This document shows positions 1 through 64,000 of a DNA stretch of 64,000 bases, piece by piece. A program made the position numbers and the translations under genes. How positions within the stretch are numbered: position 1 is the first letter of the stretch; each line of letters begins with the position of its first letter. The DNA lies in assembly GCA_943328975.2 (NCBI GenBank), contig CALQCC020000012.1, forward strand, positions 50,165-114,164. Direction: 5' to 3'. The notes beneath the pieces are model-generated. The model saw only the letters and a program-made list of their open reading frames with translations. It searched no databases and was not told the DNA's origin. The DNA is from Bordetella parapertussis. GTDB taxonomy: Bacteria; Acidobacteriota; Terriglobia; Bryobacterales; Bryobacteraceae.

Positions 1-66
1 ATCCCGATAGGAGGCCAACAGGCTGTCTAACTTGGAGCCGTTCTGATCCTCTTGCATGCGTTCCAT
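1..66 (-). CDS. Start of an unidentified gene downstream of the sigma factor (truncated by window edge)
   Basis: An ATG at 66-64 on the minus strand opens a frame of 22 codons (beginning MERMQEDQNGSKLDSLL) that runs off the window. It starts one base after the stop codon of the sigma factor, and a good ribosome-binding site (GGAGG) sits 6 nt before the ATG inside the sigma gene, so the two are almost certainly cotranscribed. ECF sigma genes are usually followed by their anti-sigma factor, so that is the first guess, but too little sequence is visible to recognise a zinc-binding or membrane domain. Confidence 0.6.
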   Translation of the reverse strand, partial: MERMQEDQNGSKLDSLLASYRD

Positions 67-67
67 T

Positions 68-652
68 CTATACCTCCGGTTTCCCGTCCGCCACTCCACT
101 CGCCTCAAACGCCTTCAGCACCCGCTGCCTCGCCCGGAACAGCCGGACTTTCAAGGCGTTCTCGTTCACTTTGTAGACCTTCTCCAATTCCTTGAGAGAG
201 AGCCCTTCCACTTCCTTCATCATCAACAGAATCCGGTCTTCTTCCGAGATCTTCCCCAGCAACGACTGGACCAATTCCCGAATTTTCGACCGCCGGGTTT
301 CCTCGGCGTCCACTTTCCCGCCAGCCGCCGCGTCCGCCATGATGACCGCCTGTTCGCTCAGGTCCGACATCCGGCTCTCTTTGCGCCGCTTCTGCTTCCG
401 CAAATAATCGTACGCCGCGTTTACCGTCAGCCGGTACAACCACGGCTCGAACACTTCCGGGGTCCGCAATTGTTCCAGCGAGTAATACAACCGCAAGAAC
501 ACTTCCTGCCCCACATCCTCTACATCGTCCGGCCGCCCGATCAGCCTCGCAATCGTCCCCAGAATCCGCTTCCGGTACGCCTGCACAACCTGGTTGAACG
601 CGCCCTCGTCCCCATTCCGAGCCCGTTCAATAAGCTCGAACTCAACCAGCAT
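68..652 (-). CDS. ECF-type RNA polymerase sigma factor (sigma-70 family)
   Basis: A protein of about 194 residues with the two-domain layout of extracytoplasmic-function sigma factors. Region 2 (about residues 20-95) carries the DDVEDVGQEVFLRLY core and the aromatic -10-recognition segment ending NAAYDYLRKQKRR. Region 4 (about 130-185) is a helix-turn-helix (SLKELEKVYKVNENALKVRLFRAR) for -35 binding. There is no region 1.1 or 3. The ATG at 652 was preferred over GTG codons at 661 and 658 because the family starts close to region 2. The gene is first in a minus-strand unit with the partial gene at 1-66. A GGGAACC element about 45 nt upstream on the minus strand could be the -35 of an autoregulatory promoter, but no clear -10 partner is seen. 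Target genes are unknown. Confidence 0.9.
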   Translation of the reverse strand: MLVEFELIERARNGDEGAFNQVVQAYRKRILGTIARLIGRPDDVEDVGQEVFLRLYYSLEQLRTPEVFEPWLYRLTVNAAYDYLRKQKRRKESRMSDLSEQAVIMADAAAGGKVDAEETRRSKIRELVQSLLGKISEEDRILLMMKEVEGLSLKELEKVYKVNENALKVRLFRARQRVLKAFEASGVADGKPEV

Positions 653-922
653 CGTCACCACCGTTCAAGGCAGCGTTTCCAGCCGGGTATATACAAAGAT
701 AAAGGCGCACAGGTTCCCGTCGAAGGTTACAACTCAAGTCTTCCCACTATAACTGAACGTGGCTCGGCCCGCGTTGGAGTACACACGTGCAGTCTTTATG
801 TGTCTCATTTGGAAGGGGTTTCTCGTTTTTACGGCACTTGGTGGTATTGCGGCCTATACAGGCTATGCCTGATCAGACGGACCGGGAGCCGTTTTGTTCC
901 CGGAAACCCCATTTTGCCCCCA

Positions 923-931
923 TGTTAAAAT
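923..931 (+). promoter_or_regulatory. Extended -10 promoter of the helicase gene
   Basis: TGTTAAAAT matches the extended -10 form (TG, one base, then TAAAAT). It lies only 9 nt before the ATG at 941, so the transcript would have almost no leader; no ribosome-binding site is visible before the ATG. No convincing -35 was found. The rest of the 662-940 gap shows no gene or strong hairpin. Confidence 0.4.
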
Positions 932-940
932 CACTACTTC

Positions 941-3274
941 ATGGATTTTCTGCAGGGCCTCAACCCCCGCCAGCGTGAGGCCGCCGAGCATTCCGAAGGC
1001 CCCCTACTTGTTCTCGCCGGTGCCGGCAGTGGGAAGACCCGCGTCATTACCCGCCGGATCGCGCACTTGATGACCGCCCATCGCGTGCCGGGGTGGGGCA
1101 TTCTGGCCGTCACCTTCACCAATAAAGCCGCCGGGGAAATGCGTGAGCGCGTTCGCTCGCTGATCCACGAAGCACAGCCGGGTCTCTCCAACGACGCGAT
1201 GCCGACGCTCGCGACCTTCCACTCATTTTGCGTTCGACTGCTGCGCCGTGAAGGCGCGCCGCTGGGGCAAGTTCGCCGGGGCTTCACGCCGCTCTTCAAT
1301 ATCTACGACGCCGACGACCAACTCGCCATCCTGAAAACCGCTTACAAGGCGCTCGGGTTGGACGAAAAGTTCATGCAGCCGCGCGCGGCCCTTTCCCGTA
1401 TCAGCGGAGCCAAGAGTCTCAAGCAGTCTCCCGAAGACATGGCGCGGGATTCCACCGATCCCACCACCACGCGCCTCGCGGTCGTCTACGAGCGCTACCA
1501 AGCCCGCTTGCTCGAAGCCAACGCGCTCGACTTTGACGATCTGCTCCTGGAAGCCGTCCGCCTGATGCAGACCGACGCCCCCACTCGCGAGCGTCTCAAT
1601 CAACGCTACGAATTTCTGATGGTGGACGAGTATCAGGATACCAACCGCACTCAGTACGATTTGATGCGGCTGCTGGCGGGCGAACGCCACAACATCACCG
1701 TGGTGGGCGACGAAGACCAATCCATCTACGGCTGGCGCGGCGCGAACATCCGCAACATCCTCGATTTCGAGCGCGACTTTCCGGGTGCCATCACCATTCG
1801 CCTGGAGCAGAACTATCGCTCCACGCAAAACGTTCTAGCCGCCGCCAGTGCCGTAGTCGCGAATAACACCGAGCGCATCGGCAAGACCCTGTGGACCGAA
1901 GCGGCCGCCGGCGAAAAAGTCACTCTCTACGAAGCTCCCGACGCGGAGAACGAAGCACTGTGGATCGCGGACATGATCCAGGCTCGTTTGGGTACCGATC
2001 CCAAAGCCCACATCGCAGTGCTGTACCGCACCAACTCGCAGTCGCGCCAGATCGAAGAAGCGCTGCGCCGCTACGGACGCAAGTACATCGTCGTCGGCGG
2101 CTTCAGCTTCTATCAGCGTTCGGAAGTCAAAGACATCCTGGCGTACTTGAAGTTGCTGGTCAGCCATCAAGACACGCTGAGCCTGCTGCGCGTGATCAAC
2201 ACCCCAGCGCGCGGTATCGGTCGCACCACGGTCGAGCAACTGGAGAAGTACGCAGTCGCGAACAACGTCCCGCTGTGGACCGCCATCGAACGCGGCCTTG
2301 ACGAACACACACTGGGTTCGCGAGCCGAGTCCGCCCTCTCCATCTTCAAAAACAAGATCACCGCGCTGGCAGCCGAGCTGGACAATCGTCCCGTCGCCGA
2401 TACCCTGCGGGCCCTGCTCGAAGATACCGGCTATCGCAAGATGCTGGAAGACGAAGGCACCGAAGAAGCCCGAACGCGCCTGGCCAACATCGACGAATTG
2501 GTGAACGCCGCCAGCGACGCCGCCGACCGTGGCGAATCGCTGCGCGACTTTCTGGATCACGCTGCATTGGTCGCGGACTCCGACAATCTCGACGAGCAAG
2601 CCCCCGTTTCGCTGCTCACCATGCACAACGCCAAGGGCCTCGAATTTCCCGTGGTCTTCATCGCAGGCATGGAAGAAGGCCTGTTCCCGCACAGCCGTTC
2701 GCTGGATACCGAAAGCGGAATGGAAGAAGAACGCCGCCTCTGTTACGTCGGCATGACGCGCGCGGAAACGAAACTTTACTTGAGCTGGGCGCGCTATCGA
2801 CGCCGCTTCGGAGGCGGTCAACCCGAGCCTTCCGTCCGCTCGCGCTTCCTAAAAGAGGTGCCGCCGACGCTGCTCGAAACCGTGCGCGGCGATTCCGGCC
2901 ACATCGATCTTTACGCCGAAAGAAGCATGGTCCGCGAAACTGCGTCCAGGAACCTTTATACTGGTAAGACCTACAACTCAGTGGATTCGATCCGTCAGTT
3001 TTTCGGCGGGCAGTCCCCTGGGGCAACTAGGGGAGCAGCAGGATCCGCTCCGGCAGCCAAGGCCGTTCCACCACAGGCGTCCTTGCAGCCACAGGTCGTT
3101 GTTAAGCCCGCTGTGAAAAAGGTTGGCCCAGGTTCAACGGTTCAACATGCGAAGTACGGGCGCGGCACCATCATGCGCATCGAAGGCACGGGCGACGACG
3201 CCAAGGTTTCAGTGAGTTTCCCCGGCCACGGGGTGAAGAAATTAGTCGCGAAATACGCGGGAATTAAGGTCTAA
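941..3274 (+). CDS. pcrA: ATP-dependent DNA helicase, UvrD/PcrA/Rep family
   Basis: A 777-residue superfamily 1A helicase of usual PcrA length, a 3'-to-5' motor used in nucleotide-excision repair, replication restart and removal of RecA filaments. Motifs appear in order: Q motif (LNPRQREA), Walker A GAGSGKT (27-33), motif II VDEYQDTN (about 228) and motif III GDEDQSIYGWRGA (about 256). Next come motif IV EQNYRST, motif V TMHNAKGLEFPVVF and motif VI EEERRLCYVGMTRAE. The last 50 residues (GSTVQHAKYGRGTIMRIEG) resemble the Tudor-like RNA-polymerase-binding tail typical of PcrA rather than Rep. The ATG at 941 gives the standard N-terminus. The stop overlaps the start of a 52-codon gene by one base (TAATG), so the two are translationally coupled. 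PcrA and UvrD cannot be told apart from sequence alone. Confidence 0.95.
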   Translation: MDFLQGLNPRQREAAEHSEGPLLVLAGAGSGKTRVITRRIAHLMTAHRVPGWGILAVTFTNKAAGEMRERVRSLIHEAQPGLSNDAMPTLATFHSFCVRLLRREGAPLGQVRRGFTPLFNIYDADDQLAILKTAYKALGLDEKFMQPRAALSRISGAKSLKQSPEDMARDSTDPTTTRLAVVYERYQARLLEANALDFDDLLLEAVRLMQTDAPTRERLNQRYEFLMVDEYQDTNRTQYDLMRLLAGERHNITVVGDEDQSIYGWRGANIRNILDFERDFPGAITIRLEQNYRSTQNVLAAASAVVANNTERIGKTLWTEAAAGEKVTLYEAPDAENEALWIADMIQARLGTDPKAHIAVLYRTNSQSRQIEEALRRYGRKYIVVGGFSFYQRSEVKDILAYLKLLVSHQDTLSLLRVINTPARGIGRTTVEQLEKYAVANNVPLWTAIERGLDEHTLGSRAESALSIFKNKITALAAELDNRPVADTLRALLEDTGYRKMLEDEGTEEARTRLANIDELVNAASDAADRGESLRDFLDHAALVADSDNLDEQAPVSLLTMHNAKGLEFPVVFIAGMEEGLFPHSRSLDTESGMEEERRLCYVGMTRAETKLYLSWARYRRRFGGGQPEPSVRSRFLKEVPPTLLETVRGDSGHIDLYAERSMVRETASRNLYTGKTYNSVDSIRQFFGGQSPGATRGAAGSAPAAKAVPPQASLQPQVVVKPAVKKVGPGSTVQHAKYGRGTIMRIEGTGDDAKVSVSFPGHGVKKLVAKYAGIKV

Positions 3275-3432
3275 TGAACACCAAGACAGTTACCGATACA
3301 GAAGAACGCAAAAAGCTGAAGCGCGCTGCGCGCAAAAAGGCACCGGCAAAGAAGAAGCGCGCCACCGACGTAGCCCGCGGCTCCATGAAGAAAAAAGTCA
3401 AGATCATGAGCAAGGGTCAGCGTAAGCGTTAA
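3274..3432 (+). CDS. Very basic 52-residue protein coupled to the helicase gene
   Basis: An ATG sharing its first base with the helicase stop codon opens a 52-codon frame starting MNTKTVTDTEERKK. About 40% of residues are Lys or Arg, in runs such as RKKAPAKKKR and SMKKKVKIMSKGQRKR, and there are no Cys, Trp, Phe or Tyr. It has no signal peptide or membrane segment and is probably disordered with nucleic-acid affinity. One-base coupling to pcrA and the absence of any other gene before the permease argue that it is translated. I do not recognise a family; it could be a nucleoid or ribosome-associated peptide. A role with the helicase is only a guess. Confidence 0.6.
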   Translation: MNTKTVTDTEERKKLKRAARKKAPAKKKRATDVARGSMKKKVKIMSKGQRKR

Positions 3433-3449
3433 GACTCCGCAACATTTAG

Positions 3450-3469
3450 GGACCGCCCCACGGCGGTCC
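3450..3469 (+). promoter_or_regulatory. Short GC-rich hairpin before the permease gene
   Basis: GGACCGCC and GGCGGTCC form a perfect 8-bp stem with a CCAC loop. No T-run follows, so it is a poor terminator. It ends 7 nt before the permease ATG, where a ribosome would bind, and might lower translation or mark the end of the helicase mRNA. Confidence 0.4.
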
Positions 3470-3476
3470 TACCTCA

Positions 3477-4898
3477 ATGGGCGGACTTACACGCACCAAA
3501 TCCATCGCCGAACTTGTCGCTGCAAGCGAGCATCCAAATACTCGCTTGCGGCGCAGTCTTGGTCTGTGGAGCTTGGTGAGTTTAGGCATCGGGTCTGTAA
3601 TTGGCTCGGGCATCTTCACCTTCACCGGCACAGCCGCTGCGGGAACTGCGGATCGCCCCGGCGCCGGACCTGGCATCGCTCTCTCCTTCGTCCTAGTTGC
3701 CATCGCCTGCGGTTTTGCCGGATTGTGTTACGCGGAGCTTGCCTCCATGATTCCGGTGGCCGGCAGTGCGTATACCTACGCCTACGCGACGCTCGGTGAA
3801 ATCTTCGCGTGGATCATCGGCTGGGACTTGATTCTGGAATACGCTGTGAGCAACATGGCCGTGGCCGTAGGTTTCTCCGCGTATTTCAACGACCTTCTGG
3901 ACAACGTCTTCGGCATCCACCTGCCCGCCTCTCTCTCGAACCCCGTCCTCGCCGGTGGCGTATTCACGGGAGCCATCTTCAACCTCCCCGCGTTCCTCTT
4001 GATCATGCTGCTGACAGTGATCCTGGTCAAAGGCATTAAGGAGAGCGCCACAGCGAACAACGTCATGGTGATCGTGAAACTGGCCGCCATCGTGGCGTTT
4101 ATCTTTGGAGCCTGGGGCGCGGTGGATACGGCGAATTGGCATCCCTTCATGCCTAACGGATTCTCCGGCGTTCTCACCGGTGGAGCCATCGTCTTCTTCG
4201 CCTACATCGGCTTCGATTCCGTATCCACCGCAGCCGAAGAGTGCCACGATCCGCAGCGCACCATGCCGCTCGGCATCTTGATCACGCTGGTTGCCTGCGC
4301 GATCCTTTATGCGGGCGTTGCGCTGGTGCTCACCGGCATTGCTCACTGGTCCACGCTGAACAACGCGGCACCTGTGGCAAATGCTCTTCGAGCGCTGGGC
4401 TACAATCGCTTGCGCTTCATCGTGACAGTAGGTGCACTGATCGGCATGATTTCTTCGCTGATGATTTTCCAGTACGGCCAAGCCCGCGTTTGGTTCGCCA
4501 TGTCGCGCGACCGCTTACTGCCCTCAATCTTCTCGCGAGTGCATGGCAAATATGAAACGCCCGACGTCAGCACGTGGGTCGCGGGGTTGGTGGTCGGCAT
4601 CGGAGCAGGCATCTTCGACATCGGCACGCTCGGAGACTTGACCAACATCGGCACGTTGTTCGCGTTCATCGTTGTGTCCATCGGGGTGATCGTGTTGCGC
4701 CGCACGCAACCCCATCACCGGCGATCGTTCCGTGTACCGTGGGTGCCTGTGTTGCCGATTGTCTCGATCGTCTCCTGCAGCGTCCTGATGTTCAGCCTGC
4801 CCTGGGAAACGTGGGTCCGCTTCGTCGTCTGGCTCGCAATCGGGCTAGTGATTTATTTCAGCTATAGCCGCAAGCGGGTCCAAGCGCATGGAGAATAG
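3477..4898 (+). CDS. APC-superfamily amino acid permease
   Basis: A 473-residue inner-membrane transporter with about 12 hydrophobic segments. The N-terminal signature SLVSLGIGSVIGSGIFTFTG is the helix 1 substrate-binding break of APC permeases, and the FFAYIGFDSVSTAAEECHDPQRTMP segment after helix 6 is typical of the cationic amino acid transporter (CAT/YfnA-like) subgroup. It should bring in an amino acid by proton symport; the substrate cannot be read from the sequence. The 3' end overlaps the convergent membrane-protein gene by 54 bp. There is no obvious partner operon. The start at 3477 lacks a Shine-Dalgarno sequence and is preceded by a hairpin. Confidence 0.9.
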   Translation: MGGLTRTKSIAELVAASEHPNTRLRRSLGLWSLVSLGIGSVIGSGIFTFTGTAAAGTADRPGAGPGIALSFVLVAIACGFAGLCYAELASMIPVAGSAYTYAYATLGEIFAWIIGWDLILEYAVSNMAVAVGFSAYFNDLLDNVFGIHLPASLSNPVLAGGVFTGAIFNLPAFLLIMLLTVILVKGIKESATANNVMVIVKLAAIVAFIFGAWGAVDTANWHPFMPNGFSGVLTGGAIVFFAYIGFDSVSTAAEECHDPQRTMPLGILITLVACAILYAGVALVLTGIAHWSTLNNAAPVANALRALGYNRLRFIVTVGALIGMISSLMIFQYGQARVWFAMSRDRLLPSIFSRVHGKYETPDVSTWVAGLVVGIGAGIFDIGTLGDLTNIGTLFAFIVVSIGVIVLRRTQPHHRRSFRVPWVPVLPIVSIVSCSVLMFSLPWETWVRFVVWLAIGLVIYFSYSRKRVQAHGE

Positions 4899-5456
4899 GA
4901 ACTCGATTGCGATGGCCCATAGCGCGACGATCAATAGCATCCGAGCCCAGCGCGCACCTCGCGAGTAGGCGGGGGTGGCGGCCAGTGCTCCCAGCGACGC
5001 TGTCACGAGTGATGCGCTCAGAACGTACGATCCCAGGCTCACCGCGATCGCGACTCCCCCGAACCACATTGCCCAGCGCGGTCGCTTCTCCGCCCACAAT
5101 TCGGTGTGGCCGTTGCGGTCCATCCAGAAAAAGACTTCACACAGCACAGCCCCGACCACAGCTAGCGGAAACAACATTGGTTGTATCCACAGGAAGACAG
5201 GGAGCACCAAGCTGTTGGCCAGTTCCGGGTTCAGTCGGCAAAGTTGCCCCTCAAACAGGTATGGGTTGAGCAGCAGGCACAACAGTATAGGCCACTCTGC
5301 GTACCATTCGGCGCGGAGCCACTTGCAGAATCGAGTGGCGGCAAAAATACAGACGGCAGCCGCGACCAAGATCGTCCATTGCCCACCAGCGCGGGCTACG
5401 ATCCACGCGAATGCGAGCGCCGCTGTGGCGTAGCGGATCCGACTGGTGCTACTCAA
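4845..5456 (-). CDS. Small multi-pass membrane protein of unknown function
   Basis: A 203-residue protein with about five or six hydrophobic segments, for example TILVAAAVCIFAATRF and LVLPVFLWIQPMLFPLAVV. It starts with TTG (5456-5454) inside the last codons of the glycosyltransferase-like gene, an 8-bp overlap in another frame, so it depends on translational coupling. It is last in the minus-strand E1-VWA-GT operon, and its 3' end overlaps the opposing permease. No conserved motif was recognised; a helper or partner of the preceding membrane enzyme is the likeliest role. The TTG start is chosen from the overlap, and later starts would lose the first transmembrane segment. Confidence 0.6.
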   Translation of the reverse strand: MSSTSRIRYATAALAFAWIVARAGGQWTILVAAAVCIFAATRFCKWLRAEWYAEWPILLCLLLNPYLFEGQLCRLNPELANSLVLPVFLWIQPMLFPLAVVGAVLCEVFFWMDRNGHTELWAEKRPRWAMWFGGVAIAVSLGSYVLSASLVTASLGALAATPAYSRGARWARMLLIVALWAIAIEFLFSMRLDPLAAIAEINH

Positions 5457-6816
5457 AACACGCGCTCCCTTGGAATCGTGCTGCTTGCTCCGCAGGCACG
5501 GCGATCATCGCCCCTGTTTTCGGAGACGTCCACACCGCCGTCAAATGCCTCGGTGGGAGCGCTGCGGGAGTCAGGCCCCATCCGAGCACGAAGGCCTCGG
5601 CTGCGGGAGGGTTGGACTTATCGTCGGCAACAACGCGAAGCGTTTCTTTCTGTGAAGTCTTGCGGTAGAAGTTCAGTGACGCGATGTAGGGCCAGTCGGC
5701 CGCCACTATGTCGACTTGCTGTCGTTCGTGCAGGCAACGCAGCACGGAGTAGATTTTGTTTGTGTCGGCGTCAAACTGCCACTCTTCAAAATGGTCGAGC
5801 CGTAGCGACGCAAGGTTGAGGGCCGCGGCGAATAGCAACGCTCCGATCTGCGCCCGGCGCAGCCAACCTCCGGGGATTGTACCGGCAGAGGCCAGTGCTC
5901 CGAAGAGCAGAGGCACGAAGAAGATTCCCGTGCGATCCAGCGGGTAGAGGAGTCCCAGAAGATGGAACCCCGCCAAATGCAGCAATGCGGTGGCCAGAAA
6001 CACGCCCCCAAACAGTCGCGTCGTGGCTGGGAGACTCTTCCGGCTCTGCACGAGCCATGCGAGCGAGATCAACCCCGGAATCAAGTAGAGCCAAACACTG
6101 CGGTGCGACAACTGCGGTTCCAACAAACTTGCGAAGGCATCCAGCAGACTGTGCGAACCGTACCAGAGTTCCGCTCGCGGAAAGTTCAGCAGGGCAGGGG
6201 CCACAAGCAGCCAAGTGAGCACCAGCGGAGGCAGAACATAGGCGGCAATCAATTTCCCGCGAGGGATTCCGCTCTCGCGCCAACTGCCAATGAAACGTGC
6301 GCCCATCGCCGCCGCGCACGCGAACGCGAAGGAGAAATTGGAGGCGAAGCACAATCCAATCGCGGTGGATATCACGACGCAACCCTGCAACGTCTTAGCA
6401 TCGGCCACCAGCGCCGTCATCAGAAACCCGAGCGCTAGACTGTAGCCTCTCGCCGCCACCAAGTAGTCCAGGATGAACGGGCTGTAAACCAGACAGACCA
6501 GCGCCGTCCATTGGAGTAAAAGTTCGCCTTCCAGCCGGCGGCAAAAGCGGTAGCACGCGGAGATATAGAGCCCCGCGCCCAGCAGCGCTGGCAACCGAAC
6601 CGAAATCTCCGACACTCCGAACAGAAGAGTGGAGAGCCGCATCAGCGCCGAATTCAACACGTGATTGTTGGTCGAGCCCAGCCAGTGCAGGGGACTGATA
6701 TCTTGCACGAAGAAAACGTACGTGGATGCTTCGTCGATGGTGATCGCCTGCGTCCAAGCGCGAAATATCACCAGGGCCATGGCGATCGCCGCCGTCAGTG
6801 CAAGAGCCGGTGTCAT
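5449..6816 (-). CDS. Multi-pass membrane protein resembling GT-C (family 39) glycosyltransferases
   Basis: A 455-residue integral membrane protein. The first periplasmic loop begins ITIDEASTYVFF; an acidic Asp-Glu pair just after helix 1 is the catalytic feature of GT-C (PMT/ArnT-like) glycosyltransferases, which move sugars from polyprenyl-phosphate carriers. It is followed by GSTNNHVLNSALMRLSTLLFGVSEISVRLPALLGA, the usual continuation with Asn-His and a Arg-Leu-Pro-Ala stretch. About ten more hydrophobic helices follow, then a soluble tail of about 90 residues. Its start overlaps the VWA gene stop by 4 bp (ATGA) and its stop overlaps the next gene. The acceptor and sugar are unknown. Confidence 0.75.
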   Translation of the reverse strand: MTPALALTAAIAMALVIFRAWTQAITIDEASTYVFFVQDISPLHWLGSTNNHVLNSALMRLSTLLFGVSEISVRLPALLGAGLYISACYRFCRRLEGELLLQWTALVCLVYSPFILDYLVAARGYSLALGFLMTALVADAKTLQGCVVISTAIGLCFASNFSFAFACAAAMGARFIGSWRESGIPRGKLIAAYVLPPLVLTWLLVAPALLNFPRAELWYGSHSLLDAFASLLEPQLSHRSVWLYLIPGLISLAWLVQSRKSLPATTRLFGGVFLATALLHLAGFHLLGLLYPLDRTGIFFVPLLFGALASAGTIPGGWLRRAQIGALLFAAALNLASLRLDHFEEWQFDADTNKIYSVLRCLHERQQVDIVAADWPYIASLNFYRKTSQKETLRVVADDKSNPPAAEAFVLGWGLTPAALPPRHLTAVWTSPKTGAMIAVPAEQAARFQGSACFE

Positions 6817-7685
6817 TCGGATGCGAAGTATCCGTCGCGGGCCTGCGCGCTAAGCCCCTTGAGCTTCACTTGCACTCGCAGCTTCCGATACCCGGCCCGG
6901 CCAGAGGGAGGCGTGTAGCCCAAACTGTACTGGAATCGCAGCTCTTCTTCAATGCGAGTGAAGTTGTCTTCCAAATTACGCGTGCCGGAAATTTCGTAGA
7001 ACCCGCCGCCCGTCTCTTTCGCGATGCGTTCCAATACCCGTTTGCCGCCGCGCAAGTTTTCGAGCGCTTGCGAAGGCACCTCGAATGCAAACACGTCCCG
7101 ATCGTAGAAGTGGACCGGATACACCAGCGTGTCCGCGCGTTGCAGGGCGGTAATGGCTTCGATGGCACGTGCGTTGCTCGCGGTGTCGATTCCATCGGAA
7201 AGCACGATGAGCGCCTTGCGTCCCGGCTCACGCTGCGCCCGTTCCGCCGCGCGGAGCAGGGTATCGAACAGCGCGGTTCCCCGGTTGCCGGTCCGCTCCG
7301 CAGTCAGGACCTCAAAGCCTTCGGCATCCTGCATGGTCACGTCCCGATCAAACGCGACGAAGAAGGCCGTGTCTCCGGGCCGCAACATTTTACCAAGGAA
7401 TGTTCTAGCCGCCCCTTTCTGCCGTTCTAGAACCGAGCGCTGGCTGCCACTGACATCGAAAAGCAGACCTAGTGTGAGCGGCAGGTCGCTCTCGGCGGAG
7501 AAGTAACGAACGCTCTGCTTCCGCCCGTTTTCGTGTAACTCAAAGTCCTCGCGTCTGAGGCCGCGAACAATGTCGCCCTTCTTGTTGCGCACGGTGACAA
7601 AGACGTTCACCACTCGCACGGAGGACGTGAATTGCGCAGCGCAAGGAGCAGCCGCCGCGAGGAGGAGCAGCTCTCGCCGTGTCAT
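6813..7685 (-). CDS. Secreted VWA-domain protein, acidobacterial VWFA-related family
   Basis: A 290-residue protein with a short secretion signal (MTRRELLLLAAAAPCAAQ). A beta-rich region (about 22-70, VFVTVRNKKGDIVRGLRREDFELHENG) is followed by a von Willebrand A fold. The metal-ion site is complete: DVSGS (about 96-100), the Thr of NRGTALFD and the Asp of LSDGIDT. The order 'commitment to a free-floating FELHENG region, then VWA' is characteristic of the VWFA-related acidobacterial domain (TIGR03436 type), found in many copies in this phylum and of unknown function, probably protein binding. It lies 2 nt after the E1 gene and overlaps the GT-C gene, so it is an operon member. Confidence 0.85.
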   Translation of the reverse strand: MTRRELLLLAAAAPCAAQFTSSVRVVNVFVTVRNKKGDIVRGLRREDFELHENGRKQSVRYFSAESDLPLTLGLLFDVSGSQRSVLERQKGAARTFLGKMLRPGDTAFFVAFDRDVTMQDAEGFEVLTAERTGNRGTALFDTLLRAAERAQREPGRKALIVLSDGIDTASNARAIEAITALQRADTLVYPVHFYDRDVFAFEVPSQALENLRGGKRVLERIAKETGGGFYEISGTRNLEDNFTRIEEELRFQYSLGYTPPSGRAGYRKLRVQVKLKGLSAQARDGYFASE

Positions 7686-7687
7686 CG

Positions 7688-9790
7688 CTAGTACGACAGG
7701 ATGCGTTCGGCCTCGGTGATGATATCCGCCGGCTGCGGCAGGATTTCATTTTCGAGGTCAGGATGATATCCCACCCACGTATCGAGCGCGGCCACGCGCC
7801 CGACTGGCGCGTCCAAGTAACTGAAAAGTTCGCTCGCGATGCGGGCCGAAATCTCCGAGCCGTAACCCCAGGACAGCGTGTCTTCATGCACTACCATCAC
7901 GCGGCTGGTCTTCTTGACCGAGGCGGCGATTGCGGACCAATCGTAGGGATTGAGCGATCGCAGGTCGATCACTTCCACGGTGCGATGCGGATCGTGGCGT
8001 TCGAGCTCCAGCGCCGCGTGCAGGGATTTCTGCACCAGCGCGCCGAAGGTGATGATCGTCAAATGGGAGCCGCTCTTGACTGTCTTCGCCTTGCCGAACG
8101 GAATCATGAAGTCCGGTCCGGGATGTGGAGAGCGATTGTATGGCTCTCGATACAGGCGCTTATGTTCCAGGAACAACACCGGGTCGTCGCAGCGAATCGC
8201 AGTGCGGAGCAAGCCGACCGCATCCAGCGCATTCGACGGGAACACGACGCGCAGGCCAGGGATGTGCGTGAATGTCGATTCGCCGCACTGGCTGTGATAA
8301 ATGGCGCCGCCGTTGAGGTAGCCGCCGGTCGCGACGCGCATGACGAGCGGCGCGGAGAATCCATTGTAGGAACGCCACCGCAGGCTCGCAAGTTCGTCGC
8401 GGATCTGCATCATGGCGGGCCAGATGTAATCGAAAAACTGAATCTCGACCACGGGCTTGATGCCGCGCGTCGCCATGCCCGCCGCGCGCCCTACGATGGC
8501 GGCCTCGGCGATCGGCGTGTTGAAGACGCGGTCTGAGCCGTGCACAATCTGCAGGCCCTGGGTCGCTTTGAAAACGCCGCCCTTGCCTTTGACTTCCTTA
8601 AGATGTTCCTCGCGGCTGCAATCGGCCACGTCCTCGCCGAACACCACCATATTGGGGTTATGGCGCATCTCTTCGTGCAACGTGTGCGTGATTGAATCGA
8701 CCATCGTCTTCGGTTCGCCCGAAAAACGCGGCTCGGTGTCGAACTCGGATGACGTGGGATCCACGTCCGGGGAATAGAGGAATTTCAGCGCCGAACCACG
8801 CGCTGGCGGAGCCGCCTTCAACACGCGCTCGGTAATGTGTTGGATCTCCAGGTCGATCTCTTGGGTGATCCTTTCGATGCCATGAACATCCAGGATGCCT
8901 TCGAGCACCAGCCATTCGGAGAAGAGCTTGATCGGATCACGCTCGGCTTCGTTGGCGCGTTCGGACGTCGTCTTGTAGAGTCTTTCGTCGTCCGATAACG
9001 AATGAGAATACGGCCGTGTGCAAGTGGCATGCACCAGCACCGGAGTGCGCTCCCGGCGGCAGAACTCCACCGCGTCGCACATCGTAGCGTAGGAGGCCGC
9101 GAAGTCGGTGCCGTCGCACTCATAAACTTTCAGCCCTGGGAAACCGGAGACCGCACGCGCGATATTGCCACCCGCAGTTTGATGTTCCACCGGTACGGAA
9201 ATCGCCCAGCCGTTGTCTTGGATTAGGTACAGCAGAGGGACCTTTTCCAGGCAGGCGACGTTCATGGATTCCCAGAACTCGCCTTCACTGGTGGCGCCAT
9301 CGCCCGAACTGGTGAGCGTGATCGCGTTTGACTGTTTGTCCAGCCGGCCTTCGGCATCTGCGCAGCCCAACGCAGGCAGGTACTGCGTGCCGGTTGCCGA
9401 AGAGGGCGACACGATGTGCAGGCTCGGCGAACTCCAATGCGAGGGCATCTGCCGCCCGCCCGACGCCTTGTCTGCTTCCGCGCCCACGGCCTGCAACAAC
9501 ATGTCTTCGGCAGTTACGCCCAAGGCGAGGCAGAGTGCGCGATCGCGATAGTAAGGGAAGAACCAGTCGTGCCCGGAGTGCATCGCCATACCCGCGGCGG
9601 TTTGAATCGCCTCATGGCCTGCGCCGGAAATCTGGAAGTAGATCTTGTTCTGCCGCTTGAGCAGAATCTCGCGGTCGTCAATACGACGCGAAAGATACAT
9701 CGTGCGGAATGCACGAATAAGGTCGTCCCGCCCGAGCTTTCTTGCGCGGGCGCCGCCTAGGTCCAAGTCCATGCTAAGGCTGCTGGCCAT
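7688..9790 (-). CDS. 2-oxoacid dehydrogenase E1, alpha and beta subunits fused
   Basis: A 700-residue thiamine-diphosphate enzyme in which E1 alpha (about 20-345) and E1 beta (about 365-700) are one chain. The alpha half has the ThDP/Mg motif [13 protein letters not shown] (163-175) closing at QDN (191-193), plus the YYRDRA and SGGRQMPSH segments of branched-chain-type E1. The beta half begins [25 protein letters not shown] and contains [17 protein letters not shown] and [12 protein letters not shown]. It decarboxylates a 2-oxoacid (branched-chain, pyruvate or acetoin are possible) and passes the acyl group to an E2 lipoyl carrier. No E2 or E3 gene is in the window. It is the first gene of the minus-strand operon. 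A second ATG at 9772 is also possible. Confidence 0.9.
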
Positions 9791-9855
9791 TTGTGGTGAA
9801 CGACGTCTCTAATAAGTCTAACTCGTGAATCGCTCTGGCGCTAGACTGAATGAAT

Positions 9856-10302
9856 ATGGCGTTACTCGAGCAAATCCAGAAAGACATGGTCGCGGCGATG
9901 AAGGGGCGCGAGGAAGCGAAACTCGAAACCATCCGCATGATCAAAACGGCTCTGAAGAAGTTTGAGATCGACAGCATGAAGCCGCTGGATGAACAGACGG
10001 AATTGCAGGTCCTGAGCACGCTGATCAAGCAGCGCCGCGAATCGGCGGACATGTTCCGCAAGGGCGATAGGCTGGAACTGGCCGAAAAAGAAGAACGCGA
10101 GATCAAGCAGATTGAAGCCTATATGCCGGCTTCCGCCTCGGACGAAGAGATGGACACGGCGATTGCGGCCGCCATCGCCGACACGCCTGGCGCGTCGCTC
10201 AAGCAAATGGGAGTCGTCATGAAGGCCGCGCAGGCCAAGCTTGCGGGCAAGCGCGTCGACGGCAAAGTGATGAGCGAGCGCGTGCGGTCCAAACTGAGCT
10301 AG
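9856..10302 (+). CDS. GatB/YqeY-like tRNA-amidotransferase-related protein
   Basis: About 148 residues covering the whole YqeY fold: MALLEQIQKDMVAAMKGREEAKLETIRMIKTALKK at the N-terminus, the RRESADMFRKGDRLELAEKEEREIKQIEAYMP middle, and the GVVMKAAQAKLAGKRVDGKVMSERVRSKLS tail resembling the C-terminal tRNA-binding region of GatB. These free-standing proteins are widespread and of uncertain function. The second in-frame ATG (9856) was chosen over 9850 because it fits the family start and lies 8 nt after a TAGACT -10-like hexamer (9842-9847). A membrane-protein gene starts 3 nt after the stop. Confidence 0.9.
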   Translation: MALLEQIQKDMVAAMKGREEAKLETIRMIKTALKKFEIDSMKPLDEQTELQVLSTLIKQRRESADMFRKGDRLELAEKEEREIKQIEAYMPASASDEEMDTAIAAAIADTPGASLKQMGVVMKAAQAKLAGKRVDGKVMSERVRSKLS

Positions 10303-10305
10303 TCC

Positions 10306-10746
10306 GTGCCACTCTGGGGCAATCTTCTGTGGTCCGGACTCTTCGTGTTGTTGACGCACCCAGGCCGATTGGGTCCCAGAGGAGCAGTGGGACTTGCAGC
10401 ATTGGGCCTGATTCCGCGGTTCCTTACCCTGTTGGGCACGGTCGGCACCGTCTGGATGTTGAGCGGCCTCGCATGGTTTTCCGTGATGGCCTTCTACGCC
10501 ATGACCGTGCTGTGGCTGGTCTTGCTAGTCTTACTACTGCGGAACCGTGCCGACGCAGCGATGTTGGCCGGATGGATGACGCCTGTGGCTGTGCTTGAAG
10601 GCTTGGGCGCATTGAGCGCGATGGCAGGGATCGTTGTCGGTCTGCTGCTCGGCGGCGTCTCCCAGTCCATCCTTCGCCCGCTGGTGGCCGGGGTGTTTGC
10701 CATCGCACAAGTATTCTTTCTTCTTCGAACAGCGAGGACTTCATGA
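10306..10746 (+). CDS. Small membrane protein, function unknown
   Basis: A 146-residue protein with four hydrophobic segments (for example LTLLGTVGTVWMLSGLAWF and AMAGIVVGLLLGGVSQSI). It starts with GTG at 10306, three bases after the yqeY-like stop, and ends overlapping the next gene's ATG by 4 bp (ATGA). No catalytic motif is visible. Together with the next gene it forms a coupled pair of short membrane proteins, perhaps two subunits of one complex. Confidence 0.65.
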   Translation: MPLWGNLLWSGLFVLLTHPGRLGPRGAVGLAALGLIPRFLTLLGTVGTVWMLSGLAWFSVMAFYAMTVLWLVLLVLLLRNRADAAMLAGWMTPVAVLEGLGALSAMAGIVVGLLLGGVSQSILRPLVAGVFAIAQVFFLLRTARTS

Positions 10747-11294
10747 CCATTCAAAAGGCCGCACTGTGGGCGGCGATCGGCGTGTTACTACGCGGGCTTC
10801 ACTACTGGGTGGCGAATATGATCCCGTCGTGGAACTCGAGCGGTTCCATGGAACAAGTGACGCTGATCATGGTCGCGATTGTCGATCCGCTGGTGTGGAC
10901 CTACTACTTCGCAACGATTTGGCGTGGACTACCGAACAGGATCGCGGCGGCACTGGCCTTGGTGTTGGGGCTCGCTGAGATCGGGTTCGCGGGCTACCGG
11001 CAGTTTGATTCCTTGTCGTGGGAATCACTGGACACGCTGGCGTTCGTCTTCGGAGGCGTGGTCCCCGTGTTGTGCTGGACCCTCTACTTGCTGGGCCGGC
11101 GTTTCGGCTTATGGTACCTGCTGCTGTACTGCCTGTCGCAAGTGGCGTTGTTCATTTACCAGACCGGCTCCAGCGCGGCGCTGATCCAGGAATTCTGGCG
11201 CGAAGAACCGTGGCAGCTACTGGCTGCACCGCTGATTTGGATCGTTTACTGGGTCACGCAGACGCTGTTCGTCCGCGCGGCTCAGAAGGCCTGA
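10743..11294 (+). CDS. Membrane protein, function unknown
   Basis: A 183-residue protein with about five transmembrane helices and aromatic-rich loops (for example EFWREEPWQLLAAPLIWIVYWVTQTLF at the end). It is coupled to the preceding gene by an ATGA overlap, and its last 13 bp overlap the 3' end of the convergent PLP-enzyme gene. No family was recognised. Confidence 0.65.
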   Translation: MTIQKAALWAAIGVLLRGLHYWVANMIPSWNSSGSMEQVTLIMVAIVDPLVWTYYFATIWRGLPNRIAAALALVLGLAEIGFAGYRQFDSLSWESLDTLAFVFGGVVPVLCWTLYLLGRRFGLWYLLLYCLSQVALFIYQTGSSAALIQEFWREEPWQLLAAPLIWIVYWVTQTLFVRAAQKA

Positions 11295-12457
11295 GCCAGA
11301 TCGGCGAGAATGTCCTCGATGGCTTCGATCCCGACCGACATGCGCACGAGGTTTTCGTGGATGCCCAGGCGCTCACGATGCTTCGGCGACAAGTCGCGAT
11401 GCGAGGCCATGGCGGGGTAGAGGATCATCGTGTGCACGTCGCCCAACGACGTTGCGCGCACGATCATTTTGAGGCTTTCCATGAACTGGAAGACCTTCGC
11501 GCGGTCGGCACCTTTGAGTTCAAAAGCGACCAAGCTGCTGAACTTGTCTTTCGGGAACAAACGTCCGATGGCTGCAGCGTCGGCGTGTTGCGGGTCGCCG
11601 GGGAAGTAGACGCGCTCTACGCCCGGTTGCTTCGCCAGCCACTGTGCGACTTGGATCGCGTTTGAACACTGGCGTTCAAAGCGCAGCGCGAGCGTCTTAA
11701 TGCCGCGCATGGTGAGGTAACTCTCGAACGGTCCCAGCACAGGACCGATGGTGCGCGAGAGCGTCCGCAGCGTGTCGTAGTGGGCTTGATCGGCAACGAT
11801 CATGCCTCCGAGGACATCGCCATGGCCGGCTAGGTACTTGGTGACGCTGTGGCAGACAATGTTCGCACCCAACTCCAACGGGCGCACCAGTAACGGTGTG
11901 GCGAAGGTATTGTCGACGATCAACGGCACGTCGGCGTTGCGGCATAACTCCGCGATCTTGTCGAGGGCGGGCACGCGGAGCAGGGGATTGGCGATGGTCT
12001 CGGTGATCACGGCTCCGGGCTTGGTCTCGATGAGGGCGGCTTCGAAGGCCGCGAGGTCGCACGGGTCCACTTGGGTGGTTTCGACACCCATGGGGTCGAA
12101 GATCTTCATCAACATCGCGGTGGTCGCGCCATACATCATGTTGGCGGCGAGCACGCGTTTGGGGCGGTCGAGTAGAGCGCCCAGGACCGACAGGTGGATG
12201 GCGGCCATGCCGGACGCGCAGGCGATGGCTCCGTGGCCGGATTCGAGTTCGCGCATGACTTCTTCGAGCGCGTTGCGTGTTGGATTGTCGTAGCGCGCGT
12301 AGGACGGGCCTTGTTCTTGCAGGTCGAACACGCGTTCGAGTTGGTCCATCGAATCGTACACGTAGCTGGAGGCGGTGTAGATGGGCGTGGTGACGGGGAT
12401 GAAGCCGCCGGTTTTTTTGCGGTCGCCCCAGTGGACTGTTTTGGATTCGATCTTCAT
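11282..12457 (-). CDS. Trans-sulfuration PLP enzyme (cystathionine gamma-synthase/lyase or O-acetylhomoserine sulfhydrylase type)
   Basis: A 391-residue member of the Cys/Met-metabolism PLP family, near the usual 380-400 residues. Landmarks: ARYDNPTRNALEEVMRELE (substrate/PLP site from the partner subunit), ASGMAAIHL, DNTFATPLLVRPLELGANIVCHSVTKYLAGHGDVLGG with the Schiff-base lysine in SVTKYL, and a C-terminal VRMSVGIEAIEDILADL. It handles sulfur amino acids through cystathionine or homocysteine. Which reaction it performs cannot be decided from sequence. It follows cysS with a 1-nt gap, so synthesis of cysteine or methionine may be linked to charging of tRNA-Cys. Confidence 0.9.
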   Translation of the reverse strand: MKIESKTVHWGDRKKTGGFIPVTTPIYTASSYVYDSMDQLERVFDLQEQGPSYARYDNPTRNALEEVMRELESGHGAIACASGMAAIHLSVLGALLDRPKRVLAANMMYGATTAMLMKIFDPMGVETTQVDPCDLAAFEAALIETKPGAVITETIANPLLRVPALDKIAELCRNADVPLIVDNTFATPLLVRPLELGANIVCHSVTKYLAGHGDVLGGMIVADQAHYDTLRTLSRTIGPVLGPFESYLTMRGIKTLALRFERQCSNAIQVAQWLAKQPGVERVYFPGDPQHADAAAIGRLFPKDKFSSLVAFELKGADRAKVFQFMESLKMIVRATSLGDVHTMILYPAMASHRDLSPKHRERLGIHENLVRMSVGIEAIEDILADLAQAF

Positions 12458-12458
12458 G

Positions 12459-13856
12459 TTAGGAGCGCTTCCAGCGCACGCCTTCTTTGGTGTCTTCCAG
12501 GATCACGCCTTGATCGGCGAGTTGTTTGCGGACTTCGTCGGCGCGGGCAAAATCGCGGGCTTTCTTAGCAGACGTGCGCTCGGCGATCAGGGTTTCAACT
12601 TCCGCGTCCGAGATGCCGCCGGCTTTCACCGTGGGTTTCAGGACGTCGAAGATGGAGTCGAAGCGGGCCATGAAGGCCAGCGCCGCTGCGACGTTGCCTG
12701 CGCGGAACTCGCCCGCATCCATGGCGGAGTTGGTGTCGCGCACGTATTCGAACACAGCTCCCAGGGCTTCAGCGGTGTTGAGATCGTCGTCCAGCGCTTC
12801 GTCGAAGGCGCTCACTGCGGTTCGCGTCCGCTCTTCCATCGACTCGTTGAGTCCTTCGGCGAACTTCGCGGTCTTCAAGCGGAGTTCGTAGTTGCGCAGG
12901 CGCTCGATCGAAGTCATCGCGGCTTTGAGGCCGTCGAAGGTGAAGTTCAGCTTCTTGCGATACGGCACCGAGGCGAGCAGGTAGCGCAGCGCTTCGGGTG
13001 GGAACCCGCGATCCGCCAGGTCGTGCAAGGTATAAACGTTGCCGAGCGACTTGGACATCTTCTGCGAATCCACGCTGAGATGTTCGGCGTGCAGCCAGAA
13101 GCGGACGAATTGTTTGCCGGTGATACCTTCGGCCTGCGCGATTTCGTTTTCGTGATGGGGGAAGGTGAGGTCGACGCCGCCGGTGTGGATATCGAGCTGC
13201 TCGCCCAGATACTTCATCGCCATGGCGGAGCATTCGATGTGCCAACCGGGCCGGCCGACGCCGATGGGAGTGTCCCAGCTAGGCTCGCCTTCCTTGGCCG
13301 CTTTCCACAGAACGAAGTCGCGCGCGTCGTCCTTATCGTATTCGTCGTTGTCGACGCGGGCTCCGGCGCGGATGCCGCTGAAGTCGTTGTGCGAAAGCTT
13401 GCCGTAACCGGGGAACGTGGAGATGCGGTAGTAAGTGGACCCTTCGCTTACATAGGTGTGGCCGCGTTCGGTCAACTGCTGCACGGCCTCAATCATCTCC
13501 GGGATGTGTTTGACGGCGGAGACGACGTGCTCGGGGCGTTCGACGCGCAGCGCTGCAGTGTCGGCCAGGAACGCTTCGGTGTAGACGGTCGTGAAATCGT
13601 CGAGGCTCTTACCGGCCTTGAGGGAATCGCGAATAATCTTGTCGTCGATATCGGTGATGTTCATCACGTGCTTCAAGGTGAAGCCACGCGCACGCAGCCA
13701 GCGGCGCAGGATGTCCGGGAAGATGAAGCTCCGGAAGTTGCCGATGTGGGCGTAGTTGTAGACGGTGGGTCCGCAGGTGTACATGCGGACAACGTTGTCG
13801 GGAGTGGAGAAAGGCTCCGTCTGTTGGGTGAGGGTGTTGTAGAACCGAAGGGCCAT
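12459..13856 (-). CDS. cysS: Cysteinyl-tRNA synthetase
   Basis: A class I aminoacyl-tRNA synthetase of about 465 residues, the usual length. MALRFYNTLTQQTEPF opens the standard N-terminus. The zinc site begins with YTCGPTVYN, the HIGH-type motif is AHIGNFRSF, further zinc ligands lie in WHIECSAMAMKYLG and HHENEIAQAEG, and KMSKS (SQKMSKSLGN) binds ATP. The C-terminal helical domain ends EDTKEGVRWKRS. ATG at 13856 was preferred over 13874 because the family starts here and a TACGAT -10-like element overlaps 13874; the open frame extends further upstream without homology. A large open frame on the opposite strand is a shadow. Confidence 0.95.
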   Translation of the reverse strand: MALRFYNTLTQQTEPFSTPDNVVRMYTCGPTVYNYAHIGNFRSFIFPDILRRWLRARGFTLKHVMNITDIDDKIIRDSLKAGKSLDDFTTVYTEAFLADTAALRVERPEHVVSAVKHIPEMIEAVQQLTERGHTYVSEGSTYYRISTFPGYGKLSHNDFSGIRAGARVDNDEYDKDDARDFVLWKAAKEGEPSWDTPIGVGRPGWHIECSAMAMKYLGEQLDIHTGGVDLTFPHHENEIAQAEGITGKQFVRFWLHAEHLSVDSQKMSKSLGNVYTLHDLADRGFPPEALRYLLASVPYRKKLNFTFDGLKAAMTSIERLRNYELRLKTAKFAEGLNESMEERTRTAVSAFDEALDDDLNTAEALGAVFEYVRDTNSAMDAGEFRAGNVAAALAFMARFDSIFDVLKPTVKAGGISDAEVETLIAERTSAKKARDFARADEVRKQLADQGVILEDTKEGVRWKRS

Positions 13857-14051
13857 GGCGAAGGTATCACTCATCGTAACAGGGAAAAATTGCTGGCCGC
13901 CGATGAACGTGGATTTACGCAGATTCAAACTAAGGCAACTCAGCCGCTCGAACTTCATGTGTCACGAAACACTGCTGGCATCGCCGCCATCAGCAGCAGT
14001 GGGAGCATGGCCGCATTCGAGGGATCTCATGATAGTGGGTACAATGCGTGG

Positions 14052-14552
14052 GTGGCGAAACGCTTGGTTCCTGGATTGTTCTTGCTCGCGTGCGCTTGCA
14101 CGTCTGGTCCATCGTTGCCGGAGGGCACAACGTGGGACGAGGCCACCGGCGCGTTCCGCTGGCCGGGCGGGGAGGTGCGATTGCCCGTTGGCCTGCGATA
14201 CGCGCGGATTGAGAGCGATACGTTTGAAGGCGAGTTCGTGGCCAAGTCGGGGCGCATGGTCATTCACCACGACATCGGCACAACGGCGGGCGCGTGGGCG
14301 CAGAAGCTGAACTCGGAGTCCTTTGACGAGCGGATCGTAGATGGAGCGCGCGTGTGGGTGGCTCAGCGCAAACGAGGCGGCCAGGGTGAGCCGGAGACGC
14401 TAGTTGCCGCGACGTTTCCGGACAATGGGTGCGCGAACTTCTTCGTAGTTTCGAAGGGGCCAGGGTACGAGGGCGTGATCGAGGCGGTGGCGGCGAGCTT
14501 CCATCCGAAGAACACGGCGAAGGATTTAACGGGTCGGTGCAAGCAGCGCTGA
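14052..14552 (+). CDS. Putative lipoprotein (paralogue of the gene at 15098)
   Basis: About 166 residues from a GTG at 14052: M(A)KRLVPGLFLLAC is a short lipoprotein signal with the lipobox Cys at residue 14. The mature part has the conserved string WDEATGAFRWPGGEVRLPVGL, FEGEF, HHDIGTTAGAWAQK, GARVWVAQ and TFPDNGCANFF. All of these recur in the second lipoprotein at 15098-15610, so this is a duplicated family, probably a small beta-rich outer-envelope protein of unknown role. A TACAAT hexamer ends 6 nt before the GTG, suggesting a leaderless mRNA. A longer reading frame upstream is antisense to cysS and is not coding. Confidence 0.65.
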   Translation: MAKRLVPGLFLLACACTSGPSLPEGTTWDEATGAFRWPGGEVRLPVGLRYARIESDTFEGEFVAKSGRMVIHHDIGTTAGAWAQKLNSESFDERIVDGARVWVAQRKRGGQGEPETLVAATFPDNGCANFFVVSKGPGYEGVIEAVAASFHPKNTAKDLTGRCKQR

Positions 14553-14588
14553 TGTGTCTCAGCGAAGCAACATCAGAGGAGCGCCTCA

Positions 14589-14870
14589 ATGTTTGAGTGG
14601 GATCACGGCAAAGCGAGGACGAATCTACAAAAACACGGCGTCAGCTTTGACGAGGCGGCAACGGTATTCGAGGATCCTCTGGCCGCGATCCTGCCGGATC
14701 ATGCTCATTCTCATAGCGAGGTCCGTGAGATCATCGTGGGCTATTCGATTACTGAACGCCTGTTAGTGGTCACCTTCACGGAACGCGAAAACGGTACTCT
14801 TGGAATCGTGAGCGCCAGGATGGCCGCTCAGAAAGAACGGCACGCCCATGAAACATACAGGAAAGGTTAG
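14589..14870 (+). CDS. brnT: BrnT-family toxin (DUF497 type)
   Basis: A 93-residue protein with the BrnT pattern: FEWDHGKARTNLQKHGVSFDEAATVFEDP at the N-terminus, then GYSITERLLVVTFTERENGTLGIVSARMA and a basic tail (QKERHAHETYRKG). BrnT toxins are RelE-fold ribonucleases that stop translation and are neutralised by the protein encoded downstream. The expected catalytic residues (His of KHGV, the SAR arginine) are present, so the toxin looks intact. It overlaps the next gene by 23 bp, the usual toxin-first arrangement for brnTA. Confidence 0.85.
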   Translation: MFEWDHGKARTNLQKHGVSFDEAATVFEDPLAAILPDHAHSHSEVREIIVGYSITERLLVVTFTERENGTLGIVSARMAAQKERHAHETYRKG

Positions 14871-15087
14871 AGCAAAGCGGGCGGGGGCAGATCTTCCTAC
14901 CGAGTACGTGCTCGACTATTCACAGGCTAAGCCCAACCGATTTGCAGGCAAGGTGCGGTCAAAATCGGTGGTTGTATTGCTTGATCCGGATGTTTCGACG
15001 GTATTCAAAGACGGGGAATCAGTAAACAACGTTCTGCGTTCGTTGATCGAGGCGATGCCCCCGGTGCCCAAGGCGGCTCGGCGGTAG
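14848..15087 (+). CDS. Probable antitoxin paired with the BrnT toxin
   Basis: A 79-residue protein overlapping the toxin gene. A basic, Gly/Ala-containing start is followed by EYVLDYSQAKPNRFAG and VVVLLDPDVSTVFKDGESVNNVLRSLIEAM. The last segment looks like the ribbon-helix-helix-like LDPDV...SVNxxLR module of many small antitoxins. It differs from classical BrnA (no CopG-like RP-rich C-terminus), so the pair may be a BrnT variant. RHH antitoxins usually bind the operon promoter, here presumably in 14553-14588, but no clear palindrome was found there. Confidence 0.75.
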   Translation: MKHTGKVRAKRAGADLPTEYVLDYSQAKPNRFAGKVRSKSVVVLLDPDVSTVFKDGESVNNVLRSLIEAMPPVPKAARR

Positions 15088-15097
15088 GCGTCGCGCT

Positions 15098-15610
15098 GTG
15101 GTTCTCCGGGTTCTCTGCGGATTGATGTTGCTTCTAAGCTCGTGCGGAGTGCCGTCTATCATGCCTCGTGGGGCGAGTTGGGATAAGCCGTCGGGCACGT
15201 TCCAATGGTTCCAAGGCGAAGTGAGAGTCCCCGCCGGCCTGTATTACAGAGACGGCCACAGCATCGATTCATTCGAGGGTGATTTTCACACGCTTGACGA
15301 GGCGTTGGTGCTCCACCATGACATCGGCTTCTACGCGGGCGCATTCGCCCAGAAGCGCGATGCGGTTCTTTTGGAGGAGCGAGTAGTGGAGGGTGCGCGG
15401 GCGTGGGTTGCGCAGGAAAAGCAGATTCGCAGTGACCTCCCACCAAGGTTCGTCGTCACCTTTCCGGACAATGATTGCGCGAATTTCTGGATCGACTCAT
15501 GGGATCGTAGTGGGCTGGATCTAGTCCGTTCCATCGCCGATAGTTTTCGGCCGAAGCGTACACAGACGTCTGCAAATTCCTGTGAGCAGCGGCCGTCCCG
15601 CCTACAATAA
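15098..15610 (+). CDS. Putative lipoprotein (paralogue of the gene at 14052)
   Basis: A 170-residue protein from a GTG at 15098. The signal MVLRVLCGLMLLLSSC ends in a lipobox Cys (residue 16). The mature sequence repeats the family strings of the first lipoprotein: SWDKPSGTFQWFQGEVRVPAGLYY, SFEGDF, HHDIGFYAGAFAQK, GARAWVAQ and TFPDNDCANFW. The C-terminus diverges. It follows the antitoxin by 10 nt and ends 5 nt before tgt. Function unknown. Confidence 0.75.
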   Translation: MVLRVLCGLMLLLSSCGVPSIMPRGASWDKPSGTFQWFQGEVRVPAGLYYRDGHSIDSFEGDFHTLDEALVLHHDIGFYAGAFAQKRDAVLLEERVVEGARAWVAQEKQIRSDLPPRFVVTFPDNDCANFWIDSWDRSGLDLVRSIADSFRPKRTQTSANSCEQRPSRLQ

Positions 15611-15615
15611 GACCT

Positions 15616-16734
15616 GTGCTTCGATTTGAGTTACAAGCAGTCTGTCCCGACACCGGCGCGCGTGCGGGGCTTTTACATGCCGATCACGGGATCGTTGAGA
15701 CGCCCGTGTTCATGCCTGTGGGAACGCAGGCGACGGTCAAGGGGATCCTGGCGCGGGATCTGATCAATGACCTGGATGCCAAGATTATTTTGGCGAACAC
15801 CTACCATCTCTTCTTGCGGCCGGGGCCGGAGACCGTGCGCAAACTCGGGGGGCTGCACGGGTTCATGGCTTGGCCTCGGGCCGTGCTGACGGATTCGGGC
15901 GGATTTCAAGTCTTCAGTCTCGACACGCTGCGCAAAGTCACCGAAGAGGGCGTGTTGTTTCATTCACATCTGAATGGCGACGCGCACATGTTTACGCCCG
16001 AGTCGACCATCGATGTTCAGATGGCGCTGGGCAGCGACATTATGATGGTGCTCGACGAGTGCCTAGCGTATCCTGCCTCGCACGAAGCGGCGCGGGCCTC
16101 TACGGAACGCACTTTACGATGGGCTCGATCTGCCTATACGCACTACCGGCAACGCTCGGAAGGCAAGCAGGCGTGCTTTCCGATCGTGCAGGGCTCCATG
16201 TATCCGGATCTGCGGCGGCACTGCGCGGAAGAGTTACTGAAGTTGGATGCGGACGGCTACGCGATTGGTGGATTGTCGGTGGGCGAGCCGCGTCCTCTGA
16301 GCATGGAGATGACCGAGGTGGTCGCTCCTATGTTGCCGAAAGACCGGCCGCGTTACGCGATGGGCGTGGGCATGCCGGATGAATTGCCGGAGTACGTGGC
16401 GCGTGGAATCGACATGATGGATTGCGTGTTACCTAGCCGGAACGCGCGTAACGGGTACTTGTTCACGAGTACGGGGAAAGTTGTGATCAAACAAGCCCAG
16501 TACAAAGACGATGCGGCTCCCGTGGACGAGAAATGTGGCTGTTACACGTGCAAAAACTTCTCCCGCGCGTATTTGCGGCACCTCTTTCAGGCGGGGGAAA
16601 TGTCATTTTCAACGCTAGCGACGTTGCACAACTTGCGCCACTATCTTGACATCATGAGGGAGATCAGGCAGGCTATACTAGTTGGGAAATTCCCCGCCTA
16701 TCTCAGAGCAGTGCGCACGGCGGGTGCGCAATAA
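15616..16734 (+). CDS. tgt: Queuine tRNA-ribosyltransferase (tRNA-guanine transglycosylase)
   Basis: A 372-residue TIM-barrel enzyme of standard length that swaps guanine 34 of tRNAs with GUN anticodons for preQ1. Landmarks: ANTYHLFLRPG, the catalytic/substrate Asp in VLTDSGGFQVFSL (about 92-104), the GGLSVGEP loop, MGVGMPDELPEYVARGIDMMDCVLPSRNARNG with the nucleophilic Asp, and the zinc site CGCYTCKNFSRAYLRHLF. It starts with GTG 8 nt after a TACAAT -10-like hexamer (15603-15608). It leads into yajC-secD, the common tgt-yajC-secD-secF order. The tRNA-Tyr gene in this window has a GTA anticodon and would be a substrate. Confidence 0.95.
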   Translation: MLRFELQAVCPDTGARAGLLHADHGIVETPVFMPVGTQATVKGILARDLINDLDAKIILANTYHLFLRPGPETVRKLGGLHGFMAWPRAVLTDSGGFQVFSLDTLRKVTEEGVLFHSHLNGDAHMFTPESTIDVQMALGSDIMMVLDECLAYPASHEAARASTERTLRWARSAYTHYRQRSEGKQACFPIVQGSMYPDLRRHCAEELLKLDADGYAIGGLSVGEPRPLSMEMTEVVAPMLPKDRPRYAMGVGMPDELPEYVARGIDMMDCVLPSRNARNGYLFTSTGKVVIKQAQYKDDAAPVDEKCGCYTCKNFSRAYLRHLFQAGEMSFSTLATLHNLRHYLDIMREIRQAILVGKFPAYLRAVRTAGAQ

Positions 16735-16750
16735 GCAGTAACGGTCCTCC

Positions 16751-17101
16751 ATGCATCACCTCACGTACGGCCTCCAGGCATTTTGGTTTCAAACGGCTCC
16801 GGCCAGTCCGCTCGGCGGATTCGGTGGATTCCTCATGCCATTGGCGATCGCTGGAATCTTCTATGTCATGATCTTCATGCCCATGAAGAAGCAGAAGAAG
16901 CAGCAGGAAATGATGCTGGCGTCGCTTGAAGCGGGCAAAGAAGTCATCACCACCGGTGGTATCGTGGGGATCATTGTGAACGTGAATCCGGATACGTTGA
17001 TCTTAAGGATTCGACCGGACAACGTGAAATTACAAGTGGCTCGCAGCGCGGTGGCGAGTGTAGTAACGCCGGAGACGGCGAAGGTAGACGACAAAAAGTG
17101 A
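16751..17101 (+). CDS. yajC: Preprotein translocase subunit YajC
   Basis: A 116-residue protein with one transmembrane helix (about 28-45, MPLAIAGIFYVMIFMPMKKQ) followed by the KKQKKQQEMMLASLEAGKEVITTGGIVGIIVNV signature and a small beta domain. YajC associates with SecDF and the SecYEG channel. Its stop overlaps the GTG start of secD by 3 bp (GTGA), so the two are translationally coupled. Confidence 0.93.
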   Translation: MHHLTYGLQAFWFQTAPASPLGGFGGFLMPLAIAGIFYVMIFMPMKKQKKQQEMMLASLEAGKEVITTGGIVGIIVNVNPDTLILRIRPDNVKLQVARSAVASVVTPETAKVDDKK

Positions 17102-18711
17102 TCACGCAAAACCTGAAGTACAAAGCCCTGACGATTCTGGCGGTAACGTTAGCCTGTGTTTACGGCATCATCGGCTTGCCGACGTCAGTGCAGCAACTCA
17201 AGGACAACTTCCAGAAGAATATTCACTTGGGGCTGGATTTGAAGGGTGGCAGTCACCTGGTGATGCAGATTCAGGTTCAGGACGCCTTCAAATCGGAAGC
17301 CGACACCACGATTCAACGTCTGCGCGCTGACCTGGCGGCCAAGCGTATTACTGTTGGGGACATCATCCGGAACGAGCCTGCGACGATCGAAGACGCGGCC
17401 AATATCGCGATCACCATTTCGGGTGTCCCTCAGACCCAAACGGGCGATTTGCGGCAGGTTGTGACAGAAAATTACGGCGCGGTGTGGAACCTGGCGGCGG
17501 CGGGGCAGGATTACCGCATGACGATGAAGACAACCGAAGCCCTCTCGCTGATCCGCGATACGCGGACGCAGACGATGAACACGATCGAAAAGAAGATCAA
17601 CGGTCTGGGTTTGGCGGAATCGAGCGTACAGCAGCGCGGTGGAACGAATTCTGAAACAGAGATTCTGGTGCAGTTGCCGGGCGTTGAAGATCCGGCTCGT
17701 ATCAAGCAAGTTCTGAAGACGGCAGCCAAGTTGGAGTTGTTTGAAGTGCAGGGCGGACCGTTCGGATCGCGCGAAGAAGCGCTGGCCAGCAAGAACGGGG
17801 TGCTCGGCTTCGGTTCGCAGATCAAGAGCGCTGGACGCGCGGCCGAGTTCTACATCCTGGCACGGACCCCTGTGGTCACCGGTCGTGATTTACGCAACTC
17901 TCAGGCACAGGTGAGCGCCACCAATCGTTCCATGTGGGAAACCACCTTTGTCCTGACGCAGGACGCGGCCAAGCGCTTTGGCGACTTTACTGGTTCGCAC
18001 ATCAATCAGGCGATGGCCATTGTGTTGGACGATCAGGTTCTGATGGCTCCCACCATTCAGGGCAAGATCACGGATAGCGGCGTCATCAACAACATTGGCG
18101 ATCAGAACGCGGCTAGCGATCTGGCCCTGAACCTGCGCGCGGGTTCGTTGCCGGCGGGCCTCACCTACCTGGAAGAGCGAACCGTTGGACCGTCGCTGGG
18201 TGCGGATTCCATTCGTAGCGGTGTCATCGCCGGCCTAGTGGGTTTGATCTCGGTCATCGTTGTCATGTTGGTCTACTACAAGGGAGCCGGCGTCAATGCG
18301 GTTGTGGCGCTGATCCTGAATGCGTTGATCCTGATTGCGGTGTTGGCGTACTTCGGCGCGGTCCTAACGCTGCCGGGCATCGCAGGTATCATTCTGACTA
18401 TCGGTATGGCCGTCGACTCAAACGTTCTCATCTTCGAGCGTATCCGTGAAGAGTTGCGCGGCGGCAAGGGTGTACTGGCGTCGATCGACAACGGATTTGG
18501 TAAGGCGCTGTTGACGATTATCGATACTCACTTGACGACCATCGTGTCGTGCGCATTCTTGTTTTTGTTCGGCACCGGTCCGGTGAAGGGATTCGCCGTG
18601 ACGCTGGTGATCGGCTTGTTTGCAAACCTGTTTACCGCGATCTTTGTGTCGCGTGTCATGTTCGATTGGAGTTTGAGTGGATCGAAGCGTCCTGAGACGC
18701 TGAGCATCTAA
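17098..18711 (+). CDS. secD: Protein translocase subunit SecD
   Basis: A 537-residue RND-type membrane protein using the proton gradient to pull secreted proteins out of the SecYEG channel. One N-terminal helix is followed by the periplasmic P1 domain (LGLDLKGGSHLVMQI at about 41-55), then five helices at the C-terminus with GMAVDSNVLIFERIREEL, the conserved proton-path motif. GTG at 17098 overlaps the yajC stop. A 132-nt gap with its own promoter-like element separates it from secF, unlike the tight coupling to yajC. Confidence 0.95.
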   Translation: MITQNLKYKALTILAVTLACVYGIIGLPTSVQQLKDNFQKNIHLGLDLKGGSHLVMQIQVQDAFKSEADTTIQRLRADLAAKRITVGDIIRNEPATIEDAANIAITISGVPQTQTGDLRQVVTENYGAVWNLAAAGQDYRMTMKTTEALSLIRDTRTQTMNTIEKKINGLGLAESSVQQRGGTNSETEILVQLPGVEDPARIKQVLKTAAKLELFEVQGGPFGSREEALASKNGVLGFGSQIKSAGRAAEFYILARTPVVTGRDLRNSQAQVSATNRSMWETTFVLTQDAAKRFGDFTGSHINQAMAIVLDDQVLMAPTIQGKITDSGVINNIGDQNAASDLALNLRAGSLPAGLTYLEERTVGPSLGADSIRSGVIAGLVGLISVIVVMLVYYKGAGVNAVVALILNALILIAVLAYFGAVLTLPGIAGIILTIGMAVDSNVLIFERIREELRGGKGVLASIDNGFGKALLTIIDTHLTTIVSCAFLFLFGTGPVKGFAVTLVIGLFANLFTAIFVSRVMFDWSLSGSKRPETLSI

Positions 18712-18790
18712 GAAAAATTTGCCCGAAGCGTTGCTCCCTTCCGGGATTGTGTGGTACCGTAAATCCGTTTGGAAGTCTTGCCGCCGGGAC

Positions 18791-18819
18791 GGAACTTTAG
18801 GAACATGGCCGGTGTCTAA
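18791..18819 (+). promoter_or_regulatory. ECF (sigma-E type) promoter before secF
   Basis: GGAACTT at 18791-18797 and GTCTAA at 18814-18819 are separated by 16 nt. This matches the classical enterobacterial sigma-E consensus (GGAACTT, about 16 nt, GTCTAA). It lies 25 nt before the secF ATG, in the only sizeable gap of the tgt-secF cluster. A link with the ECF sigma factor gene at 68-652 is possible but not shown. Confidence 0.5.
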
Positions 18820-18843
18820 ACTATAGAACTGGCCTAGCAACGA

Positions 18844-20085
18844 ATGGAATTATTCAGAGACACAAACTTCGACTTCCTCAAATGGAAGTGGCCGTTCATC
18901 GGCGCATCGCTAGTTCTAACGGCGGTGGGCCTGATCAGTTGGGGTGCGAAGGGTGGATTGAGCTACGGCATCGACTTCAAGGGCGGCGCTGAAATGCGCG
19001 TGCGCTTCCAGGCCGAACCGCCGGTGGATCAGATTCGTGCCGATCTGGCGCAAAAGATTAAGGGCGAAATTTCGGTGCAGCCTGTGCTGGGTGTCGGCGC
19101 GCCGGAGTTGCTCATCGGGACCGAGATCGCCAACGAAGCCGCGCTTAACGCGAATCGAGATCAAATTGAACAATCCCTCCGTGGGATGTTCGGCGGTGCC
19201 GAAGCGGGCAAACTCGATCTCAATAATTCTTCCGCTGAAGATCTGGCAAATACCCTACGTGGCAAGGCCGGCGTGCCTGCCGCTGAAGAAGATGTGCAAA
19301 AGCTGGTCAAGGGGATTCGTGACTACAGAATCGCCAAGGGCGGTATTGTAGGCTCGATCGATGAATTCTCCGGTGTTGCGGGTGTGAATGCCGATGTCAT
19401 GGCGACTCTGAAAGAGACCGGAACGCTGGGTAAGTTTGCGATTCTCTCCACGGATGTCGTCGGTCCCAAGATCGGCGAGGAGTTGAAGACCAAGGCAATC
19501 CTGGCGACGCTCTACGCGCTGGCTGGCATGCTGGTCTATATCGCATTCCGGTTTGAATGGATCTATGGTCTAGCTGCCGTAATCGCGGTGTTCCATGACA
19601 CGCTGATCACGCTGGGGTTGTTCTCGCTGACGAATCGCGAGATTTCCTTGACTGTGGTTGCGGCGCTGCTAACATTGGTCGGTTACTCGATGAACGACAC
19701 AATCGTCGTGTTTGATCGCATCCGTGAAAATCTTAAAGTGACTCGTCGCGGGTCGTTCACCGAGTTGGTGAACATGAGTGTGAATCAAACCTTGAGCCGG
19801 ACGATTCTGACCTCGGGTCTGACGTTTTTGACCGCACTTGCCTTGTGGTTATTTGGTGGCGCGGTGTTGGAAGGATTCTCATTCGCGTTAGTGATGGGGA
19901 TTTTGGTAGGTACTTACTCTTCGATTTTTGTTGCCAGCCCGATTTTGATATTCTGGCAGGACTTCATGGCATCCAGGAAGCCAGCGGCAGCGGCTGCGGC
20001 AGGCCGGGCAGTGAGTATTGAGAAGCCGGTGCAAGCAGCAACGCCGGAGCAGAAAACCGACAAGAAAAAGGTAGTGCGGCGTTAG
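18844..20085 (+). CDS. secF: Protein translocase subunit SecF with an inserted helix-hairpin-helix-like segment
   Basis: A 413-residue partner of SecD, longer than the usual 300-320. It has an N-terminal helix, the SYGIDFKGGAEMRVRF start of the periplasmic domain, then five C-terminal helices with MNDTIVVFDRIRENL, and a charged Ala/Lys-rich tail of about 45 residues. Residues about 124-193 interrupt the periplasmic domain: LDLNNSSAEDLANTL, GIRDYRIAKGGI and GSIDEFSGVAGVN look like a ComEA/T2SK-type helix-hairpin-helix repeat, which I have not seen as a standard SecF part. Start at 18844 is the only sensible ATG. The promoter at 18791 would allow it to be expressed separately from secD. Confidence 0.93.
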   Translation: MELFRDTNFDFLKWKWPFIGASLVLTAVGLISWGAKGGLSYGIDFKGGAEMRVRFQAEPPVDQIRADLAQKIKGEISVQPVLGVGAPELLIGTEIANEAALNANRDQIEQSLRGMFGGAEAGKLDLNNSSAEDLANTLRGKAGVPAAEEDVQKLVKGIRDYRIAKGGIVGSIDEFSGVAGVNADVMATLKETGTLGKFAILSTDVVGPKIGEELKTKAILATLYALAGMLVYIAFRFEWIYGLAAVIAVFHDTLITLGLFSLTNREISLTVVAALLTLVGYSMNDTIVVFDRIRENLKVTRRGSFTELVNMSVNQTLSRTILTSGLTFLTALALWLFGGAVLEGFSFALVMGILVGTYSSIFVASPILIFWQDFMASRKPAAAAAAGRAVSIEKPVQAATPEQKTDKKKVVRR

Positions 20086-20115
20086 CCAGGAAGTTTCAGC
20101 GCAGGGGGAATTTGC

Positions 20116-20865
20116 ATGTTTGAACAGACTTTCGTGGATGGTGTAGGCAAGACTAACAAGAGCTGGACGGTCCTTATCTCGGCCCTGATCCAGTTCTCGA
20201 TTTTGGCGATCCTCATTATCATCCCTCTTATCTTTACGGATGTGCTACCGCAGGCGTCCTTGACGTCGATGCTGGTGGCCCCGGCGCCTCCGCCGCCGCC
20301 CCCGCCCCCGCCTCCGCCGCAAGTGGTGAAGGTTGTGAAGGTGGCGCCGCGGCAATTCGTCTCCGGACAATTGACTGCGCCGAAGACCATTCCGAAAACA
20401 GTGGCGATCATTACCGAGGCAGAACTGCCGCCGGCCAGCACCGAAGTAGTTGTGGGTGTAGTTGGTGGTGTCGGCGCTCCAACCGGAGCTCCTGGTGGTG
20501 TGTTGGGTGGCGTGCCGCCCCCGCCGCCGCCGCCTCCGCCCCCGCCGCCGCCTCCTCCTCCGGCAGCTAAGCCGGTTGGACCGCAGCGCGTAAGCTCGGG
20601 CGTTAGCAAGGGCCTCTTGGTAAAGCAGGTCCGTCCGAACTATCCGCCCATCGCCAAGCAGGCACGCGTCCAAGGCGTCGTGTTGCTGAGCGCGACGATC
20701 GGCAAGGATGGAAAGATCCAAAATCTTCAAGTTGTGAGTGGTCCGGCCATGTTGCGCCAGGCGGCTCTCGATGCGGTAGGTCAGTGGGAATACCGGCCCT
20801 ATTTGTTGAACAATGAGCCGGTAGAAGTATTGACCGAAATTGAAGTCAATTTTGCTCTGCAGTAA
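20116..20865 (+). CDS. tonB: TonB energy transducer
   Basis: A 249-residue periplasm-spanning protein. One N-terminal transmembrane helix (about 22-42, VLISALIQFSILAILIIIPLIF) is followed by two proline tracts (about 57-68 and 135-150) and a C-terminal TonB fold (about 165-249: GLLVKQVRPNYPPIAKQARVQGVVLLSATIGKDGKI to EVNFALQ). It carries energy from ExbB-ExbD to the TonB-dependent receptors encoded downstream. The two polyproline runs bridge the periplasm; the second is unusually long. An AGGGGG ribosome-binding site lies before ATG 20116. First gene of the tonB-exbB-exbD-exbD-TPR row. Confidence 0.93.
   Translation: MFEQTFVDGVGKTNKSWTVLISALIQFSILAILIIIPLIFTDVLPQASLTSMLVAPAPPPPPPPPPPPQVVKVVKVAPRQFVSGQLTAPKTIPKTVAIITEAELPPASTEVVVGVVGGVGAPTGAPGGVLGGVPPPPPPPPPPPPPPPPAAKPVGPQRVSSGVSKGLLVKQVRPNYPPIAKQARVQGVVLLSATIGKDGKIQNLQVVSGPAMLRQAALDAVGQWEYRPYLLNNEPVEVLTEIEVNFALQ
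20282..20563 (+). repeat. Two CCG/CCC-rich polyproline-coding tracts in tonB
   Basis: The tracts at about 20284-20322 and 20517-20562 encode 11-12 and 16 consecutive prolines. Synonymous CCG, CCC and CCT codons alternate, which reduces slippage, but the pure runs still make length variation likely. Runs this long stall ribosomes and need elongation factor P. Confidence 0.8.
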
Positions 20866-20959
20866 GAAGTATTGGAGCAAAGCAGTTCGTAGTTCGTTTG
20901 GGGATGGTGGCACCAGAATGCCGCCGACAGAATAAATTTCAACTCGCAGGAGACTAATA

Positions 20960-21685
20960 ATGTTGCTACAAGCGCACGTATGGGCACTGATGCTGTTCCA
21001 GGACGCCCCCCAATTTGACTTGATTTCGATGTGGGACTCGATGTTGTGGCCCGCACGTTCGGTGGTTATCTGTCTGATTATTATGTCGATCTGGTCTTTC
21101 GGCGTAATGTTCGACCGTTTGATCGCCTTTAATGGTGCTCGCGGGCAGTCGCGGCAGTTGGTTCCGGCCGTGGCCGGCGCTCTGCGCGAAGGCAAGCTCG
21201 ACGAAGCCATCAAGATCGCAGATCGTTATCCGAAGAGCCACTTGGCCAAGGTGATGGTTGCGGGTTTGCAGGAATTCCAGGCTCACCAGAAGAGCAATGA
21301 CATTTCGGGCGAAGAGATCGATGCATCACGTCGCGCTCTGGAACGCGCCGAAGCCATCGTTCACGCTGAATTGAAGCGTGGCATTTCGACGTTGGCGACG
21401 ATCGCTTCCTCGGCTCCGTTCGTCGGACTGCTCGGCACCGTCGTTGGCATTATCAACGCGTTCCAAGGCATCGCGGCGGAAAAGTCCACCGGTTTGGGCG
21501 CGGTAGCAGGCGGTATTTCGGAAGCTCTCGTAGCGACCGCGATCGGTTTGCTGGTCGCCATCCCGGCGGTGTGGATGTTCAACTACTTCAGCAACCGCGT
21601 AGAAGCGTTCGACGTGGAAATGGGTAACTCCAGTTCCGAATTGATCGACTACTTTATCAAGCGTACGCAGAGCGCACGCAAGTAG
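20960..21685 (+). CDS. exbB: ExbB/TolQ-type proton channel subunit
   Basis: A 241-residue inner-membrane protein of the MotA/TolQ/ExbB family. Helix 1 (about 35-52), a cytoplasmic region with the EGKLDEAIKIADRYPKSHLAKVM pattern, and helices 2-3 containing ASSAPFVGLLGTVVGIINAFQGIA and GGISEALVATAIGLLVAIPAVWMFNYF are all present. It forms the pentameric channel around ExbD helices that energises TonB. A good AGGAG precedes the ATG by 9 nt. It is separated from exbD by 111 nt containing a strong hairpin. Confidence 0.95.
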   Translation: MLLQAHVWALMLFQDAPQFDLISMWDSMLWPARSVVICLIIMSIWSFGVMFDRLIAFNGARGQSRQLVPAVAGALREGKLDEAIKIADRYPKSHLAKVMVAGLQEFQAHQKSNDISGEEIDASRRALERAEAIVHAELKRGISTLATIASSAPFVGLLGTVVGIINAFQGIAAEKSTGLGAVAGGISEALVATAIGLLVAIPAVWMFNYFSNRVEAFDVEMGNSSSELIDYFIKRTQSARK

Positions 21686-21732
21686 GCTGCTGCATTCAAA
21701 GTAGGCTAGTTCAAAATAGCGAGTTGAAATAG

Positions 21733-21772
21733 GGGACGCTTCGCGGTTCATCCGAGCCGCGAAGCGGGTCCC
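21733..21772 (+). promoter_or_regulatory. Long hairpin between exbB and the first exbD
   Basis: GGGAC GCTTCGCGG (21733-21746) pairs with CCGCGAAGC (21757-21765) and, after a 2-nt bulge, GTCCC (21768-21772): about 14 bp. There is no T-run after it, so it is not a standard terminator. It could stabilise the exbB message or reduce read-through into exbD, helping the 5:2 ExbB:ExbD ratio. That role is inference. Confidence 0.6.
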
Positions 21773-21796
21773 AAGGCGTTAGGAGCGCCGAGAGAT

Positions 21797-22234
21797 ATGA
21801 AAAAGCAGAAGGCCCCACCGGTTGTCTCTGAAATCAACGTAACCCCCATGGTGGACGTTATGTTGGTGTTGCTGATCATTTTCATGGTTATCACGCCTTT
21901 GCTGAGCAAGGGCCAAACGGTGGAATTGACCAAAGCCAAGAACGCAATTGCCATGAAGGCCGCCGATGCGGAAGACGCCATTCTGGTGGCGGTAACGCGC
22001 AATGGTGAGACATTTTTGATGCCTGGAAACATCCGGGTAACTCCGGACGAACTGCCGGCCAAGGTCTCTGACCTGCTGACGGGGCGTTTGGACAAGACTG
22101 TTTATATCAAGTCCGACGCTCGCGCCAAGTATGGTGCCGTGGAAGAGGTGGTCGACTTCTTGCGTGGCGCCGGTGTGGACGAACTGGGATTGTTGACCGA
22201 GGCGTTGCATCCGCAACAGCCGCCGACGCAGTAG
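21797..22234 (+). CDS. exbD: ExbD/TolR-type biopolymer transport protein (copy 1)
   Basis: A 145-residue protein with a short cytoplasmic start, one transmembrane helix and a periplasmic domain. The helix segment VSEINVTPMVDVMLVLLIIFMVITP holds the conserved proton-carrying Asp of the NVTPMVDVMLVLL motif. The C-terminus (VKSDARAKYGAVEEVVDFLRGAGVDELGLLTE-like) fits the ExbD/TolR fold. Next to a second exbD with different periplasmic sequence. Confidence 0.93.
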   Translation: MKKQKAPPVVSEINVTPMVDVMLVLLIIFMVITPLLSKGQTVELTKAKNAIAMKAADAEDAILVAVTRNGETFLMPGNIRVTPDELPAKVSDLLTGRLDKTVYIKSDARAKYGAVEEVVDFLRGAGVDELGLLTEALHPQQPPTQ

Positions 22235-22263
22235 TGATGGCGTAAGGATACAGGAGACACGTT

Positions 22264-22692
22264 ATGGCAATGAATGTAGGCGGCGGCAGCGGGCCGCAAG
22301 CGAATATCAACGTAACGCCGATGATCGACGTTTTGCTGGTGTTGTTGATCATTTTCATGGTGATCACGCCCTTGACGCCGTATGGCTTGGACGCTTTGGC
22401 GCCGCAACCGCCGAAGAAGAATTTGCCTCCTCCTCCGGAGAACGACGACCGCACGGTGGTCATCGTGATCGACAAGGCAGGCAACTTCCAGTTGAATCAG
22501 GAGCCGGTGCAAAAGGAATTTCTGGGACCTCGCCTGACGCAGATTTTCGCGACTCGCGCCGAGCGCGTCGTCTTCGTGAAGGGTGATCCGGATCTGGATT
22601 TCCAGACCGTCGCGTTCGCGATTGACGTGGCCAAGGGTGTTGGCATCGACAAGATTGGGTTAATGACGCCAAAGATTGAAGCGGGCGAGTAA
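22264..22692 (+). CDS. exbD: ExbD/TolR-type biopolymer transport protein (copy 2)
   Basis: A 142-residue paralogue of the preceding gene: NINVTPMIDVLLVLLIIFMVITP carries the essential Asp, followed by a longer proline-rich linker (PYGLDALAPQPPKKNLPPPPEN) and a periplasmic domain ending GIDKIGLMTPKIEAGE. Two adjacent exbD genes suggest a heterodimeric ExbD pair inside the ExbB pentamer, or use of the copies with different TonB proteins. A GGAGA ribosome-binding site precedes the ATG. Confidence 0.93.
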   Translation: MAMNVGGGSGPQANINVTPMIDVLLVLLIIFMVITPLTPYGLDALAPQPPKKNLPPPPENDDRTVVIVIDKAGNFQLNQEPVQKEFLGPRLTQIFATRAERVVFVKGDPDLDFQTVAFAIDVAKGVGIDKIGLMTPKIEAGE

Positions 22693-22705
22693 AGGGATTA
22701 CGACG

Positions 22706-23557
22706 ATGCGAAGACTACCGCTAACCGCGGCCATTTTGGCCGGAATGATGGCGATCCTTGGAACCGGATGCGACTATTTGGCCGCCCGTGACCACCTTAA
22801 CAAAGGTGTCGCTTCGATGAAGACCGCTAAGTATTCGGACGCTGCGGAACACTTCAAGCAAGCCATGGCGCTGGATCCTAGTTGGGATGTGCCGCGGCTG
22901 TACCTTGCAACTTCTTACATGAGCCAGTGGATTCCCGGCGCGGAATCTCCTGAAAACCAGGAATTCGCCACCAAGGCGAAGGAAGGTTTCATGAAGGTGT
23001 TGGAGACATCGCCGAACGAAACCACGGCGTTGGCGTCCATGGCGTCCATGGCCTTCAGCGAAGCCACCACGCAGGTTCTCACTCCCGAGCAGAAGAACGC
23101 GAAGCTCGATGAATCCGCTGAGTGGCACAAGAAACACATCGCGGTATTGCCCACTGCCGAGCACTACTATAGCTTGGCTGTCATCGGCTACACCAAATGG
23201 GTTCCGGCCTGGTTGGCCGGTCGTCAGTCCGTGAAGATGCGGCAGGACGATCCGGGTCCGATCAAGGACAAGAAGGTTCGTGACGAGTTGAAAGAGAAGT
23301 ACGGCATGATCCTCGATCAGGGCATTGCGGACTTGCAGAAGTCTTTGGAACTCGATCCGGAATACGAAAATTCCATGGCGTACATGAACCTGTTGGTCCG
23401 TGAGCGGGCCGATCTGTTTGAAGAGAAGGCCGATTACGACAAGGCAACCGCGGAAGCGGATGGTTGGTTGCAGAAGTATCTAGAAACCAAGAAGATCAAG
23501 GCTGCCCGTGCGGCCAAGAGCGCCAACTCCGGCATCGTGCAAGACGCGCCGAAGTAA
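22706..23557 (+). CDS. TPR-containing lipoprotein
   Basis: About 283 residues from ATG 22706 (an earlier in-frame ATG at 22676 would overlap exbD and lacks a signal). MRRLPLTAAILAGMMAILGTGC is a lipoprotein signal with lipobox LGTGC. The mature part has tetratricopeptide-like repeats: DHLNKGVASMKTAKYSDAAEHFKQAMALDPSW (about 27-60) and GIADLQKSLELDPEYENSMAYMNLLVRERADLF (about 205-240). It is the last gene of the tonB-exbBD cluster and stops 19 nt before a strong terminator. A periplasmic scaffold or adaptor for the TonB complex is a reasonable inference. Confidence 0.85.
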   Translation: MRRLPLTAAILAGMMAILGTGCDYLAARDHLNKGVASMKTAKYSDAAEHFKQAMALDPSWDVPRLYLATSYMSQWIPGAESPENQEFATKAKEGFMKVLETSPNETTALASMASMAFSEATTQVLTPEQKNAKLDESAEWHKKHIAVLPTAEHYYSLAVIGYTKWVPAWLAGRQSVKMRQDDPGPIKDKKVRDELKEKYGMILDQGIADLQKSLELDPEYENSMAYMNLLVRERADLFEEKADYDKATAEADGWLQKYLETKKIKAARAAKSANSGIVQDAPK

Positions 23558-23575
23558 GCTGTTCTGTTGTTCTTG

Positions 23576-23616
23576 AAAACGCCGCTGTTCCCTTCACGGG
23601 GCAGCGGCGTTTTTTT
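23576..23616 (+). terminator. Intrinsic terminator after the tonB-exbBD cluster
   Basis: AAAACGCCGCTG (23576-23587) pairs perfectly with CAGCGGCGTTTT (23602-23613), with a 14-nt loop and a run of T. It closes the transcript that ends with the TPR lipoprotein. Confidence 0.9.
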
Positions 23617-23628
23617 GTGTCCACGGCT

Positions 23629-23665
23629 TGTATGCATTGACTTCACGACTCAAATCCAATACGAT
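23629..23665 (+). promoter_or_regulatory. Sigma70-type promoter of the first TonB-dependent receptor, with a near-match to the TGTATACA operator
   Basis: TTGACT (23637-23642), 17 nt, TACGAT (23660-23665). Just upstream, TGTATGCA (23629-23636) differs by one base from the perfect TGTATACA palindromes at 29163 and 35218. If it is a GntR site it would touch the -35 box. The leader to ATG 23713 is about 40 nt and contains GGGGAGGG as ribosome-binding site. Confidence 0.55.
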
Positions 23666-23712
23666 CTCCTAGATACCCGGCTTTTGGTGGCCGGCGTTTT
23701 GGGGAGGGTCTA

Positions 23713-26700
23713 ATGCGTTACTTGAGTCTATTTTCCGCGCTGCTATTGTGCGCAGCTTCGTCGTTCGGACAAACCGCGACGGGTACAATCACGGGGACAA
23801 TTTCTGATCCTGCGGGTGCCGTTGTCGCGAATGCTCCGTTGGAACTGACGAATGCCGCGACCGGATCGGTACAACAAACGCTTTCGAGCAGCACGGGTAA
23901 TTTCACATTCCCGCAGCTTTCGGTGGGCACTTACACACTGACGGCGACCGCACCGGGTTTTAAGGCGTCGATTCACCAGAACTTGGGTGTGCAGGCGACG
24001 CAGACGATTCGCGTCGACGTTAGCCTGGAGGTTGGTACCTCGGCTGAATCGATCACGGTTACCGACCAAGCGTCGCTGCTGCGCACAGAGAGCGCCGCGA
24101 TCGCGTCTAACGTGACGACGGCCCGATTGAACTCGCTGCCGATTCTAGGAATCGGCGTGAACTCGGCCAGTCCCGCAGGCATCCGCAATCCGCTGGCATC
24201 CTCGCTGCTGACCCCGGGCGTATTTTTTAACCCGGCCCAGGCGATGCGTGTGAACGGTTCGCCGGCAAACACGTACGGCATCAAGCTCGACGGACAGGAT
24301 ATCACGAACGGCGTGAATACTTCGGCATCGCAACAGCAGGTACAGCCCAGCGTTGAGGCGTTGGAAGAAGTCGCGATTCAGTCGTCGAACTACTCGGCGG
24401 AATTTGGACAAGCCGGTTCCGGCCTGTTCCAGTTCACGACTCGTTCGGGCAGCAACGCGTACCATGGATCGGCGTACGACTACTTCGTCAACGAAGCGTT
24501 GAACTCTAGCCAGTCCTTCAGCCACATTTTGAATCGCAACCGCCGCAACGATTTCGGTGGTAGCATCGGCGGCCAAGTGACGATCCCGAAGATCTATAAC
24601 GGCAAGGACCGCACGTTCTTCTTCTTCAATATGGAGGTCTTTAAAGAGAACGCGCGCATTTCCGATCAAACGCGCACTGTGCCGATTCAGGCCTATCGCG
24701 ACGGCAACTTCTCCAGCGTTCTTACCGGCCGTGCCTTCACCGGCGCTCTGGCAACGGATCCTCTGGGCAAGGCCATGATTGAAGGGCAGATCTTCGATCC
24801 GCTCACGGAACAAGTAGTGAACGGAGCGCGCGTGCGTTCGCAATTTGCGGGCAACATCATACCCGTGGCGCGATTCGATTCATCGGCGGTAAAGTTCCAA
24901 AATCTGATTCCCGCGGCGACGCAGGCCGGTTCGGTCAACAACTTCCTGAACGGCTTTCAGAGCAAGCGCACGACCCCGGTGCCGTCTATCAAGATCGACC
25001 ACAGCTTCAGCAGCAAGTTGAAGATCGGCTTCTACCGGTCGTCCACGCAGACGGAGACTCCGTACGCTACAGGCTTCGGCGGTTCGGAAGGATTCCCGGA
25101 TACGCTCACCGCAACGCGCGGAACCTACATCTACTCGCGCACATGGCGCGGGAACTTGGACTACACCATCACGCCGACGATGTTTATGCACTTCGGTGTC
25201 GGCTACATTGTGAACGACTTCAGCGACAAGGCGCCGCTCACTAATTTTGACATGGAGAAGGTTCTCGGCATCAAGGGTGGGACGCTTGGACCGGACAACG
25301 GTGCGCGCATTCCTTACTGCCCGGGTTGCGCATTGGGCGCCGCGGGTTCGGCGTTGTTTGCCAAGGGCGGACTGTCCGTCACTGGACCTTTCGCTCAGGT
25401 TCGCAGCCTATTGCAGCGTCCCACGGCCCAACTCAATTTGAGCTGGGTAACGGGCAACCACACTTATAAGTTTGGCAGCGAAGTCCGTTTCGACGGATAC
25501 CCGGTGGCGACTGTTTCGAACACCTCGGGTCAATTCACTTTCGCTGCGGACCAGACCGCGAATTCCTACGTGATCACGCAAGGCTCCGCACTGGGCGGTT
25601 TGTTCAGCGGGTTCCCGTATGCGAGCTTACTACTGGGCCAGGCGAGCTCAGCGACGGTGGCACAGCCGACCAATACTCGCGGCGGTCGCGGATTCTATTC
25701 GTGGTTCGCGCAAGATACCTGGAAGCTGACGCGCAAATTGACGCTGGACTACGGTATCCGTTGGGATCTCTTCACGTATCCGCGTGAGCAATACGGACGG
25801 TCGCCCACACTGGCACCGAACTTGGCGAACACCAATGCTGGTGGACATCCGGGTGCGACGATCTTTGAAGCGAACTGCAATTGCCGCTTCGCCAAGAACT
25901 ACCCGCTCGCATACGCGCCGCGCTTGGGTCTGGCGTATCAGGTTGATCAAAAGACTGTGGTCCGGGTGGGCTTCGGCTTAAGCTATGCGATGTCACAAGG
26001 TGGTGGTCAGGGTTCGGCGGGTGCGAACACGCCTTATTCAGCATCGCCGGCGAACGCGGCGTTCACGCTCAGCAACGGTCTTCCGGCGGCCACTTCCTGG
26101 CCGAATTTGAATGCCAACTTGTTTCCCTTCGCTCCGGGCAGCGTGCCGGCGGCGGGTCCTGCAGTTGTGGATCAGAACTATGGACGGCCTTCGCGCTTGT
26201 GGCAGGGTAACATCAGTGTGCAGCGCGAAATCATGCGTGACTTAGTGATTGAGGCTGCCTATGTCGCCAACCGTGGTGTGTGGTGGCGCGCTTCGAGCTT
26301 GGTGGACTACAACGCGCTACAGCCGAGCATCCTGGCGAGTCAGTATGGTCTGGATTGGAACAACGCAGCGGATCGTACGATCCTGACCGCACAGGTGAAC
26401 AGCCCGGCGGCGGGACGCTTCCAGAACAAGGTTCCGTACGGGGGGTTCCCGACTTCGCAGACCGTGGCGCAGTCATTGCGGCCGTTCCCGCAGTTCACGG
26501 GTTTGGCGCCGACGGGTGCACCGCTTGGCAGCACTTGGTATGACTCGCTTCAGATGAAGGCCACCAAGCGCATGTCGCATGGTTTGGACTTGACCTGGAC
26601 TTACACGTACTCGAAGGAATTGATGCTGGGTGCTGACAACGATCTGGGCGGCGGCGTGATCAACGACGTGTTTAATCGTTCCACCAACAAGCAGCTTTCT

Positions 26701-27339
26701 AGCTTCTCGAAGCCGCACATGATGGTGTTGGCGGCGAACTACACGCTGCCGAAGTGGGGCGTCAATCGTTGGGTGGATTCGGTGGTGAAGGACTGGACTC
26801 TGGGCGCGGTGCTGCAGTATTCGAGCGGCCTCCCGATTCAGACACCGCTCAGCCCGGGTAACAACAACGGTACGTCTCTGCTGCGTGCCACCTATGCAAC
26901 CCGCGTTGCTGGGCAACCGCTGTATCTGCAGGATCTGAACTGCCATTGCTATGATCCGGCGCGAACGGTTGTTTTGAATCCGGATGCTTGGGTCAACACA
27001 CCGAACGGCACGTTTAGCCCGTCGGCTGCCTTCTACAACGACTTCCGTTATCAGCGCCGTCCGTCGGAACTGATGAGCGCGGGTCGCATCTTCCGCATCC
27101 GGGAAGGCATGACCTTCCTGATTCGTGCGGAGTTCAGCAACATCTTCAACCGCACGTTGTCGACGGTCGCTGGTTCGACCGTGGCGACGGGTGGCTTTGT
27201 GCAGCCGAGCACCACTTTGGGAGCGGCGGCGACGAAGGACGCGCTGGGCCGCTACATCAATGGATTCGGCACCACGAATCTGACGGGCACGGTGAACGGG
27301 GAACGTCAGGGCACGTTGGTGGCTCGGTTCCAGTTCTAA
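23713..27339 (+). CDS. Oar-like TonB-dependent receptor with N-terminal carboxypeptidase-regulatory domain (copy 1)
   Basis: A 1208-residue outer-membrane protein. MRYLSLFSALLLCAASSFGQ is a signal peptide; residues about 20-110 (GTITGTISDPAGAVVANAPLELTN, GNFTFPQLSVGTYTLTATAPGFK) form the carboxypeptidase-regulatory-like domain. A plug region follows (MRVNGSPANTYGIKLDGQDITN, EEVAIQSSNYSAEFGQAGSGLFQFTTRSGSN), then a large beta-barrel ending in Phe (LVARFQF), the outer-membrane insertion signal. Acidobacteria carry many of these; the likely cargo is a large oligosaccharide or peptide, but it cannot be read here. It lies directly after tonB-exbBD and has a close paralogue at 29194. Alone between two terminators. 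Confidence 0.92.
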   Translation: MRYLSLFSALLLCAASSFGQTATGTITGTISDPAGAVVANAPLELTNAATGSVQQTLSSSTGNFTFPQLSVGTYTLTATAPGFKASIHQNLGVQATQTIRVDVSLEVGTSAESITVTDQASLLRTESAAIASNVTTARLNSLPILGIGVNSASPAGIRNPLASSLLTPGVFFNPAQAMRVNGSPANTYGIKLDGQDITNGVNTSASQQQVQPSVEALEEVAIQSSNYSAEFGQAGSGLFQFTTRSGSNAYHGSAYDYFVNEALNSSQSFSHILNRNRRNDFGGSIGGQVTIPKIYNGKDRTFFFFNMEVFKENARISDQTRTVPIQAYRDGNFSSVLTGRAFTGALATDPLGKAMIEGQIFDPLTEQVVNGARVRSQFAGNIIPVARFDSSAVKFQNLIPAATQAGSVNNFLNGFQSKRTTPVPSIKIDHSFSSKLKIGFYRSSTQTETPYATGFGGSEGFPDTLTATRGTYIYSRTWRGNLDYTITPTMFMHFGVGYIVNDFSDKAPLTNFDMEKVLGIKGGTLGPDNGARIPYCPGCALGAAGSALFAKGGLSVTGPFAQVRSLLQRPTAQLNLSWVTGNHTYKFGSEVRFDGYPVATVSNTSGQFTFAADQTANSYVITQGSALGGLFSGFPYASLLLGQASSATVAQPTNTRGGRGFYSWFAQDTWKLTRKLTLDYGIRWDLFTYPREQYGRSPTLAPNLANTNAGGHPGATIFEANCNCRFAKNYPLAYAPRLGLAYQVDQKTVVRVGFGLSYAMSQGGGQGSAGANTPYSASPANAAFTLSNGLPAATSWPNLNANLFPFAPGSVPAAGPAVVDQNYGRPSRLWQGNISVQREIMRDLVIEAAYVANRGVWWRASSLVDYNALQPSILASQYGLDWNNAADRTILTAQVNSPAAGRFQNKVPYGGFPTSQTVAQSLRPFPQFTGLAPTGAPLGSTWYDSLQMKATKRMSHGLDLTWTYTYSKELMLGADNDLGGGVINDVFNRSTNKQLSSFSKPHMMVLAANYTLPKWGVNRWVDSVVKDWTLGAVLQYSSGLPIQTPLSPGNNNGTSLLRATYATRVAGQPLYLQDLNCHCYDPARTVVLNPDAWVNTPNGTFSPSAAFYNDFRYQRRPSELMSAGRIFRIREGMTFLIRAEFSNIFNRTLSTVAGSTVATGGFVQPSTTLGAAATKDALGRYINGFGTTNLTGTVNGERQGTLVARFQF

Positions 27340-27355
27340 GGGACGAAGAGCAAGG

Positions 27356-27394
27356 AAAACGGGCGTTGAGGTTTGAAGCCTCAACGCCCGTTTT
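27356..27394. terminator. Bidirectional terminator between receptor 1 and the ABC-F gene
   Basis: AAAACGGGCGTTGAGG (27356-27371) and CCTCAACGCCCGTTTT (27379-27394) form a perfect 16-bp stem with a 7-nt loop, with T-runs on both strands. It serves the plus-strand receptor and the convergent minus-strand ABC-F gene. Confidence 0.92.
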
Positions 27395-27411
27395 GTATTT
27401 ACGGAGTGCTT

Positions 27412-29043
27412 TTAGCGGCTCATGGCCGGTGAACGCTTCGCCACGTCGGAGGCGTATTCGTCGTACGGACCTCTGAAGTCTTCGATGCCGTTCTTGTCGA
27501 TGTGCCAGATGCGGGTGGCGACTTCTTCGATCAAATCGTGATCGTGGGTGACCACGAAGACGGTGCCTTCATACTTCTGCAAAGCGATGTTGAGGGCGTT
27601 GATCGATTCGAGGTCCAAGTGATTGGTGGGTTCGTCGAGTACCAACACGTTCGGCTTGAGCAGCATCAACTGGCAGAAGATGAGGCGGGCGGCTTCTCCG
27701 CCGGATAGGGCGTCGGTCTTCTTGTGTACGTCGTCGCCGCTGAACAACATCTGCCCCAGCAGGCCGCGCAGTTCTTCCTGCGAAGTCTGCGGTGCGAAGT
27801 CATGCAGCCACTTGATGAGGGTGGTGCCGGAAGGGATGGATTCCTTGTGATCCTGCGCGAAGTATCCGACGGCGGTTTCGTGACCCCAGGTCACTTTGCC
27901 GGAGTCGATCTTGAAATCCTGATCGGCGCAGCCGGGGGCGTTCTGGACCAGCGACCGGAGCAGCGTCGTTTTACCCGCGCCGTTGCGCCCGATGATGGCG
28001 ACTTTCTCGCCACGGCTGATGGAAGCGGTGAAGCTCTTGATCACTTGCTTGCCATCGTCGTATGACTTGCAGACCTTTTCGACTTCCAGCGGATGACGGC
28101 CGGAAGGACGGTTCATTTGGAAACGGATGAAGGGGCGTGCGATGTTGGAACGCGCCAGGTCTGTGGTCTTGAGGCGCTCGACTTCCTTCTTACGGGAGTT
28201 CACCTGCGAAGAACGCGTACCGGCGGAGAAGCGAGCAATAAATTCGTTCAACTGCTCGATCTTCTTTTCGCGCTGTGCGTTGCCGGCTTCGATGGTGGCG
28301 CGGACCTGGGTCTTGGCCAGCACCATGTCGTCGTAACCACCGGTGTAGGTGATGACGCACTGATAGTCGATGTCGGCGACGTTGGTACAGATGTCGTTCA
28401 GGAAGTGGCGATCATGCGAGATTACGATCAAGCAACCTTCGTAGGCTTTCAGGTATTCCTGCAGCCAGTGGACCGAGTCCAAATCGAGGTTGTTTGTCGG
28501 TTCGTCGAGGAGTAGCGCGCCGGGGGTGCCGAACAGTGCCTGTGCGAGCAGGACGCGGACTTTTTGACCGCCCTGCAACTCGCCCATCTTCTTCTTGTAG
28601 AGCTCTTCGGGAATGTCCAGACCGTCGAGCAGGATGGCGGCGTCGGATTCGGCGGTGTAGCCGCCTTCGTCGCCGACAACGCCTTCGAGCTCGCCCAGAC
28701 GCATGCCGTCGTCGTCGGTCAGGGTGGCGGGGTCTTTGTCGTACAGTTTCTCGCGTTCCTGCAGGGCTTCCCACAGGGGACCGTTGCCCATGATGACGGC
28801 GTCCAGCACCTGGAATTCGTCGAAGGCGAACTGATCCTGCGCCAGGACGCCCATCCGCTTAGGACGGGTTACCGAGCCCTTGGACGGCTCGATTTCGCCG
28901 GTCAGGATCTTCATCAAAGTCGATTTGCCAGCGCCGTTCGGTCCGGTGATCGCATAGCGGCGGCCGGTCTGAAAGGTGGTGGTTACATCTTCAAATAAGA
29001 TGCGGGCGCCGTAGCGCATGGAAATGTTGTTTAAAGATATCAA
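27412..29043 (-). CDS. ABC-F family ATPase (YbiT-like)
   Basis: A soluble protein of about 543 residues with two ABC domains and no membrane segment. Domain 1 has Walker A GPNGAGKST, signature LQGGQ and Walker B LLLDEPTNNLD; domain 2 has GRNGAGKTT, LSGGE and LVLDEPTNHLD. The linker between them binds the ribosome E site in this family, which tunes translation or protects against antibiotics. Length and N-terminus fit YbiT. The TTG at 29043 (ISLNNISMRYG) was chosen because a perfect TATAAT -10 box at 29087-29092 overlaps the earlier ATG at 29088, which would also add a non-family extension. Minus strand, monocistronic. Confidence 0.88.
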   Translation of the reverse strand: MISLNNISMRYGARILFEDVTTTFQTGRRYAITGPNGAGKSTLMKILTGEIEPSKGSVTRPKRMGVLAQDQFAFDEFQVLDAVIMGNGPLWEALQEREKLYDKDPATLTDDDGMRLGELEGVVGDEGGYTAESDAAILLDGLDIPEELYKKKMGELQGGQKVRVLLAQALFGTPGALLLDEPTNNLDLDSVHWLQEYLKAYEGCLIVISHDRHFLNDICTNVADIDYQCVITYTGGYDDMVLAKTQVRATIEAGNAQREKKIEQLNEFIARFSAGTRSSQVNSRKKEVERLKTTDLARSNIARPFIRFQMNRPSGRHPLEVEKVCKSYDDGKQVIKSFTASISRGEKVAIIGRNGAGKTTLLRSLVQNAPGCADQDFKIDSGKVTWGHETAVGYFAQDHKESIPSGTTLIKWLHDFAPQTSQEELRGLLGQMLFSGDDVHKKTDALSGGEAARLIFCQLMLLKPNVLVLDEPTNHLDLESINALNIALQKYEGTVFVVTHDHDLIEEVATRIWHIDKNGIEDFRGPYDEYASDVAKRSPAMSR

Positions 29044-29086
29044 GTTAGAAGCTCTACGAAGGGGATCCTGCGGAGGAGACACTTTC

Positions 29087-29092
29087 ATTATA
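29087..29092 (-). promoter_or_regulatory. -10 box of the ABC-F gene
   Basis: TATAAT reads perfectly on the minus strand, 44 nt before the proposed TTG start. No good -35 is visible. It abuts the divergent receptor promoter at 29107-29135. Confidence 0.45.
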
Positions 29093-29106
29093 GTCCAAGA
29101 TTGGCC

Positions 29107-29135
29107 TTGACTCCGGGCCTGGATGGGGGTAATAT
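29107..29135 (+). promoter_or_regulatory. Sigma70-type promoter of the second TonB-dependent receptor
   Basis: TTGACT (29107-29112), 17 nt, TAATAT (29130-29135). The predicted start is about 29142, giving a leader of about 50 nt that contains the perfect palindrome at 29162-29171. The -10 box sits inside an imperfect dyad (GGTAATATCACC). Confidence 0.6.
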
Positions 29136-29152
29136 CACCCAGATCATATTTT

Positions 29153-29172
29153 GCTGTATTCCTGTATACAGC
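29153..29172 (+). promoter_or_regulatory. Candidate GntR operator in the leader of receptor 2
   Basis: CTGTATACAG (29162-29171) is a perfect 10-bp palindrome nested in a longer inverted repeat GCTGTAT/ATACAGC (29153-29159 and 29166-29172). Its core TGTATACA is identical to the site at 35218-35225 before the operon encoding the GntR/FCD regulator. FCD-type GntR proteins typically bind TNGTNNNACNA-like palindromes, which fits. Located downstream of the transcription start, it could act as a roadblock. Confidence 0.5.
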
Positions 29173-29193
29173 GAAGAGGGGCAAGGGGTGAGC

Positions 29194-32100
29194 ATGTCAA
29201 AGACCAAGATATTACTCGGGTTGTTGTTTGCGGCCTGGAGCGCTTTTGGGCAAAGTGATCGCGGAACGATCACGGGGACGATAGCCGATCCGGCTGGGGC
29301 GGTAGTGGCCGCAGTGCCGGTAGAGGTGAAAAACGTCGAGACGGGTGGCCTCTATGAAGCGGCCAGCACAGCGACCGGAAACTACACGGTGGCGCAGTTG
29401 CCGGTAGGTACGTACACGATGACTGTGGTGGCGCCTGGGTTCAAGCGCTTCGTACAAGAAAATATTCGCGTGCAGGTGGCACAAGTAATTCGCATCGATG
29501 TGGCCCTGGAAGTGGGCTCGGCTGCGGAATCGATTACGGTCACTGACGAGGTTTCGCTATTGAAGACGGAAAGTGGCGAGATGAGCCACACGGTTTCGGC
29601 GAAGCGCTTGAACGAACTTCCGATCCTCGGCATCGGCGGTGGCAATTCGTCGAGCCAGGGTATGCGCTATTACTTGTCGCAGACGCAGTTACTGCCGGGT
29701 GTGTACTTCTCCACCGGTGCGAACGGCATCCGCGTGAACGGTGCGCCGAATAATACCCTCCGCATCCAGGTGGATGGTATGGACTCCACCAACGCGCTGA
29801 TCCCCTTCAGCCATCCGTCGATGCAGCCCAGCGTGGACGCGGTGGAAGAGACCTCGGTTCAGACCAGTAACTTTGCGGCGGAATATGGCCAGGTTGGCGG
29901 TGGACTGTACAACGTCACGATGAAGTCGGGTACGAACCAGTATCACGGCGGCGGGTTCAACTACATGGCAAACGAGGCGATGAACGCTGCGACTCCGTAC
30001 GTGAACACGAAGCCGCGCATTCGCCGCAATGACTTCGGCTTCACGTTTGGCGGGGCGGTGAAGATCCCCAAGGTTTACAACGGAGCGAACCGGTCGTTCT
30101 TCTTTCTTAGCTTTGAGCAGTATCGTGAATTCTTCCAGACCAACGATCGGGCCATCACGGTTCCGACGACTGCGTATCGCGCGGGTGATTTCACGACGGC
30201 ATGGACGGCTCGTAATCTGGCGGGGACCGATCCGCTGGGGCGCACGATGCGAGAAGGAACGATCTTCGATCCTGCTACGACGCGTCCATCCGCGGATGGT
30301 CGCTTGTTCCGCGATCCGTTCTTGAACAACGTAATCCCTGTGGCCCGCCTGGATCGCGTGGCACTGAAAGTGCAAAGCCTGATTCCGACGCCAACCTCGA
30401 GTGCGGTCACCTCCAACTACTTGCCTTCCTTCCCGAATGATCGCGTCACCAGCAACCCCTCTTTCAAGATCGACCAACAAATGGGTTCCAAAGCGAAGTT
30501 GTCGTTCTACTTCGGCAGCAACCGGACGAAGGCGCAGTATTCGCAGCAATTGAACGGGTCTGAAGGTTTGCCGGAGGAGATCACCTCTACGCGCGGCACC
30601 TTCACGAAGAGCTGGACCTATCGGTTGAACCTCGACTACACGCTGTCGCCGTCGCTCCTGCTGCACATGGGCTCCGGCTTGGTGTTGTACAAATTCAGTG
30701 ACGCCTCGCCGACGCGTACTTATGATTCGGTGACGGCACTGGGTCTGGTTGGTGCCACGGTTCGTGGCGAAGCGGGTGGTCGTTTCCCCAGCATCACGGG
30801 CCTGTGCCAAGGTGGCGCTTCGCCCACTTGCACGGGTACAGGCGGTATGGCGAACATGGGTCCGGGCGCGGGTGGCAACCAATCCAACCAGAGCATGACC
30901 ACGCCCACTGGTAACATCACGCTGACGTGGGTGAAAGACAACCACACCTACAAGTTTGGCTCCGAAGTTCGTCCGCAGGGCTTCGTCGGCCACATCCTGA
31001 ACAGCACCAATGGTAACTACGCGTTTTCCGCCGCGCAGACCGGTCAGCCGTATCTGCAGGCGACGGCGGTGGGTGGCATCTCGGTTGGCTTCCCCTACGC
31101 GAGCTTCCTGTTGGGTTCGGTGGGCAGTGGTTCCCTCGCCTACCCGTCGGATGTTCGCACCGGCAAGGATCAGTGGTCTTTCTACGGGCAGGATACGTGG
31201 AAGATTCGCCGCAACCTGACGCTGGATTACGGTCTGCGTTGGGACTATGCAACGACGCCGACCGAGCAATACGGCCGTCTTCCGAGCTTGGATGCGGGCC
31301 TCGCTAATCCGACGGCCGGTGGCCATCCTGGCGCGACGGTGTTTGAGGCGACCTGTAATTGTCAGTTCGGCAAGAACTACAAGGGCGCGGTTCAGCCACG
31401 TATCGGGCTGGCCTACCAAATCAACCAGAAGACGGTGCTGCGCGCCGGTTTCGGCCTGGCCTACAACACGACCGGTTCTGCCGGTTTTGGGAATGCCGCG
31501 CACAACAATCCGTTCACGGCTCCGGCCTTCGGTATCGAGGCCATGACTCTGCAGACGGGCGTTCCCGCGACGTTCCTGACGCCGTGGCCGAACTTTAGCC
31601 CCGGTGTGTTCCCGGCGGCTGGCAATCCGGGAGCTCTGGCAGGTCCTCCGTCTGTGATCGATCAGAACGCGGGCCGTCCGCCGCGCCAGTATCAGTGGAG
31701 CATCGGGTTGCAGCGCGAATTGTTCCGCAACCTGGTGGTGGAAGCATCGTATGTGGGCAACCGCGGTATCTGGTGGCCCAGCACGCAGTTGAACTACAAC
31801 GCTCTCGAAGACTCGCGGTTGGCCGCCTATGGCCTCAGCCGCAATAACGCGGCGGATCTGGCTATCCTTCGTGCGCCGCTCAACTCGGCCGCCGCGGCTC
31901 GCTTCCAGAATCGTCTGCCGTATGGAAGCTTCCCGGCGACGGCGACGGTGGCGCAGTCTTTGCGCCCGTTCCCGCAATTTGCTTCGGGCCTGACGCCGAC
32001 GTGGGCGCCGGTGGGCAACACCTGGTATGACTCACTGCAGGTGAAGGTCACCAAGCGCCTGTCGCAGGGCCTCGACTTCAGCTACAACTTCACATGGGCG

Positions 32101-32775
32101 AAGGAGCTGCAGCGCGGCACCGACGGTCCTACCAACGACGTGTTCAATCGTGCGATCAACAAGACCTTCACCGGGTTCTCCCGTCCGCTGGTCAGCGTGC
32201 TCGCGGTCAACTACCGTGTGCCGACGCTCAGCACTTACAAGCCGGTCTCCTGGGTCCTACGTGATTGGACGCTAGGTACGGTTCTGCAGTATGCCAGCGG
32301 CTTCCCGATTGCTGCGCCCACCAGCAACAATCGCATGGGCACGGTGAACTTCCAGGGCAACACGTACTTCAATCGTGTGGCCGGACAGCCGCTATTCCTG
32401 AAGGACCTCAATTGCCACTGTGTCGATCCCCGCAAGGACCTGGTACTGAATCCGGCTGCGTGGACCGATGCTGCGGATGGTCAGTTCAGCACTTCGGCTG
32501 CTTTCTATAACGACTATCGCCAGCAGCGTCGTCCGTCCGAGTCGCTGAGCCTGGCTCGCACCTTCCGATTTGCCGAGCGCTTCAACCTGATGCTGCGCGG
32601 CGAGTTCAGCAACGTGTTCAACCGGACGCAGATGACAAACGCGAGCTCGACGAATGCGGCGGCCGCGACGACGACCTCGAATGGGGTGTTGACGGGTGGC
32701 TTCGGATTCATCAATCCGGCGACCGTGGATTCACCGCCTCGGCAGGGGACGATTGTGGCTCGGTTGAGCTTCTAG
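29194..32775 (+). CDS. Oar-like TonB-dependent receptor with N-terminal carboxypeptidase-regulatory domain (copy 2)
   Basis: About 1193 residues from ATG 29194, which has a GGGG-rich ribosome-binding site and begins a signal peptide (MSKTKILLGLLFAAWSAFGQ); the longer upstream frame covers the promoter. Same order as copy 1: regulatory-like domain (RGTITGTIADPAGAVVAAVPVEVKN), plug (IRVNGAPNNTLRIQVDGMDSTN, EYGQVGGGLYNVTMKSGTN) and barrel ending IVARLSF. The two share long stretches, for example LTLDYGLRWDYA/LTLDYGIRWDLF and the CNCQF/CNCRF pair, so they are recent paralogues. It faces the GntR gene across a terminator and probably belongs to its regulon. Confidence 0.92.
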   Translation: MSKTKILLGLLFAAWSAFGQSDRGTITGTIADPAGAVVAAVPVEVKNVETGGLYEAASTATGNYTVAQLPVGTYTMTVVAPGFKRFVQENIRVQVAQVIRIDVALEVGSAAESITVTDEVSLLKTESGEMSHTVSAKRLNELPILGIGGGNSSSQGMRYYLSQTQLLPGVYFSTGANGIRVNGAPNNTLRIQVDGMDSTNALIPFSHPSMQPSVDAVEETSVQTSNFAAEYGQVGGGLYNVTMKSGTNQYHGGGFNYMANEAMNAATPYVNTKPRIRRNDFGFTFGGAVKIPKVYNGANRSFFFLSFEQYREFFQTNDRAITVPTTAYRAGDFTTAWTARNLAGTDPLGRTMREGTIFDPATTRPSADGRLFRDPFLNNVIPVARLDRVALKVQSLIPTPTSSAVTSNYLPSFPNDRVTSNPSFKIDQQMGSKAKLSFYFGSNRTKAQYSQQLNGSEGLPEEITSTRGTFTKSWTYRLNLDYTLSPSLLLHMGSGLVLYKFSDASPTRTYDSVTALGLVGATVRGEAGGRFPSITGLCQGGASPTCTGTGGMANMGPGAGGNQSNQSMTTPTGNITLTWVKDNHTYKFGSEVRPQGFVGHILNSTNGNYAFSAAQTGQPYLQATAVGGISVGFPYASFLLGSVGSGSLAYPSDVRTGKDQWSFYGQDTWKIRRNLTLDYGLRWDYATTPTEQYGRLPSLDAGLANPTAGGHPGATVFEATCNCQFGKNYKGAVQPRIGLAYQINQKTVLRAGFGLAYNTTGSAGFGNAAHNNPFTAPAFGIEAMTLQTGVPATFLTPWPNFSPGVFPAAGNPGALAGPPSVIDQNAGRPPRQYQWSIGLQRELFRNLVVEASYVGNRGIWWPSTQLNYNALEDSRLAAYGLSRNNAADLAILRAPLNSAAAARFQNRLPYGSFPATATVAQSLRPFPQFASGLTPTWAPVGNTWYDSLQVKVTKRLSQGLDFSYNFTWAKELQRGTDGPTNDVFNRAINKTFTGFSRPLVSVLAVNYRVPTLSTYKPVSWVLRDWTLGTVLQYASGFPIAAPTSNNRMGTVNFQGNTYFNRVAGQPLFLKDLNCHCVDPRKDLVLNPAAWTDAADGQFSTSAAFYNDYRQQRRPSESLSLARTFRFAERFNLMLRGEFSNVFNRTQMTNASSTNAAAATTTSNGVLTGGFGFINPATVDSPPRQGTIVARLSF

Positions 32776-32796
32776 TTAAACGGTCAGTTAGTAGCA

Positions 32797-32834
32797 CAGA
32801 AACAGCGCCGGGAAACCGGCGCTGTTTCTGTTTT
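32797..32834 (+). terminator. Terminator after receptor 2
   Basis: CAGAAACAGCGCCGG (32797-32811) and CCGGCGCTGTTTCTG (32816-32830) form a perfect 15-bp stem with a GAAA tetraloop followed by TTTT. It may also serve the convergent GntR transcript. Confidence 0.9.
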
Positions 32835-32871
32835 GGGGAGCGTGTTAGAGCAGAGACTAGTGCAGACGAAG

Positions 32872-33615
32872 TTAGACGATGTTGTCCATGCGGATCAACG
32901 AGGATCCGGGAACGCAGCTGAGGATCTTGGAGTCGCCGACCAGGACGGATTCCAGGTTCCGGCGGGACAAGCGAACGTGTTCGCGGGCGACGGCTTCGGC
33001 GCGGGTGCCTTGATGGCTCTCGATGGCCTCCAGGATCGCGTGGTGTTGTTCGTGTCCGATGGCCATGAGTTCGGCAGCGCGTGGCAGCTTGGATCGAGCG
33101 AAGACCATGGCACTGGGGCTGGCGAAGGGAAGCGAAGTGAGATGCTTCAACGTCCGTTCGAGCATGGAGCTCTTCGCCAAAGAGATCAATTCGTTGTGGA
33201 ACGCCTCGTTCAGGTCCATGTAGCGCGCAAAGTCGTCCATGGTGTGATTCGCGATGACGTCCATCTGACGCTGATACTCCCGAATCTTGAACAGGTCCGC
33301 TGCGTCGGTCAGGCGTTCTGCGGCCAAGCGAGCGGCAGTGCCTTCCAGCACGCCACGCATTTCGATGGCGTCCCAGATGTCGGCGAGGGTGAACTCGCAA
33401 ACGATGAATCCGCCGGAGGGCGCGGTTTCCAGCAAGCCTTCGTGCGCCAGACGGTCTAGAGCTAAGCGGATGGGTGTACGGGATACGTTCAGGCGGGCGA
33501 CTAGTGCGAGTTCGGACAACCGTTCGCCGGGAGCGAACTCGCCTTTGAGCAACATCTCACGCAAAGTGAGCAGCGCTCGTCCTGTTTGGGAAACGAATTC
33601 CAGATTGCTTCGCAT
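32872..33615 (-). CDS. GntR-family transcriptional regulator with FCD ligand domain
   Basis: A 247-residue regulator. The N-terminal winged helix (about 10-75) has GEFAPGERLSELALVARLNVSRTPIRLALDRLAHEGLLE, the GntR signature. The C-terminal all-helical FCD domain (about 85-220) has IWDAIEMRGVLEGTAARLAAERL, the metal/ligand Asp-His set in YMDLNEAFHNELISLA, and EQHHAILEAIESHQGTRAEAVAREHV. FCD regulators respond to carboxylic acids or sugar acids. It begins 3 nt after the ankyrin gene's stop, so the two share a transcript driven from the TGTATACA region at 35218. It is probably autoregulatory and may also act on the receptor at 29194. Confidence 0.93.
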   Translation of the reverse strand: MRSNLEFVSQTGRALLTLREMLLKGEFAPGERLSELALVARLNVSRTPIRLALDRLAHEGLLETAPSGGFIVCEFTLADIWDAIEMRGVLEGTAARLAAERLTDAADLFKIREYQRQMDVIANHTMDDFARYMDLNEAFHNELISLAKSSMLERTLKHLTSLPFASPSAMVFARSKLPRAAELMAIGHEQHHAILEAIESHQGTRAEAVAREHVRLSRRNLESVLVGDSKILSCVPGSSLIRMDNIV

Positions 33616-33618
33616 TCT

Positions 33619-35214
33619 CTAGCGGGCCGCCTGCTTCTGGGCGAGAGCCTTTTCGAGGATACGGGCGGCTGCGGGGAACTCCTTCTTCGAGTTCGCCATG
33701 AAGATGCCCTTGGTGATCATCAGCGGAGTCCAGCCGAGGGTGTTCTTCGTGTTGATATCGGCTCCCTGGTCCACCAGGTATTGCAGGATGGACGGCTGGT
33801 TGCAGAGGACCGCACCGTGGATGGCGGCCATGCCATTCCAGCGGGGATCGCCGACGCCGAGACCGAGGAGGTCGTCGATATTGTCGGGGTAGCGCATCAA
33901 GGTGGTTTCCGCGCTGCCGATCATCGGGAAATTGCCGAGATTGGTATGAGCGTTGATATCGTTGCCGAGTTCGACGGCGAGCTTGACAGCTTCCAAACGT
34001 TCGGCTTCCGAGACACCGGTCAAGGGGCCGGGGCTCTCACCTTCGTAGTAGTCGAGGCAAGTGGCGGCCATCAAAGGAGTGACGCCGACTTCCGTGGTGA
34101 GCTTGGGGTCGGCACCGGCCGATACTAGCAGGCGCATCATGGGAGCGTCGCCGTTGCGCGCGGCGTTGTAGAACGGGGTGGAGCCGACGAAGCTGAGGTG
34201 ATGACGACCCAGGTTGATGTTGGGCGGGTTCTTGGTGGTGCCGAGCGACTTCGTCATCAGCGTTTCTTTCCAGCTGATGCGAGCGTTGACGTTGGCACCC
34301 TTCTCGACCAATTTCTTGGCGAGGTCGAGTGCGGAGGTCTTGTCGGTGGGACGCGGGACGGGCAGTGGCTCACTGGCGGTACCGGCCGCTTCCCACGAAG
34401 TGCCGGGCTTGCGCATCCATACCAGGGAGTGGAGCGGCGTGCCGTTGCCATCCTGAATATTCGGGTTCGCGCCCTTGTCGAGCAGCACGGATGCAAGGTC
34501 GTAATGCGCGTTGATGATCGCCATGTTGAGGGCGGTGCTGCCGTCCTGGGAGCGGTCATCCAGGTTCGCGCCATGGTCCAGCAAGGTGGTCATCGCATCA
34601 ATGCGATTGTTCAACACTGCGAATAGGAACGCGGTGAAACCGCCTTTCGACTTCACTTTGACGTCGGCTCCGTATTCGACAAGCAGAGCGGTCGCGGAGG
34701 TATTGCCTTCACCCGCGGCCCACATCAGTGCAGTCTGGCCCTTGAATTTCTCTATTGCGTTGACTTGGGCACCACTCTTCACCAGCAGCTTAATCGCATC
34801 GACGTTGCCGTTGAGAGCGGCGCTCATCAACGCGGTTTGTCCGTCGCCGAACGTGGCGTTGACATCGACACCGGCTTTGATCAATTGCTCGATCACTGCG
34901 GCGTGGCCGCCTTCCGAGGCCAGTGCCATCGGCGTGATGCTGTAGCGATTCGTGGCTTTCGCGTCGGCGCCCGCAGCCAGCAACATGCTGGTGATCTCGG
35001 AACTGCCGAGCTCCGCAGCCCAGTGCAAGGGCGTGGTGCCGTCGACTTCAGCAGCCTTAATATCGGCTCGCTGTGCGATCAACGCCTTCACTGCGGCAGC
35101 GTCGGATTTCTTCACCGCGTCGATCAATTTTGCGTCGGCGGCGTGGATGGTGGTGGCAGCCGCCAGCAGCATCGTCAAAAGAGGAAGATAGTTTCTTGAG
35201 GCTATTGCGTGCAT
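33619..35214 (-). CDS. Secreted ankyrin-repeat protein (cassette A)
   Basis: About 531 residues from ATG 35214 (a GTG at 35226 is possible). MHAIASRNYLPLLTMLLAAATTIHA is a secretion signal. About ten ankyrin repeats follow, easily seen as GTTPLHWAAELGSSEITSMLLAAGADAKA, GQTALMSAALNGNVDAIKLLVKSGAQVNA and GQTALMWAAGEGNTSATALLVEYGADV. A gap of about 60 residues splits the array near 290-345. Ankyrin stacks bind proteins; in the periplasm a scaffold for the neighbouring DUF1592/DUF1552 proteins is plausible. It is divergent from the DUF1592 gene with a 32-bp gap and cotranscribed with gntR. The second cassette has an equivalent gene at 51356. Confidence 0.9.
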   Translation of the reverse strand: MHAIASRNYLPLLTMLLAAATTIHAADAKLIDAVKKSDAAAVKALIAQRADIKAAEVDGTTPLHWAAELGSSEITSMLLAAGADAKATNRYSITPMALASEGGHAAVIEQLIKAGVDVNATFGDGQTALMSAALNGNVDAIKLLVKSGAQVNAIEKFKGQTALMWAAGEGNTSATALLVEYGADVKVKSKGGFTAFLFAVLNNRIDAMTTLLDHGANLDDRSQDGSTALNMAIINAHYDLASVLLDKGANPNIQDGNGTPLHSLVWMRKPGTSWEAAGTASEPLPVPRPTDKTSALDLAKKLVEKGANVNARISWKETLMTKSLGTTKNPPNINLGRHHLSFVGSTPFYNAARNGDAPMMRLLVSAGADPKLTTEVGVTPLMAATCLDYYEGESPGPLTGVSEAERLEAVKLAVELGNDINAHTNLGNFPMIGSAETTLMRYPDNIDDLLGLGVGDPRWNGMAAIHGAVLCNQPSILQYLVDQGADINTKNTLGWTPLMITKGIFMANSKKEFPAAARILEKALAQKQAAR

Positions 35215-35234
35215 ACTTGTATACACTATATACT
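35205..35234. promoter_or_regulatory. Shared divergent control region of cassette A with a TGTATACA palindrome
   Basis: Only 32 bp separate the divergent start codons (35214 minus, 35247 plus). They hold TGTATACA (35218-35225), identical to the core at 29163-29170, and a good plus-strand -10 TATACT (35229-35234) with TTGCGT at 35205 as a weak -35 (18-nt spacer). A regulator bound here would block both directions. Both mRNAs would have very short or no leaders. Confidence 0.5.
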
Positions 35235-35246
35235 ACAGACGTTTAC

Positions 35247-37613
35247 ATGGCTAGCGGCACTTACAACAAACTACTGATCGTCCCCGTCGCAGTGACGGCG
35301 ATCCTCGGACTCGCGTCTGTGGCATTCACGCAAACGCCTGCTCCGCAACAGACAGAACAGCAGGCTGCGAGCGCGATGCTCGGTCAGTATTGCGGGACTT
35401 GTCACAGTCCGCAACTACGCACCGCAGGCATCGTTATTAATGCAGCGGCGCTGGATCAGATTCCGCAGAACGCGGAGACATGGGAAAAGGTAGTGCGCCA
35501 ATTGCGCGCGGGCGGCATGCCTCCGCCGGGTGCGCCTCGTCCTGCTCCGGCTGTCTACGCACGTGTTTCGACTTACGTTGAAAATGCGCTGGATCGTGCG
35601 GCGGCGGCGAATCCGAATCCGGGCGAGTTGCCGGATCTGCATCGTCTGACACGCACGGAGTACAAGAACGCCGTGCGCGATTTGTTGGCGCTGGAAAACC
35701 TGCCGAAGGAAATGGACTACGAGTTCCTGCTGCCTGCGGACAATGCATCGAGCGGCTTCGACAATATCGCGGACTTGCTGTACTTGTCGCCGGCGACGAT
35801 GGAACGCTATTTGGATGCGGCACGCAAGGTGAGCCGGTTGGCGGTGGGCGATCCGAATGCTCCGGTGATGTTGAACGTGCATCGCACGTCGGCGGAGTTG
35901 CCGCAGACCACGCAAGTGGAAGATCTTTCGTTCGGCACGCGCGGCGGGTTGGCGGTGCGTAGTTACTTTCCACTGGATGGGGAGTATGGGTTCCAAGTGG
36001 AAGTCGCCGGCGGTGGACGCGACACGCATGAGATGGAGATCACTGTCGATGGCGAGCGCAAGCAGCTAGTCCAGGTGGGCGGTGGAGGCGGCGGTCGCGG
36101 TGGCGGTGGTGGACGCGGAGCTGCAGCCGGACCGGCGGAATATCGCATTCCTGTGACGGCAGGACCGCATTTGATCGGCGTTACGTTTGTGCAGCGCAGC
36201 CGGGCGCTCGATGAATCGACTTTGGCGACGCGGCCTCGCAGCCGTGGAACCCAGCCTGCGGTTGGGGCGTTGAATATCCGTGGACCTTACAAGGTGACGG
36301 GCGCCGGGAACACGCCTAGCCGGCAGCGTATCTTTACTTGCCGTCCTACGGCTCCTGCGGCGGAACTGGCTTGTGCGCGGCAAATTATTTCTACGCTGGC
36401 CCGGCGGGCGTATCGTCGTCCGGTGACGGATGCGGATGTGAACGAGTTGCTGCCCTTCTATACGGACGCTCGGGCCGAGGGGAATTTCGACTTCGGCATT
36501 CAAGGCGTCGTAGAACGGATGCTGGTGAGCCCGCAGTTCCTGTATCGCGCGGAGCGGACCCCGGCGAATACGACGGCCAAAGCGTTTCCGGTGAGCGACC
36601 TCGAACTGGCCTCGCGCTTGTCTTTCTTCTTGTGGAGCAGCATTCCGGACGACGAATTGCTCAATCTTGCGGCGGCCGGGAAACTGAAAGATCCGGCGAC
36701 ATTGCGGGCGCAGACGCAGCGTATGTTGAAGGATCCGCGCTCCGAGGCAATGGTTACCAACTTCGCGGCGCAGTGGCTGTTTTTGCGCGATATCCAAGTG
36801 AAGGAGCCGGACTTGTTCCTGTTCCGTAACTTCGATGAAGGACTGCGGCAATCGTTTGCGCGCGAGACGGAGTTATTCCTCAGCAGCGTGTTGCGCGAGA
36901 ATCGCAGCGTGCTCGAATTGATCACCGCGAACTATTCCTTCATCAATGAGCGGTTGGCGAAACATTACGGTGTGCCGGATATTCGCGGCAGCCAGTTCCG
37001 CCGCTATGAGTTTCCGGCGGGCAGTCCGCGCGGGGGATTGTTGGGGCAGGGAAGCATCCTGACGCTGACTTCGTATTCGATTCGCACCTCGCCGGTATTG
37101 CGTGGCAAGTATGTGTTGGAGAACTTGCTGGCTTCGCCGCCGCCCCCTCCTCCGCCCAATGTTCCGTCGCTGAAGACGGAAGGCGCATCGCCGGATAAGC
37201 CGGTGACGTTGCGCGACGCCATGCAGCGGCATCGGGCCGACGCGGCTTGCGCGAGCTGTCATGCTCGCATGGACCCAATCGGGTTCGCCTTTGAGCACTT
37301 CGACGCCACTGGCGCGTGGCGCGATCACGATGGCGGGCAGCCGATCGACGTCCAGAGTAAGATGTTGGATGGTACCGATGTGAACGGCGTAGACGGCGTC
37401 AAGAAGTTGATCTTGAAGGATCCGGAACGCTTCGCCGCTGCTGTGAGCGAGAAGTTATTGATGTACGCAATCGGTCGCAACGTGCAGTATTACGACACGC
37501 CGGCGGTCCGCAAGATTGTTCGCGATGCCGCGGCAAATAAGTACACGTTTGCGGCGTTGGTCGAAGGCATTGTGCAGAGCGCCCCATTTCAGATGCGAGG
37601 AGTGAAAAAATGA
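35247..37613 (+). CDS. Planctomycete-type cytochrome protein with DUF1587/DUF1592/DUF1588/DUF1585 domains (cassette A)
   Basis: A 788-residue exported protein from ATG 35247 (earlier frame is antisense to the ankyrin gene). After a signal/anchor helix, an N-terminal cytochrome-like module has the heme motif CGTCH (49-53). The DUF1587 region begins LHRLTRTEYKNAVRDLLAL, then a glycine-rich carbohydrate-binding-like stretch (about 275-300). DUF1592 holds RRPVTDADVNELLPFY and ELASRLSFFLWSSIPDDELL, and DUF1588 has NERLAKHYGVPDI with a second heme motif CASCH (about 668) in CHARMDPIGFAFEHFDATGAWR. DUF1585 closes the protein. The family is abundant in planctomycetes and acidobacteria, with unproven redox roles. 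It overlaps the DUF1552 gene by 4 bp. Confidence 0.92.
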   Translation: MASGTYNKLLIVPVAVTAILGLASVAFTQTPAPQQTEQQAASAMLGQYCGTCHSPQLRTAGIVINAAALDQIPQNAETWEKVVRQLRAGGMPPPGAPRPAPAVYARVSTYVENALDRAAAANPNPGELPDLHRLTRTEYKNAVRDLLALENLPKEMDYEFLLPADNASSGFDNIADLLYLSPATMERYLDAARKVSRLAVGDPNAPVMLNVHRTSAELPQTTQVEDLSFGTRGGLAVRSYFPLDGEYGFQVEVAGGGRDTHEMEITVDGERKQLVQVGGGGGGRGGGGGRGAAAGPAEYRIPVTAGPHLIGVTFVQRSRALDESTLATRPRSRGTQPAVGALNIRGPYKVTGAGNTPSRQRIFTCRPTAPAAELACARQIISTLARRAYRRPVTDADVNELLPFYTDARAEGNFDFGIQGVVERMLVSPQFLYRAERTPANTTAKAFPVSDLELASRLSFFLWSSIPDDELLNLAAAGKLKDPATLRAQTQRMLKDPRSEAMVTNFAAQWLFLRDIQVKEPDLFLFRNFDEGLRQSFARETELFLSSVLRENRSVLELITANYSFINERLAKHYGVPDIRGSQFRRYEFPAGSPRGGLLGQGSILTLTSYSIRTSPVLRGKYVLENLLASPPPPPPPNVPSLKTEGASPDKPVTLRDAMQRHRADAACASCHARMDPIGFAFEHFDATGAWRDHDGGQPIDVQSKMLDGTDVNGVDGVKKLILKDPERFAAAVSEKLLMYAIGRNVQYYDTPAVRKIVRDAAANKYTFAALVEGIVQSAPFQMRGVKK

Positions 37614-38953
37614 CATTCATCACCAAGAAATCTTTGGCCCGCCGGACCTTTCTCAAGGGAACCGGTGCCGCATTGGCGCTGCCGATGCTGGATTCGATGA
37701 TCCCGGCGCTGTCGGCGCAGACCGCGGCTCCGCTGCGTTTGGGATGGGTCTATGTCTCGCACGGCATCATCTACGATCAATGGAAGCCGACCAAGATCGG
37801 TCCGGGCTTTGAACTGACGGCGAACCTGCAGCCCATGGCCAATTTGAACGGGCAGTTCAGCATTCTCTCCGGCCTGTCGCATTTGGAAGCGGATACGAAG
37901 GGCGATGGCTCCGGCGATCACACGCGTGCCTCGGCTGCGTGGCTCACCGGCGTTCACGCCTATGACCGCACGCGTCCTGGCGTGGAAGTGAAGTTGGCGA
38001 CCACTGCGGATCAAATTGCCGCGAAGGTGCTGGGCGCCAATTCGCCGATCCCGTCGATTGAGATGACGGTGGATTCGGCTTCGCAGGGTTCTTGCGATTC
38101 GGGCGATTGCTTCTACGTCAACACGTTCTCATGGCGCAATGAGATGACGCCGAACGCTCCGGAGAATCATCCGCGCGTGATTTTTGAACGCTTGTTTGGC
38201 GACGGCGGTTCGGCGGCACAGCGCAAGGCACGCACTCGTCGCACGGGCAGCATTCTGGATTCGGTGGCGGAAGAAGCGCGGCGCATGGCGGGCACGCTCG
38301 GTTCTGGCGACCGTTCCAAGATGACCGAGTATCTCGACTCCGTCCGTGAGATTGAACAACGCATTCAGAATGCCGAAGCGCATGGCGCGCAGTCGCTCGA
38401 GATTCCGGATCGACCGTTGGGCATTCCGGAGTCTTTTGAGGAACACACCAAGTTGATGTTCGACTTGCAGGTGACCGCGTTCCAAACGGATATGACGCGC
38501 GTGTTCAGCATGATCATGGCGCGCGAACTTAGCTCCCGGACCTACGCCCACATCGGCATTCCCGGACAGCACCACTTGATCTCGCATCATCGCGAAGATC
38601 CGGCGCAGATGGCGGAGAAGGCTCGCATCGATACGAACCACGTGCAGATGCTGGCGTACTTCCTCGAAAAGATGGCGGCCACGAAGGACGTCAACGGCTC
38701 GCTGCTGGATAATAGCTTGATCATGTACGGAAGCGGCATGGGCAATGGCAACTTGCATCGCCATTCCGACCTGCCGATCCTGCTCGCCGGCAAGATGGGC
38801 GGCAAGGTGAAGCAAGGCTCGCATTACGCGTACAAGCAGGACACGCCGATGGCGAACCTGTTGGTCACCATTCTGGATAAGGCCGGCGCGCCGATCGAGA
38901 AGCTTGGCGACAGCACCGGGCCGTTGAAACCGGACCCGCTGACGATTGGGTAG
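37610..38953 (+). CDS. DUF1552 protein with Tat signal (cassette A)
   Basis: A 447-residue protein. The N-terminus SLARRTFLKGTGAALALPMLDSM is a twin-arginine signal, so it is exported folded, as expected for a cofactor-binding enzyme. The body matches DUF1552: SHGIIYDQWKPT, LSGLSHLEAD, IEMTVDSASQGSCDSGDCFYVNTFSW, SVREIEQRIQNAEA, HIGIPGQHHLISHH and MYGSGMGNGNLHRHSDLPILLAG. The fold relates to the alkaline phosphatase/sulfatase superfamily-like DUF1501 group. It almost always sits after a DUF1592 gene, as here by ATGA overlap. Substrate unknown. Confidence 0.92.
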   Translation: MTFITKKSLARRTFLKGTGAALALPMLDSMIPALSAQTAAPLRLGWVYVSHGIIYDQWKPTKIGPGFELTANLQPMANLNGQFSILSGLSHLEADTKGDGSGDHTRASAAWLTGVHAYDRTRPGVEVKLATTADQIAAKVLGANSPIPSIEMTVDSASQGSCDSGDCFYVNTFSWRNEMTPNAPENHPRVIFERLFGDGGSAAQRKARTRRTGSILDSVAEEARRMAGTLGSGDRSKMTEYLDSVREIEQRIQNAEAHGAQSLEIPDRPLGIPESFEEHTKLMFDLQVTAFQTDMTRVFSMIMARELSSRTYAHIGIPGQHHLISHHREDPAQMAEKARIDTNHVQMLAYFLEKMAATKDVNGSLLDNSLIMYGSGMGNGNLHRHSDLPILLAGKMGGKVKQGSHYAYKQDTPMANLLVTILDKAGAPIEKLGDSTGPLKPDPLTIG

Positions 38954-38963
38954 CGAGTAGGCT

Positions 38964-38977
38964 CGCTATCATAGAGG
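38964..38977 (+). repeat. 14-bp direct repeat, first copy, with -10-like TATCAT
   Basis: CGCTATCATAGAGG occurs here and again at 39955-39968, each just before a new gene. The TATCAT ends 6 nt before the ATG at 38979, which fits a leaderless transcript. Confidence 0.5.
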
Positions 38978-38978
38978 G

Positions 38979-39932
38979 ATGAACTTTCTTCATTCTTCAA
39001 GCCGTACCCGCTGGGCGCTGGCCGCGAACCTGTTCGCGGTCGCGGCCGTGGGGCTCTACGCGGCCGATCGCATCACCGAAATTACGCTTCCCGGGAAGGA
39101 CCTTTTCCCGGAGAGCATCACTTCGCTTTCCAATGGCACGTTGATTATTGGCAGTTCCGGCCAAGGCAACATCTGGCGCGTGCTCCCGGGCAAGACGACG
39201 GCTGAGGAGTTTATCAAGCCGGGGACTGCTGGACTCGCGACTGTGTTGGGCGTGCTGGCGGATGAGAAGTCGAACACGCTGTGGGTGTGCTCGAACAATC
39301 TGGACGGCAAGGGCGCGTCGCCGACTTCTGCTAAGACCTTCGATCTGAAAACGGGCGCTCCGAAGGCGAGTTACACGCTGCCTGGCGCGACCGCGCTTTG
39401 CAACGACATCGCGATTAATTCCGACGGCACCGCTTATATCGCGGACACGCGTGGGAACAGCGTGGTGATGCTCAAGAAGGGTGCGAAGGAACTGGAAGTC
39501 GCGGCGAAAGACGACAAGTTGCTGGCTGGCGCGGACGGCCTCGCGTTTGGCAACAAGACCACTCTCTATGTGAACAGTGTCAGCGCGAACAAACTGCTTC
39601 GCCTCGATTTGGGTAAAGATGGCAAGGCGACGAAGATCGTGGACCTGACGTTGTCTCAGCCGTTGGGCGCTCCGGATGGCATGCGTGCGATCGGCGCGAA
39701 CCGTTTGCTGCTGGCGGAGAACGCGGGCAAGATGGACATCATCACCTTCCAGGGAACGCAGAATGCCGTAGTGAAGACGATCAAGGAAGGGCTGGAAAGC
39801 ACTCCGGCCGTGACCGCTACCAAGGGCATGGCATGGATCGTCGAAGGCAAGCTGAACTACCGTAACGATGCGAAGTTGAAGGGCAAGGATCCGAGCCCAT
39901 TCAAGATGTACGCAGTGCCGCTACCAAAGTAA
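38979..39932 (+). CDS. Secreted SMP-30/gluconolactonase-like beta-propeller protein
   Basis: A 317-residue protein with a signal peptide (about 1-30, WALAANLFAVAAVGLYAAD). The body has repeated four-strand blades: ESITSLSNGTLIIGSSGQGNIWRV, NDIAINSDGTAYIADTRGNSVVML, ADGLAFGNKTTLYVNSVSANKLLRLDLG and PDGMRAIGANRLLLAEN, as in SMP-30 and gluconolactonase. The E/N/D metal ligands of that family look partly kept. It follows the DUF1552 gene by 25 nt, so it may belong to cassette A. A sugar-acid lactone hydrolase is possible but unproven. Confidence 0.8.
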   Translation: MNFLHSSSRTRWALAANLFAVAAVGLYAADRITEITLPGKDLFPESITSLSNGTLIIGSSGQGNIWRVLPGKTTAEEFIKPGTAGLATVLGVLADEKSNTLWVCSNNLDGKGASPTSAKTFDLKTGAPKASYTLPGATALCNDIAINSDGTAYIADTRGNSVVMLKKGAKELEVAAKDDKLLAGADGLAFGNKTTLYVNSVSANKLLRLDLGKDGKATKIVDLTLSQPLGAPDGMRAIGANRLLLAENAGKMDIITFQGTQNAVVKTIKEGLESTPAVTATKGMAWIVEGKLNYRNDAKLKGKDPSPFKMYAVPLPK

Positions 39933-39954
39933 ACCGGTGAAGGCGGAAAAAGTG

Positions 39955-39968
39955 CGCTATCATAGAGG
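39955..39968 (+). repeat. 14-bp direct repeat, second copy, with -10-like TATCAT
   Basis: Identical to 38964-38977. It would place transcription start at about 39970, 64 nt before the RhlE-type helicase ATG. Confidence 0.5.
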
Positions 39969-40033
39969 AGCAAGCCGATCCGCCTTCCTTCTCCCCCAAT
40001 GTTGGAGTGCTGATTTCTTCGCACCCCCAACTA

Positions 40034-41299
40034 ATGAACAATTTCCAAGAACTATCTCTATCCCCTGTTTTACAGACGAATTTGGTGAACAACAAGCTTG
40101 TTCTGCCTACCCCTGTTCAGGCTCAATCGATTCCGCCTCAGCTCGAAGGGCGTGACGTTGTCGTCACTGCTCAAACGGGTACGGGCAAGACGCTGGCCTT
40201 CGTGCTGCCTTTGCTGGAAAAACTGATCCAGAATCGCACACCGGGCGTAAACGCATTGATTCTCAGCCCGACCCGCGAGCTGGCGACGCAGATTGACGAG
40301 ACGTTCCGACGTCTTGCGCAGACCACCGGAATCCGGTCGGCTGTGGTTACCGGCGGTGCCAATGAGCAGCGTCAGTTGCTGCAACTTCGTCAAGGCGCGC
40401 AGGTCATCATCGCGACTCCTGGCCGTCTGGCAGACTACTTGAAGCGCAAGCTGGTGAAGCTTGCTCCGACTCGCTTCCTGATTTTGGATGAAGCGGATCG
40501 CATGCTCGACATGGGCTTCCTGCCGACGATCAAAGAGATCCTGGCGATGTTGCCTGCCGAACGTCAGACGATGTTCTTCTCGGCCACGATGGAGCCGTCC
40601 GCGGCGCAGCTGGTCAAGAGCTACCTCAATAATCCGGTTCGCATCGAAGTGGGTTCCACCACCAAGACCGCCGAACACGTTGACTTGCACCTTTATGAAG
40701 TCGACCAGGATCGCAAGCTCAGCTTGCTCGAAAAGATGCTCACAGACGAGGAAGGTTCGTTCCTCGTATTCGCCCGCACCAAGCATGGCGCGGATCGTTT
40801 GGCGCAGAAGTTGATCAACAACGGAGCCAACGCGACTCGCATTCATGGCAATCGCACTCAGGCGCAGCGGAACCAAGCTCTGCGTGGCTTCCAAGACGGT
40901 GACTTCCGCATCCTTGTGGCGACGGACGTTGCTGCTCGCGGTATTCACGTGGACGGAATCGCTCACGTGGTCAATTACGATCTGCCGCAGGCTCCGGAAG
41001 ATTTCATTCACCGCGTGGGTCGTACAGGCCGCGCTGGTGTTCGTGGAACTGCAACAACGTTCTGCACCCGTGGCGAACGTGGCGAGATCGGCCGCATCGA
41101 ACGCTTGCTGGGTATGAAGTTGACCCGCCGCATTGTGGCTGGGGAATTGGCGCGCGAAAAACGGACCGAAGGATCGTCCGCACCGCCGTCGTACGGAAAG
41201 CCTGCGCATCACGCAGCTGCTCCTGCGGCAGGTAAGCGTGTTCCGTTCTGGCAGAAGCCCGCTGCCGCCTCCCGCTTCAAGCGGAAACGCAGCGCGTAA
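40034..41299 (+). CDS. rhlE: DEAD-box RNA helicase, RhlE type
   Basis: A 421-residue helicase from ATG 40034 (a GTG at 40007 would add nine residues). Motifs: Q motif LPTPVQAQSIP, Walker A AQTGTGKT, PTRELATQI, GG, TPGRL, DEAD (ILDEADRMLDMGF), SATMEP, then in domain 2 VFARTKHGADRLA, VATDVAARGIHVDGIAHVVNYDLP and HRVGRTGRAG. The tail is Lys/Arg rich (QKPAAASRFKRKRSA), as in RhlE, which remodels rRNA during ribosome assembly or cold growth. It is monocistronic between a promoter with the 14-bp repeat and a strong terminator. Confidence 0.93.
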   Translation: MNNFQELSLSPVLQTNLVNNKLVLPTPVQAQSIPPQLEGRDVVVTAQTGTGKTLAFVLPLLEKLIQNRTPGVNALILSPTRELATQIDETFRRLAQTTGIRSAVVTGGANEQRQLLQLRQGAQVIIATPGRLADYLKRKLVKLAPTRFLILDEADRMLDMGFLPTIKEILAMLPAERQTMFFSATMEPSAAQLVKSYLNNPVRIEVGSTTKTAEHVDLHLYEVDQDRKLSLLEKMLTDEEGSFLVFARTKHGADRLAQKLINNGANATRIHGNRTQAQRNQALRGFQDGDFRILVATDVAARGIHVDGIAHVVNYDLPQAPEDFIHRVGRTGRAGVRGTATTFCTRGERGEIGRIERLLGMKLTRRIVAGELAREKRTEGSSAPPSYGKPAHHAAAPAAGKRVPFWQKPAAASRFKRKRSA

Positions 41300-41322
41300 A
41301 ACATCGCTTAGTCTTCAGTTCC

Positions 41323-41359
41323 AAACAACCCCGTCTCACAAGGACGGGGTTGTTTTTTT
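41323..41359 (+). terminator. Terminator after the DEAD-box helicase gene
   Basis: AAACAACCCCGTC (41323-41335) pairs with GACGGGGTTGTTT (41343-41355), 7-nt loop, followed by a T-run. Confidence 0.92.
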
Positions 41360-41410
41360 GTGCCTGGGCCACGTTGCTGTACTCTGTATAGTGATCTACC
41401 GAGGTTCACT

Positions 41411-43189
41411 ATGCGTCTATCCAATTCTCTGCGTTACGGAATCTACGCGGCCATCGCCGTTTCTTTTGTCTTTGCCGCGGCCTTCGCCCAGCAGCCCGCC
41501 CGCAAAGTGGATGCTGCCCAACTGAAGCGTGCGGCGGCCGAAGAGTGGCTCAGCTATGGGCGCGATCAAGGGGAGACACACTACAGCCCCCTGAAGCAGA
41601 TCGATTCAACGAACGTTAGCCGACTGGGACTCGCGTTTGCCGCTGACGTGGATGCGCCGCAGGGCAACGTGGAAGGCACACCGATCATGGCGAACGGGAC
41701 GGTTTATACCAGCCTCCCTTGGGGCGTGATCTCGGCCACCGACGCGCGCACGGGCAAGTTCAAGTGGCGCTGGGACCCGGAAATTCCTCGCACCGGCGCG
41801 AACCGGCCAGGCATGTGCTGTGGAGCTGTGAATCGCGGCGTCGCAATTTATAACGGCAAGATTTATGCGAGCTTGATCTTCGGGCGTTTGGTCGCGATCG
41901 ACGCGGAGACGGGCAAAGAAGTATGGTCCACGCAGACCACGGACCCGGGCTCGGACATGACCATCACGGGCGCGGTCCGGATCGTCAAGGGCAAGGTTAT
42001 CGTCGGAACAGCCGGTGCGGAGTTCGGCGTGCGCGGCTACTTCAGCGCCTATGATGCCGAGACAGGCAAGATGGCGTGGCGCTTTTATACCGTGCCGGGC
42101 GATCCATCGAAGAACGATACTCCAGAACTGAAGAAAGCCGCTGAAACATGGAAGGGCACGGATTGGAAGAATGTGCCGGGCGGCGGCACGGTGTGGGACG
42201 GCATGGCCTACGATGCGGAGGCCGACCTGCTTTACGTCGGTACTGGAAACGGCTCGCCCTGGAACCGTCAGTTCCGTAGCCCCGGCGGCGGCGATAATTT
42301 GTATCTCGCGTGCATCTTGGCGATAAAGCCGGACACCGGGAAGCTGGTCTGGTATTTCCAGACGACACCCGGTGAATCGTGGGATTACACGGCCGTGCAA
42401 TCGATGATCCTGGCCGACCTGCGCATCAACGGGCGGAACCGCAAGGTGATCATGCAGGCTCCCAAGAACGGCTTCTTCTACGTGTTAGACCGCCTTACGG
42501 GCGAATTCATTTCGGGCAAGCCGTACACGGAAGTAAACTGGGCTTCGGGTCTGGATGCCAAGGGTCGCCCGATTGAGAATCCGGGCATTCGTTATGAGAA
42601 CGGAACCACGGTGGAGATCGCCCCTGGCTCCGGCGGTGGACACAACTGGCAGCCGATGGCGTTCAGTCCGGCCACTGGATTGGTGTACATCCCTGGTTCG
42701 GTTAACTCGCGCATGTATCACTCGACTCCCGACTATGCGCCGCAAAAGGGCAAGCAGCTCTCCGGTGTAGACATGAATGACTTCGGCGCGGGCGTGGCTC
42801 CGGTGGGCGCGAAGATCACGAACAAGGGGACCTTCGTGAAGGCCTGGGACCCGGTGACGCAGACGGCTCGCTGGAGCGCGACGCAGACGTATTCGGCTGG
42901 ACTGCTGGCGACTGGCGGCAACCTCGTTTTCGTCCCCGGCGGCGATGGACATCTGGTGGCGTACACGGCGGACAAGGGCGAGAAGGTCTGGGATTCGACG
43001 TTGTTGATCGCGGGCATCTCGACGCCGATCACGTATCAAATCGACAACCAACAATACGTCGCCGTGATCGCAGGACGCGGCGGGAATACCCCGACGCGGC
43101 TCTACACGTTCATGTTGGATGGAAAGGCTCCTATGCCACCGCCTCCCGCGCCTCCCGCGGGCAAGGGCGCGGCGGCGAAGGGCAAGTAA
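41411..43189 (+). CDS. PQQ-dependent alcohol/methanol dehydrogenase, periplasmic
   Basis: A 592-residue secreted quinoprotein from ATG 41411 (signal MRLSNSLRYGIYAAIAVSFVFAAAFAQ; the longer frame has no signal). Features: AAEEWLSYGRDQGETHYSPLKQID start, the vicinal disulfide CC (PGMCCGAVNRG) that stacks on PQQ, GTGNGSPWN, and the catalytic Asp in ESWDYT. Position +2 after this Asp is Thr, not Asp, so the lanthanide signature of XoxF is absent and a calcium enzyme is expected. Tryptophan-docking blades recur. It ends Pro/Lys rich and has no fused cytochrome domain, so it needs a separate acceptor; the DUF1592 cytochromes nearby are candidates. An MDH versus broad alcohol dehydrogenase cannot be separated. 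Confidence 0.9.
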   Translation: MRLSNSLRYGIYAAIAVSFVFAAAFAQQPARKVDAAQLKRAAAEEWLSYGRDQGETHYSPLKQIDSTNVSRLGLAFAADVDAPQGNVEGTPIMANGTVYTSLPWGVISATDARTGKFKWRWDPEIPRTGANRPGMCCGAVNRGVAIYNGKIYASLIFGRLVAIDAETGKEVWSTQTTDPGSDMTITGAVRIVKGKVIVGTAGAEFGVRGYFSAYDAETGKMAWRFYTVPGDPSKNDTPELKKAAETWKGTDWKNVPGGGTVWDGMAYDAEADLLYVGTGNGSPWNRQFRSPGGGDNLYLACILAIKPDTGKLVWYFQTTPGESWDYTAVQSMILADLRINGRNRKVIMQAPKNGFFYVLDRLTGEFISGKPYTEVNWASGLDAKGRPIENPGIRYENGTTVEIAPGSGGGHNWQPMAFSPATGLVYIPGSVNSRMYHSTPDYAPQKGKQLSGVDMNDFGAGVAPVGAKITNKGTFVKAWDPVTQTARWSATQTYSAGLLATGGNLVFVPGGDGHLVAYTADKGEKVWDSTLLIAGISTPITYQIDNQQYVAVIAGRGGNTPTRLYTFMLDGKAPMPPPPAPPAGKGAAAKGK

Positions 43190-43192
43190 CGG

Positions 43193-45997
43193 CTATTCGA
43201 CGGCTACGTAGAGCGTCTGCGTGAGGGGCTGCCCGTCGATGGTGATCTCCAGTTTGTCATCGCCACTGGGTGAGGAGGGCAGGATGAAGTTGAACTGGTA
43301 GAGTCCGACGAAATTGGTGGCGAGGCCGGCATATTCCAAGAGGGCCTCGTTGCCGGCGATCTTCACTTTGGGGTTTGGCAGTGCCGTAACGCCGGATGCG
43401 ATGTTGCCGGGCAGAATGGCCGGGGTGGTGGGGCCGAATCCGACGCCGTAGAGCACGATGCGATTGCCCGGTTTGGCGGCTCGAAAATTCACGCCGCTGA
43501 TCAGTCCCGGCGGACCTGCGAACGCGCCATCGGACAACACAGCCGTCACGTATTGTTTGCCGTTGCGGGAAAACGCAGGTGGAGCTAGCAGGTACGGCGC
43601 GCGCGCGGCCGCAATCATAGTTACGGCATCGCTGGTGACGGTATCGCCGGGGCCTCTGGTGTTGCTTACCTCGATCGAGACGTTGCCAGGGGGAACCCCG
43701 TCGGGTACGACGGCATTGATCTGTCCTGGGCTGACGAACTGCACGAAGGCGTCGATCCCTCCGACGCGGACGCGGATGCCTGCCAGCGTAGTGGGTGCGA
43801 CGGTCCCAGCGAAGTCGGATCCACTCCATTCGCGCGTGGTGGAGGCTAACTTTTCGCCATAGATCTCCATCCAGCCGCCGGGCGTGAGCGTTGTGCCTGC
43901 TCCAAAGGCGCCTGGGGCAATGATTCCCGTGATGGCGGGTGTGGACAAGGTGGAGGGCGTAAGCGCCACGACTCTGAAGTTATAGGGTTCCGCGAAGTAG
44001 ATAATGCCGCGCTCATCAACCGACACGCTGCTGACTGTGTTGAAGCTGGCTTGCAACGCGGGCACGCCGAGTGTGCTGTTGCCGCGCGTGGTGCGACCGG
44101 CGATGCGGTTCATCCGGCCTGTGATCTTGTCCACCCGGAAAACCGAAGTGTCGTTTGCCACGATGATGTTGCCCGCGCTGTCGATGGCGATTGCTGTGGG
44201 GCGGGGCAGCGACGCTTCCGTGGCCAGGTTTCCGTCTCCGGAGAAATCGCTGAGTCCATTTCCGGCGACGGTATCGATGCGGTCCCCACTAGGGGAAATG
44301 CGCCGGATGCGGTGGTTGCCGGTGTCGGCGACGAACAAATTGCCACTCGGATCCACGAAAAGGCGTTGTGGGGAGTTGAGTTGCGCCTGTAAGGCCGAGC
44401 TCCCGTCGCCGGAGAATCCGGCTGATCCCGAGTCTGCAATCGCTCCTAGACCCGCGAAGACTTCCACTTGATTTGTAGCCAGGCTGATGCGCGCGATGCG
44501 ATGTTGGGAGGTCAGGGATACGTAGACGAATCGCTCCGCCGGGTCGACGGCGACGCCGCCCAGAGTGGAACTGAACACCGGGCCGATCTGCGCAATGGCC
44601 CCGTTGGCCGCGATGCGTCGCACGGTATTGGAAAGCGAGTCGGTGATGTAGACGTTTCCGGAGCCGTCACGAAACAGCGTAGTGGCTGCAAACGTCGCAT
44701 CTTGCGCGGATCCACCGTTGCCCGAAGCCGCACCGGGCAAGCCCGATCCGGTATAGGTGCTCAAGATGCCCGGAGGCGACAGGCGCCGAATACGGCGGTT
44801 CACGCTCTCCGCGATCAACAAACGTCCACCCGGTTCGGCGATCACGTCGACGGGTTGGGTCAAGAACGCGTATTGCGCCGGACCTCCATCGCCTGCGTAG
44901 GTCAAAGCTCCGGCCAAGGTGGTGAGCAATCCGTTCAATGCGATCTTGCCAACGCGATTTCCTGCGTAGTCCGCGAATAGCATGTTGCCGTTGGCATCCA
45001 AGAAGATCCCGGTGATGATGCGAAGGTCGGCTTGAAATGAGGGGATGTTTTCTTGCACTGGACCCTGTAGTCCTGTACCCGCATAGCGGTCGATGATGCC
45101 CGTATCCAACGCCAGGCGTCGAATAATTTGGTTGCTGGAAGCGATGTAGAGCAGCGAGCCTGCCTCATCCAGCGTGAGATCGCCATTGTTGGAGAGTTGC
45201 GCCAGGATGGCGTTTCCCCCATCCCCGGCCGCGCCGCAGGTGAGAGAGCCAGCGATGGTGCTGATGATTCCAGGGCTGCCTGCAACCTTGCGGATCCGGC
45301 AATTGCCTGTATCGCTGATATAGACGGTGCCTTTGGAATCAATCGCGAGCCCCGTGGGCGCGTTCACTCGCGCTTGCAACGCGGTTCCGTTGTCGCCGGC
45401 GAAGCCCGCAGTACCGTCGCCTGCGAAGGTCGCGATTTGCCCGGTGGACGGATCGATGCGGCGGACGGCGCCGTTTTCAGTGACGTAGATGCGCCCTTGG
45501 CGGTCGGCTGCGAGGGCGCCCGGGAAGTTCAACGCGGTTGCGGAGGCCGTGCCATCCGGACCTGCCGCGCATGTGCCGGTCCCCGCGAAATTGGTGATGA
45601 CGCCTGTGGTTAGATTCACGCGCCGGATGTTGCAGGGGCTGCGTTGCGCGATGTAGAGGAAATTTCCCGAAACGGTGAGACCGACAAGGGAAGAAATCCC
45701 CGCGTCTGCAGCGGGTCCGTTGTCGCCGCTGGCTAGGCCGTCCTGGCGCTGGGCCAGCGAGGAGATGGTGCCATCGGTAGCGATCTTGCGAATGCGACCC
45801 GATGCCTCACCGACGTAGACGTTGCCCGCTGCATCGGCAGTGAGGCGGGAAGGTAGTACGATTCTGGCCGCTCTCGCCGGGCCACCATCACCGTTCGAGC
45901 CTAACCCGGCGATGCTGCGCGCGTAATAGGTCGGCTGGGCCTGGGCGAGGGTCGCGGCCCCTGTTAGGATGCTGATGGCAAGCGCATGGATTCGCAT
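43193..45997 (-). CDS. Secreted NHL-repeat protein with a Solibacter-type C-terminal domain
   Basis: About 934 residues from ATG 45997, which starts a signal peptide (MRIHALAISILTGAATLAQA). About ten NHL blades follow, each with GDGGPA-like loops and DSxGN(v/l)(y/f)(v/i)ADTGNHRIRRI strings: SKGTVYISDTGNCRIRKV, PSGNLFVADTGNHRIRRIS. From about 700 the sequence changes to the beta-rich ...GAFGAGTTLTPGGWMEIYGEKLA and ends with the VLYGVGFGPTTPAILPG, LLEYAGLATNFVGLYQFNFILP, GDDKLEITIDGQPLTQTLYVAVE block. That last block is the uncharacterised C-terminal domain described from Solibacter proteins (TIGR03437 type), probably for attachment or secretion. The tail is convergent with the PQQ enzyme (3-nt gap). 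Confidence 0.9.
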   Translation of the reverse strand: MRIHALAISILTGAATLAQAQPTYYARSIAGLGSNGDGGPARAARIVLPSRLTADAAGNVYVGEASGRIRKIATDGTISSLAQRQDGLASGDNGPAADAGISSLVGLTVSGNFLYIAQRSPCNIRRVNLTTGVITNFAGTGTCAAGPDGTASATALNFPGALAADRQGRIYVTENGAVRRIDPSTGQIATFAGDGTAGFAGDNGTALQARVNAPTGLAIDSKGTVYISDTGNCRIRKVAGSPGIISTIAGSLTCGAAGDGGNAILAQLSNNGDLTLDEAGSLLYIASSNQIIRRLALDTGIIDRYAGTGLQGPVQENIPSFQADLRIITGIFLDANGNMLFADYAGNRVGKIALNGLLTTLAGALTYAGDGGPAQYAFLTQPVDVIAEPGGRLLIAESVNRRIRRLSPPGILSTYTGSGLPGAASGNGGSAQDATFAATTLFRDGSGNVYITDSLSNTVRRIAANGAIAQIGPVFSSTLGGVAVDPAERFVYVSLTSQHRIARISLATNQVEVFAGLGAIADSGSAGFSGDGSSALQAQLNSPQRLFVDPSGNLFVADTGNHRIRRISPSGDRIDTVAGNGLSDFSGDGNLATEASLPRPTAIAIDSAGNIIVANDTSVFRVDKITGRMNRIAGRTTRGNSTLGVPALQASFNTVSSVSVDERGIIYFAEPYNFRVVALTPSTLSTPAITGIIAPGAFGAGTTLTPGGWMEIYGEKLASTTREWSGSDFAGTVAPTTLAGIRVRVGGIDAFVQFVSPGQINAVVPDGVPPGNVSIEVSNTRGPGDTVTSDAVTMIAAARAPYLLAPPAFSRNGKQYVTAVLSDGAFAGPPGLISGVNFRAAKPGNRIVLYGVGFGPTTPAILPGNIASGVTALPNPKVKIAGNEALLEYAGLATNFVGLYQFNFILPSSPSGDDKLEITIDGQPLTQTLYVAVE

Positions 45998-46052
45998 AAT
46001 GTTGACCGTTAGACTCCACGATAACGCTACTTCGAACCTGTGCAAAGCGGGG

Positions 46053-46058
46053 TAGAAT
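46053..46058 (+). promoter_or_regulatory. -10 box giving a likely leaderless bacilliredoxin mRNA
   Basis: TAGAAT ends 6 nt before the GTG start at 46065, with TTCGAA (46031-46036) as a weak -35 after 16 nt. No ribosome-binding site is visible. Confidence 0.45.
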
Positions 46059-46064
46059 TGAATT

Positions 46065-46484
46065 GTGCCTTATCCAGAACACTTAATCGTACCTATGCGC
46101 GCGGATCTCACCCGTCACGGAGTGGAAGAAGCCCGTACTCCGGAAGATGTCGACCGCCTGATCGCGGACGGAACCGTCTTGATGATCGTGAACTCGGTGT
46201 GTGGTTGCGCAGCCGGTCGGGCTCGGCCTGCGGTCGGCGTGGCGTTGCAACACGCTGCGCGTCCGTCCAAGGCAGCGACCGTCTTCGCCGGTGGCGACGA
46301 AGAGGCGACGGCCCACCTCCGCTCGATCTTAGCCGACCATGGTTACCCGCCGTCCTCGCCGTCCATGGCGATCTTCAAAGATGGTAAGCCGGTTTACATG
46401 TTGCACCGCGGTGACATTGAACGGCGCGATCCGATGGAGATTGCCGCTCTGTTGACGCAAGCGTTCGACGCCAACTGTCAATAA
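46065..46484 (+). CDS. BrxA/BrxB-family bacilliredoxin
   Basis: A 139-residue thioredoxin-like protein from a GTG. It contains the active-site motif VNSVCGCAAGRARP (Cys-Gly-Cys, about residues 46-48), then SKAATVFAGGDEEATAHLR and YPPSSPSMAIFKDGKPVYMLHRGDIERRDP, all typical of the YphP/YqiW family. These enzymes remove bacillithiol (or related low-molecular thiol) from oxidised proteins. Bacillithiol genes are not in the window. It is preceded by a -10 element 6 nt from the start, so translation may be leaderless. Confidence 0.9.
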   Translation: MPYPEHLIVPMRADLTRHGVEEARTPEDVDRLIADGTVLMIVNSVCGCAAGRARPAVGVALQHAARPSKAATVFAGGDEEATAHLRSILADHGYPPSSPSMAIFKDGKPVYMLHRGDIERRDPMEIAALLTQAFDANCQ

Positions 46485-46595
46485 CGGTCGGGAACATAGG
46501 GGAAGGGGATTTTGACGCCCCACTACGCCCTTAAATAGGACCAAAAGAGTGGTCTTTGGTAACTATAGCCACTGTTCGTAAGTCATAGTAGACTA

Positions 46596-47540
46596 ATGGC
46601 GGTGCACTCTTTTATGGACTTCAGGCCGACGCGTCGCGATACGTTGAAAACGCTCCTCGGTGGAACGGCTGCCGTTGCGTTCGGGCCGTCGGCCTTTGGA
46701 CAAGCCGCCGGTCTGGCCGCCACGAAACTTGCAGACAATTTCACTCTGATCAGCGGCGCTGGCGCGAACGTACTGTTGTTCACTTCGCCGGACGGCAATC
46801 TCTTGGTGGATGGCGGCTTGCCCGAGCGTTCCGCGGATCTGTTGAAGTTGGTCGCCGAGCAATCCGGCAACAAGCCGGTGCGCATGCTCTTCAATACCCA
46901 CTGGCACTACGAATCGACTGGCTCCAACGAAGCGTTGGGTAAAGCTGGGGCCAAGATCGTCGCGCATGAAAATACCAAGCTGTGGCTGGGTGCGGAGATC
47001 GACATTCATTGGACCGGGAAGCTCTACACGCCGGTGCCGAAAATCGCCCGGCCTAGCGAGACCTTCTACACCACCAAGAAAATGGACTTCGGCGGACAGC
47101 TGATCGAAGCGGGCTACCTGCTGCAGGCGCACACCGATAGCGACATCTACGTCCACTTCCCGCAGGCCAAAATTTTGATGGTGGGTGACGCTATGGCGCC
47201 CGGGCATTATCCGGACCTCGATTGGTCCACCGGCGGCTGGATCAGCGGTATGGTGGACGGGCAGCGCGCATTGCTCGCGGTTGCCAAGGATGACACCAAG
47301 ATCATCGCTGGCACGGGTCCTGTGATCACGAAGGCCGACCTGCAAGCCAGCTACGACAAGTTGTTGGTGATTCGTGACAACATGCTGAAGCTCTTCCGGC
47401 AAGGAAAGAATCCCGACGAGATGTTCGCGGAAGGTTTGACCAAAGATTACGACGCCCAATGGGGCGACCCGAAGCAGTTCCTGCGTAACGCCTACCGTGG
47501 CATGTGGGGCCATGTGCGCGAAGTGGGCGGGATTGTCTAG
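46596..47540 (+). CDS. Tat-exported metallo-beta-lactamase-fold protein with an altered metal site (cassette B)
   Basis: A 314-residue protein with a twin-arginine signal (PTRRDTLKTLLGGTAAVAFG; ATG at 46596 or 46614). It shows the MBL fold order (NLLVDGGLPE, LFNTHWHYESTGSNEALG, AHTDSDIYVHFP, LMVGDAM), but the metal motifs deviate. The HxHxDH site reads HWHYES, so the second-metal Asp becomes Glu and the His becomes Ser, and the final PGHG-type loop reads AGTGPV, losing the last His. The first site (two His plus the HTDSD His) and the GD of GDAM remain, suggesting a one-metal or non-hydrolytic protein. It is 9 nt before a DUF1592 gene and heads that operon. Confidence 0.88.
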   Translation: MAVHSFMDFRPTRRDTLKTLLGGTAAVAFGPSAFGQAAGLAATKLADNFTLISGAGANVLLFTSPDGNLLVDGGLPERSADLLKLVAEQSGNKPVRMLFNTHWHYESTGSNEALGKAGAKIVAHENTKLWLGAEIDIHWTGKLYTPVPKIARPSETFYTTKKMDFGGQLIEAGYLLQAHTDSDIYVHFPQAKILMVGDAMAPGHYPDLDWSTGGWISGMVDGQRALLAVAKDDTKIIAGTGPVITKADLQASYDKLLVIRDNMLKLFRQGKNPDEMFAEGLTKDYDAQWGDPKQFLRNAYRGMWGHVREVGGIV

Positions 47541-47549
47541 GAGATGAAG

Positions 47550-50021
47550 ATGAAGAAGCGTACCTTACTACTCACCTCAGCCGCGTCGCTACTGACTCTT
47601 GCGTCTGCCTCGTTTTACCTGGTCGCCGCACAGCAAGCCGCTCGTCCTGCGGCCGCGTCTAAGGGCAAGGCTGTTACTAAGGCAACCGCGAAAACAGCTA
47701 CCAGTGCCGCATCGGCTCCGCACAAGGCATTGGTGGATCGTTATTGCGTGGGCTGTCATAACTCGCGCACAAAGACCGCAGGTTTGGCTCTGGATACGCT
47801 GAGCTTGGCTAACGTCGGTCCCGATGCTGAGATTTGGGAGAAGGCCGCGCGCAAACTGCGTGCGGGCATGATGCCGCCCCCGGGTGCTCCGCAGCCGGAC
47901 CCGGCAGCTGCATTGGCGACGGTCAATTATCTGGAAGCGTCGTTGGATCAATACGGCGTGACCAACCCGAATCCGGGGATTGTCGCGCTGCATCGCTTGA
48001 ACCGTGCCGAATACGCGAACGCAGTGGAAGACATCCTGGGTGTGCGCGTGGATGCCTCCGCTCTGCTGCCGACCGACGACGTGAGTGACGGCTTCGACAA
48101 CATCGCCGCAGTGCTGAAAGTATCGCCGTCGTTCCTCGATCAATATGTCTCTGCGGCTCGTACGATCACGCTGCAAGCGGTGGGCACCGCGCCTGCCGAT
48201 GGTCCGCAACTGGTGACGGTTCGCGGCGGCGTCAACGGAGATCCTTACTCCCGCACGGGCGTGCCGCTGGGCCTGCGTCCGACGTTACTGGTGGACCAGT
48301 TGTTTCCCTTCGATGGCGAGTATGAGTTCCGTTACGGCGCTCCGCCTGCTGCTGGTGGTGGACGTGGTGCTGCGGGCGGACGTGGCGGTGCTGCGGCTCC
48401 TGCGCCTGCTCCTCTGGGACGCGCCGCGGCTCCCGCGACTGTTGATAATACGAACGTGGTGACCGTTGATGGTGTGCGCGTCCCGTTGACTGGTCGCGTA
48501 ACGCTGAAGGCCGGTCTGCATCGCGTGGGCGTGAGTGCCCCGATGCGCAGCACGATTGAATCCGAGGCGGTCCTACAATCGTTGGTTCCCGGACAGGGCG
48601 GGGCTGGCGGCTTCGGCGGCGGCCGTGGTGGAGGCGCGCAGGCGCTCACCGTGAACGGTCCGTTTAGTCCAACAGGTCCGCGCATGGAGACTCCGAACCG
48701 TGCCAAGATTTTCGTTTGCAAGCCGGCGTCGCAAGCGGACGAGGCAACTTGCGCCAACAAGATCTTCGCTAGCATCGCTCGTAAGGCGTTTCGCCGTCCT
48801 GTTACGGAGCGCGATCTTACCGCTCCCATGCAGTTCTTCCGCGATGGCCGCGCGCTCGGCGATTTCGAGACCGGCATCCAGACCGGCTTGATGACGATCT
48901 TCGCCAGTCCCAAGTTTCTCTATCGCGCTGAGTACGATCCCGCCGGTGCCAAGCCAGGCTCCATCCATCGCATCAGCGATCTGGAACTCGCCTCGCGCCT
49001 CTCGTTCTTCCTGTGGTCCAGCACCCCCGACGACGAACTGTTGACCGTCGCCGAGCAGGGCAAGCTGAAAGACCCGGCTGTCGTGGATGCGCAAGTGCGC
49101 CGCATGTTGGCGAGTCCGAAGGCCAAGGCATTGGTCGACAACTTTGGCTTCGAATGGCTGCGCCTGCGTGACGTAGACAAGTCCGAGCCCGATGTCATCC
49201 TGTTTCCCAATTTCGATAACAACCTCCGCGCTGCGTTCCGTCGCGAGATGGAATTGTTTCTGGGAAGCATCATCACGGAGAATCGCAGCGTGGTCGATAT
49301 CCTCGGAGCAGACTACACGTTCTTGAATGAACGCCTGGCGGCCCACTACGGCATCCCCGACGTGCGTGGCGATCAGTTCCGCCGCGTGACACTGAAGGAC
49401 GAGAACCGCTTCGGCATTCTGGGCAAAGGCGCGATGTTGATGGTAACGTCGTATCCGAACCGCACCTCGATGGTGCTGCGCGGATCGTGGGTGCTGGAGA
49501 ACATCATGGGCACACCGCCCGCAGCGCCGCCGCCGGGCGTTGAAGGTTTCAAGGAAAACAAGGACGGCGAGAAGGCTCTGACCGTGCGCGAGATTATGCA
49601 ACTGCATCGCGCGAACCCGACCTGCAATGCATGCCACGGCGTGATGGACCCGCTCGGCTTCTCGCTGGAAAATTTCGACGCCGTCGGCGCCTATCGCGTG
49701 AAAGACAAGTGGGCCGGCACGGTGATCGATGCCAGCGGCAAGCTGGTGGATGGCCGTCCAGTCAACGGTCCTGCCGACTTGCGCAAAGCGCTGGTCGACA
49801 AGCCCGGCCAATTCGTTCAGACCGTCACCGAACGCTTGATGACGTATGCGCTCGGCCGCCGCGCCGACTATTACGACATGCCGTCCGTCCGCAAAATCGT
49901 GAAGGATGCCGCGGCTGACAACTATCGCTTCTCTCAACTGGTTCTGGGCATCGCCAAGAGCGACCCGTTCCAGAAACGCAAGGTTCCCGCAGCACCGGCC
50001 AAACAAGTGGCAGCAAAGTAG
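47550..50021 (+). CDS. Planctomycete-type cytochrome protein with DUF1587/DUF1592/DUF1588/DUF1585 domains (cassette B)
   Basis: About 823 residues; ATG 47550 is preferred to 47544 because AGGAG (47539-47543) is 6 nt before it. A signal peptide (RTLLLTSAASLLTLASASF) is followed by an Ala/Lys-rich linker, heme motif CVGCH (about 66) and the DUF1587 string LHRLNRAEYANAVEDILGV. A Gly/Ala/Pro low-complexity insert (about 265-300) comes next, then DUF1592 (RRPVTERDLTAPMQFF, ELASRLSFFLWSSTPDDELL) and DUF1588 with NERLAAHYGIPDV and a second heme motif CNACH (about 692). It is paralogous to 35247 across the whole length. Strong GGAG-type signals link it to the DUF1552 gene 11 nt downstream. Confidence 0.92.
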   Translation: MKKRTLLLTSAASLLTLASASFYLVAAQQAARPAAASKGKAVTKATAKTATSAASAPHKALVDRYCVGCHNSRTKTAGLALDTLSLANVGPDAEIWEKAARKLRAGMMPPPGAPQPDPAAALATVNYLEASLDQYGVTNPNPGIVALHRLNRAEYANAVEDILGVRVDASALLPTDDVSDGFDNIAAVLKVSPSFLDQYVSAARTITLQAVGTAPADGPQLVTVRGGVNGDPYSRTGVPLGLRPTLLVDQLFPFDGEYEFRYGAPPAAGGGRGAAGGRGGAAAPAPAPLGRAAAPATVDNTNVVTVDGVRVPLTGRVTLKAGLHRVGVSAPMRSTIESEAVLQSLVPGQGGAGGFGGGRGGGAQALTVNGPFSPTGPRMETPNRAKIFVCKPASQADEATCANKIFASIARKAFRRPVTERDLTAPMQFFRDGRALGDFETGIQTGLMTIFASPKFLYRAEYDPAGAKPGSIHRISDLELASRLSFFLWSSTPDDELLTVAEQGKLKDPAVVDAQVRRMLASPKAKALVDNFGFEWLRLRDVDKSEPDVILFPNFDNNLRAAFRREMELFLGSIITENRSVVDILGADYTFLNERLAAHYGIPDVRGDQFRRVTLKDENRFGILGKGAMLMVTSYPNRTSMVLRGSWVLENIMGTPPAAPPPGVEGFKENKDGEKALTVREIMQLHRANPTCNACHGVMDPLGFSLENFDAVGAYRVKDKWAGTVIDASGKLVDGRPVNGPADLRKALVDKPGQFVQTVTERLMTYALGRRADYYDMPSVRKIVKDAAADNYRFSQLVLGIAKSDPFQKRKVPAAPAKQVAAK

Positions 50022-50032
50022 AAGGAGATATC

Positions 50033-51352
50033 ATGTTCAATACCAAGAAACACCTGGACCGCCGCACTCTGTTGAAGAGCGCGGGTGCAGCGCTCGCGCT
50101 GCCCTTGTTGGACGCGATGATTCCGGCCAATACGGCGCTAGCCCAAACCGCCGCCGCGCCGAAGATTCGCGCGGGCTTCATCTACTTCCCTCACGGCGCC
50201 ATCATGAATCAGTGGACGCCGGCCACCGAAGGCAGAGACTTCGAGATGCCCACCATCCTGAAAGCGATGGAGCCGCACCGGAAAGTCATGACGATCATCA
50301 GCGGCCTGGAAAACAAAGCCGCGATCGCGCCGCCCGTGCATGCCTTGAGCCCGGGGACGTGGCTCAATGGCGCGACCCCGCGCAAGACGCAGGATCCCTA
50401 CGGCGGTACGACGATCGACCAAATTATCGCCGCGCAGGTCGGCCAGGACAATCCGTTCCCCTCGCTCGAAGTTTGCACCGAAACACGCGGTGGCGGCGGT
50501 TCCTGCGATCGAGATTACGGCTGCAGCTATTCCGGCACCATCTCCTTCCGCACGCCGACCACACCGCTGCCGATGGAAAACGATCCGCGCAAGCTGTTCC
50601 AGCGACTCTTCGGCGTGGGCGACACGGCGGACCAGCGCAAGACCATCTCGCGCCAATATGCCAGCATTCTGGATTTGGTCCAGGAAGAGGCCAACGACTT
50701 GCGCCGTAACCTTGGAGCCTCCGACCAATTGATGCTCAGCGAGTATCTCGAAACCGTGCGCGAAATCGAGCGCCGCATCGAGAAAATGGAAAAGAGCGAG
50801 GCCGCGCGTATGACGCTGCCCAACGCGCCCACCGGTATCCCCGCGCAGTTCGATCAACATCTGAACCTGATGTTCGATTTGATGGGTCTGGCGTATCAAG
50901 CCAATCTCACTCGCGTCTTCACGCTGATGATGGCGGCCGAAGTCTCCGGCATGACCTACAACCATATCGGCGTGCCGGATGCGTTCCATCCCATCTCGCA
51001 TCACCAGAACGACAAGAGCAAGATCGACAAGTTGGTGAAGATTCAGACCTATCACACGCAGGTGATGGCGAAGTTCCTCGACAAGATGGCCAAGATGCCG
51101 GACGGCGACGGCTCCATGCTGGATCATGCCATCTTCATGTTCGGCTCGAACATGAGCAACAGCAACGCGCACGATCATTATCCGCTGCCCTCCGCGCTCA
51201 TCGGCGGCGCCAACGGTCGCATCAAGGGCAACCAGCACCTAAAGTATCCGGACAAGACTCCGCTCTCGAACCTGCTGCTCACTGTTCTCGATCGCGCGGG
51301 CGTTAATATGGACAAGGTCGGCGACAGCACCACGCAGTTCTCTGAGGTATAG
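50033..51352 (+). CDS. DUF1552 protein with Tat signal (cassette B)
   Basis: A 439-residue paralogue of the protein at 37610. HLDRRTLLKSAGAALALPLLDAM is a twin-arginine signal. Matching blocks: FPHGAIMNQWTPATEG, ISGLENKAAIAPP, VCTETRGGGGSCDRDYGCSYSGTISF (a Cys-rich segment aligned with CDSGDC of copy A), TVREIERRIEKMEKSE, HIGVPDAFHPISHH and MFGSNMSNSNAHDHYPLPSALIGG. A textbook AAGGAGATAT ribosome-binding site precedes ATG 50033. It sits between the DUF1592 and ankyrin genes of the same operon (4-nt gap to the ankyrin). Confidence 0.92.
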   Translation: MFNTKKHLDRRTLLKSAGAALALPLLDAMIPANTALAQTAAAPKIRAGFIYFPHGAIMNQWTPATEGRDFEMPTILKAMEPHRKVMTIISGLENKAAIAPPVHALSPGTWLNGATPRKTQDPYGGTTIDQIIAAQVGQDNPFPSLEVCTETRGGGGSCDRDYGCSYSGTISFRTPTTPLPMENDPRKLFQRLFGVGDTADQRKTISRQYASILDLVQEEANDLRRNLGASDQLMLSEYLETVREIERRIEKMEKSEAARMTLPNAPTGIPAQFDQHLNLMFDLMGLAYQANLTRVFTLMMAAEVSGMTYNHIGVPDAFHPISHHQNDKSKIDKLVKIQTYHTQVMAKFLDKMAKMPDGDGSMLDHAIFMFGSNMSNSNAHDHYPLPSALIGGANGRIKGNQHLKYPDKTPLSNLLLTVLDRAGVNMDKVGDSTTQFSEV

Positions 51353-51355
51353 ACG

Positions 51356-52828
51356 ATGCGCCGCACTTTCTTGATCTTCGCCGCTGCTTGCCTTTCCGTT
51401 TGGGGGCAGGGTAGTGGCAACGACGGCACGACACCCCTGCACTGGGCCGTCCACGATAACAACGCCGCAGAAGTCGAGCGGCTGTTGAAGGCGGGAGCGA
51501 ACGCCAACGCCAAGAATGATTTCGGCGTCACGCCCATGGCGGAAGCCGCGAACGTCAACAACACCGCGATCATCAAAGCCTTGCTGGATGCTGGAGCGGA
51601 CCCGAATGCGATCCATTTCGATGGACAGACTGCCCTGATGGTAATCGCGCGTTCCACCAACGTCGAGTCCGCGAAGATGCTGCTCTCGAAAGGCGCAGAT
51701 CCGAATATCGCTGAAGCGCAAAAGAACCAGACCGCGCTGATGTGGGCTGCAGCGCAAAGCAACGGACCGATGGTGAAGATCCTGCTGGACGCGGGAGCAA
51801 ATCCGAATGCGCGCACCGTGATCAACGAAAACTCGGCGCAGGTCTCGGCCGAGCCACGCGCGCAGTATCGTTCCTACGGCGGCCTCACGCCGCTGCTCTA
51901 CGCGACGCGCGAAGGCTGCATCGATTGCGTGTCCTACCTGGTGGAACGCGGCGCCAAGATCAATATGTCCGATCCCGAGGGCGTCACGCCGCTGATCACC
52001 GCCATCGCGAACTTCCATTTCGACGTAGCAAAGATCCTGATCGAAGCAGGTGCCAATCCCGACAAGTGGGATTGGTGGGGACGCAGCCCGCTCTATCTCG
52101 CGGCTGACGTGAACACGATCCCCCGGGGTGGCCGCGCCGATTCACCTTCCACCGACGAAACTACCAGCCTGGAAATTATTGAGCTCCTACTGAAGCGCGG
52201 TGCCAATCCGAATACTCAGCTCAGTTTGCTGCCGCCGTTCCGCAACGTCGGAGCCGACCGCGGCGTGGACGGGCTACTGACCACCGGAGCCTCTCCGTTG
52301 TTACGTGCTGCGAAGGGGCTCGACGCGCCCGCGGTCAAACTGATGATGGAATACGGCGGCAATCCGAACCTGCCGCAGATCCGTGGCATTACACCCACGA
52401 TGGCCGCCGCCGGTATGGGTTCGGTCGACGCCGATACGCGTGGCCGCTATGACACGCCTGATACAGCGCAGCGCTCCGTCGATACACTGCGCATCTTGCT
52501 CGATAAGGGTGGGGAAATCATGGGTCGCGACGCTCGTGGGCAGACCCCTCTGCACGCAGCCGCCTTCTGGGGCTGGAATGATGCCGTTCAGTTTCTCGCC
52601 TCGCGGGGCGCGGACGTGAACGCCAAGGACAACCGGGGCATGGTTCCCATCGACAACGCGATGGGTCGCAATGGTGGCAACAGCCGTGGGGGCGCACGCA
52701 CGGACGTCCACAAGGACACGGCTGATCTTCTGGAGAAGTTGGGTGCGACACCTGTGGTTCCGCCGCCGCCCGCTCCGCCGAAGCCGGCTGGCGCCAAGCC
52801 TGCCGCCGGGGCGAAACCCGTACGCTAG
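51356..52828 (+). CDS. Secreted ankyrin-repeat protein (cassette B)
   Basis: A 490-residue protein with a short signal (MRRTFLIFAAACLSVWGQ). About ten ankyrin repeats: TTPLHWAVHDNNAAEVERLLKAGANANA, TPMAEAANVNNTAIIKALLDAGADPNA, TALMWAAAQSNGPMVKILLDAGANPNA and QTPLHAAAFWGWNDAVQFLASRGADVNA. Breaks at about 160-175 and 255-300 interrupt the stack, as in the cassette A protein. A Pro/Ala/Lys tail follows. It is the last gene of the MBL-DUF1592-DUF1552-ankyrin operon, here in the same direction, while in cassette A the ankyrin gene is divergent. Confidence 0.9.
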   Translation: MRRTFLIFAAACLSVWGQGSGNDGTTPLHWAVHDNNAAEVERLLKAGANANAKNDFGVTPMAEAANVNNTAIIKALLDAGADPNAIHFDGQTALMVIARSTNVESAKMLLSKGADPNIAEAQKNQTALMWAAAQSNGPMVKILLDAGANPNARTVINENSAQVSAEPRAQYRSYGGLTPLLYATREGCIDCVSYLVERGAKINMSDPEGVTPLITAIANFHFDVAKILIEAGANPDKWDWWGRSPLYLAADVNTIPRGGRADSPSTDETTSLEIIELLLKRGANPNTQLSLLPPFRNVGADRGVDGLLTTGASPLLRAAKGLDAPAVKLMMEYGGNPNLPQIRGITPTMAAAGMGSVDADTRGRYDTPDTAQRSVDTLRILLDKGGEIMGRDARGQTPLHAAAFWGWNDAVQFLASRGADVNAKDNRGMVPIDNAMGRNGGNSRGGARTDVHKDTADLLEKLGATPVVPPPPAPPKPAGAKPAAGAKPVR

Positions 52829-52847
52829 ACTCGTCGATAATGGTCTT

Positions 52848-54221
52848 GTGCCACTCGAGATCCAACGCTTCTATCTAGGCTGTCTCGCACATGCCTCGTA
52901 CCTGATCGCCTCTGAGGGCGTTGCTGCTGTCATCGATCCGCAGCGCGATGTCGACCTTTACATCGAGGCTGCGGCGAAGGCTGGCCTCCGCGTCGAACAC
53001 GTCATCCTGACGCACCTTCACGCCGACTTCGTCTCCGGCCATCGCGAACTTGCAGAGAGGACTGGAGCCCGGATCTATCTTGGTGCCGGGTCGGGAGCAT
53101 CGTTCCCACACGTCAGTGCCAACGATGGCGACGTCCTGCAATTTGGACGCGCTCGCGCCGAATTCCGCGCTACCCCGGGGCACACGCTGGAGAGCATCTC
53201 CATCGTAGTCACGGATCTCGATCAGCCGTCCCGTCCCCCGTCCGTCTTCACCGGAGACACGCTCTTCATCGGTGACGTCGGTCGCCCGGACCTATCGCCT
53301 TCGCACACGCCGCAGCAACTCGCGGAGATCTTGTACAACAGCCTGCACACCAAACTGCTCACTCTGCCGGACGAAACCGAAGTCTTCCCCGCGCACGGAG
53401 CAGGCTCCCTGTGCGGTCGCCAAATGAGTTCGGAGGCGTCGTCCACTATCGGCAAGCAGCGGGTGTCTAACTACGCACTACTCGCGAACAGCGCAGAAGA
53501 ATTCGTTCACCTCTTGACCGACGATCTGCCACCGCGTCCTGAGTACTTCGCTCGTGAGGTGGAGCTCAACCGCAGGGGCGCTGTACCGCTCGACGAACTC
53601 CCTGCGCTCACCGCTTTCTCCGCGCCTGAGGTCCTGCGTCTGCAGGCGGAAGGAGCTGTCGTCGTCGATACCCGGCCCGCCATGCAGTTTGCGGTCGCGC
53701 ATGTTCCGGGTTCGCTCCACATCGCGCTGACCGGGCAGTACGCGTCCTGGGCCGCGCGAATCCTTGGACTAGACACACGACTGATCATTGCGGGCGAAGA
53801 TCCCGAACATATCCGCGAATCGCAACTTCGGCTCGCGCGCGTGGGCGTCGAAAATGTTGTCGGTTACCTCTCGGATGGAATCGCGGGTTGGATCAAAGGC
53901 GGCTTTGAACTCGACTACATTCCGCAAATCTCTGCCCAGGAATTCATCGAACTCCGCGCGGCTGAACCGAATATTTCGGTCGTCGACGTCCGCGAGCCTG
54001 CTGAATGGGAAGGCGGGGCCATCGATGGGTCCACTAACATTCCGCTGGGTAAGCTCGGTCAGCGTGCCTTTGAGTTGGACCGGGCGAAACTTACGGTCGT
54101 TCACTGTAAGGGTGGCTATAGAAGCTCTATTGCAAGCAGCCTGCTCCGCCGGGCTGGACTCCGCGACATCGCTAATCTCACCGGCGGCTACGACGCCTGG
54201 CAGACTACACTGAAAGTTTGA
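52848..54221 (+). CDS. MBL-fold persulfide-dioxygenase-like protein fused to two rhodanese domains
   Basis: About 457 residues from a GTG at 52848 (the upstream frame is antisense/overlaps the ankyrin gene). The N-terminal MBL domain (about 1-240) has FYLGCLAHASYLI, THLHADFVSGH, TPGHTLESISI and FTGDTLFIGDVGRPDL, as in ETHE1-type persulfide dioxygenases. Two rhodanese domains follow. The first (about 270-350, VVDTRPAMQFAVAHVPGSLHI) has no catalytic Cys, whereas the second (about 365-455) keeps it in VVHCKGGYRSSIAS. The layout resembles CstB-like sulfide-detoxifying proteins. The stop overlaps the galE start (TGATG) but the functions look unrelated. Confidence 0.88.
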   Translation: MPLEIQRFYLGCLAHASYLIASEGVAAVIDPQRDVDLYIEAAAKAGLRVEHVILTHLHADFVSGHRELAERTGARIYLGAGSGASFPHVSANDGDVLQFGRARAEFRATPGHTLESISIVVTDLDQPSRPPSVFTGDTLFIGDVGRPDLSPSHTPQQLAEILYNSLHTKLLTLPDETEVFPAHGAGSLCGRQMSSEASSTIGKQRVSNYALLANSAEEFVHLLTDDLPPRPEYFAREVELNRRGAVPLDELPALTAFSAPEVLRLQAEGAVVVDTRPAMQFAVAHVPGSLHIALTGQYASWAARILGLDTRLIIAGEDPEHIRESQLRLARVGVENVVGYLSDGIAGWIKGGFELDYIPQISAQEFIELRAAEPNISVVDVREPAEWEGGAIDGSTNIPLGKLGQRAFELDRAKLTVVHCKGGYRSSIASSLLRRAGLRDIANLTGGYDAWQTTLKV

Positions 54222-55237
54222 TGCCTACTCAACCTGCTGTTCTCGTTGCGGGAGGTGCCGGGTACATCGGCAGCCATACCGCGAAGTTTCTGCGGAACGC
54301 CGGATACGTTCCCGTTGTACTGGATAATTTGTGCACCGGCAATCGCTTCGCCCTTCGTTACGGCCCCTTCTATGAGGGTTCCATTAGCGACACTGCACTG
54401 ATTCGGCGCATTGTGGATCAGTATCAGCCGCAAGGCGCGATCCTTTTCGCGGGACACATTGACGTGGGTGAGTCCGCTCGCGCGCCGCGCAAGTATTTTC
54501 ACAACAACGTGTCGGCAGCCGTAAATTTCCTCGACGCTCTTCTCGACGCAGGTCTGAACCGCGTGGTATTTTCTTCCAGTTGCTCGGTCTATGGCATCCA
54601 GCCCAAGATGCCGCTTTCGGAAGACACGCCGAAGGACCCGGTGAGCAACTACGCGGAAACCAAGCTGTTCCTTGAGAAGGTTCTCCACGCCTACAGTTCC
54701 GCCTACGGACTGAAATACGCGGCTTTGCGGTATTTCAACGCCTCAGGAGCGGATCACGATGGGGAGCTCGGCGAGCGCCACACCCCCGAATCACACCTGA
54801 TTCCCCTGGCGATCCAGGCCGCGCTGGGTGGCTCGCCTTTGCGAATCTTTGGCGAAGACTATCCAACACCCGACGGTACCGCCGTCCGCGACTACATCCA
54901 CGTGAACGACCTGGCCGACGGCCATCTTCGCGCCCTACGCTATCTGGTGAGCGGCGGGGAATCGGTGGCCCTCAATCTGGGAACCGGCTCCGGCTATTCC
55001 GTCCGCCAGGTGATCGATACGGTTGAGCGTATTTCGGGCAAAAAAGTCCCGTTTACCATGGGTCCCCGCCGCGAAGGCGACGCCCCGGAACTGGTCTGCG
55101 ACCCCCGTCGCGTGCGCGAAACCCTCGGCTGGATCCCGCAGCATTCTTCACTCGAAGAAATCGTCACCACGGCATGGCGCTGGCATAATGAGTTTGAAAA
55201 ATTGGCTCTCAGCGCCCCGTCTGCTACAATGCCTTAA
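54221..55237 (+). CDS. galE: UDP-glucose 4-epimerase
   Basis: A 338-residue extended SDR enzyme of standard length. The NAD-binding start is VLVAGGAGYIGSHTAKFL (GxxGxxG), the catalytic Tyr-Lys pair is in SNYAETKLFLEKVLHAY (YxxxK), with the Ser/Thr of SSSCSVYG, and RYFNASGADHDGELGERH is a UDP-sugar-binding string. It interconverts UDP-glucose and UDP-galactose for cell-surface sugars. ATG 54221 overlaps the preceding stop by one base, so translation is coupled. The tRNA-Tyr promoter lies inside its last 40 bp. Confidence 0.95.
   Translation: MPTQPAVLVAGGAGYIGSHTAKFLRNAGYVPVVLDNLCTGNRFALRYGPFYEGSISDTALIRRIVDQYQPQGAILFAGHIDVGESARAPRKYFHNNVSAAVNFLDALLDAGLNRVVFSSSCSVYGIQPKMPLSEDTPKDPVSNYAETKLFLEKVLHAYSSAYGLKYAALRYFNASGADHDGELGERHTPESHLIPLAIQAALGGSPLRIFGEDYPTPDGTAVRDYIHVNDLADGHLRALRYLVSGGESVALNLGTGSGYSVRQVIDTVERISGKKVPFTMGPRREGDAPELVCDPRRVRETLGWIPQHSSLEEIVTTAWRWHNEFEKLALSAPSATMP
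55202..55230 (+). promoter_or_regulatory. Promoter of tRNA-Tyr within the end of galE
   Basis: TTGGCT (55202-55207), 17 nt, TACAAT (55225-55230), 9 nt before the mature tRNA 5' end. Confidence 0.65.
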
Positions 55238-55239
55238 GC

Positions 55240-55327
55240 GGACAGGTGGCCGAGTGGTTAATGGCAGCAGACTGTAAATCTGCCTCTCTCACGGGATACG
55301 GAGGTTCGAATCCTCCCCTGTCCACCA
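55240..55327 (+). tRNA. tRNA-Tyr (GTA anticodon)
   Basis: Acceptor stem GGACAGG/CCTGTCC, anticodon GTA at 55274-55276 in a CAGA/TCTG stem, long variable arm (class II), T stem GGAGG/CCTCC with TTCGAAT, discriminator A and encoded CCA (55325-55327). The cloverleaf is complete. As a GUN anticodon, G34 is a substrate for the tgt enzyme at 15616. Confidence 0.96.
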
Positions 55328-55382
55328 CTCCCAACGGCTGCGTTCGCAGCTATCCCTCTTAAACCAAGCCGGAAACGGTTTC

Positions 55383-55422
55383 TTGACCTGAGTTAAACAT
55401 CTGTTTTAATCTTATGTTTAAC
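55383..55422 (+). promoter_or_regulatory. Promoter and palindromic operator of the ABC-transporter/TetR operon
   Basis: TTGACC (55383-55388), 16 nt, TTTAAT (55405-55410) is a good sigma70 promoter. A perfect 9-bp inverted repeat, GTTAAACAT (55392-55400) and ATGTTTAAC (55414-55422), with a 13-nt spacer spans the spacer, -10 and start point, as expected for a repressor site. The operon ends in a tetR gene, so autoregulation is likely. Confidence 0.65.
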
Positions 55423-55433
55423 CGCCAAGTCCC

Positions 55434-57188
55434 ATGACCGCCCAACCAGCCACACCCCAACGGAAGCCGCCACCAGGAGCCGGACTCTTAGCTCTGCTGA
55501 AACCCTATCGAGGATTAGTCGCCGCCATGGTCGTCCTCACCGTGGCAGGCAACGGACTAAACCTCATGGTCCCGCGCATCATGGCGAAAGCCATCGACGA
55601 CTATACGGGGCAGACGTTCGTCCTCTCGTCAGTGGTGCAGCAGTTTTTCATTGTCGCGATCCTAGTGTTTGCGCTGACCTACCTGCAGAGCATTGTCCAG
55701 ACGTATGCGGCGGAGCGAGTGGCGCGCGACCTTCGTACTCGTGTCGCCGCGAAAATATCCGCGCAGTCCTATGCAGATGTAGAACGTCTCACGCCCGCCA
55801 AGCTCCTCACGAACCTGACGTCTGATATCGATGCCGTGAAGCTGTTTGTTTCGCAGGTGATCGCATCTATCATTGCCTCCGTATTTCTCATTCTCGGGGC
55901 CGGAGTGCTCCTGCTGATGATCAACTGGCGGCTCGGATTGGCTGTGCTCTGCGTGGTGCCCTTCATCGGGGTTACGTTCCAAGCCGTGTTGGCCAAGGTC
56001 CGCCCGTTGTTTAAGAAGGCGCAGGAAGCGGTCGACTCCTTAAATCGCGTCATTAGCGAAAGCATCATTGGTTCGGCTCTAATTCGCCTGCTGAACACAC
56101 AGCAACTGGAATATAAGAAATTCTTCGCCACCAATACCGAAGCGAAGGATATCGGGCTGGAGACGCTGCGCTTGTTTGCCGGTATGATCCCGGTGATCAC
56201 CTTCGCCACCAACCTCGCCACGGTGATCATTCTCTGGTTGGGTGGCAGTTTCGTGATCGGTGGCAGCATGAGCCTGGGCGATTTTACTGCTTTCAACTCC
56301 TACCTCTTCATTCTCATCTTTCCCATCATCATCATCGGGTTCATGAGTAACGTGATCGCGCAGGCCACCGCTTCTTTCATGCGTCTGGGCGCGATTTTGA
56401 ACGCCCCCGAGGTAGTTGCCGCCGCCGGTTTGGTCCGGGATTTGAGGGGCGACCTGGCGTTCGACAAGGTCTCCCTCGCGTTCGGCGAAAAGATGGCCCT
56501 CCGCGATGTGTCGTTCACGGCGAAGGCCGGAACCCGCACCGCGATCATCGGTCCCACAGCCGCGGGAAAGACTCAACTCTTGTACCTCTTGATCGGGCTG
56601 TTGCCACCCACCTCCGGTGCCATCCACTACGACGGAGAACCCATCGAGGCCTACGACAAGAAATCGCTCCATCACCAGGTAGGCTTGGTCTTTCAAGACA
56701 GCGTCATGTTCAACCTGACCCTGCGCGAGAACATCGCCTTCAGCAAGACGTCCCACGAAGGGGACCTGCAAAAAGCCATCGCCACTGCGGAACTCAACGA
56801 TTTTCTCGCATCGCTGCCGCAAGGCCTGGACACCATCGTCTCTGAACGAGGAACCAGTCTTTCGGGTGGTCAAAAGCAGCGTGTGATGCTAGCCCGCGCC
56901 TTGGCGCTGAACCCCAAGGTCCTGCTGCTGGACGATTTCACCGCCCGCGTCGACCCCAGCACCGAACGCACTATTCTCAACAACGTTCGCGAAAACTACC
57001 CGGGCGTAACGCTCATTTCCGTGACGCAGAAAATCGCCTCAGTGATGGACTACGACCAAATCATCCTTCTGATGGAAGGCGAAGTCCTCGCCATCGGCAC
57101 GCACCAACAACTGATGGAGGCATCGCCCGAATATGTCCAGCTCTTCCACTCTCAGCGGAGCACCAGCCACTATGAAGTACAAGCTTGA
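55434..57188 (+). CDS. ABC exporter half-transporter with degenerate catalytic site (subunit 1)
   Basis: A 584-residue type IV ABC exporter: six transmembrane helices (about 20-310) then a nucleotide-binding domain. Walker A is GPTAAGKT, the signature LSGGQ is canonical, but Walker B reads LLLDDF (catalytic Glu replaced by Asp) and the H-loop His is replaced by Gln (SVTQKIAS). Such a pair of changes marks the non-catalytic half of heterodimeric exporters (LmrCD, BmrCD, TmrAB). It overlaps the next half-transporter by 17 bp. Likely substrates are drugs, lipids or peptides; the co-encoded TetR suggests drug-like compounds. Confidence 0.9.
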   Translation: MTAQPATPQRKPPPGAGLLALLKPYRGLVAAMVVLTVAGNGLNLMVPRIMAKAIDDYTGQTFVLSSVVQQFFIVAILVFALTYLQSIVQTYAAERVARDLRTRVAAKISAQSYADVERLTPAKLLTNLTSDIDAVKLFVSQVIASIIASVFLILGAGVLLLMINWRLGLAVLCVVPFIGVTFQAVLAKVRPLFKKAQEAVDSLNRVISESIIGSALIRLLNTQQLEYKKFFATNTEAKDIGLETLRLFAGMIPVITFATNLATVIILWLGGSFVIGGSMSLGDFTAFNSYLFILIFPIIIIGFMSNVIAQATASFMRLGAILNAPEVVAAAGLVRDLRGDLAFDKVSLAFGEKMALRDVSFTAKAGTRTAIIGPTAAGKTQLLYLLIGLLPPTSGAIHYDGEPIEAYDKKSLHHQVGLVFQDSVMFNLTLRENIAFSKTSHEGDLQKAIATAELNDFLASLPQGLDTIVSERGTSLSGGQKQRVMLARALALNPKVLLLDDFTARVDPSTERTILNNVRENYPGVTLISVTQKIASVMDYDQIILLMEGEVLAIGTHQQLMEASPEYVQLFHSQRSTSHYEVQA

Positions 57189-58929
57189 GACCGGCCCCAG
57201 CCAGCGCCCGCCGGTTTCGCTGCGCGCGGGCATCCAGCGATTCTCGCCCCTCTTAGCCGGCGAGAAGAGCCAGGTTATTACGGCCGTCGTCGCGATCACC
57301 ATCAGTTCGGTGACCGCGCTGATCGCGCCTGTCCTCATCGCCCATACGATCGACACTTACATCCGCCTAAGAGATGGCAGCGGTGTGTTGCTGTTTTCTT
57401 TGCTCGTCTTGGCCGTTTACGCCGTTGGTGTTGTCGCCAGCTACATCCAGATTCGTACGATGGGGGCGGTCGGACGCAGGGTCTTGTTCCATGTCCGCAA
57501 CAATCTCTTTCTCAAACTGCAGGAACTTCCCGTCGTCTTCTTCAATCAGAACAAGGCCGGGGATCTGATCTCGCGACTGAACAGCGATACCGACAAGTTG
57601 AACCAGTTTGTGTCGCAGGCGCTGATGCAGTTCATGGGCAGCATCTTCCTCATGACCGGCGCGGCGATCTTCCTGATCTCGCTGAGCCTGCGTTTGGGCA
57701 CGGCTGCACTTCTGCCCGCGCTCGGAGTGTTGATCTTCAGCCGCGCCAGCTCTGCGTGGATCAAGCAGCGCAACATGGCGAGCTTGCAATCGCTGGGTGG
57801 CATGAGCGCCGAAGTGCAGGAGAGTCTGAATAACTTCAAGGTCATCGTGGCCTTCCATCGTGGCGATTACTTCCGGCAGAAATTCGAGGCCGCCAACCAG
57901 AAGAACTTCGGAGCATCGCTCAAAGCAGGCTTCGCCAACGGCCTCTTGATGCCGCTGTACGGCTTCGCATCGCACTTGGCGCAGTTGTTGGTTATCGCCT
58001 ACGGCATCTACATGATCGGCACCGGAGCGGCCACCGTCGGACTCCTGATCGGATTCCTGCTCTACGTGAACAGCTTCTACGGACCGCTGCGGCAGCTCGC
58101 CACTGTGTGGTCTTCGTTCCAGCTGGCGCTTTCGGCAATGGATCGGATCTCCGAAGTGTTGGCCTTGGAATCCGACATGCCGCTGATCGCTGCCGCTCCT
58201 CCGCAATCGGAATCGGTTCTCGCCTTCCGCGACGTGCATTTCAGCTACCCTGGCGGCAGCGACGTCCTGCGCGATATCAGCTTTGAGCTCGAACGCGGCA
58301 AGACGTACGCGCTCGTGGGTCCCACCGGCGGCGGCAAGACGACCACCGCGCTGCTGATGGCCCGCCTCTACGATCCTACCGGAGGCTCCGTCCTGCTGAA
58401 CGGCCGCGATATCCGCTCCTACACGGCCGAGGAACGTGCAAAAAAGATCGGCTTCATTCTACAGGAGCCGTTCCTGTTCAGTGGCACCGTGCGAGATAAC
58501 TTAGTCTACGGCAACGAAAAATACGCCGACGCGTCCAGTGAGGTGCTCGCGAAAGTTCTGGAAGAATCCCATCTCTCGAAGCTGCTCGCCCGTTTCTCAG
58601 AAGGCTTGGAGACTCCCATCACCACCAGTGGCAACAGTATCAGCCTTGGCCAGAAGCAACTCATCGCCTTCATGCGCGCTGCGTTGCGTGAGCCGGAACT
58701 CCTGATCCTAGACGAAGCCACCGCCAACATCGACACGGTGACCGAAGAACTGCTGCAGGAAATTCTCAATCGTCTGCCGGCCACCACTACCAAGGTGATC
58801 ATCGCTCATCGCCTGAATACCATCGATAACGTGGACCAGATCTTCTTCGTGAACTCGGGTGAAATTACTCTGGCCGGTTCCATGGAACACGCCGTCGACA
58901 TGTTGATGCATGAGAAGCGAGCCAGTTAG
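57172..58929 (+). CDS. ABC exporter half-transporter (subunit 2)
   Basis: A 585-residue partner (ATG 57172; an upstream in-frame ATG at 57133 lacks support). Six transmembrane helices are followed by an NBD with Walker A GPTGGGKTT, complete Walker B LLILDEATANID with catalytic Glu and H-loop His (IIAHRLNT). Its signature is degenerate, SLGQ instead of SGGQ. The degenerate signature here faces the degenerate Walker B/H-loop of subunit 1, while its intact site pairs with the intact signature of subunit 1, so one site hydrolyses ATP and one only binds it. Overlaps the tetR gene by 20 bp. Confidence 0.9.
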   Translation: MKYKLETGPSQRPPVSLRAGIQRFSPLLAGEKSQVITAVVAITISSVTALIAPVLIAHTIDTYIRLRDGSGVLLFSLLVLAVYAVGVVASYIQIRTMGAVGRRVLFHVRNNLFLKLQELPVVFFNQNKAGDLISRLNSDTDKLNQFVSQALMQFMGSIFLMTGAAIFLISLSLRLGTAALLPALGVLIFSRASSAWIKQRNMASLQSLGGMSAEVQESLNNFKVIVAFHRGDYFRQKFEAANQKNFGASLKAGFANGLLMPLYGFASHLAQLLVIAYGIYMIGTGAATVGLLIGFLLYVNSFYGPLRQLATVWSSFQLALSAMDRISEVLALESDMPLIAAAPPQSESVLAFRDVHFSYPGGSDVLRDISFELERGKTYALVGPTGGGKTTTALLMARLYDPTGGSVLLNGRDIRSYTAEERAKKIGFILQEPFLFSGTVRDNLVYGNEKYADASSEVLAKVLEESHLSKLLARFSEGLETPITTSGNSISLGQKQLIAFMRAALREPELLILDEATANIDTVTEELLQEILNRLPATTTKVIIAHRLNTIDNVDQIFFVNSGEITLAGSMEHAVDMLMHEKRAS

Positions 58930-59587
58930 TTTGCTCGCTCCCACTCAAGACGACACGCGGACACGCTTACTCCACGCCGCCGCCGAGGTGTTCGCCGAAC
59001 ACGGTTACGAAGCCGCCACGATTCGCCAGATTTGCACCCGAGCCAGTGCGAACGTCGCGTTGGTGAACTACCACTTCGGGGACAAATTGGAACTGTACAC
59101 GGAAGTCCTGCGCTTCTCCATGGGTTCAAAGTGCAGGTGCACTCCGTTTTCCTTGCCGTCCGCCGAACTTGACCCAGCCGCAGCACTGCTGCAGATCGTA
59201 ATCGCTATGCTCGAGCGTGGCTTCGAGACCGGCGACCAGGCGAACCTCCGCTTCCGCCTCATGCTGAACGAATTTGTGCGCCCCAGCGAAGCCACAGCCT
59301 GTGTTGTGGATGTGGTGCTGCGTCCTGTTTATGATCGCCTGCGTGAGATTGTTAGCACCATTCTCGAACTGTCCGCCGACGACGAAAAAACGCGTCTCTG
59401 TGTTCACAGCATTCTCGGTCAGGTTGCGCATTTCGCCCACTCCCGTCACATGCTGACCCACCTCTGGCCCCAAATGGAGATGTCCCCCGAACAGCGGCAA
59501 CGCGTGGCCGAACACATCACGCAATTCACTCTCGCCTATCTGCAGCCCGCGCAAACCAGCCGCCCCGTCCGGAAGAGGAAGCCGTGA
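58910..59587 (+). CDS. TetR-family transcriptional repressor of the ABC operon
   Basis: A 225-residue regulator. The N-terminal helix-turn-helix (about 14-60) reads TRLLHAAAEVFAEHGYEAATIRQICTRASANVALVNYHFGDKLELYTEVL, the TetR signature. The C-terminal helical ligand domain resembles the CerR/DUF1956 subgroup (RFRLMLNEFVRPSEA, ILGQVAHFAHSRHML). It overlaps the end of the exporter gene, so it is made from the same transcript and probably binds the palindrome at 55392-55422 until a substrate of the exporter releases it. Confidence 0.92.
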   Translation: MRSEPVSLLAPTQDDTRTRLLHAAAEVFAEHGYEAATIRQICTRASANVALVNYHFGDKLELYTEVLRFSMGSKCRCTPFSLPSAELDPAAALLQIVIAMLERGFETGDQANLRFRLMLNEFVRPSEATACVVDVVLRPVYDRLREIVSTILELSADDEKTRLCVHSILGQVAHFAHSRHMLTHLWPQMEMSPEQRQRVAEHITQFTLAYLQPAQTSRPVRKRKP

Positions 59588-59632
59588 CCAATTGCCGCCA
59601 AGTTTGCGATACTTGCGATTGAAAGAGGAAAA

Positions 59633-60349
59633 ATGATCGCTGGCTTGGCAAAACGTACTCTCGCTGTCGTCTCATTGTGCATGGCTGCCACAGCGACGCT
59701 GTCGGCGCAGAACGACATGCGTGGTCACTGGAGTGGCTCCGTCGAGACTGCTTCGGGTCCGCTCAATATGGAAGTGGATCTGGATCAAACCCTTAGCGGC
59801 TGGATTGGATCGGTCTCCATCCCCGTGCAGCGGGCCACCGGCATTCCCTTGGAAGCGATCACGTTCCGGGCAGGGAAGGGGACGTTCCGTATCAAGGTAG
59901 GAACCGGAGTGGCGCCGGCCTTTAGCGTGACCCTGTCCCCCGATGGACAGACGCTTACAGGAGCCTTCTCTCAGGGCGCAGATGCTCTGCCTCTAAATTT
60001 GACCCGCGCCGGAGAGCCGAACGTTTCGAAGGCCAGCCCAGCAGTTACGACTGAGTTTCTAGGGACCTGGCAGGGGAGCATCGATATGGGCGCCAGTCTG
60101 CGTGTCACTCTGACCATTCTTAACACGGCTACGGGTTCCGAGGCTCTGCTGGTCAGTGTCGACCAAGCGGGCGCTCAGATTCCCATCAACGCAATCGTTC
60201 AACGCGGCAAGCAACTGAAACTGACCGTGCGTTCCGTCGGTGGAGGATATGAGGGCGAACTCAGCGCCGACGGAACCCAGTTGACCGGCACATGGACGCA
60301 GCAGGGCAACAGCGTGCCCTTGATTTTCAAAAAGGCCGTTAAACCATAA
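59633..60349 (+). CDS. Secreted protein of two tandem beta-rich repeats, function unknown
   Basis: A 238-residue protein with a signal peptide (about 1-26, ending LSAQ). Two related halves: MRGHWSGSVETASGPLNMEVDLDQTLSGWIGSVSIPVQRATGIPLEAI... and LGTWQGSIDMGASLRVTLTILNTATGSEALLVSVDQAGAQIPINAI..., each closing with DGQTLTGAFSQGADALPL / DGTQLTGTWTQQGNSVPL. The pattern looks like a lipocalin-like beta barrel used alone, as seen at the N-termini of some acidobacterial hydrolases. No catalytic residues were identified. It is followed 50 nt later by the DUF6152 gene, which has its own promoter. Confidence 0.75.
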   Translation: MIAGLAKRTLAVVSLCMAATATLSAQNDMRGHWSGSVETASGPLNMEVDLDQTLSGWIGSVSIPVQRATGIPLEAITFRAGKGTFRIKVGTGVAPAFSVTLSPDGQTLTGAFSQGADALPLNLTRAGEPNVSKASPAVTTEFLGTWQGSIDMGASLRVTLTILNTATGSEALLVSVDQAGAQIPINAIVQRGKQLKLTVRSVGGGYEGELSADGTQLTGTWTQQGNSVPLIFKKAVKP

Positions 60350-60364
60350 CTGTGCCTCACCGCC

Positions 60365-60393
60365 TTGACTTCAATTTTACTGGTAGTTAGGAT
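60365..60393 (+). promoter_or_regulatory. Promoter of the DUF6152 gene, likely leaderless
   Basis: TTGACT (60365-60370), 17 nt, TAGGAT (60388-60393). The -10 box ends 6 nt before the ATG at 60400, so transcription should start at or next to the start codon. Confidence 0.55.
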
Positions 60394-60399
60394 GTAGCC

Positions 60400-60795
60400 A
60401 TGAAACGGACGTCTTCCGCCGTGCTGGGAACCTTGTTGCTCCTGGCCGGTTTGCCCGCAGTGGCCCATCACTCCTTCGAAGCCGAATACGATGCTAAGAA
60501 GCCCATCACCATCACCGGTAAGGTGACCAAGATGGATTGGATGAACCCGCACATTTTCATCCATATCGAAGGCACCGACAACACCGGCGCGAAAGGGACT
60601 TGGTCGTGTGAAGGCGGCAATCCGAATTCGCTGCGCCGCAACGGCTGGGTCAAAGATACGATCAAAGTCGGCGATGCGCTGACCATCGAAGGCTCACGCG
60701 CCAAAGACGGATCGAACTTGTGCAACGCTCGCGCGGTGAAACTGGCCGACGGCAAACGAATCTTCGCAGGCTCTTCGGGCGGCGACGGAAACTAA
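60400..60795 (+). CDS. DUF6152-family periplasmic protein
   Basis: A 131-residue protein with a signal peptide (about 1-22, AGLPAVA). The mature part starts HHSFEAEYDAKKPITITGKVTKMDWMNPHIFIHIE, the DUF6152 hallmark, and continues with WSCEGGNPNSLRRNGW and a single-domain OB-like beta barrel (VGDALTIEGSRAKDGSNLCNARAV). The family accompanies the two proteins encoded on the minus strand just downstream. Metal or ligand binding by the HH and Cys residues is possible. Ends at a bidirectional-looking terminator. Confidence 0.85.
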   Translation: MKRTSSAVLGTLLLLAGLPAVAHHSFEAEYDAKKPITITGKVTKMDWMNPHIFIHIEGTDNTGAKGTWSCEGGNPNSLRRNGWVKDTIKVGDALTIEGSRAKDGSNLCNARAVKLADGKRIFAGSSGGDGN

Positions 60796-60817
60796 CGGCA
60801 ACGCTGTTCTGAAAGTG

Positions 60818-60858
60818 AAAAAGGGTGGTGTAGGCGCTGTCGCCCGCACCACCCTTTT
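60818..60858. terminator. Terminator between the DUF6152 gene and the convergent gene at 60871
   Basis: AAAAGGGTGGTG (60819-60830) pairs with CACCACCCTTTT (60847-60858); an inner GGCG/CGCC stem (60833-60836, 60841-60844) extends it. T-runs occur on both strands, so it should work in both directions. Confidence 0.85.
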
Positions 60859-60870
60859 CGCGTTCGTAAG

Positions 60871-61713
60871 TTACTTGCGTTCGCCGGCGAGGTGCAACAC
60901 GTCGTACTGGTTGCCCTTTTCGTCCTGATTCTCGTTGCAGATGTTCTCCATGATTTCCCAGTTCTCCGCGAGCTGAGAAGTCTGAACCACCTTCCACGGA
61001 CGGCTGTAAGCGCCAGGATCGTCGATCGTCACCTCCACCACCAACTTGCCCCGCTCAGGACGCGTAAAGCGTTCGGTCACGTGCAGCTTATTGGTGCGCG
61101 GATGCCCGTCCGCATCGAGCCATGCCTGATTCGTCCGACCATCGCCGAAGCCCAAGCCCACCGTATCGATCACCAGCGTGTCGTTGTTCTCCCAATGGCC
61201 GATCGAATCGCCCCAGTAGGTTTCCTTCACCGACGGATCATGTCCTCGGCCATCCATGAATACCTGACGGTACGGATGCACGTTGCCTTCGTAAAGGATC
61301 ACCAGCAGTCCGTCGCCCTGTACGATCTTCCACGGATACGGATTCACGCGCGGCGTTCCCATCGGCAGGCAGAACCCTTCCGGATCGAAGCGGCTCTCTT
61401 CCACCTCAAAGCGCTGCTTCAAGGCTTCCTTGGCCCACGGCAACATCGGTACATCGTTCGGATCCAAATCGCGCGCGATGTTGTGCGCGAAGCCTTCATT
61501 GGTCTTGCCCTTTGCATCGCCGGGACCATAACCGGGTGCGTGATACACGCCGCTGAAGTCGACCTTGCCGTCTGTCATGCGCGGCGTCGGCAGCCCTTTT
61601 TTCGCTGCAACTTTTCCGGAATTCTTTGGAGCCGGAGCCAGCGTCTGCTGCGCCATCGCCGCCGAGAAAGCCATCGCCAACATCCCACTTGCAACTACAA
61701 AATATTGTTTCAT
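60871..61713 (-). CDS. Secreted protein, paralogue of 61725, family of unknown function
   Basis: A 280-residue protein with a signal peptide (MKQYFVVASGMLAMAFSAAMAQ). The conserved core is GVYHAPGYGPGDA, FCLPMGTPRVNPYPWKIVQGDGLLVILYEGNVHPYRQVFMDGRGH, GDSIGHWENNDTLVIDTVGLG and ERFTRPERGKLVVEVTIDDPGAYSRPW. It shares this order with the gene at 61725-62453, which is 11 nt upstream on the same strand. Both belong to a family common in acidobacteria and proteobacteria next to DUF6152, of unknown function. Secreted, probably beta-rich. Ends close to the shared terminator. Confidence 0.8.
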   Translation of the reverse strand: MKQYFVVASGMLAMAFSAAMAQQTLAPAPKNSGKVAAKKGLPTPRMTDGKVDFSGVYHAPGYGPGDAKGKTNEGFAHNIARDLDPNDVPMLPWAKEALKQRFEVEESRFDPEGFCLPMGTPRVNPYPWKIVQGDGLLVILYEGNVHPYRQVFMDGRGHDPSVKETYWGDSIGHWENNDTLVIDTVGLGFGDGRTNQAWLDADGHPRTNKLHVTERFTRPERGKLVVEVTIDDPGAYSRPWKVVQTSQLAENWEIMENICNENQDEKGNQYDVLHLAGERK

Positions 61714-61724
61714 CTGGATTATTC

Positions 61725-62453
61725 CTAGTGAACCGAAATTAAACCCTGGGCCCGCAAGCCCGCTTCCGTGCAGGTGTATTCCTTCAATTCCCGATTGGTG
61801 CTGAGCGTATGCTGCCGCTCAAACGTAACCGGCTTGGTGAAGGCGCCGGGGTCCGTCATGGTGATGCGGACATTCAAATGCGTGCGGTCCGGACGCGTGT
61901 AGCGCTCCACCACATGCAGTTGCTCACTGTGCGGCAGACCCTTCGCATTCAGCCACGTAAGGTCGTTGAGGCCGATCGTGTCGACCACGAGAGTATCGCC
62001 CTCCCACACGGCGTTCGAGTGGCCCATCCAATTGTTTTCCCAATCCTTACCGGCCGGATGCGCCGTGTTGATATGGAACTGCCGGAAGCTATGCGTGCCG
62101 CCCTCAAACATCATCACCAGGACTTCCGGAGTCTGCATAATCTTGAACGGCTCCGCCGTGATACGTGGAACGCCGGTGGGCAAGCAGCGAGCCACGGGGT
62201 CTTTCTCTTTGCCGTCACTCCGTTGTTGATAGACCTTCTGCATCGCAGGCGTCAGCGAAACTTCGCCGACATAGCTGAAAGTCTTCGGGTCCGAAAGCCA
62301 GACACCTGAAAGATCCGGCTTGCCGTTCTTCGCCCGAGGCACTTCAGTCGCCTTGGGCGCTGCTTTGGCCTTACCTTTTGTCTGCGCTCCAGCCGGCGCG
62401 AAAAGCGAAACCGTTAAAACGGCAGCGCTGAGAAGACTTCCCCACTTCATCAA
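61725..62453 (-). CDS. Secreted protein, paralogue of 60871, family of unknown function
   Basis: A 242-residue protein with a signal peptide (LLSAAVLTVSLFAPAGAQ) and Lys/Ala-rich linker. The core follows the paralogue: GKPDLSGVWLSDP, CLPTGVPRITAEPFKIMQTPEVLVMMFEGGTHSFRQFHINTAHPAG, NWMGHSNAVWEGDTLVVDTIGLN, HSEQLHVVERYTRPDRTHLNVRITMTDPGAFTKP. It is shorter because it lacks the extra N-terminal stretch. It heads a two-gene minus-strand operon with 60871. No enzymatic motif could be assigned. Confidence 0.8.
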   Translation of the reverse strand: MMKWGSLLSAAVLTVSLFAPAGAQTKGKAKAAPKATEVPRAKNGKPDLSGVWLSDPKTFSYVGEVSLTPAMQKVYQQRSDGKEKDPVARCLPTGVPRITAEPFKIMQTPEVLVMMFEGGTHSFRQFHINTAHPAGKDWENNWMGHSNAVWEGDTLVVDTIGLNDLTWLNAKGLPHSEQLHVVERYTRPDRTHLNVRITMTDPGAFTKPVTFERQHTLSTNRELKEYTCTEAGLRAQGLISVH

Positions 62454-62611
62454 AATGGTCTCCTAAACCCATCGGATAGTAGCGCGATCGGGTCACGGTG
62501 TCAATCCTTCAGGGCATGCGTCGCTCAATGGAATGAAGAACTTGCACGCCCTTTAGCGGGCCGCGAGCGCCGTGGGTCGACAACTTCGCTTGGAACTGGT
62601 CTAATGCCTTC

Positions 62612-63532
62612 GTGATGGACTTCCTGCCCCGACACGAGAATCTGGCCCTACGTTCGGGAATGTTCCTCGCGATAGTGGTTACATTTCTATCCCATTCTCT
62701 ATTGGCCGAGGTAGTTCACGTTCGAGACTATCGCACTCACGAAGCGAAGGACCGGGGCGTCTTGTTCGCTCTGGCCCTCACACCGCAACAGGACGTACTC
62801 ACCTTGGTCGCGAAGAAAGATGGAAAGTGGCGTCTAACACGGATCCAGCGTTGGCTAGACAGGAAACCACAGGAAGAATCGATTGAAGTTCCGGGGTTAG
62901 CCACCAAGGACTTTGCAATACCAGACGGACCCTGGTACGCCAAGGTGCTTCTGACGCCTGACGGACGTTTCGCGGTTTGTATCTCCTCGGGCCACGGGAT
63001 CATTGCTTATGGGGAGCGCGGCATTATTCTTGATGACATTGTGACAGTGGTTGACCTTCGCGACTTCAGTGTTGTGACTTTCAGCCACACTCCAGCCGCA
63101 CCGGAGGAGATGCATACCTTCAACCTCGACGATGGGCGGCTCCTCCGCATGACTGCCGAGGCCGAAGGCAATTCTCAGTGGGTCACCATGAGCCTGCCGA
63201 GTCTCCAGATTGTGGATCAGGGGCAGAATCCCCCTACGGTCCGTCCAAGGAATTCCCGTCCGCAAGTAATCCCGGAATCTCAAACGGCGAAGAGGTCCCC
63301 GGAATGCACATCTTCGGAGCTCACCGGTGACGGAAAGTTCAGCATTGAATACTGCGGGAATCGTCGTCAGCGCTGGACGCTAGTCCACTCCCTCAAGACC
63401 GGCAAAGTGGACCGGATCAAGCAGGCTAGGCGAGATTCTTCCCACTCGAGCCTCGCCAACTATGAAGGGCGGGACTTTCTCCTGTTTGTGGAAGGAGGAA
63501 CAAAACTCAAGGTTTACGAGTTGAAAGAATAG
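62612..63532 (+). CDS. Exported protein of unknown function
   Basis: A 306-residue protein. It has a hydrophobic N-terminal segment (about 16-32, GMFLAIVVTFLSHSLLAEV), then a soluble body with repeats of beta-like pattern such as LFALALTPQQDVLTLVAKKDGKWRLTRIQRW and AKVLLTPDGRFAVCISSGHGIIAYG, resembling a propeller fragment. GTG 62612 was used because TCTAAT ends 6 nt before it with TCGACA 17 nt further upstream; ATG 62615 is the alternative. Base use is lower in GC than its neighbours. I do not recognise a family. Confidence 0.6.
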   Translation: MMDFLPRHENLALRSGMFLAIVVTFLSHSLLAEVVHVRDYRTHEAKDRGVLFALALTPQQDVLTLVAKKDGKWRLTRIQRWLDRKPQEESIEVPGLATKDFAIPDGPWYAKVLLTPDGRFAVCISSGHGIIAYGERGIILDDIVTVVDLRDFSVVTFSHTPAAPEEMHTFNLDDGRLLRMTAEAEGNSQWVTMSLPSLQIVDQGQNPPTVRPRNSRPQVIPESQTAKRSPECTSSELTGDGKFSIEYCGNRRQRWTLVHSLKTGKVDRIKQARRDSSHSSLANYEGRDFLLFVEGGTKLKVYELKE

Positions 63533-63634
63533 CGATCGCTCGAGTTTCCCGTCTGGGCGGCTGTTGAAAACAAAGAACACCCAAGAGGCGAGCATTTTTT
63601 CTGGCATCGTGTTATTCTTAGAGAACCCCGGCCC

Positions 63635-63711
63635 GGTCGTCGAAAGTTTCTCTTTCGAACCGACCATTCGGTCTGTGCCGGAGTAGGGGTAAATCTCACG
63701 CCCGGAAGGGC
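63635..63711 (+). promoter_or_regulatory. Structured leader before tRNA-Thr and tuf
   Basis: A long hairpin (GGTCG TCGAAAG, 63635-63646, with CTTTCGA-AC-CGACC, 63652-63665) overlaps a second possible stem GACC/GGTC (63662-63673), so the two exclude each other. A small GCCC/GGGC hairpin (63700-63711) with a T-run follows, weakly terminator-like. The promoter was not identified. The 63533-63634 stretch shows no gene. Confidence 0.4.
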
Positions 63712-63727
63712 AGGATTTTTAAGCAGG

Positions 63728-63803
<76 letters not shown>

Positions 63804-63854
63804 GAATTTTGTTTCCGGAGCGAGCGCCTGCAAGGCGCATTTGGAGAAGAGAAC

Positions 63855-64000
63855 ATGGCGAAAGAGAAATTTGATCGTAGTAAGCCGCATTGTAACGTGG
63901 GAACGATCGGGCATATCGATCACGGTAAGACCACTCTGACTGCGGCGATCACCAAGACGCTGGCCAAGCACAATCCGAAAAATACGTTCCGCAGCTTCGA
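63855..64000 (+). CDS. tuf: Elongation factor Tu (start only, cut by window end)
   Basis: The first 48 codons are present: [19 protein letters not shown], then [13 protein letters not shown], the G1/P-loop of EF-Tu (Ile where many have Val), and the [13 protein letters not shown] segment of switch 1. It begins 51 nt after tRNA-Thr with a GGAGAAGAG ribosome-binding site. EF-Tu delivers aminoacyl-tRNA to the ribosome as a GTPase. Confidence 0.95.

What the first reader, a model, noticed from the sequence alone, without database searches (positions are those of the whole stretch)
33619..52828. Two copies of a secreted cytochrome-DUF1552-ankyrin cassette
Seen: 35247 and 47550 are full-length paralogues with two CXXCH motifs each; 37610 and 50033 are Tat-signal DUF1552 paralogues; 33619 and 51356 are both secreted ankyrin-array proteins broken at similar places. 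The order differs (divergent ankyrin in A, same strand in B), and B adds an altered MBL protein while A adds a GntR regulator and a propeller. Known: DUF1592 and DUF1552 genes are often adjacent in planctomycetes and acidobacteria with no proven role. Inference: a periplasmic multi-protein redox or polymer-modifying complex held together by the ankyrin proteins. The PQQ dehydrogenase between the cassettes may donate electrons.
Basis: partly seen in the sequence, partly recalled or inferred. Interest (0 to 1): 0.72.

Follow-up and report, generated by a model that had tools for sequence, protein, structure and literature searches.

The report
Nineteen-copy cytochrome, hydrolase-fold, ankyrin cassette
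This bacterial genome carries nineteen diverged copies (one of them broken) of one three-gene unit, two of them in the window: a predicted secreted protein with two heme-attachment motifs, a partner predicted to have a sulfatase-like fold that apparently lacks the usual catalytic residues, and a predicted secreted ankyrin-repeat protein; together they would likely form a redox machine of unknown purpose.

Summary
This 4.3 Mb genome has 19 DUF1592-DUF1552 pairs (one broken); 19 of 19 have an ankyrin gene within 6 kb, and 20 of 27 ankyrin loci lie beside a pair (1.5 expected, P about 1e-19). In 80 other loci, titled from at least five phyla, 82 of 85 DUF1552 genes have the ankyrin gene. In a wider sample only 28 of 77 do: the ankyrin belongs to one clade, whose DUF1592 and DUF1552 each carry a Cys pair that is rare outside it. 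Within the genome the three proteins diverge in step (r about 0.8). DUF1552 is predicted to have the sulfatase/alkaline-phosphatase fold, yet an invariant His appears to sit at the nucleophile position and the usual Asp ligands are gone. The DUF1592 model matches no solved fold, save weakly for an insert. I read the cassette as a periplasmic redox module: a diheme cytochrome serving a His-rich metal site in DUF1552, with the ankyrin as assembly partner (linkage shown, chemistry inferred). The PQQ-donor idea is not supported: PQQ genes are no nearer cassettes than chance in this genome.

The parts
33619..35226 (-). Ankyrin A: predicted secreted, interrupted ankyrin array, divergent from DUF1592 A
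35247..37613 (+). DUF1592 A: predicted secreted protein with two CXXCH (ORF opens at 35073; motifs at 35391 and 37248)
37610..38953 (+). DUF1552 A (HXXSHH), Tat-like signal, overlaps DUF1592 A by 4 bases
47550..50021 (+). DUF1592 B: predicted secreted protein with two CXXCH (ORF opens at 47544; motifs at 47745 and 49623); structure modelled
50033..51352 (+). DUF1552 B (HXXSHH), Tat-like signal; alkaline-phosphatase-superfamily fold predicted
51356..52828 (+). Ankyrin B: predicted secreted, interrupted ankyrin array, downstream on the same strand
46596..47540 (+). Metallo-beta-lactamase-fold protein with altered metal motif (THWHYES in place of HxHxDH); recurrent accessory of some cassettes
32872..33615 (-). 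GntR/FCD regulator beside cassette A; neighbour, role untested
38979..39932 (+). Propeller-like protein (Vgb_lyase/NHL, below cut-off) beside cassette A; neighbour, role untested
41360..43189 (+). PQQ-type quinoprotein between the cassettes; not judged part of the unit

Best explanation
The window holds two of nineteen paralogous copies (one broken) of a three-gene unit, DUF1592-DUF1552-ankyrin, whose predicted secreted products would likely work together as one periplasmic redox module. DUF1592 has two heme-binding motifs: heme 1 has an invariant candidate Met ligand (electron-transfer type), heme 2 has no conserved Met in its own part of the sequence and is a candidate for partner contact or catalysis (inferred). 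DUF1552, with a Tat-like signal and so probably exported folded with its metal (inferred), has a predicted sulfatase/alkaline-phosphatase fold in which a His appears to replace the nucleophile and the Asp ligands are gone, leaving invariant His residues; I infer a re-purposed, redox-capable metal site that exchanges electrons with DUF1592. The ankyrin protein is specific to one clade of such pairs and would be its dedicated assembly, heme-handling or docking partner. The many diverged copies would each serve a different substrate (inferred).
Against: No metal, activity, substrate or protein contact is shown. 49 of 77 DUF1552 in the wider sample lack the ankyrin, so it is not needed for the family's basic function. 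No genuine DUF1552-ankyrin fusion appeared among the 120 best rows listed of 7720. The H103 mapping rests on profile alignments that are weak alone: sulfatases 19%, then 12% with 14 cleaned rows; phosphodiesterases 2% with an uncurated set of 30, and with 3 cleaned rows the alignment (0.1%) covered another region and did not test it. The DUF1592 heme core matches no solved fold, so heme geometry is unknown; M521 is conserved in 70 of 72 and could reach heme 2. Only the own genome and G021 (17 of 20 sampled rows) were shown to hold many ankyrin-linked copies.
Confidence: 0.43

Rival explanations
1. DUF1552 is an ordinary metal-dependent sulfatase- or phosphatase-like hydrolase and DUF1592 only senses or supplies redox state; the ankyrin anchors them.
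For: Fold match to sulfatases, NPPs and LTA synthases; in print, sulfatase genes often neighbour PSCyt genes in Verrucomicrobia (PMC5615132); a sulfatase gene follows the cassette in L149.
Against: The position aligned with the nucleophile is His in 173 of 173, and the usual Asp ligands are nearly absent; the mapping is weak by sequence alone. Only 4 Sulfatase matches in this genome against 19 cassettes.
Confidence: 0.17
2. The ankyrin is mainly a heme or folding chaperone for DUF1592, like the ankyrins beside catalases, and takes no part in the working complex.
For: Ankyrin next to a predicted secreted heme protein; reported precedents AnkB/KatB and Cj1386/KatA; clade-specific Cys pairs suggest a special folding need.
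Against: No heme-binding residue was tested; 116 of 119 cassette ankyrins have no CXXCH, three have one; Cj1386 is described as cytoplasmic; the known cases serve catalase, while c-type heme is attached by its own machinery (established knowledge).
Confidence: 0.25
3. The unit is an envelope polysaccharide-oxidising system, the redox counterpart of glycoside hydrolase loci.
Confidence: 0.2
4. Linkage by descent only: an old operon duplicated many times, with no shared biochemical task of the ankyrin.
For: Copies are paralogues of one another, and DUF1592 precedes DUF1552 in 118 of 119.
Against: Ankyrin position differs (78 downstream same strand, 23 divergent upstream, 15 upstream same strand, 2 and 1 others, of 119), so linkage survived rearrangement; kept across phyla; 45% mean identity within the genome implies long selection.
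Confidence: 0.08

Closest known systems
PSCyt/PSD gene pairs of Planctomycetes and Verrucomicrobia (PSCyt3-type gene next to an unknown family)
   Same: Same DUF1592-type domain set, multi-copy, an unknown gene family adjacent; function stated as unknown in print (PMC5615132, section 13 read)
   Different: The held main text does not mention ankyrin (its figures and supplements were not seen); the third gene, the single clade and the predicted fold of the partner are added here
DUF1501 (PF07394), by inference the partner of PSCyt2-PSD1 genes (recalled, not tested)
   Same: Homologous to DUF1552 by HHalign (97.6%, E 4e-12, 387 columns; 96.8%, E 3e-10 with cleaned rows)
   Different: 3 matches in this genome against 19 DUF1552 genes; no ankyrin link tested
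Cbp2D of Cellvibrio japonicus (DUF1587 domain, CjX183 cytochrome that reduces LPMOs)
   Same: c-type cytochrome protein that carries one of the DUF1592-protein domains, with a redox role proposed in polymer breakdown (PMC8981238, passages)
   Different: Has CBM2 and YceI-like domains; no DUF1552 or ankyrin partner in the passages seen
AnkB-KatB and Cj1386-KatA
   Same: Ankyrin protein needed for a heme protein's activity; AnkB is periplasmic by its paper's title (PMC7567364 and PMC11442138, passages; original papers not held)
   Different: Catalase; Cj1386 described as cytoplasmic; no DUF1552
Sulfatase / NPP / LTA synthase (alkaline phosphatase superfamily)
   Same: Predicted fold of DUF1552
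   Different: Nucleophile and Asp metal ligands apparently replaced

Membership tests
DUF1592 (PSD/PSCyt) proteins | PSD3, PSD5, PSD4, PSCyt3, PSD2 domains above Pfam cut-offs | tested here: met
   both copies
DUF1592 (PSD/PSCyt) proteins | two CXXCH heme motifs | tested here: met
   both window copies; 116 of 119 cassette members, three have one
DUF1552 (HXXSHH) | PF07586 above cut-off and the HxxSHH motif | tested here: met
   H319 and H323 in 173 of 173
Alkaline phosphatase superfamily | shared fold | tested here: met
Alkaline phosphatase superfamily | Ser/Thr/formylglycine nucleophile | tested here: not met
   His103 at the aligned position in 173 of 173; the profile alignment is weak alone (12-19%)
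Alkaline phosphatase superfamily | Asp metal ligands (strand 1 and SDHG) | tested here: not met
   Asp in 1 and 0 of 173 (positions 53, 54) and 0 and 2 of 173 (positions 372, 373)
Known diheme or multiheme enzyme folds (e.g. cytochrome c peroxidase) | shared fold with a solved heme enzyme | tested here: inconclusive
   no match for the heme core; best Foldseek E 2.0
Catalase-associated ankyrin heme carriers | heme binding and delivery | not testable with these tools
   no ligand prediction available
PQQ dehydrogenase electron chain | PQQ gene linked to the cassette above chance | tested here: not met
   own genome only: 3 of 40 within 6 kb, 2.3 expected

The most novel reading that the evidence does not exclude
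DUF1552 is a new kind of metalloenzyme: the sulfatase/phosphatase fold re-tooled with a histidine metal site into an oxidoreductase, wired to a diheme cytochrome of undescribed fold and held by a dedicated secreted ankyrin scaffold; some bacteria have multiplied this three-protein machine into about twenty versions per genome, each for another substrate, much as others multiply P450s or polysaccharide loci.
Probability: 0.26. Interest if true: 0.87.

Novelty: new variant of a known kind. Interest (0 to 1): 0.64.

Why it matters
DUF1592/DUF1552 genes are highly multiplied genes of unknown function: 2 to 22 PF07586 matches in 19 of 21 genomes of this order, up to 40 in one other genome, and 7,796 protein clusters that resemble the window's DUF1592 in a capped search. 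The finding turns two unknown families into one testable unit with a third, clade-specific partner, gives DUF1552 a predicted fold whose residues argue against simple hydrolase chemistry, and names a fully sequenced organism with a single PF07586 gene in such a unit (Sphingobium sp. SYK-6), where deletion and pull-down would be clean.

Tried and rejected
PQQ dehydrogenase as partner: a PQQ-type gene is within four genes of a DUF1552 in 15 of 101 loci, but not above chance in this genome. TonB-type OMP as partner: 6 of 49 within 6 kb, 2.8 expected, P 0.06; 1 of 49 within 3 kb, 1.7 expected; left open. Solved-structure relatives by sequence: none credible for either protein. Rosetta-stone fusion: an artificial DUF1552+ankyrin query brought one record with both domains, P0311, which on inspection is a truncated, frame-disturbed reading of two adjacent genes with arginine-rich stretches between them, not a fusion; it was described, not mended. 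Other folds for DUF1592: nearly all VIA rows fall on the beta insert; families not listed are not excluded. Universal ankyrin linkage: rejected, 49 of 77 distant DUF1552 lack it, and in G016 7 of 21 PF07586 matches have an ankyrin within about 5 kb, one of them of a different kind (47 bits, L240). Profile alignments used longest open frames, some of them wrong (the first sulfatase row is); one search repeated them with frames chosen by motif (14 of 30 sulfatases, 3 of 6 phosphodiesterases, 19 of 30 DUF1501): the sulfatase and DUF1501 results held, the phosphodiesterase one did not, and I lowered two odds slightly for that (0.45 to 0.43, 0.28 to 0.26) and raised the hydrolase rival (0.15 to 0.17). 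Literature: searches for DUF1552/DUF1592, PSCyt1, PSD1, DUF1501, DUF1549, DUF1553, DUF1588, ankyrin with Acidobacteri, cytochrome, periplasm, DUF1585, 1587, 1588, 1595, PSCyt3, HXXSHH, DUF1501 with alkaline phosphatase superfamily and ankyrin with DUF1592 and similar; no listed paper was seen to tie ankyrin genes to these, but most listed papers were not opened and the library lacks most subscription journals.

Rows dropped before counts: DUF1552 ORFs under 380 aa and identical ones (this drops the split C4 copy, so own n is 18, and distant rows already counted among the 80 loci); 7 of 180 unlabelled for lack of flank; 119 of the 128 ankyrin-linked sets kept for distances; 102 ankyrins of 430-680 aa aligned. 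Of the distant genomes I fetched 19 regions of G016 (21 matches), 1 of G022 (1), 12 of G023 (12), 23 of G024 (30), 20 of G021 (40), 5 of G025 (8) and none of G026 (26). Cassette, ankyrin, OMP and PQQ positions were typed and merged by hand; its PQQ list holds only PF01011 matches and so leaves out the broken quinoprotein pieces beside the C37 cassette.

Full report
Observation. The six proteins exist as described. Both DUF1592 proteins hold the PSD3-PSD5-PSD4-PSCyt3-PSD2 set and two CXXCH; both DUF1552 proteins hold PF07586 and a Tat-like motif; both ankyrin proteins hold an array that is interrupted at shared places. Cassette A has the ankyrin divergent, cassette B downstream on the same strand. 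DUF1552 A overlaps the end of DUF1592 A by 4 bases. Secretion is judged from N-terminal sequence, without a signal-peptide program.

More than two copies. Searching the window's own genome (4.34 Mb, 69 contigs, 99.66% complete) gave 20 PF07586 matches, which are 19 genes (one, on contig C4, is split), 19 PF07631 matches and 105 Ank_2 matches. Each of the 19 DUF1552 genes lies beside a DUF1592 gene, and all 19 pairs have an ankyrin gene within 6 kb, 18 within 3 kb. Merged by hand, the ankyrin matches are 27 loci; 20 lie within 6 kb of a pair (1.5 expected from the covered fraction of the genome, binomial P 8e-20). In the 19 copies the ankyrin is downstream on the same strand in 13, divergent in 5 and upstream on the same strand in 1 (read). 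The copies are old: mean identity 45% for DUF1552 and DUF1592 and 37% for the ankyrins, and the three distance matrices agree (r 0.79-0.81, 0 of 2000 shuffles as high, n=18; r 0.52-0.75 in genome G021, n=17). Multiple PF07586 copies are common in the order: 19 of 21 genomes have them, with 2 to 22 matches; of these relatives only G016 was checked for ankyrins (7 of 21 linked).

Conservation elsewhere. A genome-collection search with a DUF1552 profile, blind to ankyrins, gave 80 loci whose record titles name Acidobacteriota, Gammaproteobacteria and other Proteobacteria, Verrucomicrobiales, Planctomycetes, Gemmatimonadetes, two loci of one Acidimicrobiia-titled MAG, and the sequenced Sphingobium sp. 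SYK-6. 82 of 85 full-length DUF1552 there have the ankyrin within 6 kb; two of the three misses lie within 0.9 kb of a contig end. Because these loci were ranked by similarity to copy B, I sampled more distant relatives in six other genomes: 28 of 77 linked, while DUF1592 is within 1.5 kb in 72 of 77. On FastTree trees the ankyrin label needs 4 changes for DUF1552 (128 linked, 45 unlinked; shuffled mean 40) and 4 for DUF1592 (120 and 41; shuffled mean 36.5). As I read them, two are losses inside the clade (L273, L280), one is the distant row L240, whose ankyrin is of another kind (47 bits), and one is the border of the clade. So the ankyrin joined, or was kept by, one clade of the DUF1592-DUF1552 pair. 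That clade is marked in both partners: Cys392/Cys403 of DUF1592 in 114 and 115 of 119 against 4 and 5 of 41 (the region aligns less well in the unlinked rows), and Cys158/Cys164 of DUF1552 in 118 of 128 each against 11 and 10 of 45. The beta insert of DUF1592 has a near-fixed length in the clade (10-90% range 152-189 residues) and a loose one outside (10-273).

Neighbours. A metallo-beta-lactamase-fold protein is within four genes of a DUF1552 in 20 of 101 loci; 15 of the 25 cluster members, the window's included, have lost the last His of HxHxDH. PQQ-type genes are near 15 of 101 loci but at chance level in this genome (3 of 40), and OMP genes marginal (6 of 49, P 0.06). In SYK-6 the unit sits with two IclR regulators, a thiolase, a glyoxalase-fold protein, a TonB receptor, an alpha/beta hydrolase, an MFS and a dicarboxylate transporter.

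Literature. PMC5615132 (section 13 read; passages; a find for ankyrin gave none) says that PSCyt3 genes usually lie next to an unknown family and that nothing is known of their function. PMC8981238 (passages) shows that a cytochrome domain of Cbp2D, a protein with a DUF1587 domain, reduces LPMOs. PMC7567364 and PMC11442138 (passages) report ankyrin proteins needed for catalase activity or heme delivery. PMC6004670 (passage) lists a CBM2-bearing DUF1592 protein; PMC7789669 and PMC2754498 (passages) name the domains without a tested function.

Mechanism. Shown: linkage, clade, co-divergence, heme motifs, signal-like N-termini, predicted fold, replaced residues. Inferred: that the three proteins form one periplasmic module, that DUF1592 passes electrons to or from a His-rich metal site in DUF1552, that the ankyrin assembles or docks the pair, and that the copies differ in substrate.

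Noticed in passing
L085 (own genome C4:153000-172000), about 5769-11724: One of the 19 cassettes looks degraded or misassembled: DUF1552 and ankyrin each in two pieces, DUF1592 without its first heme motif.
   Followed up: partly
window 46596-47540 and cluster members near cassettes in other loci: A metallo-beta-lactamase subfamily with an altered metal motif (TH[WY]Hx[DES][QS]) recurs beside these cassettes (15 of 25 cluster members).
   Followed up: partly
L079 5054-8765: One cassette has two similar ankyrin genes in tandem.
   Followed up: no
window 35214-35247: Likely start codons of divergent ankyrin A and DUF1592 A are only about 30 bases apart, so any promoter must overlap coding sequence.
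   Followed up: no
G016 and G020 whole genomes: Relatives of the order carry 132 sulfatase matches each (and G016 93 DUF1501 matches; capped first look), while the window's genome has 4 and 3; the cassettes may take their place.
   Followed up: no
L154 5563-12886: In a Verrucomicrobiales-titled genome a DUF1501 gene lies upstream of the DUF1592-DUF1552-ankyrin cassette.
   Followed up: no
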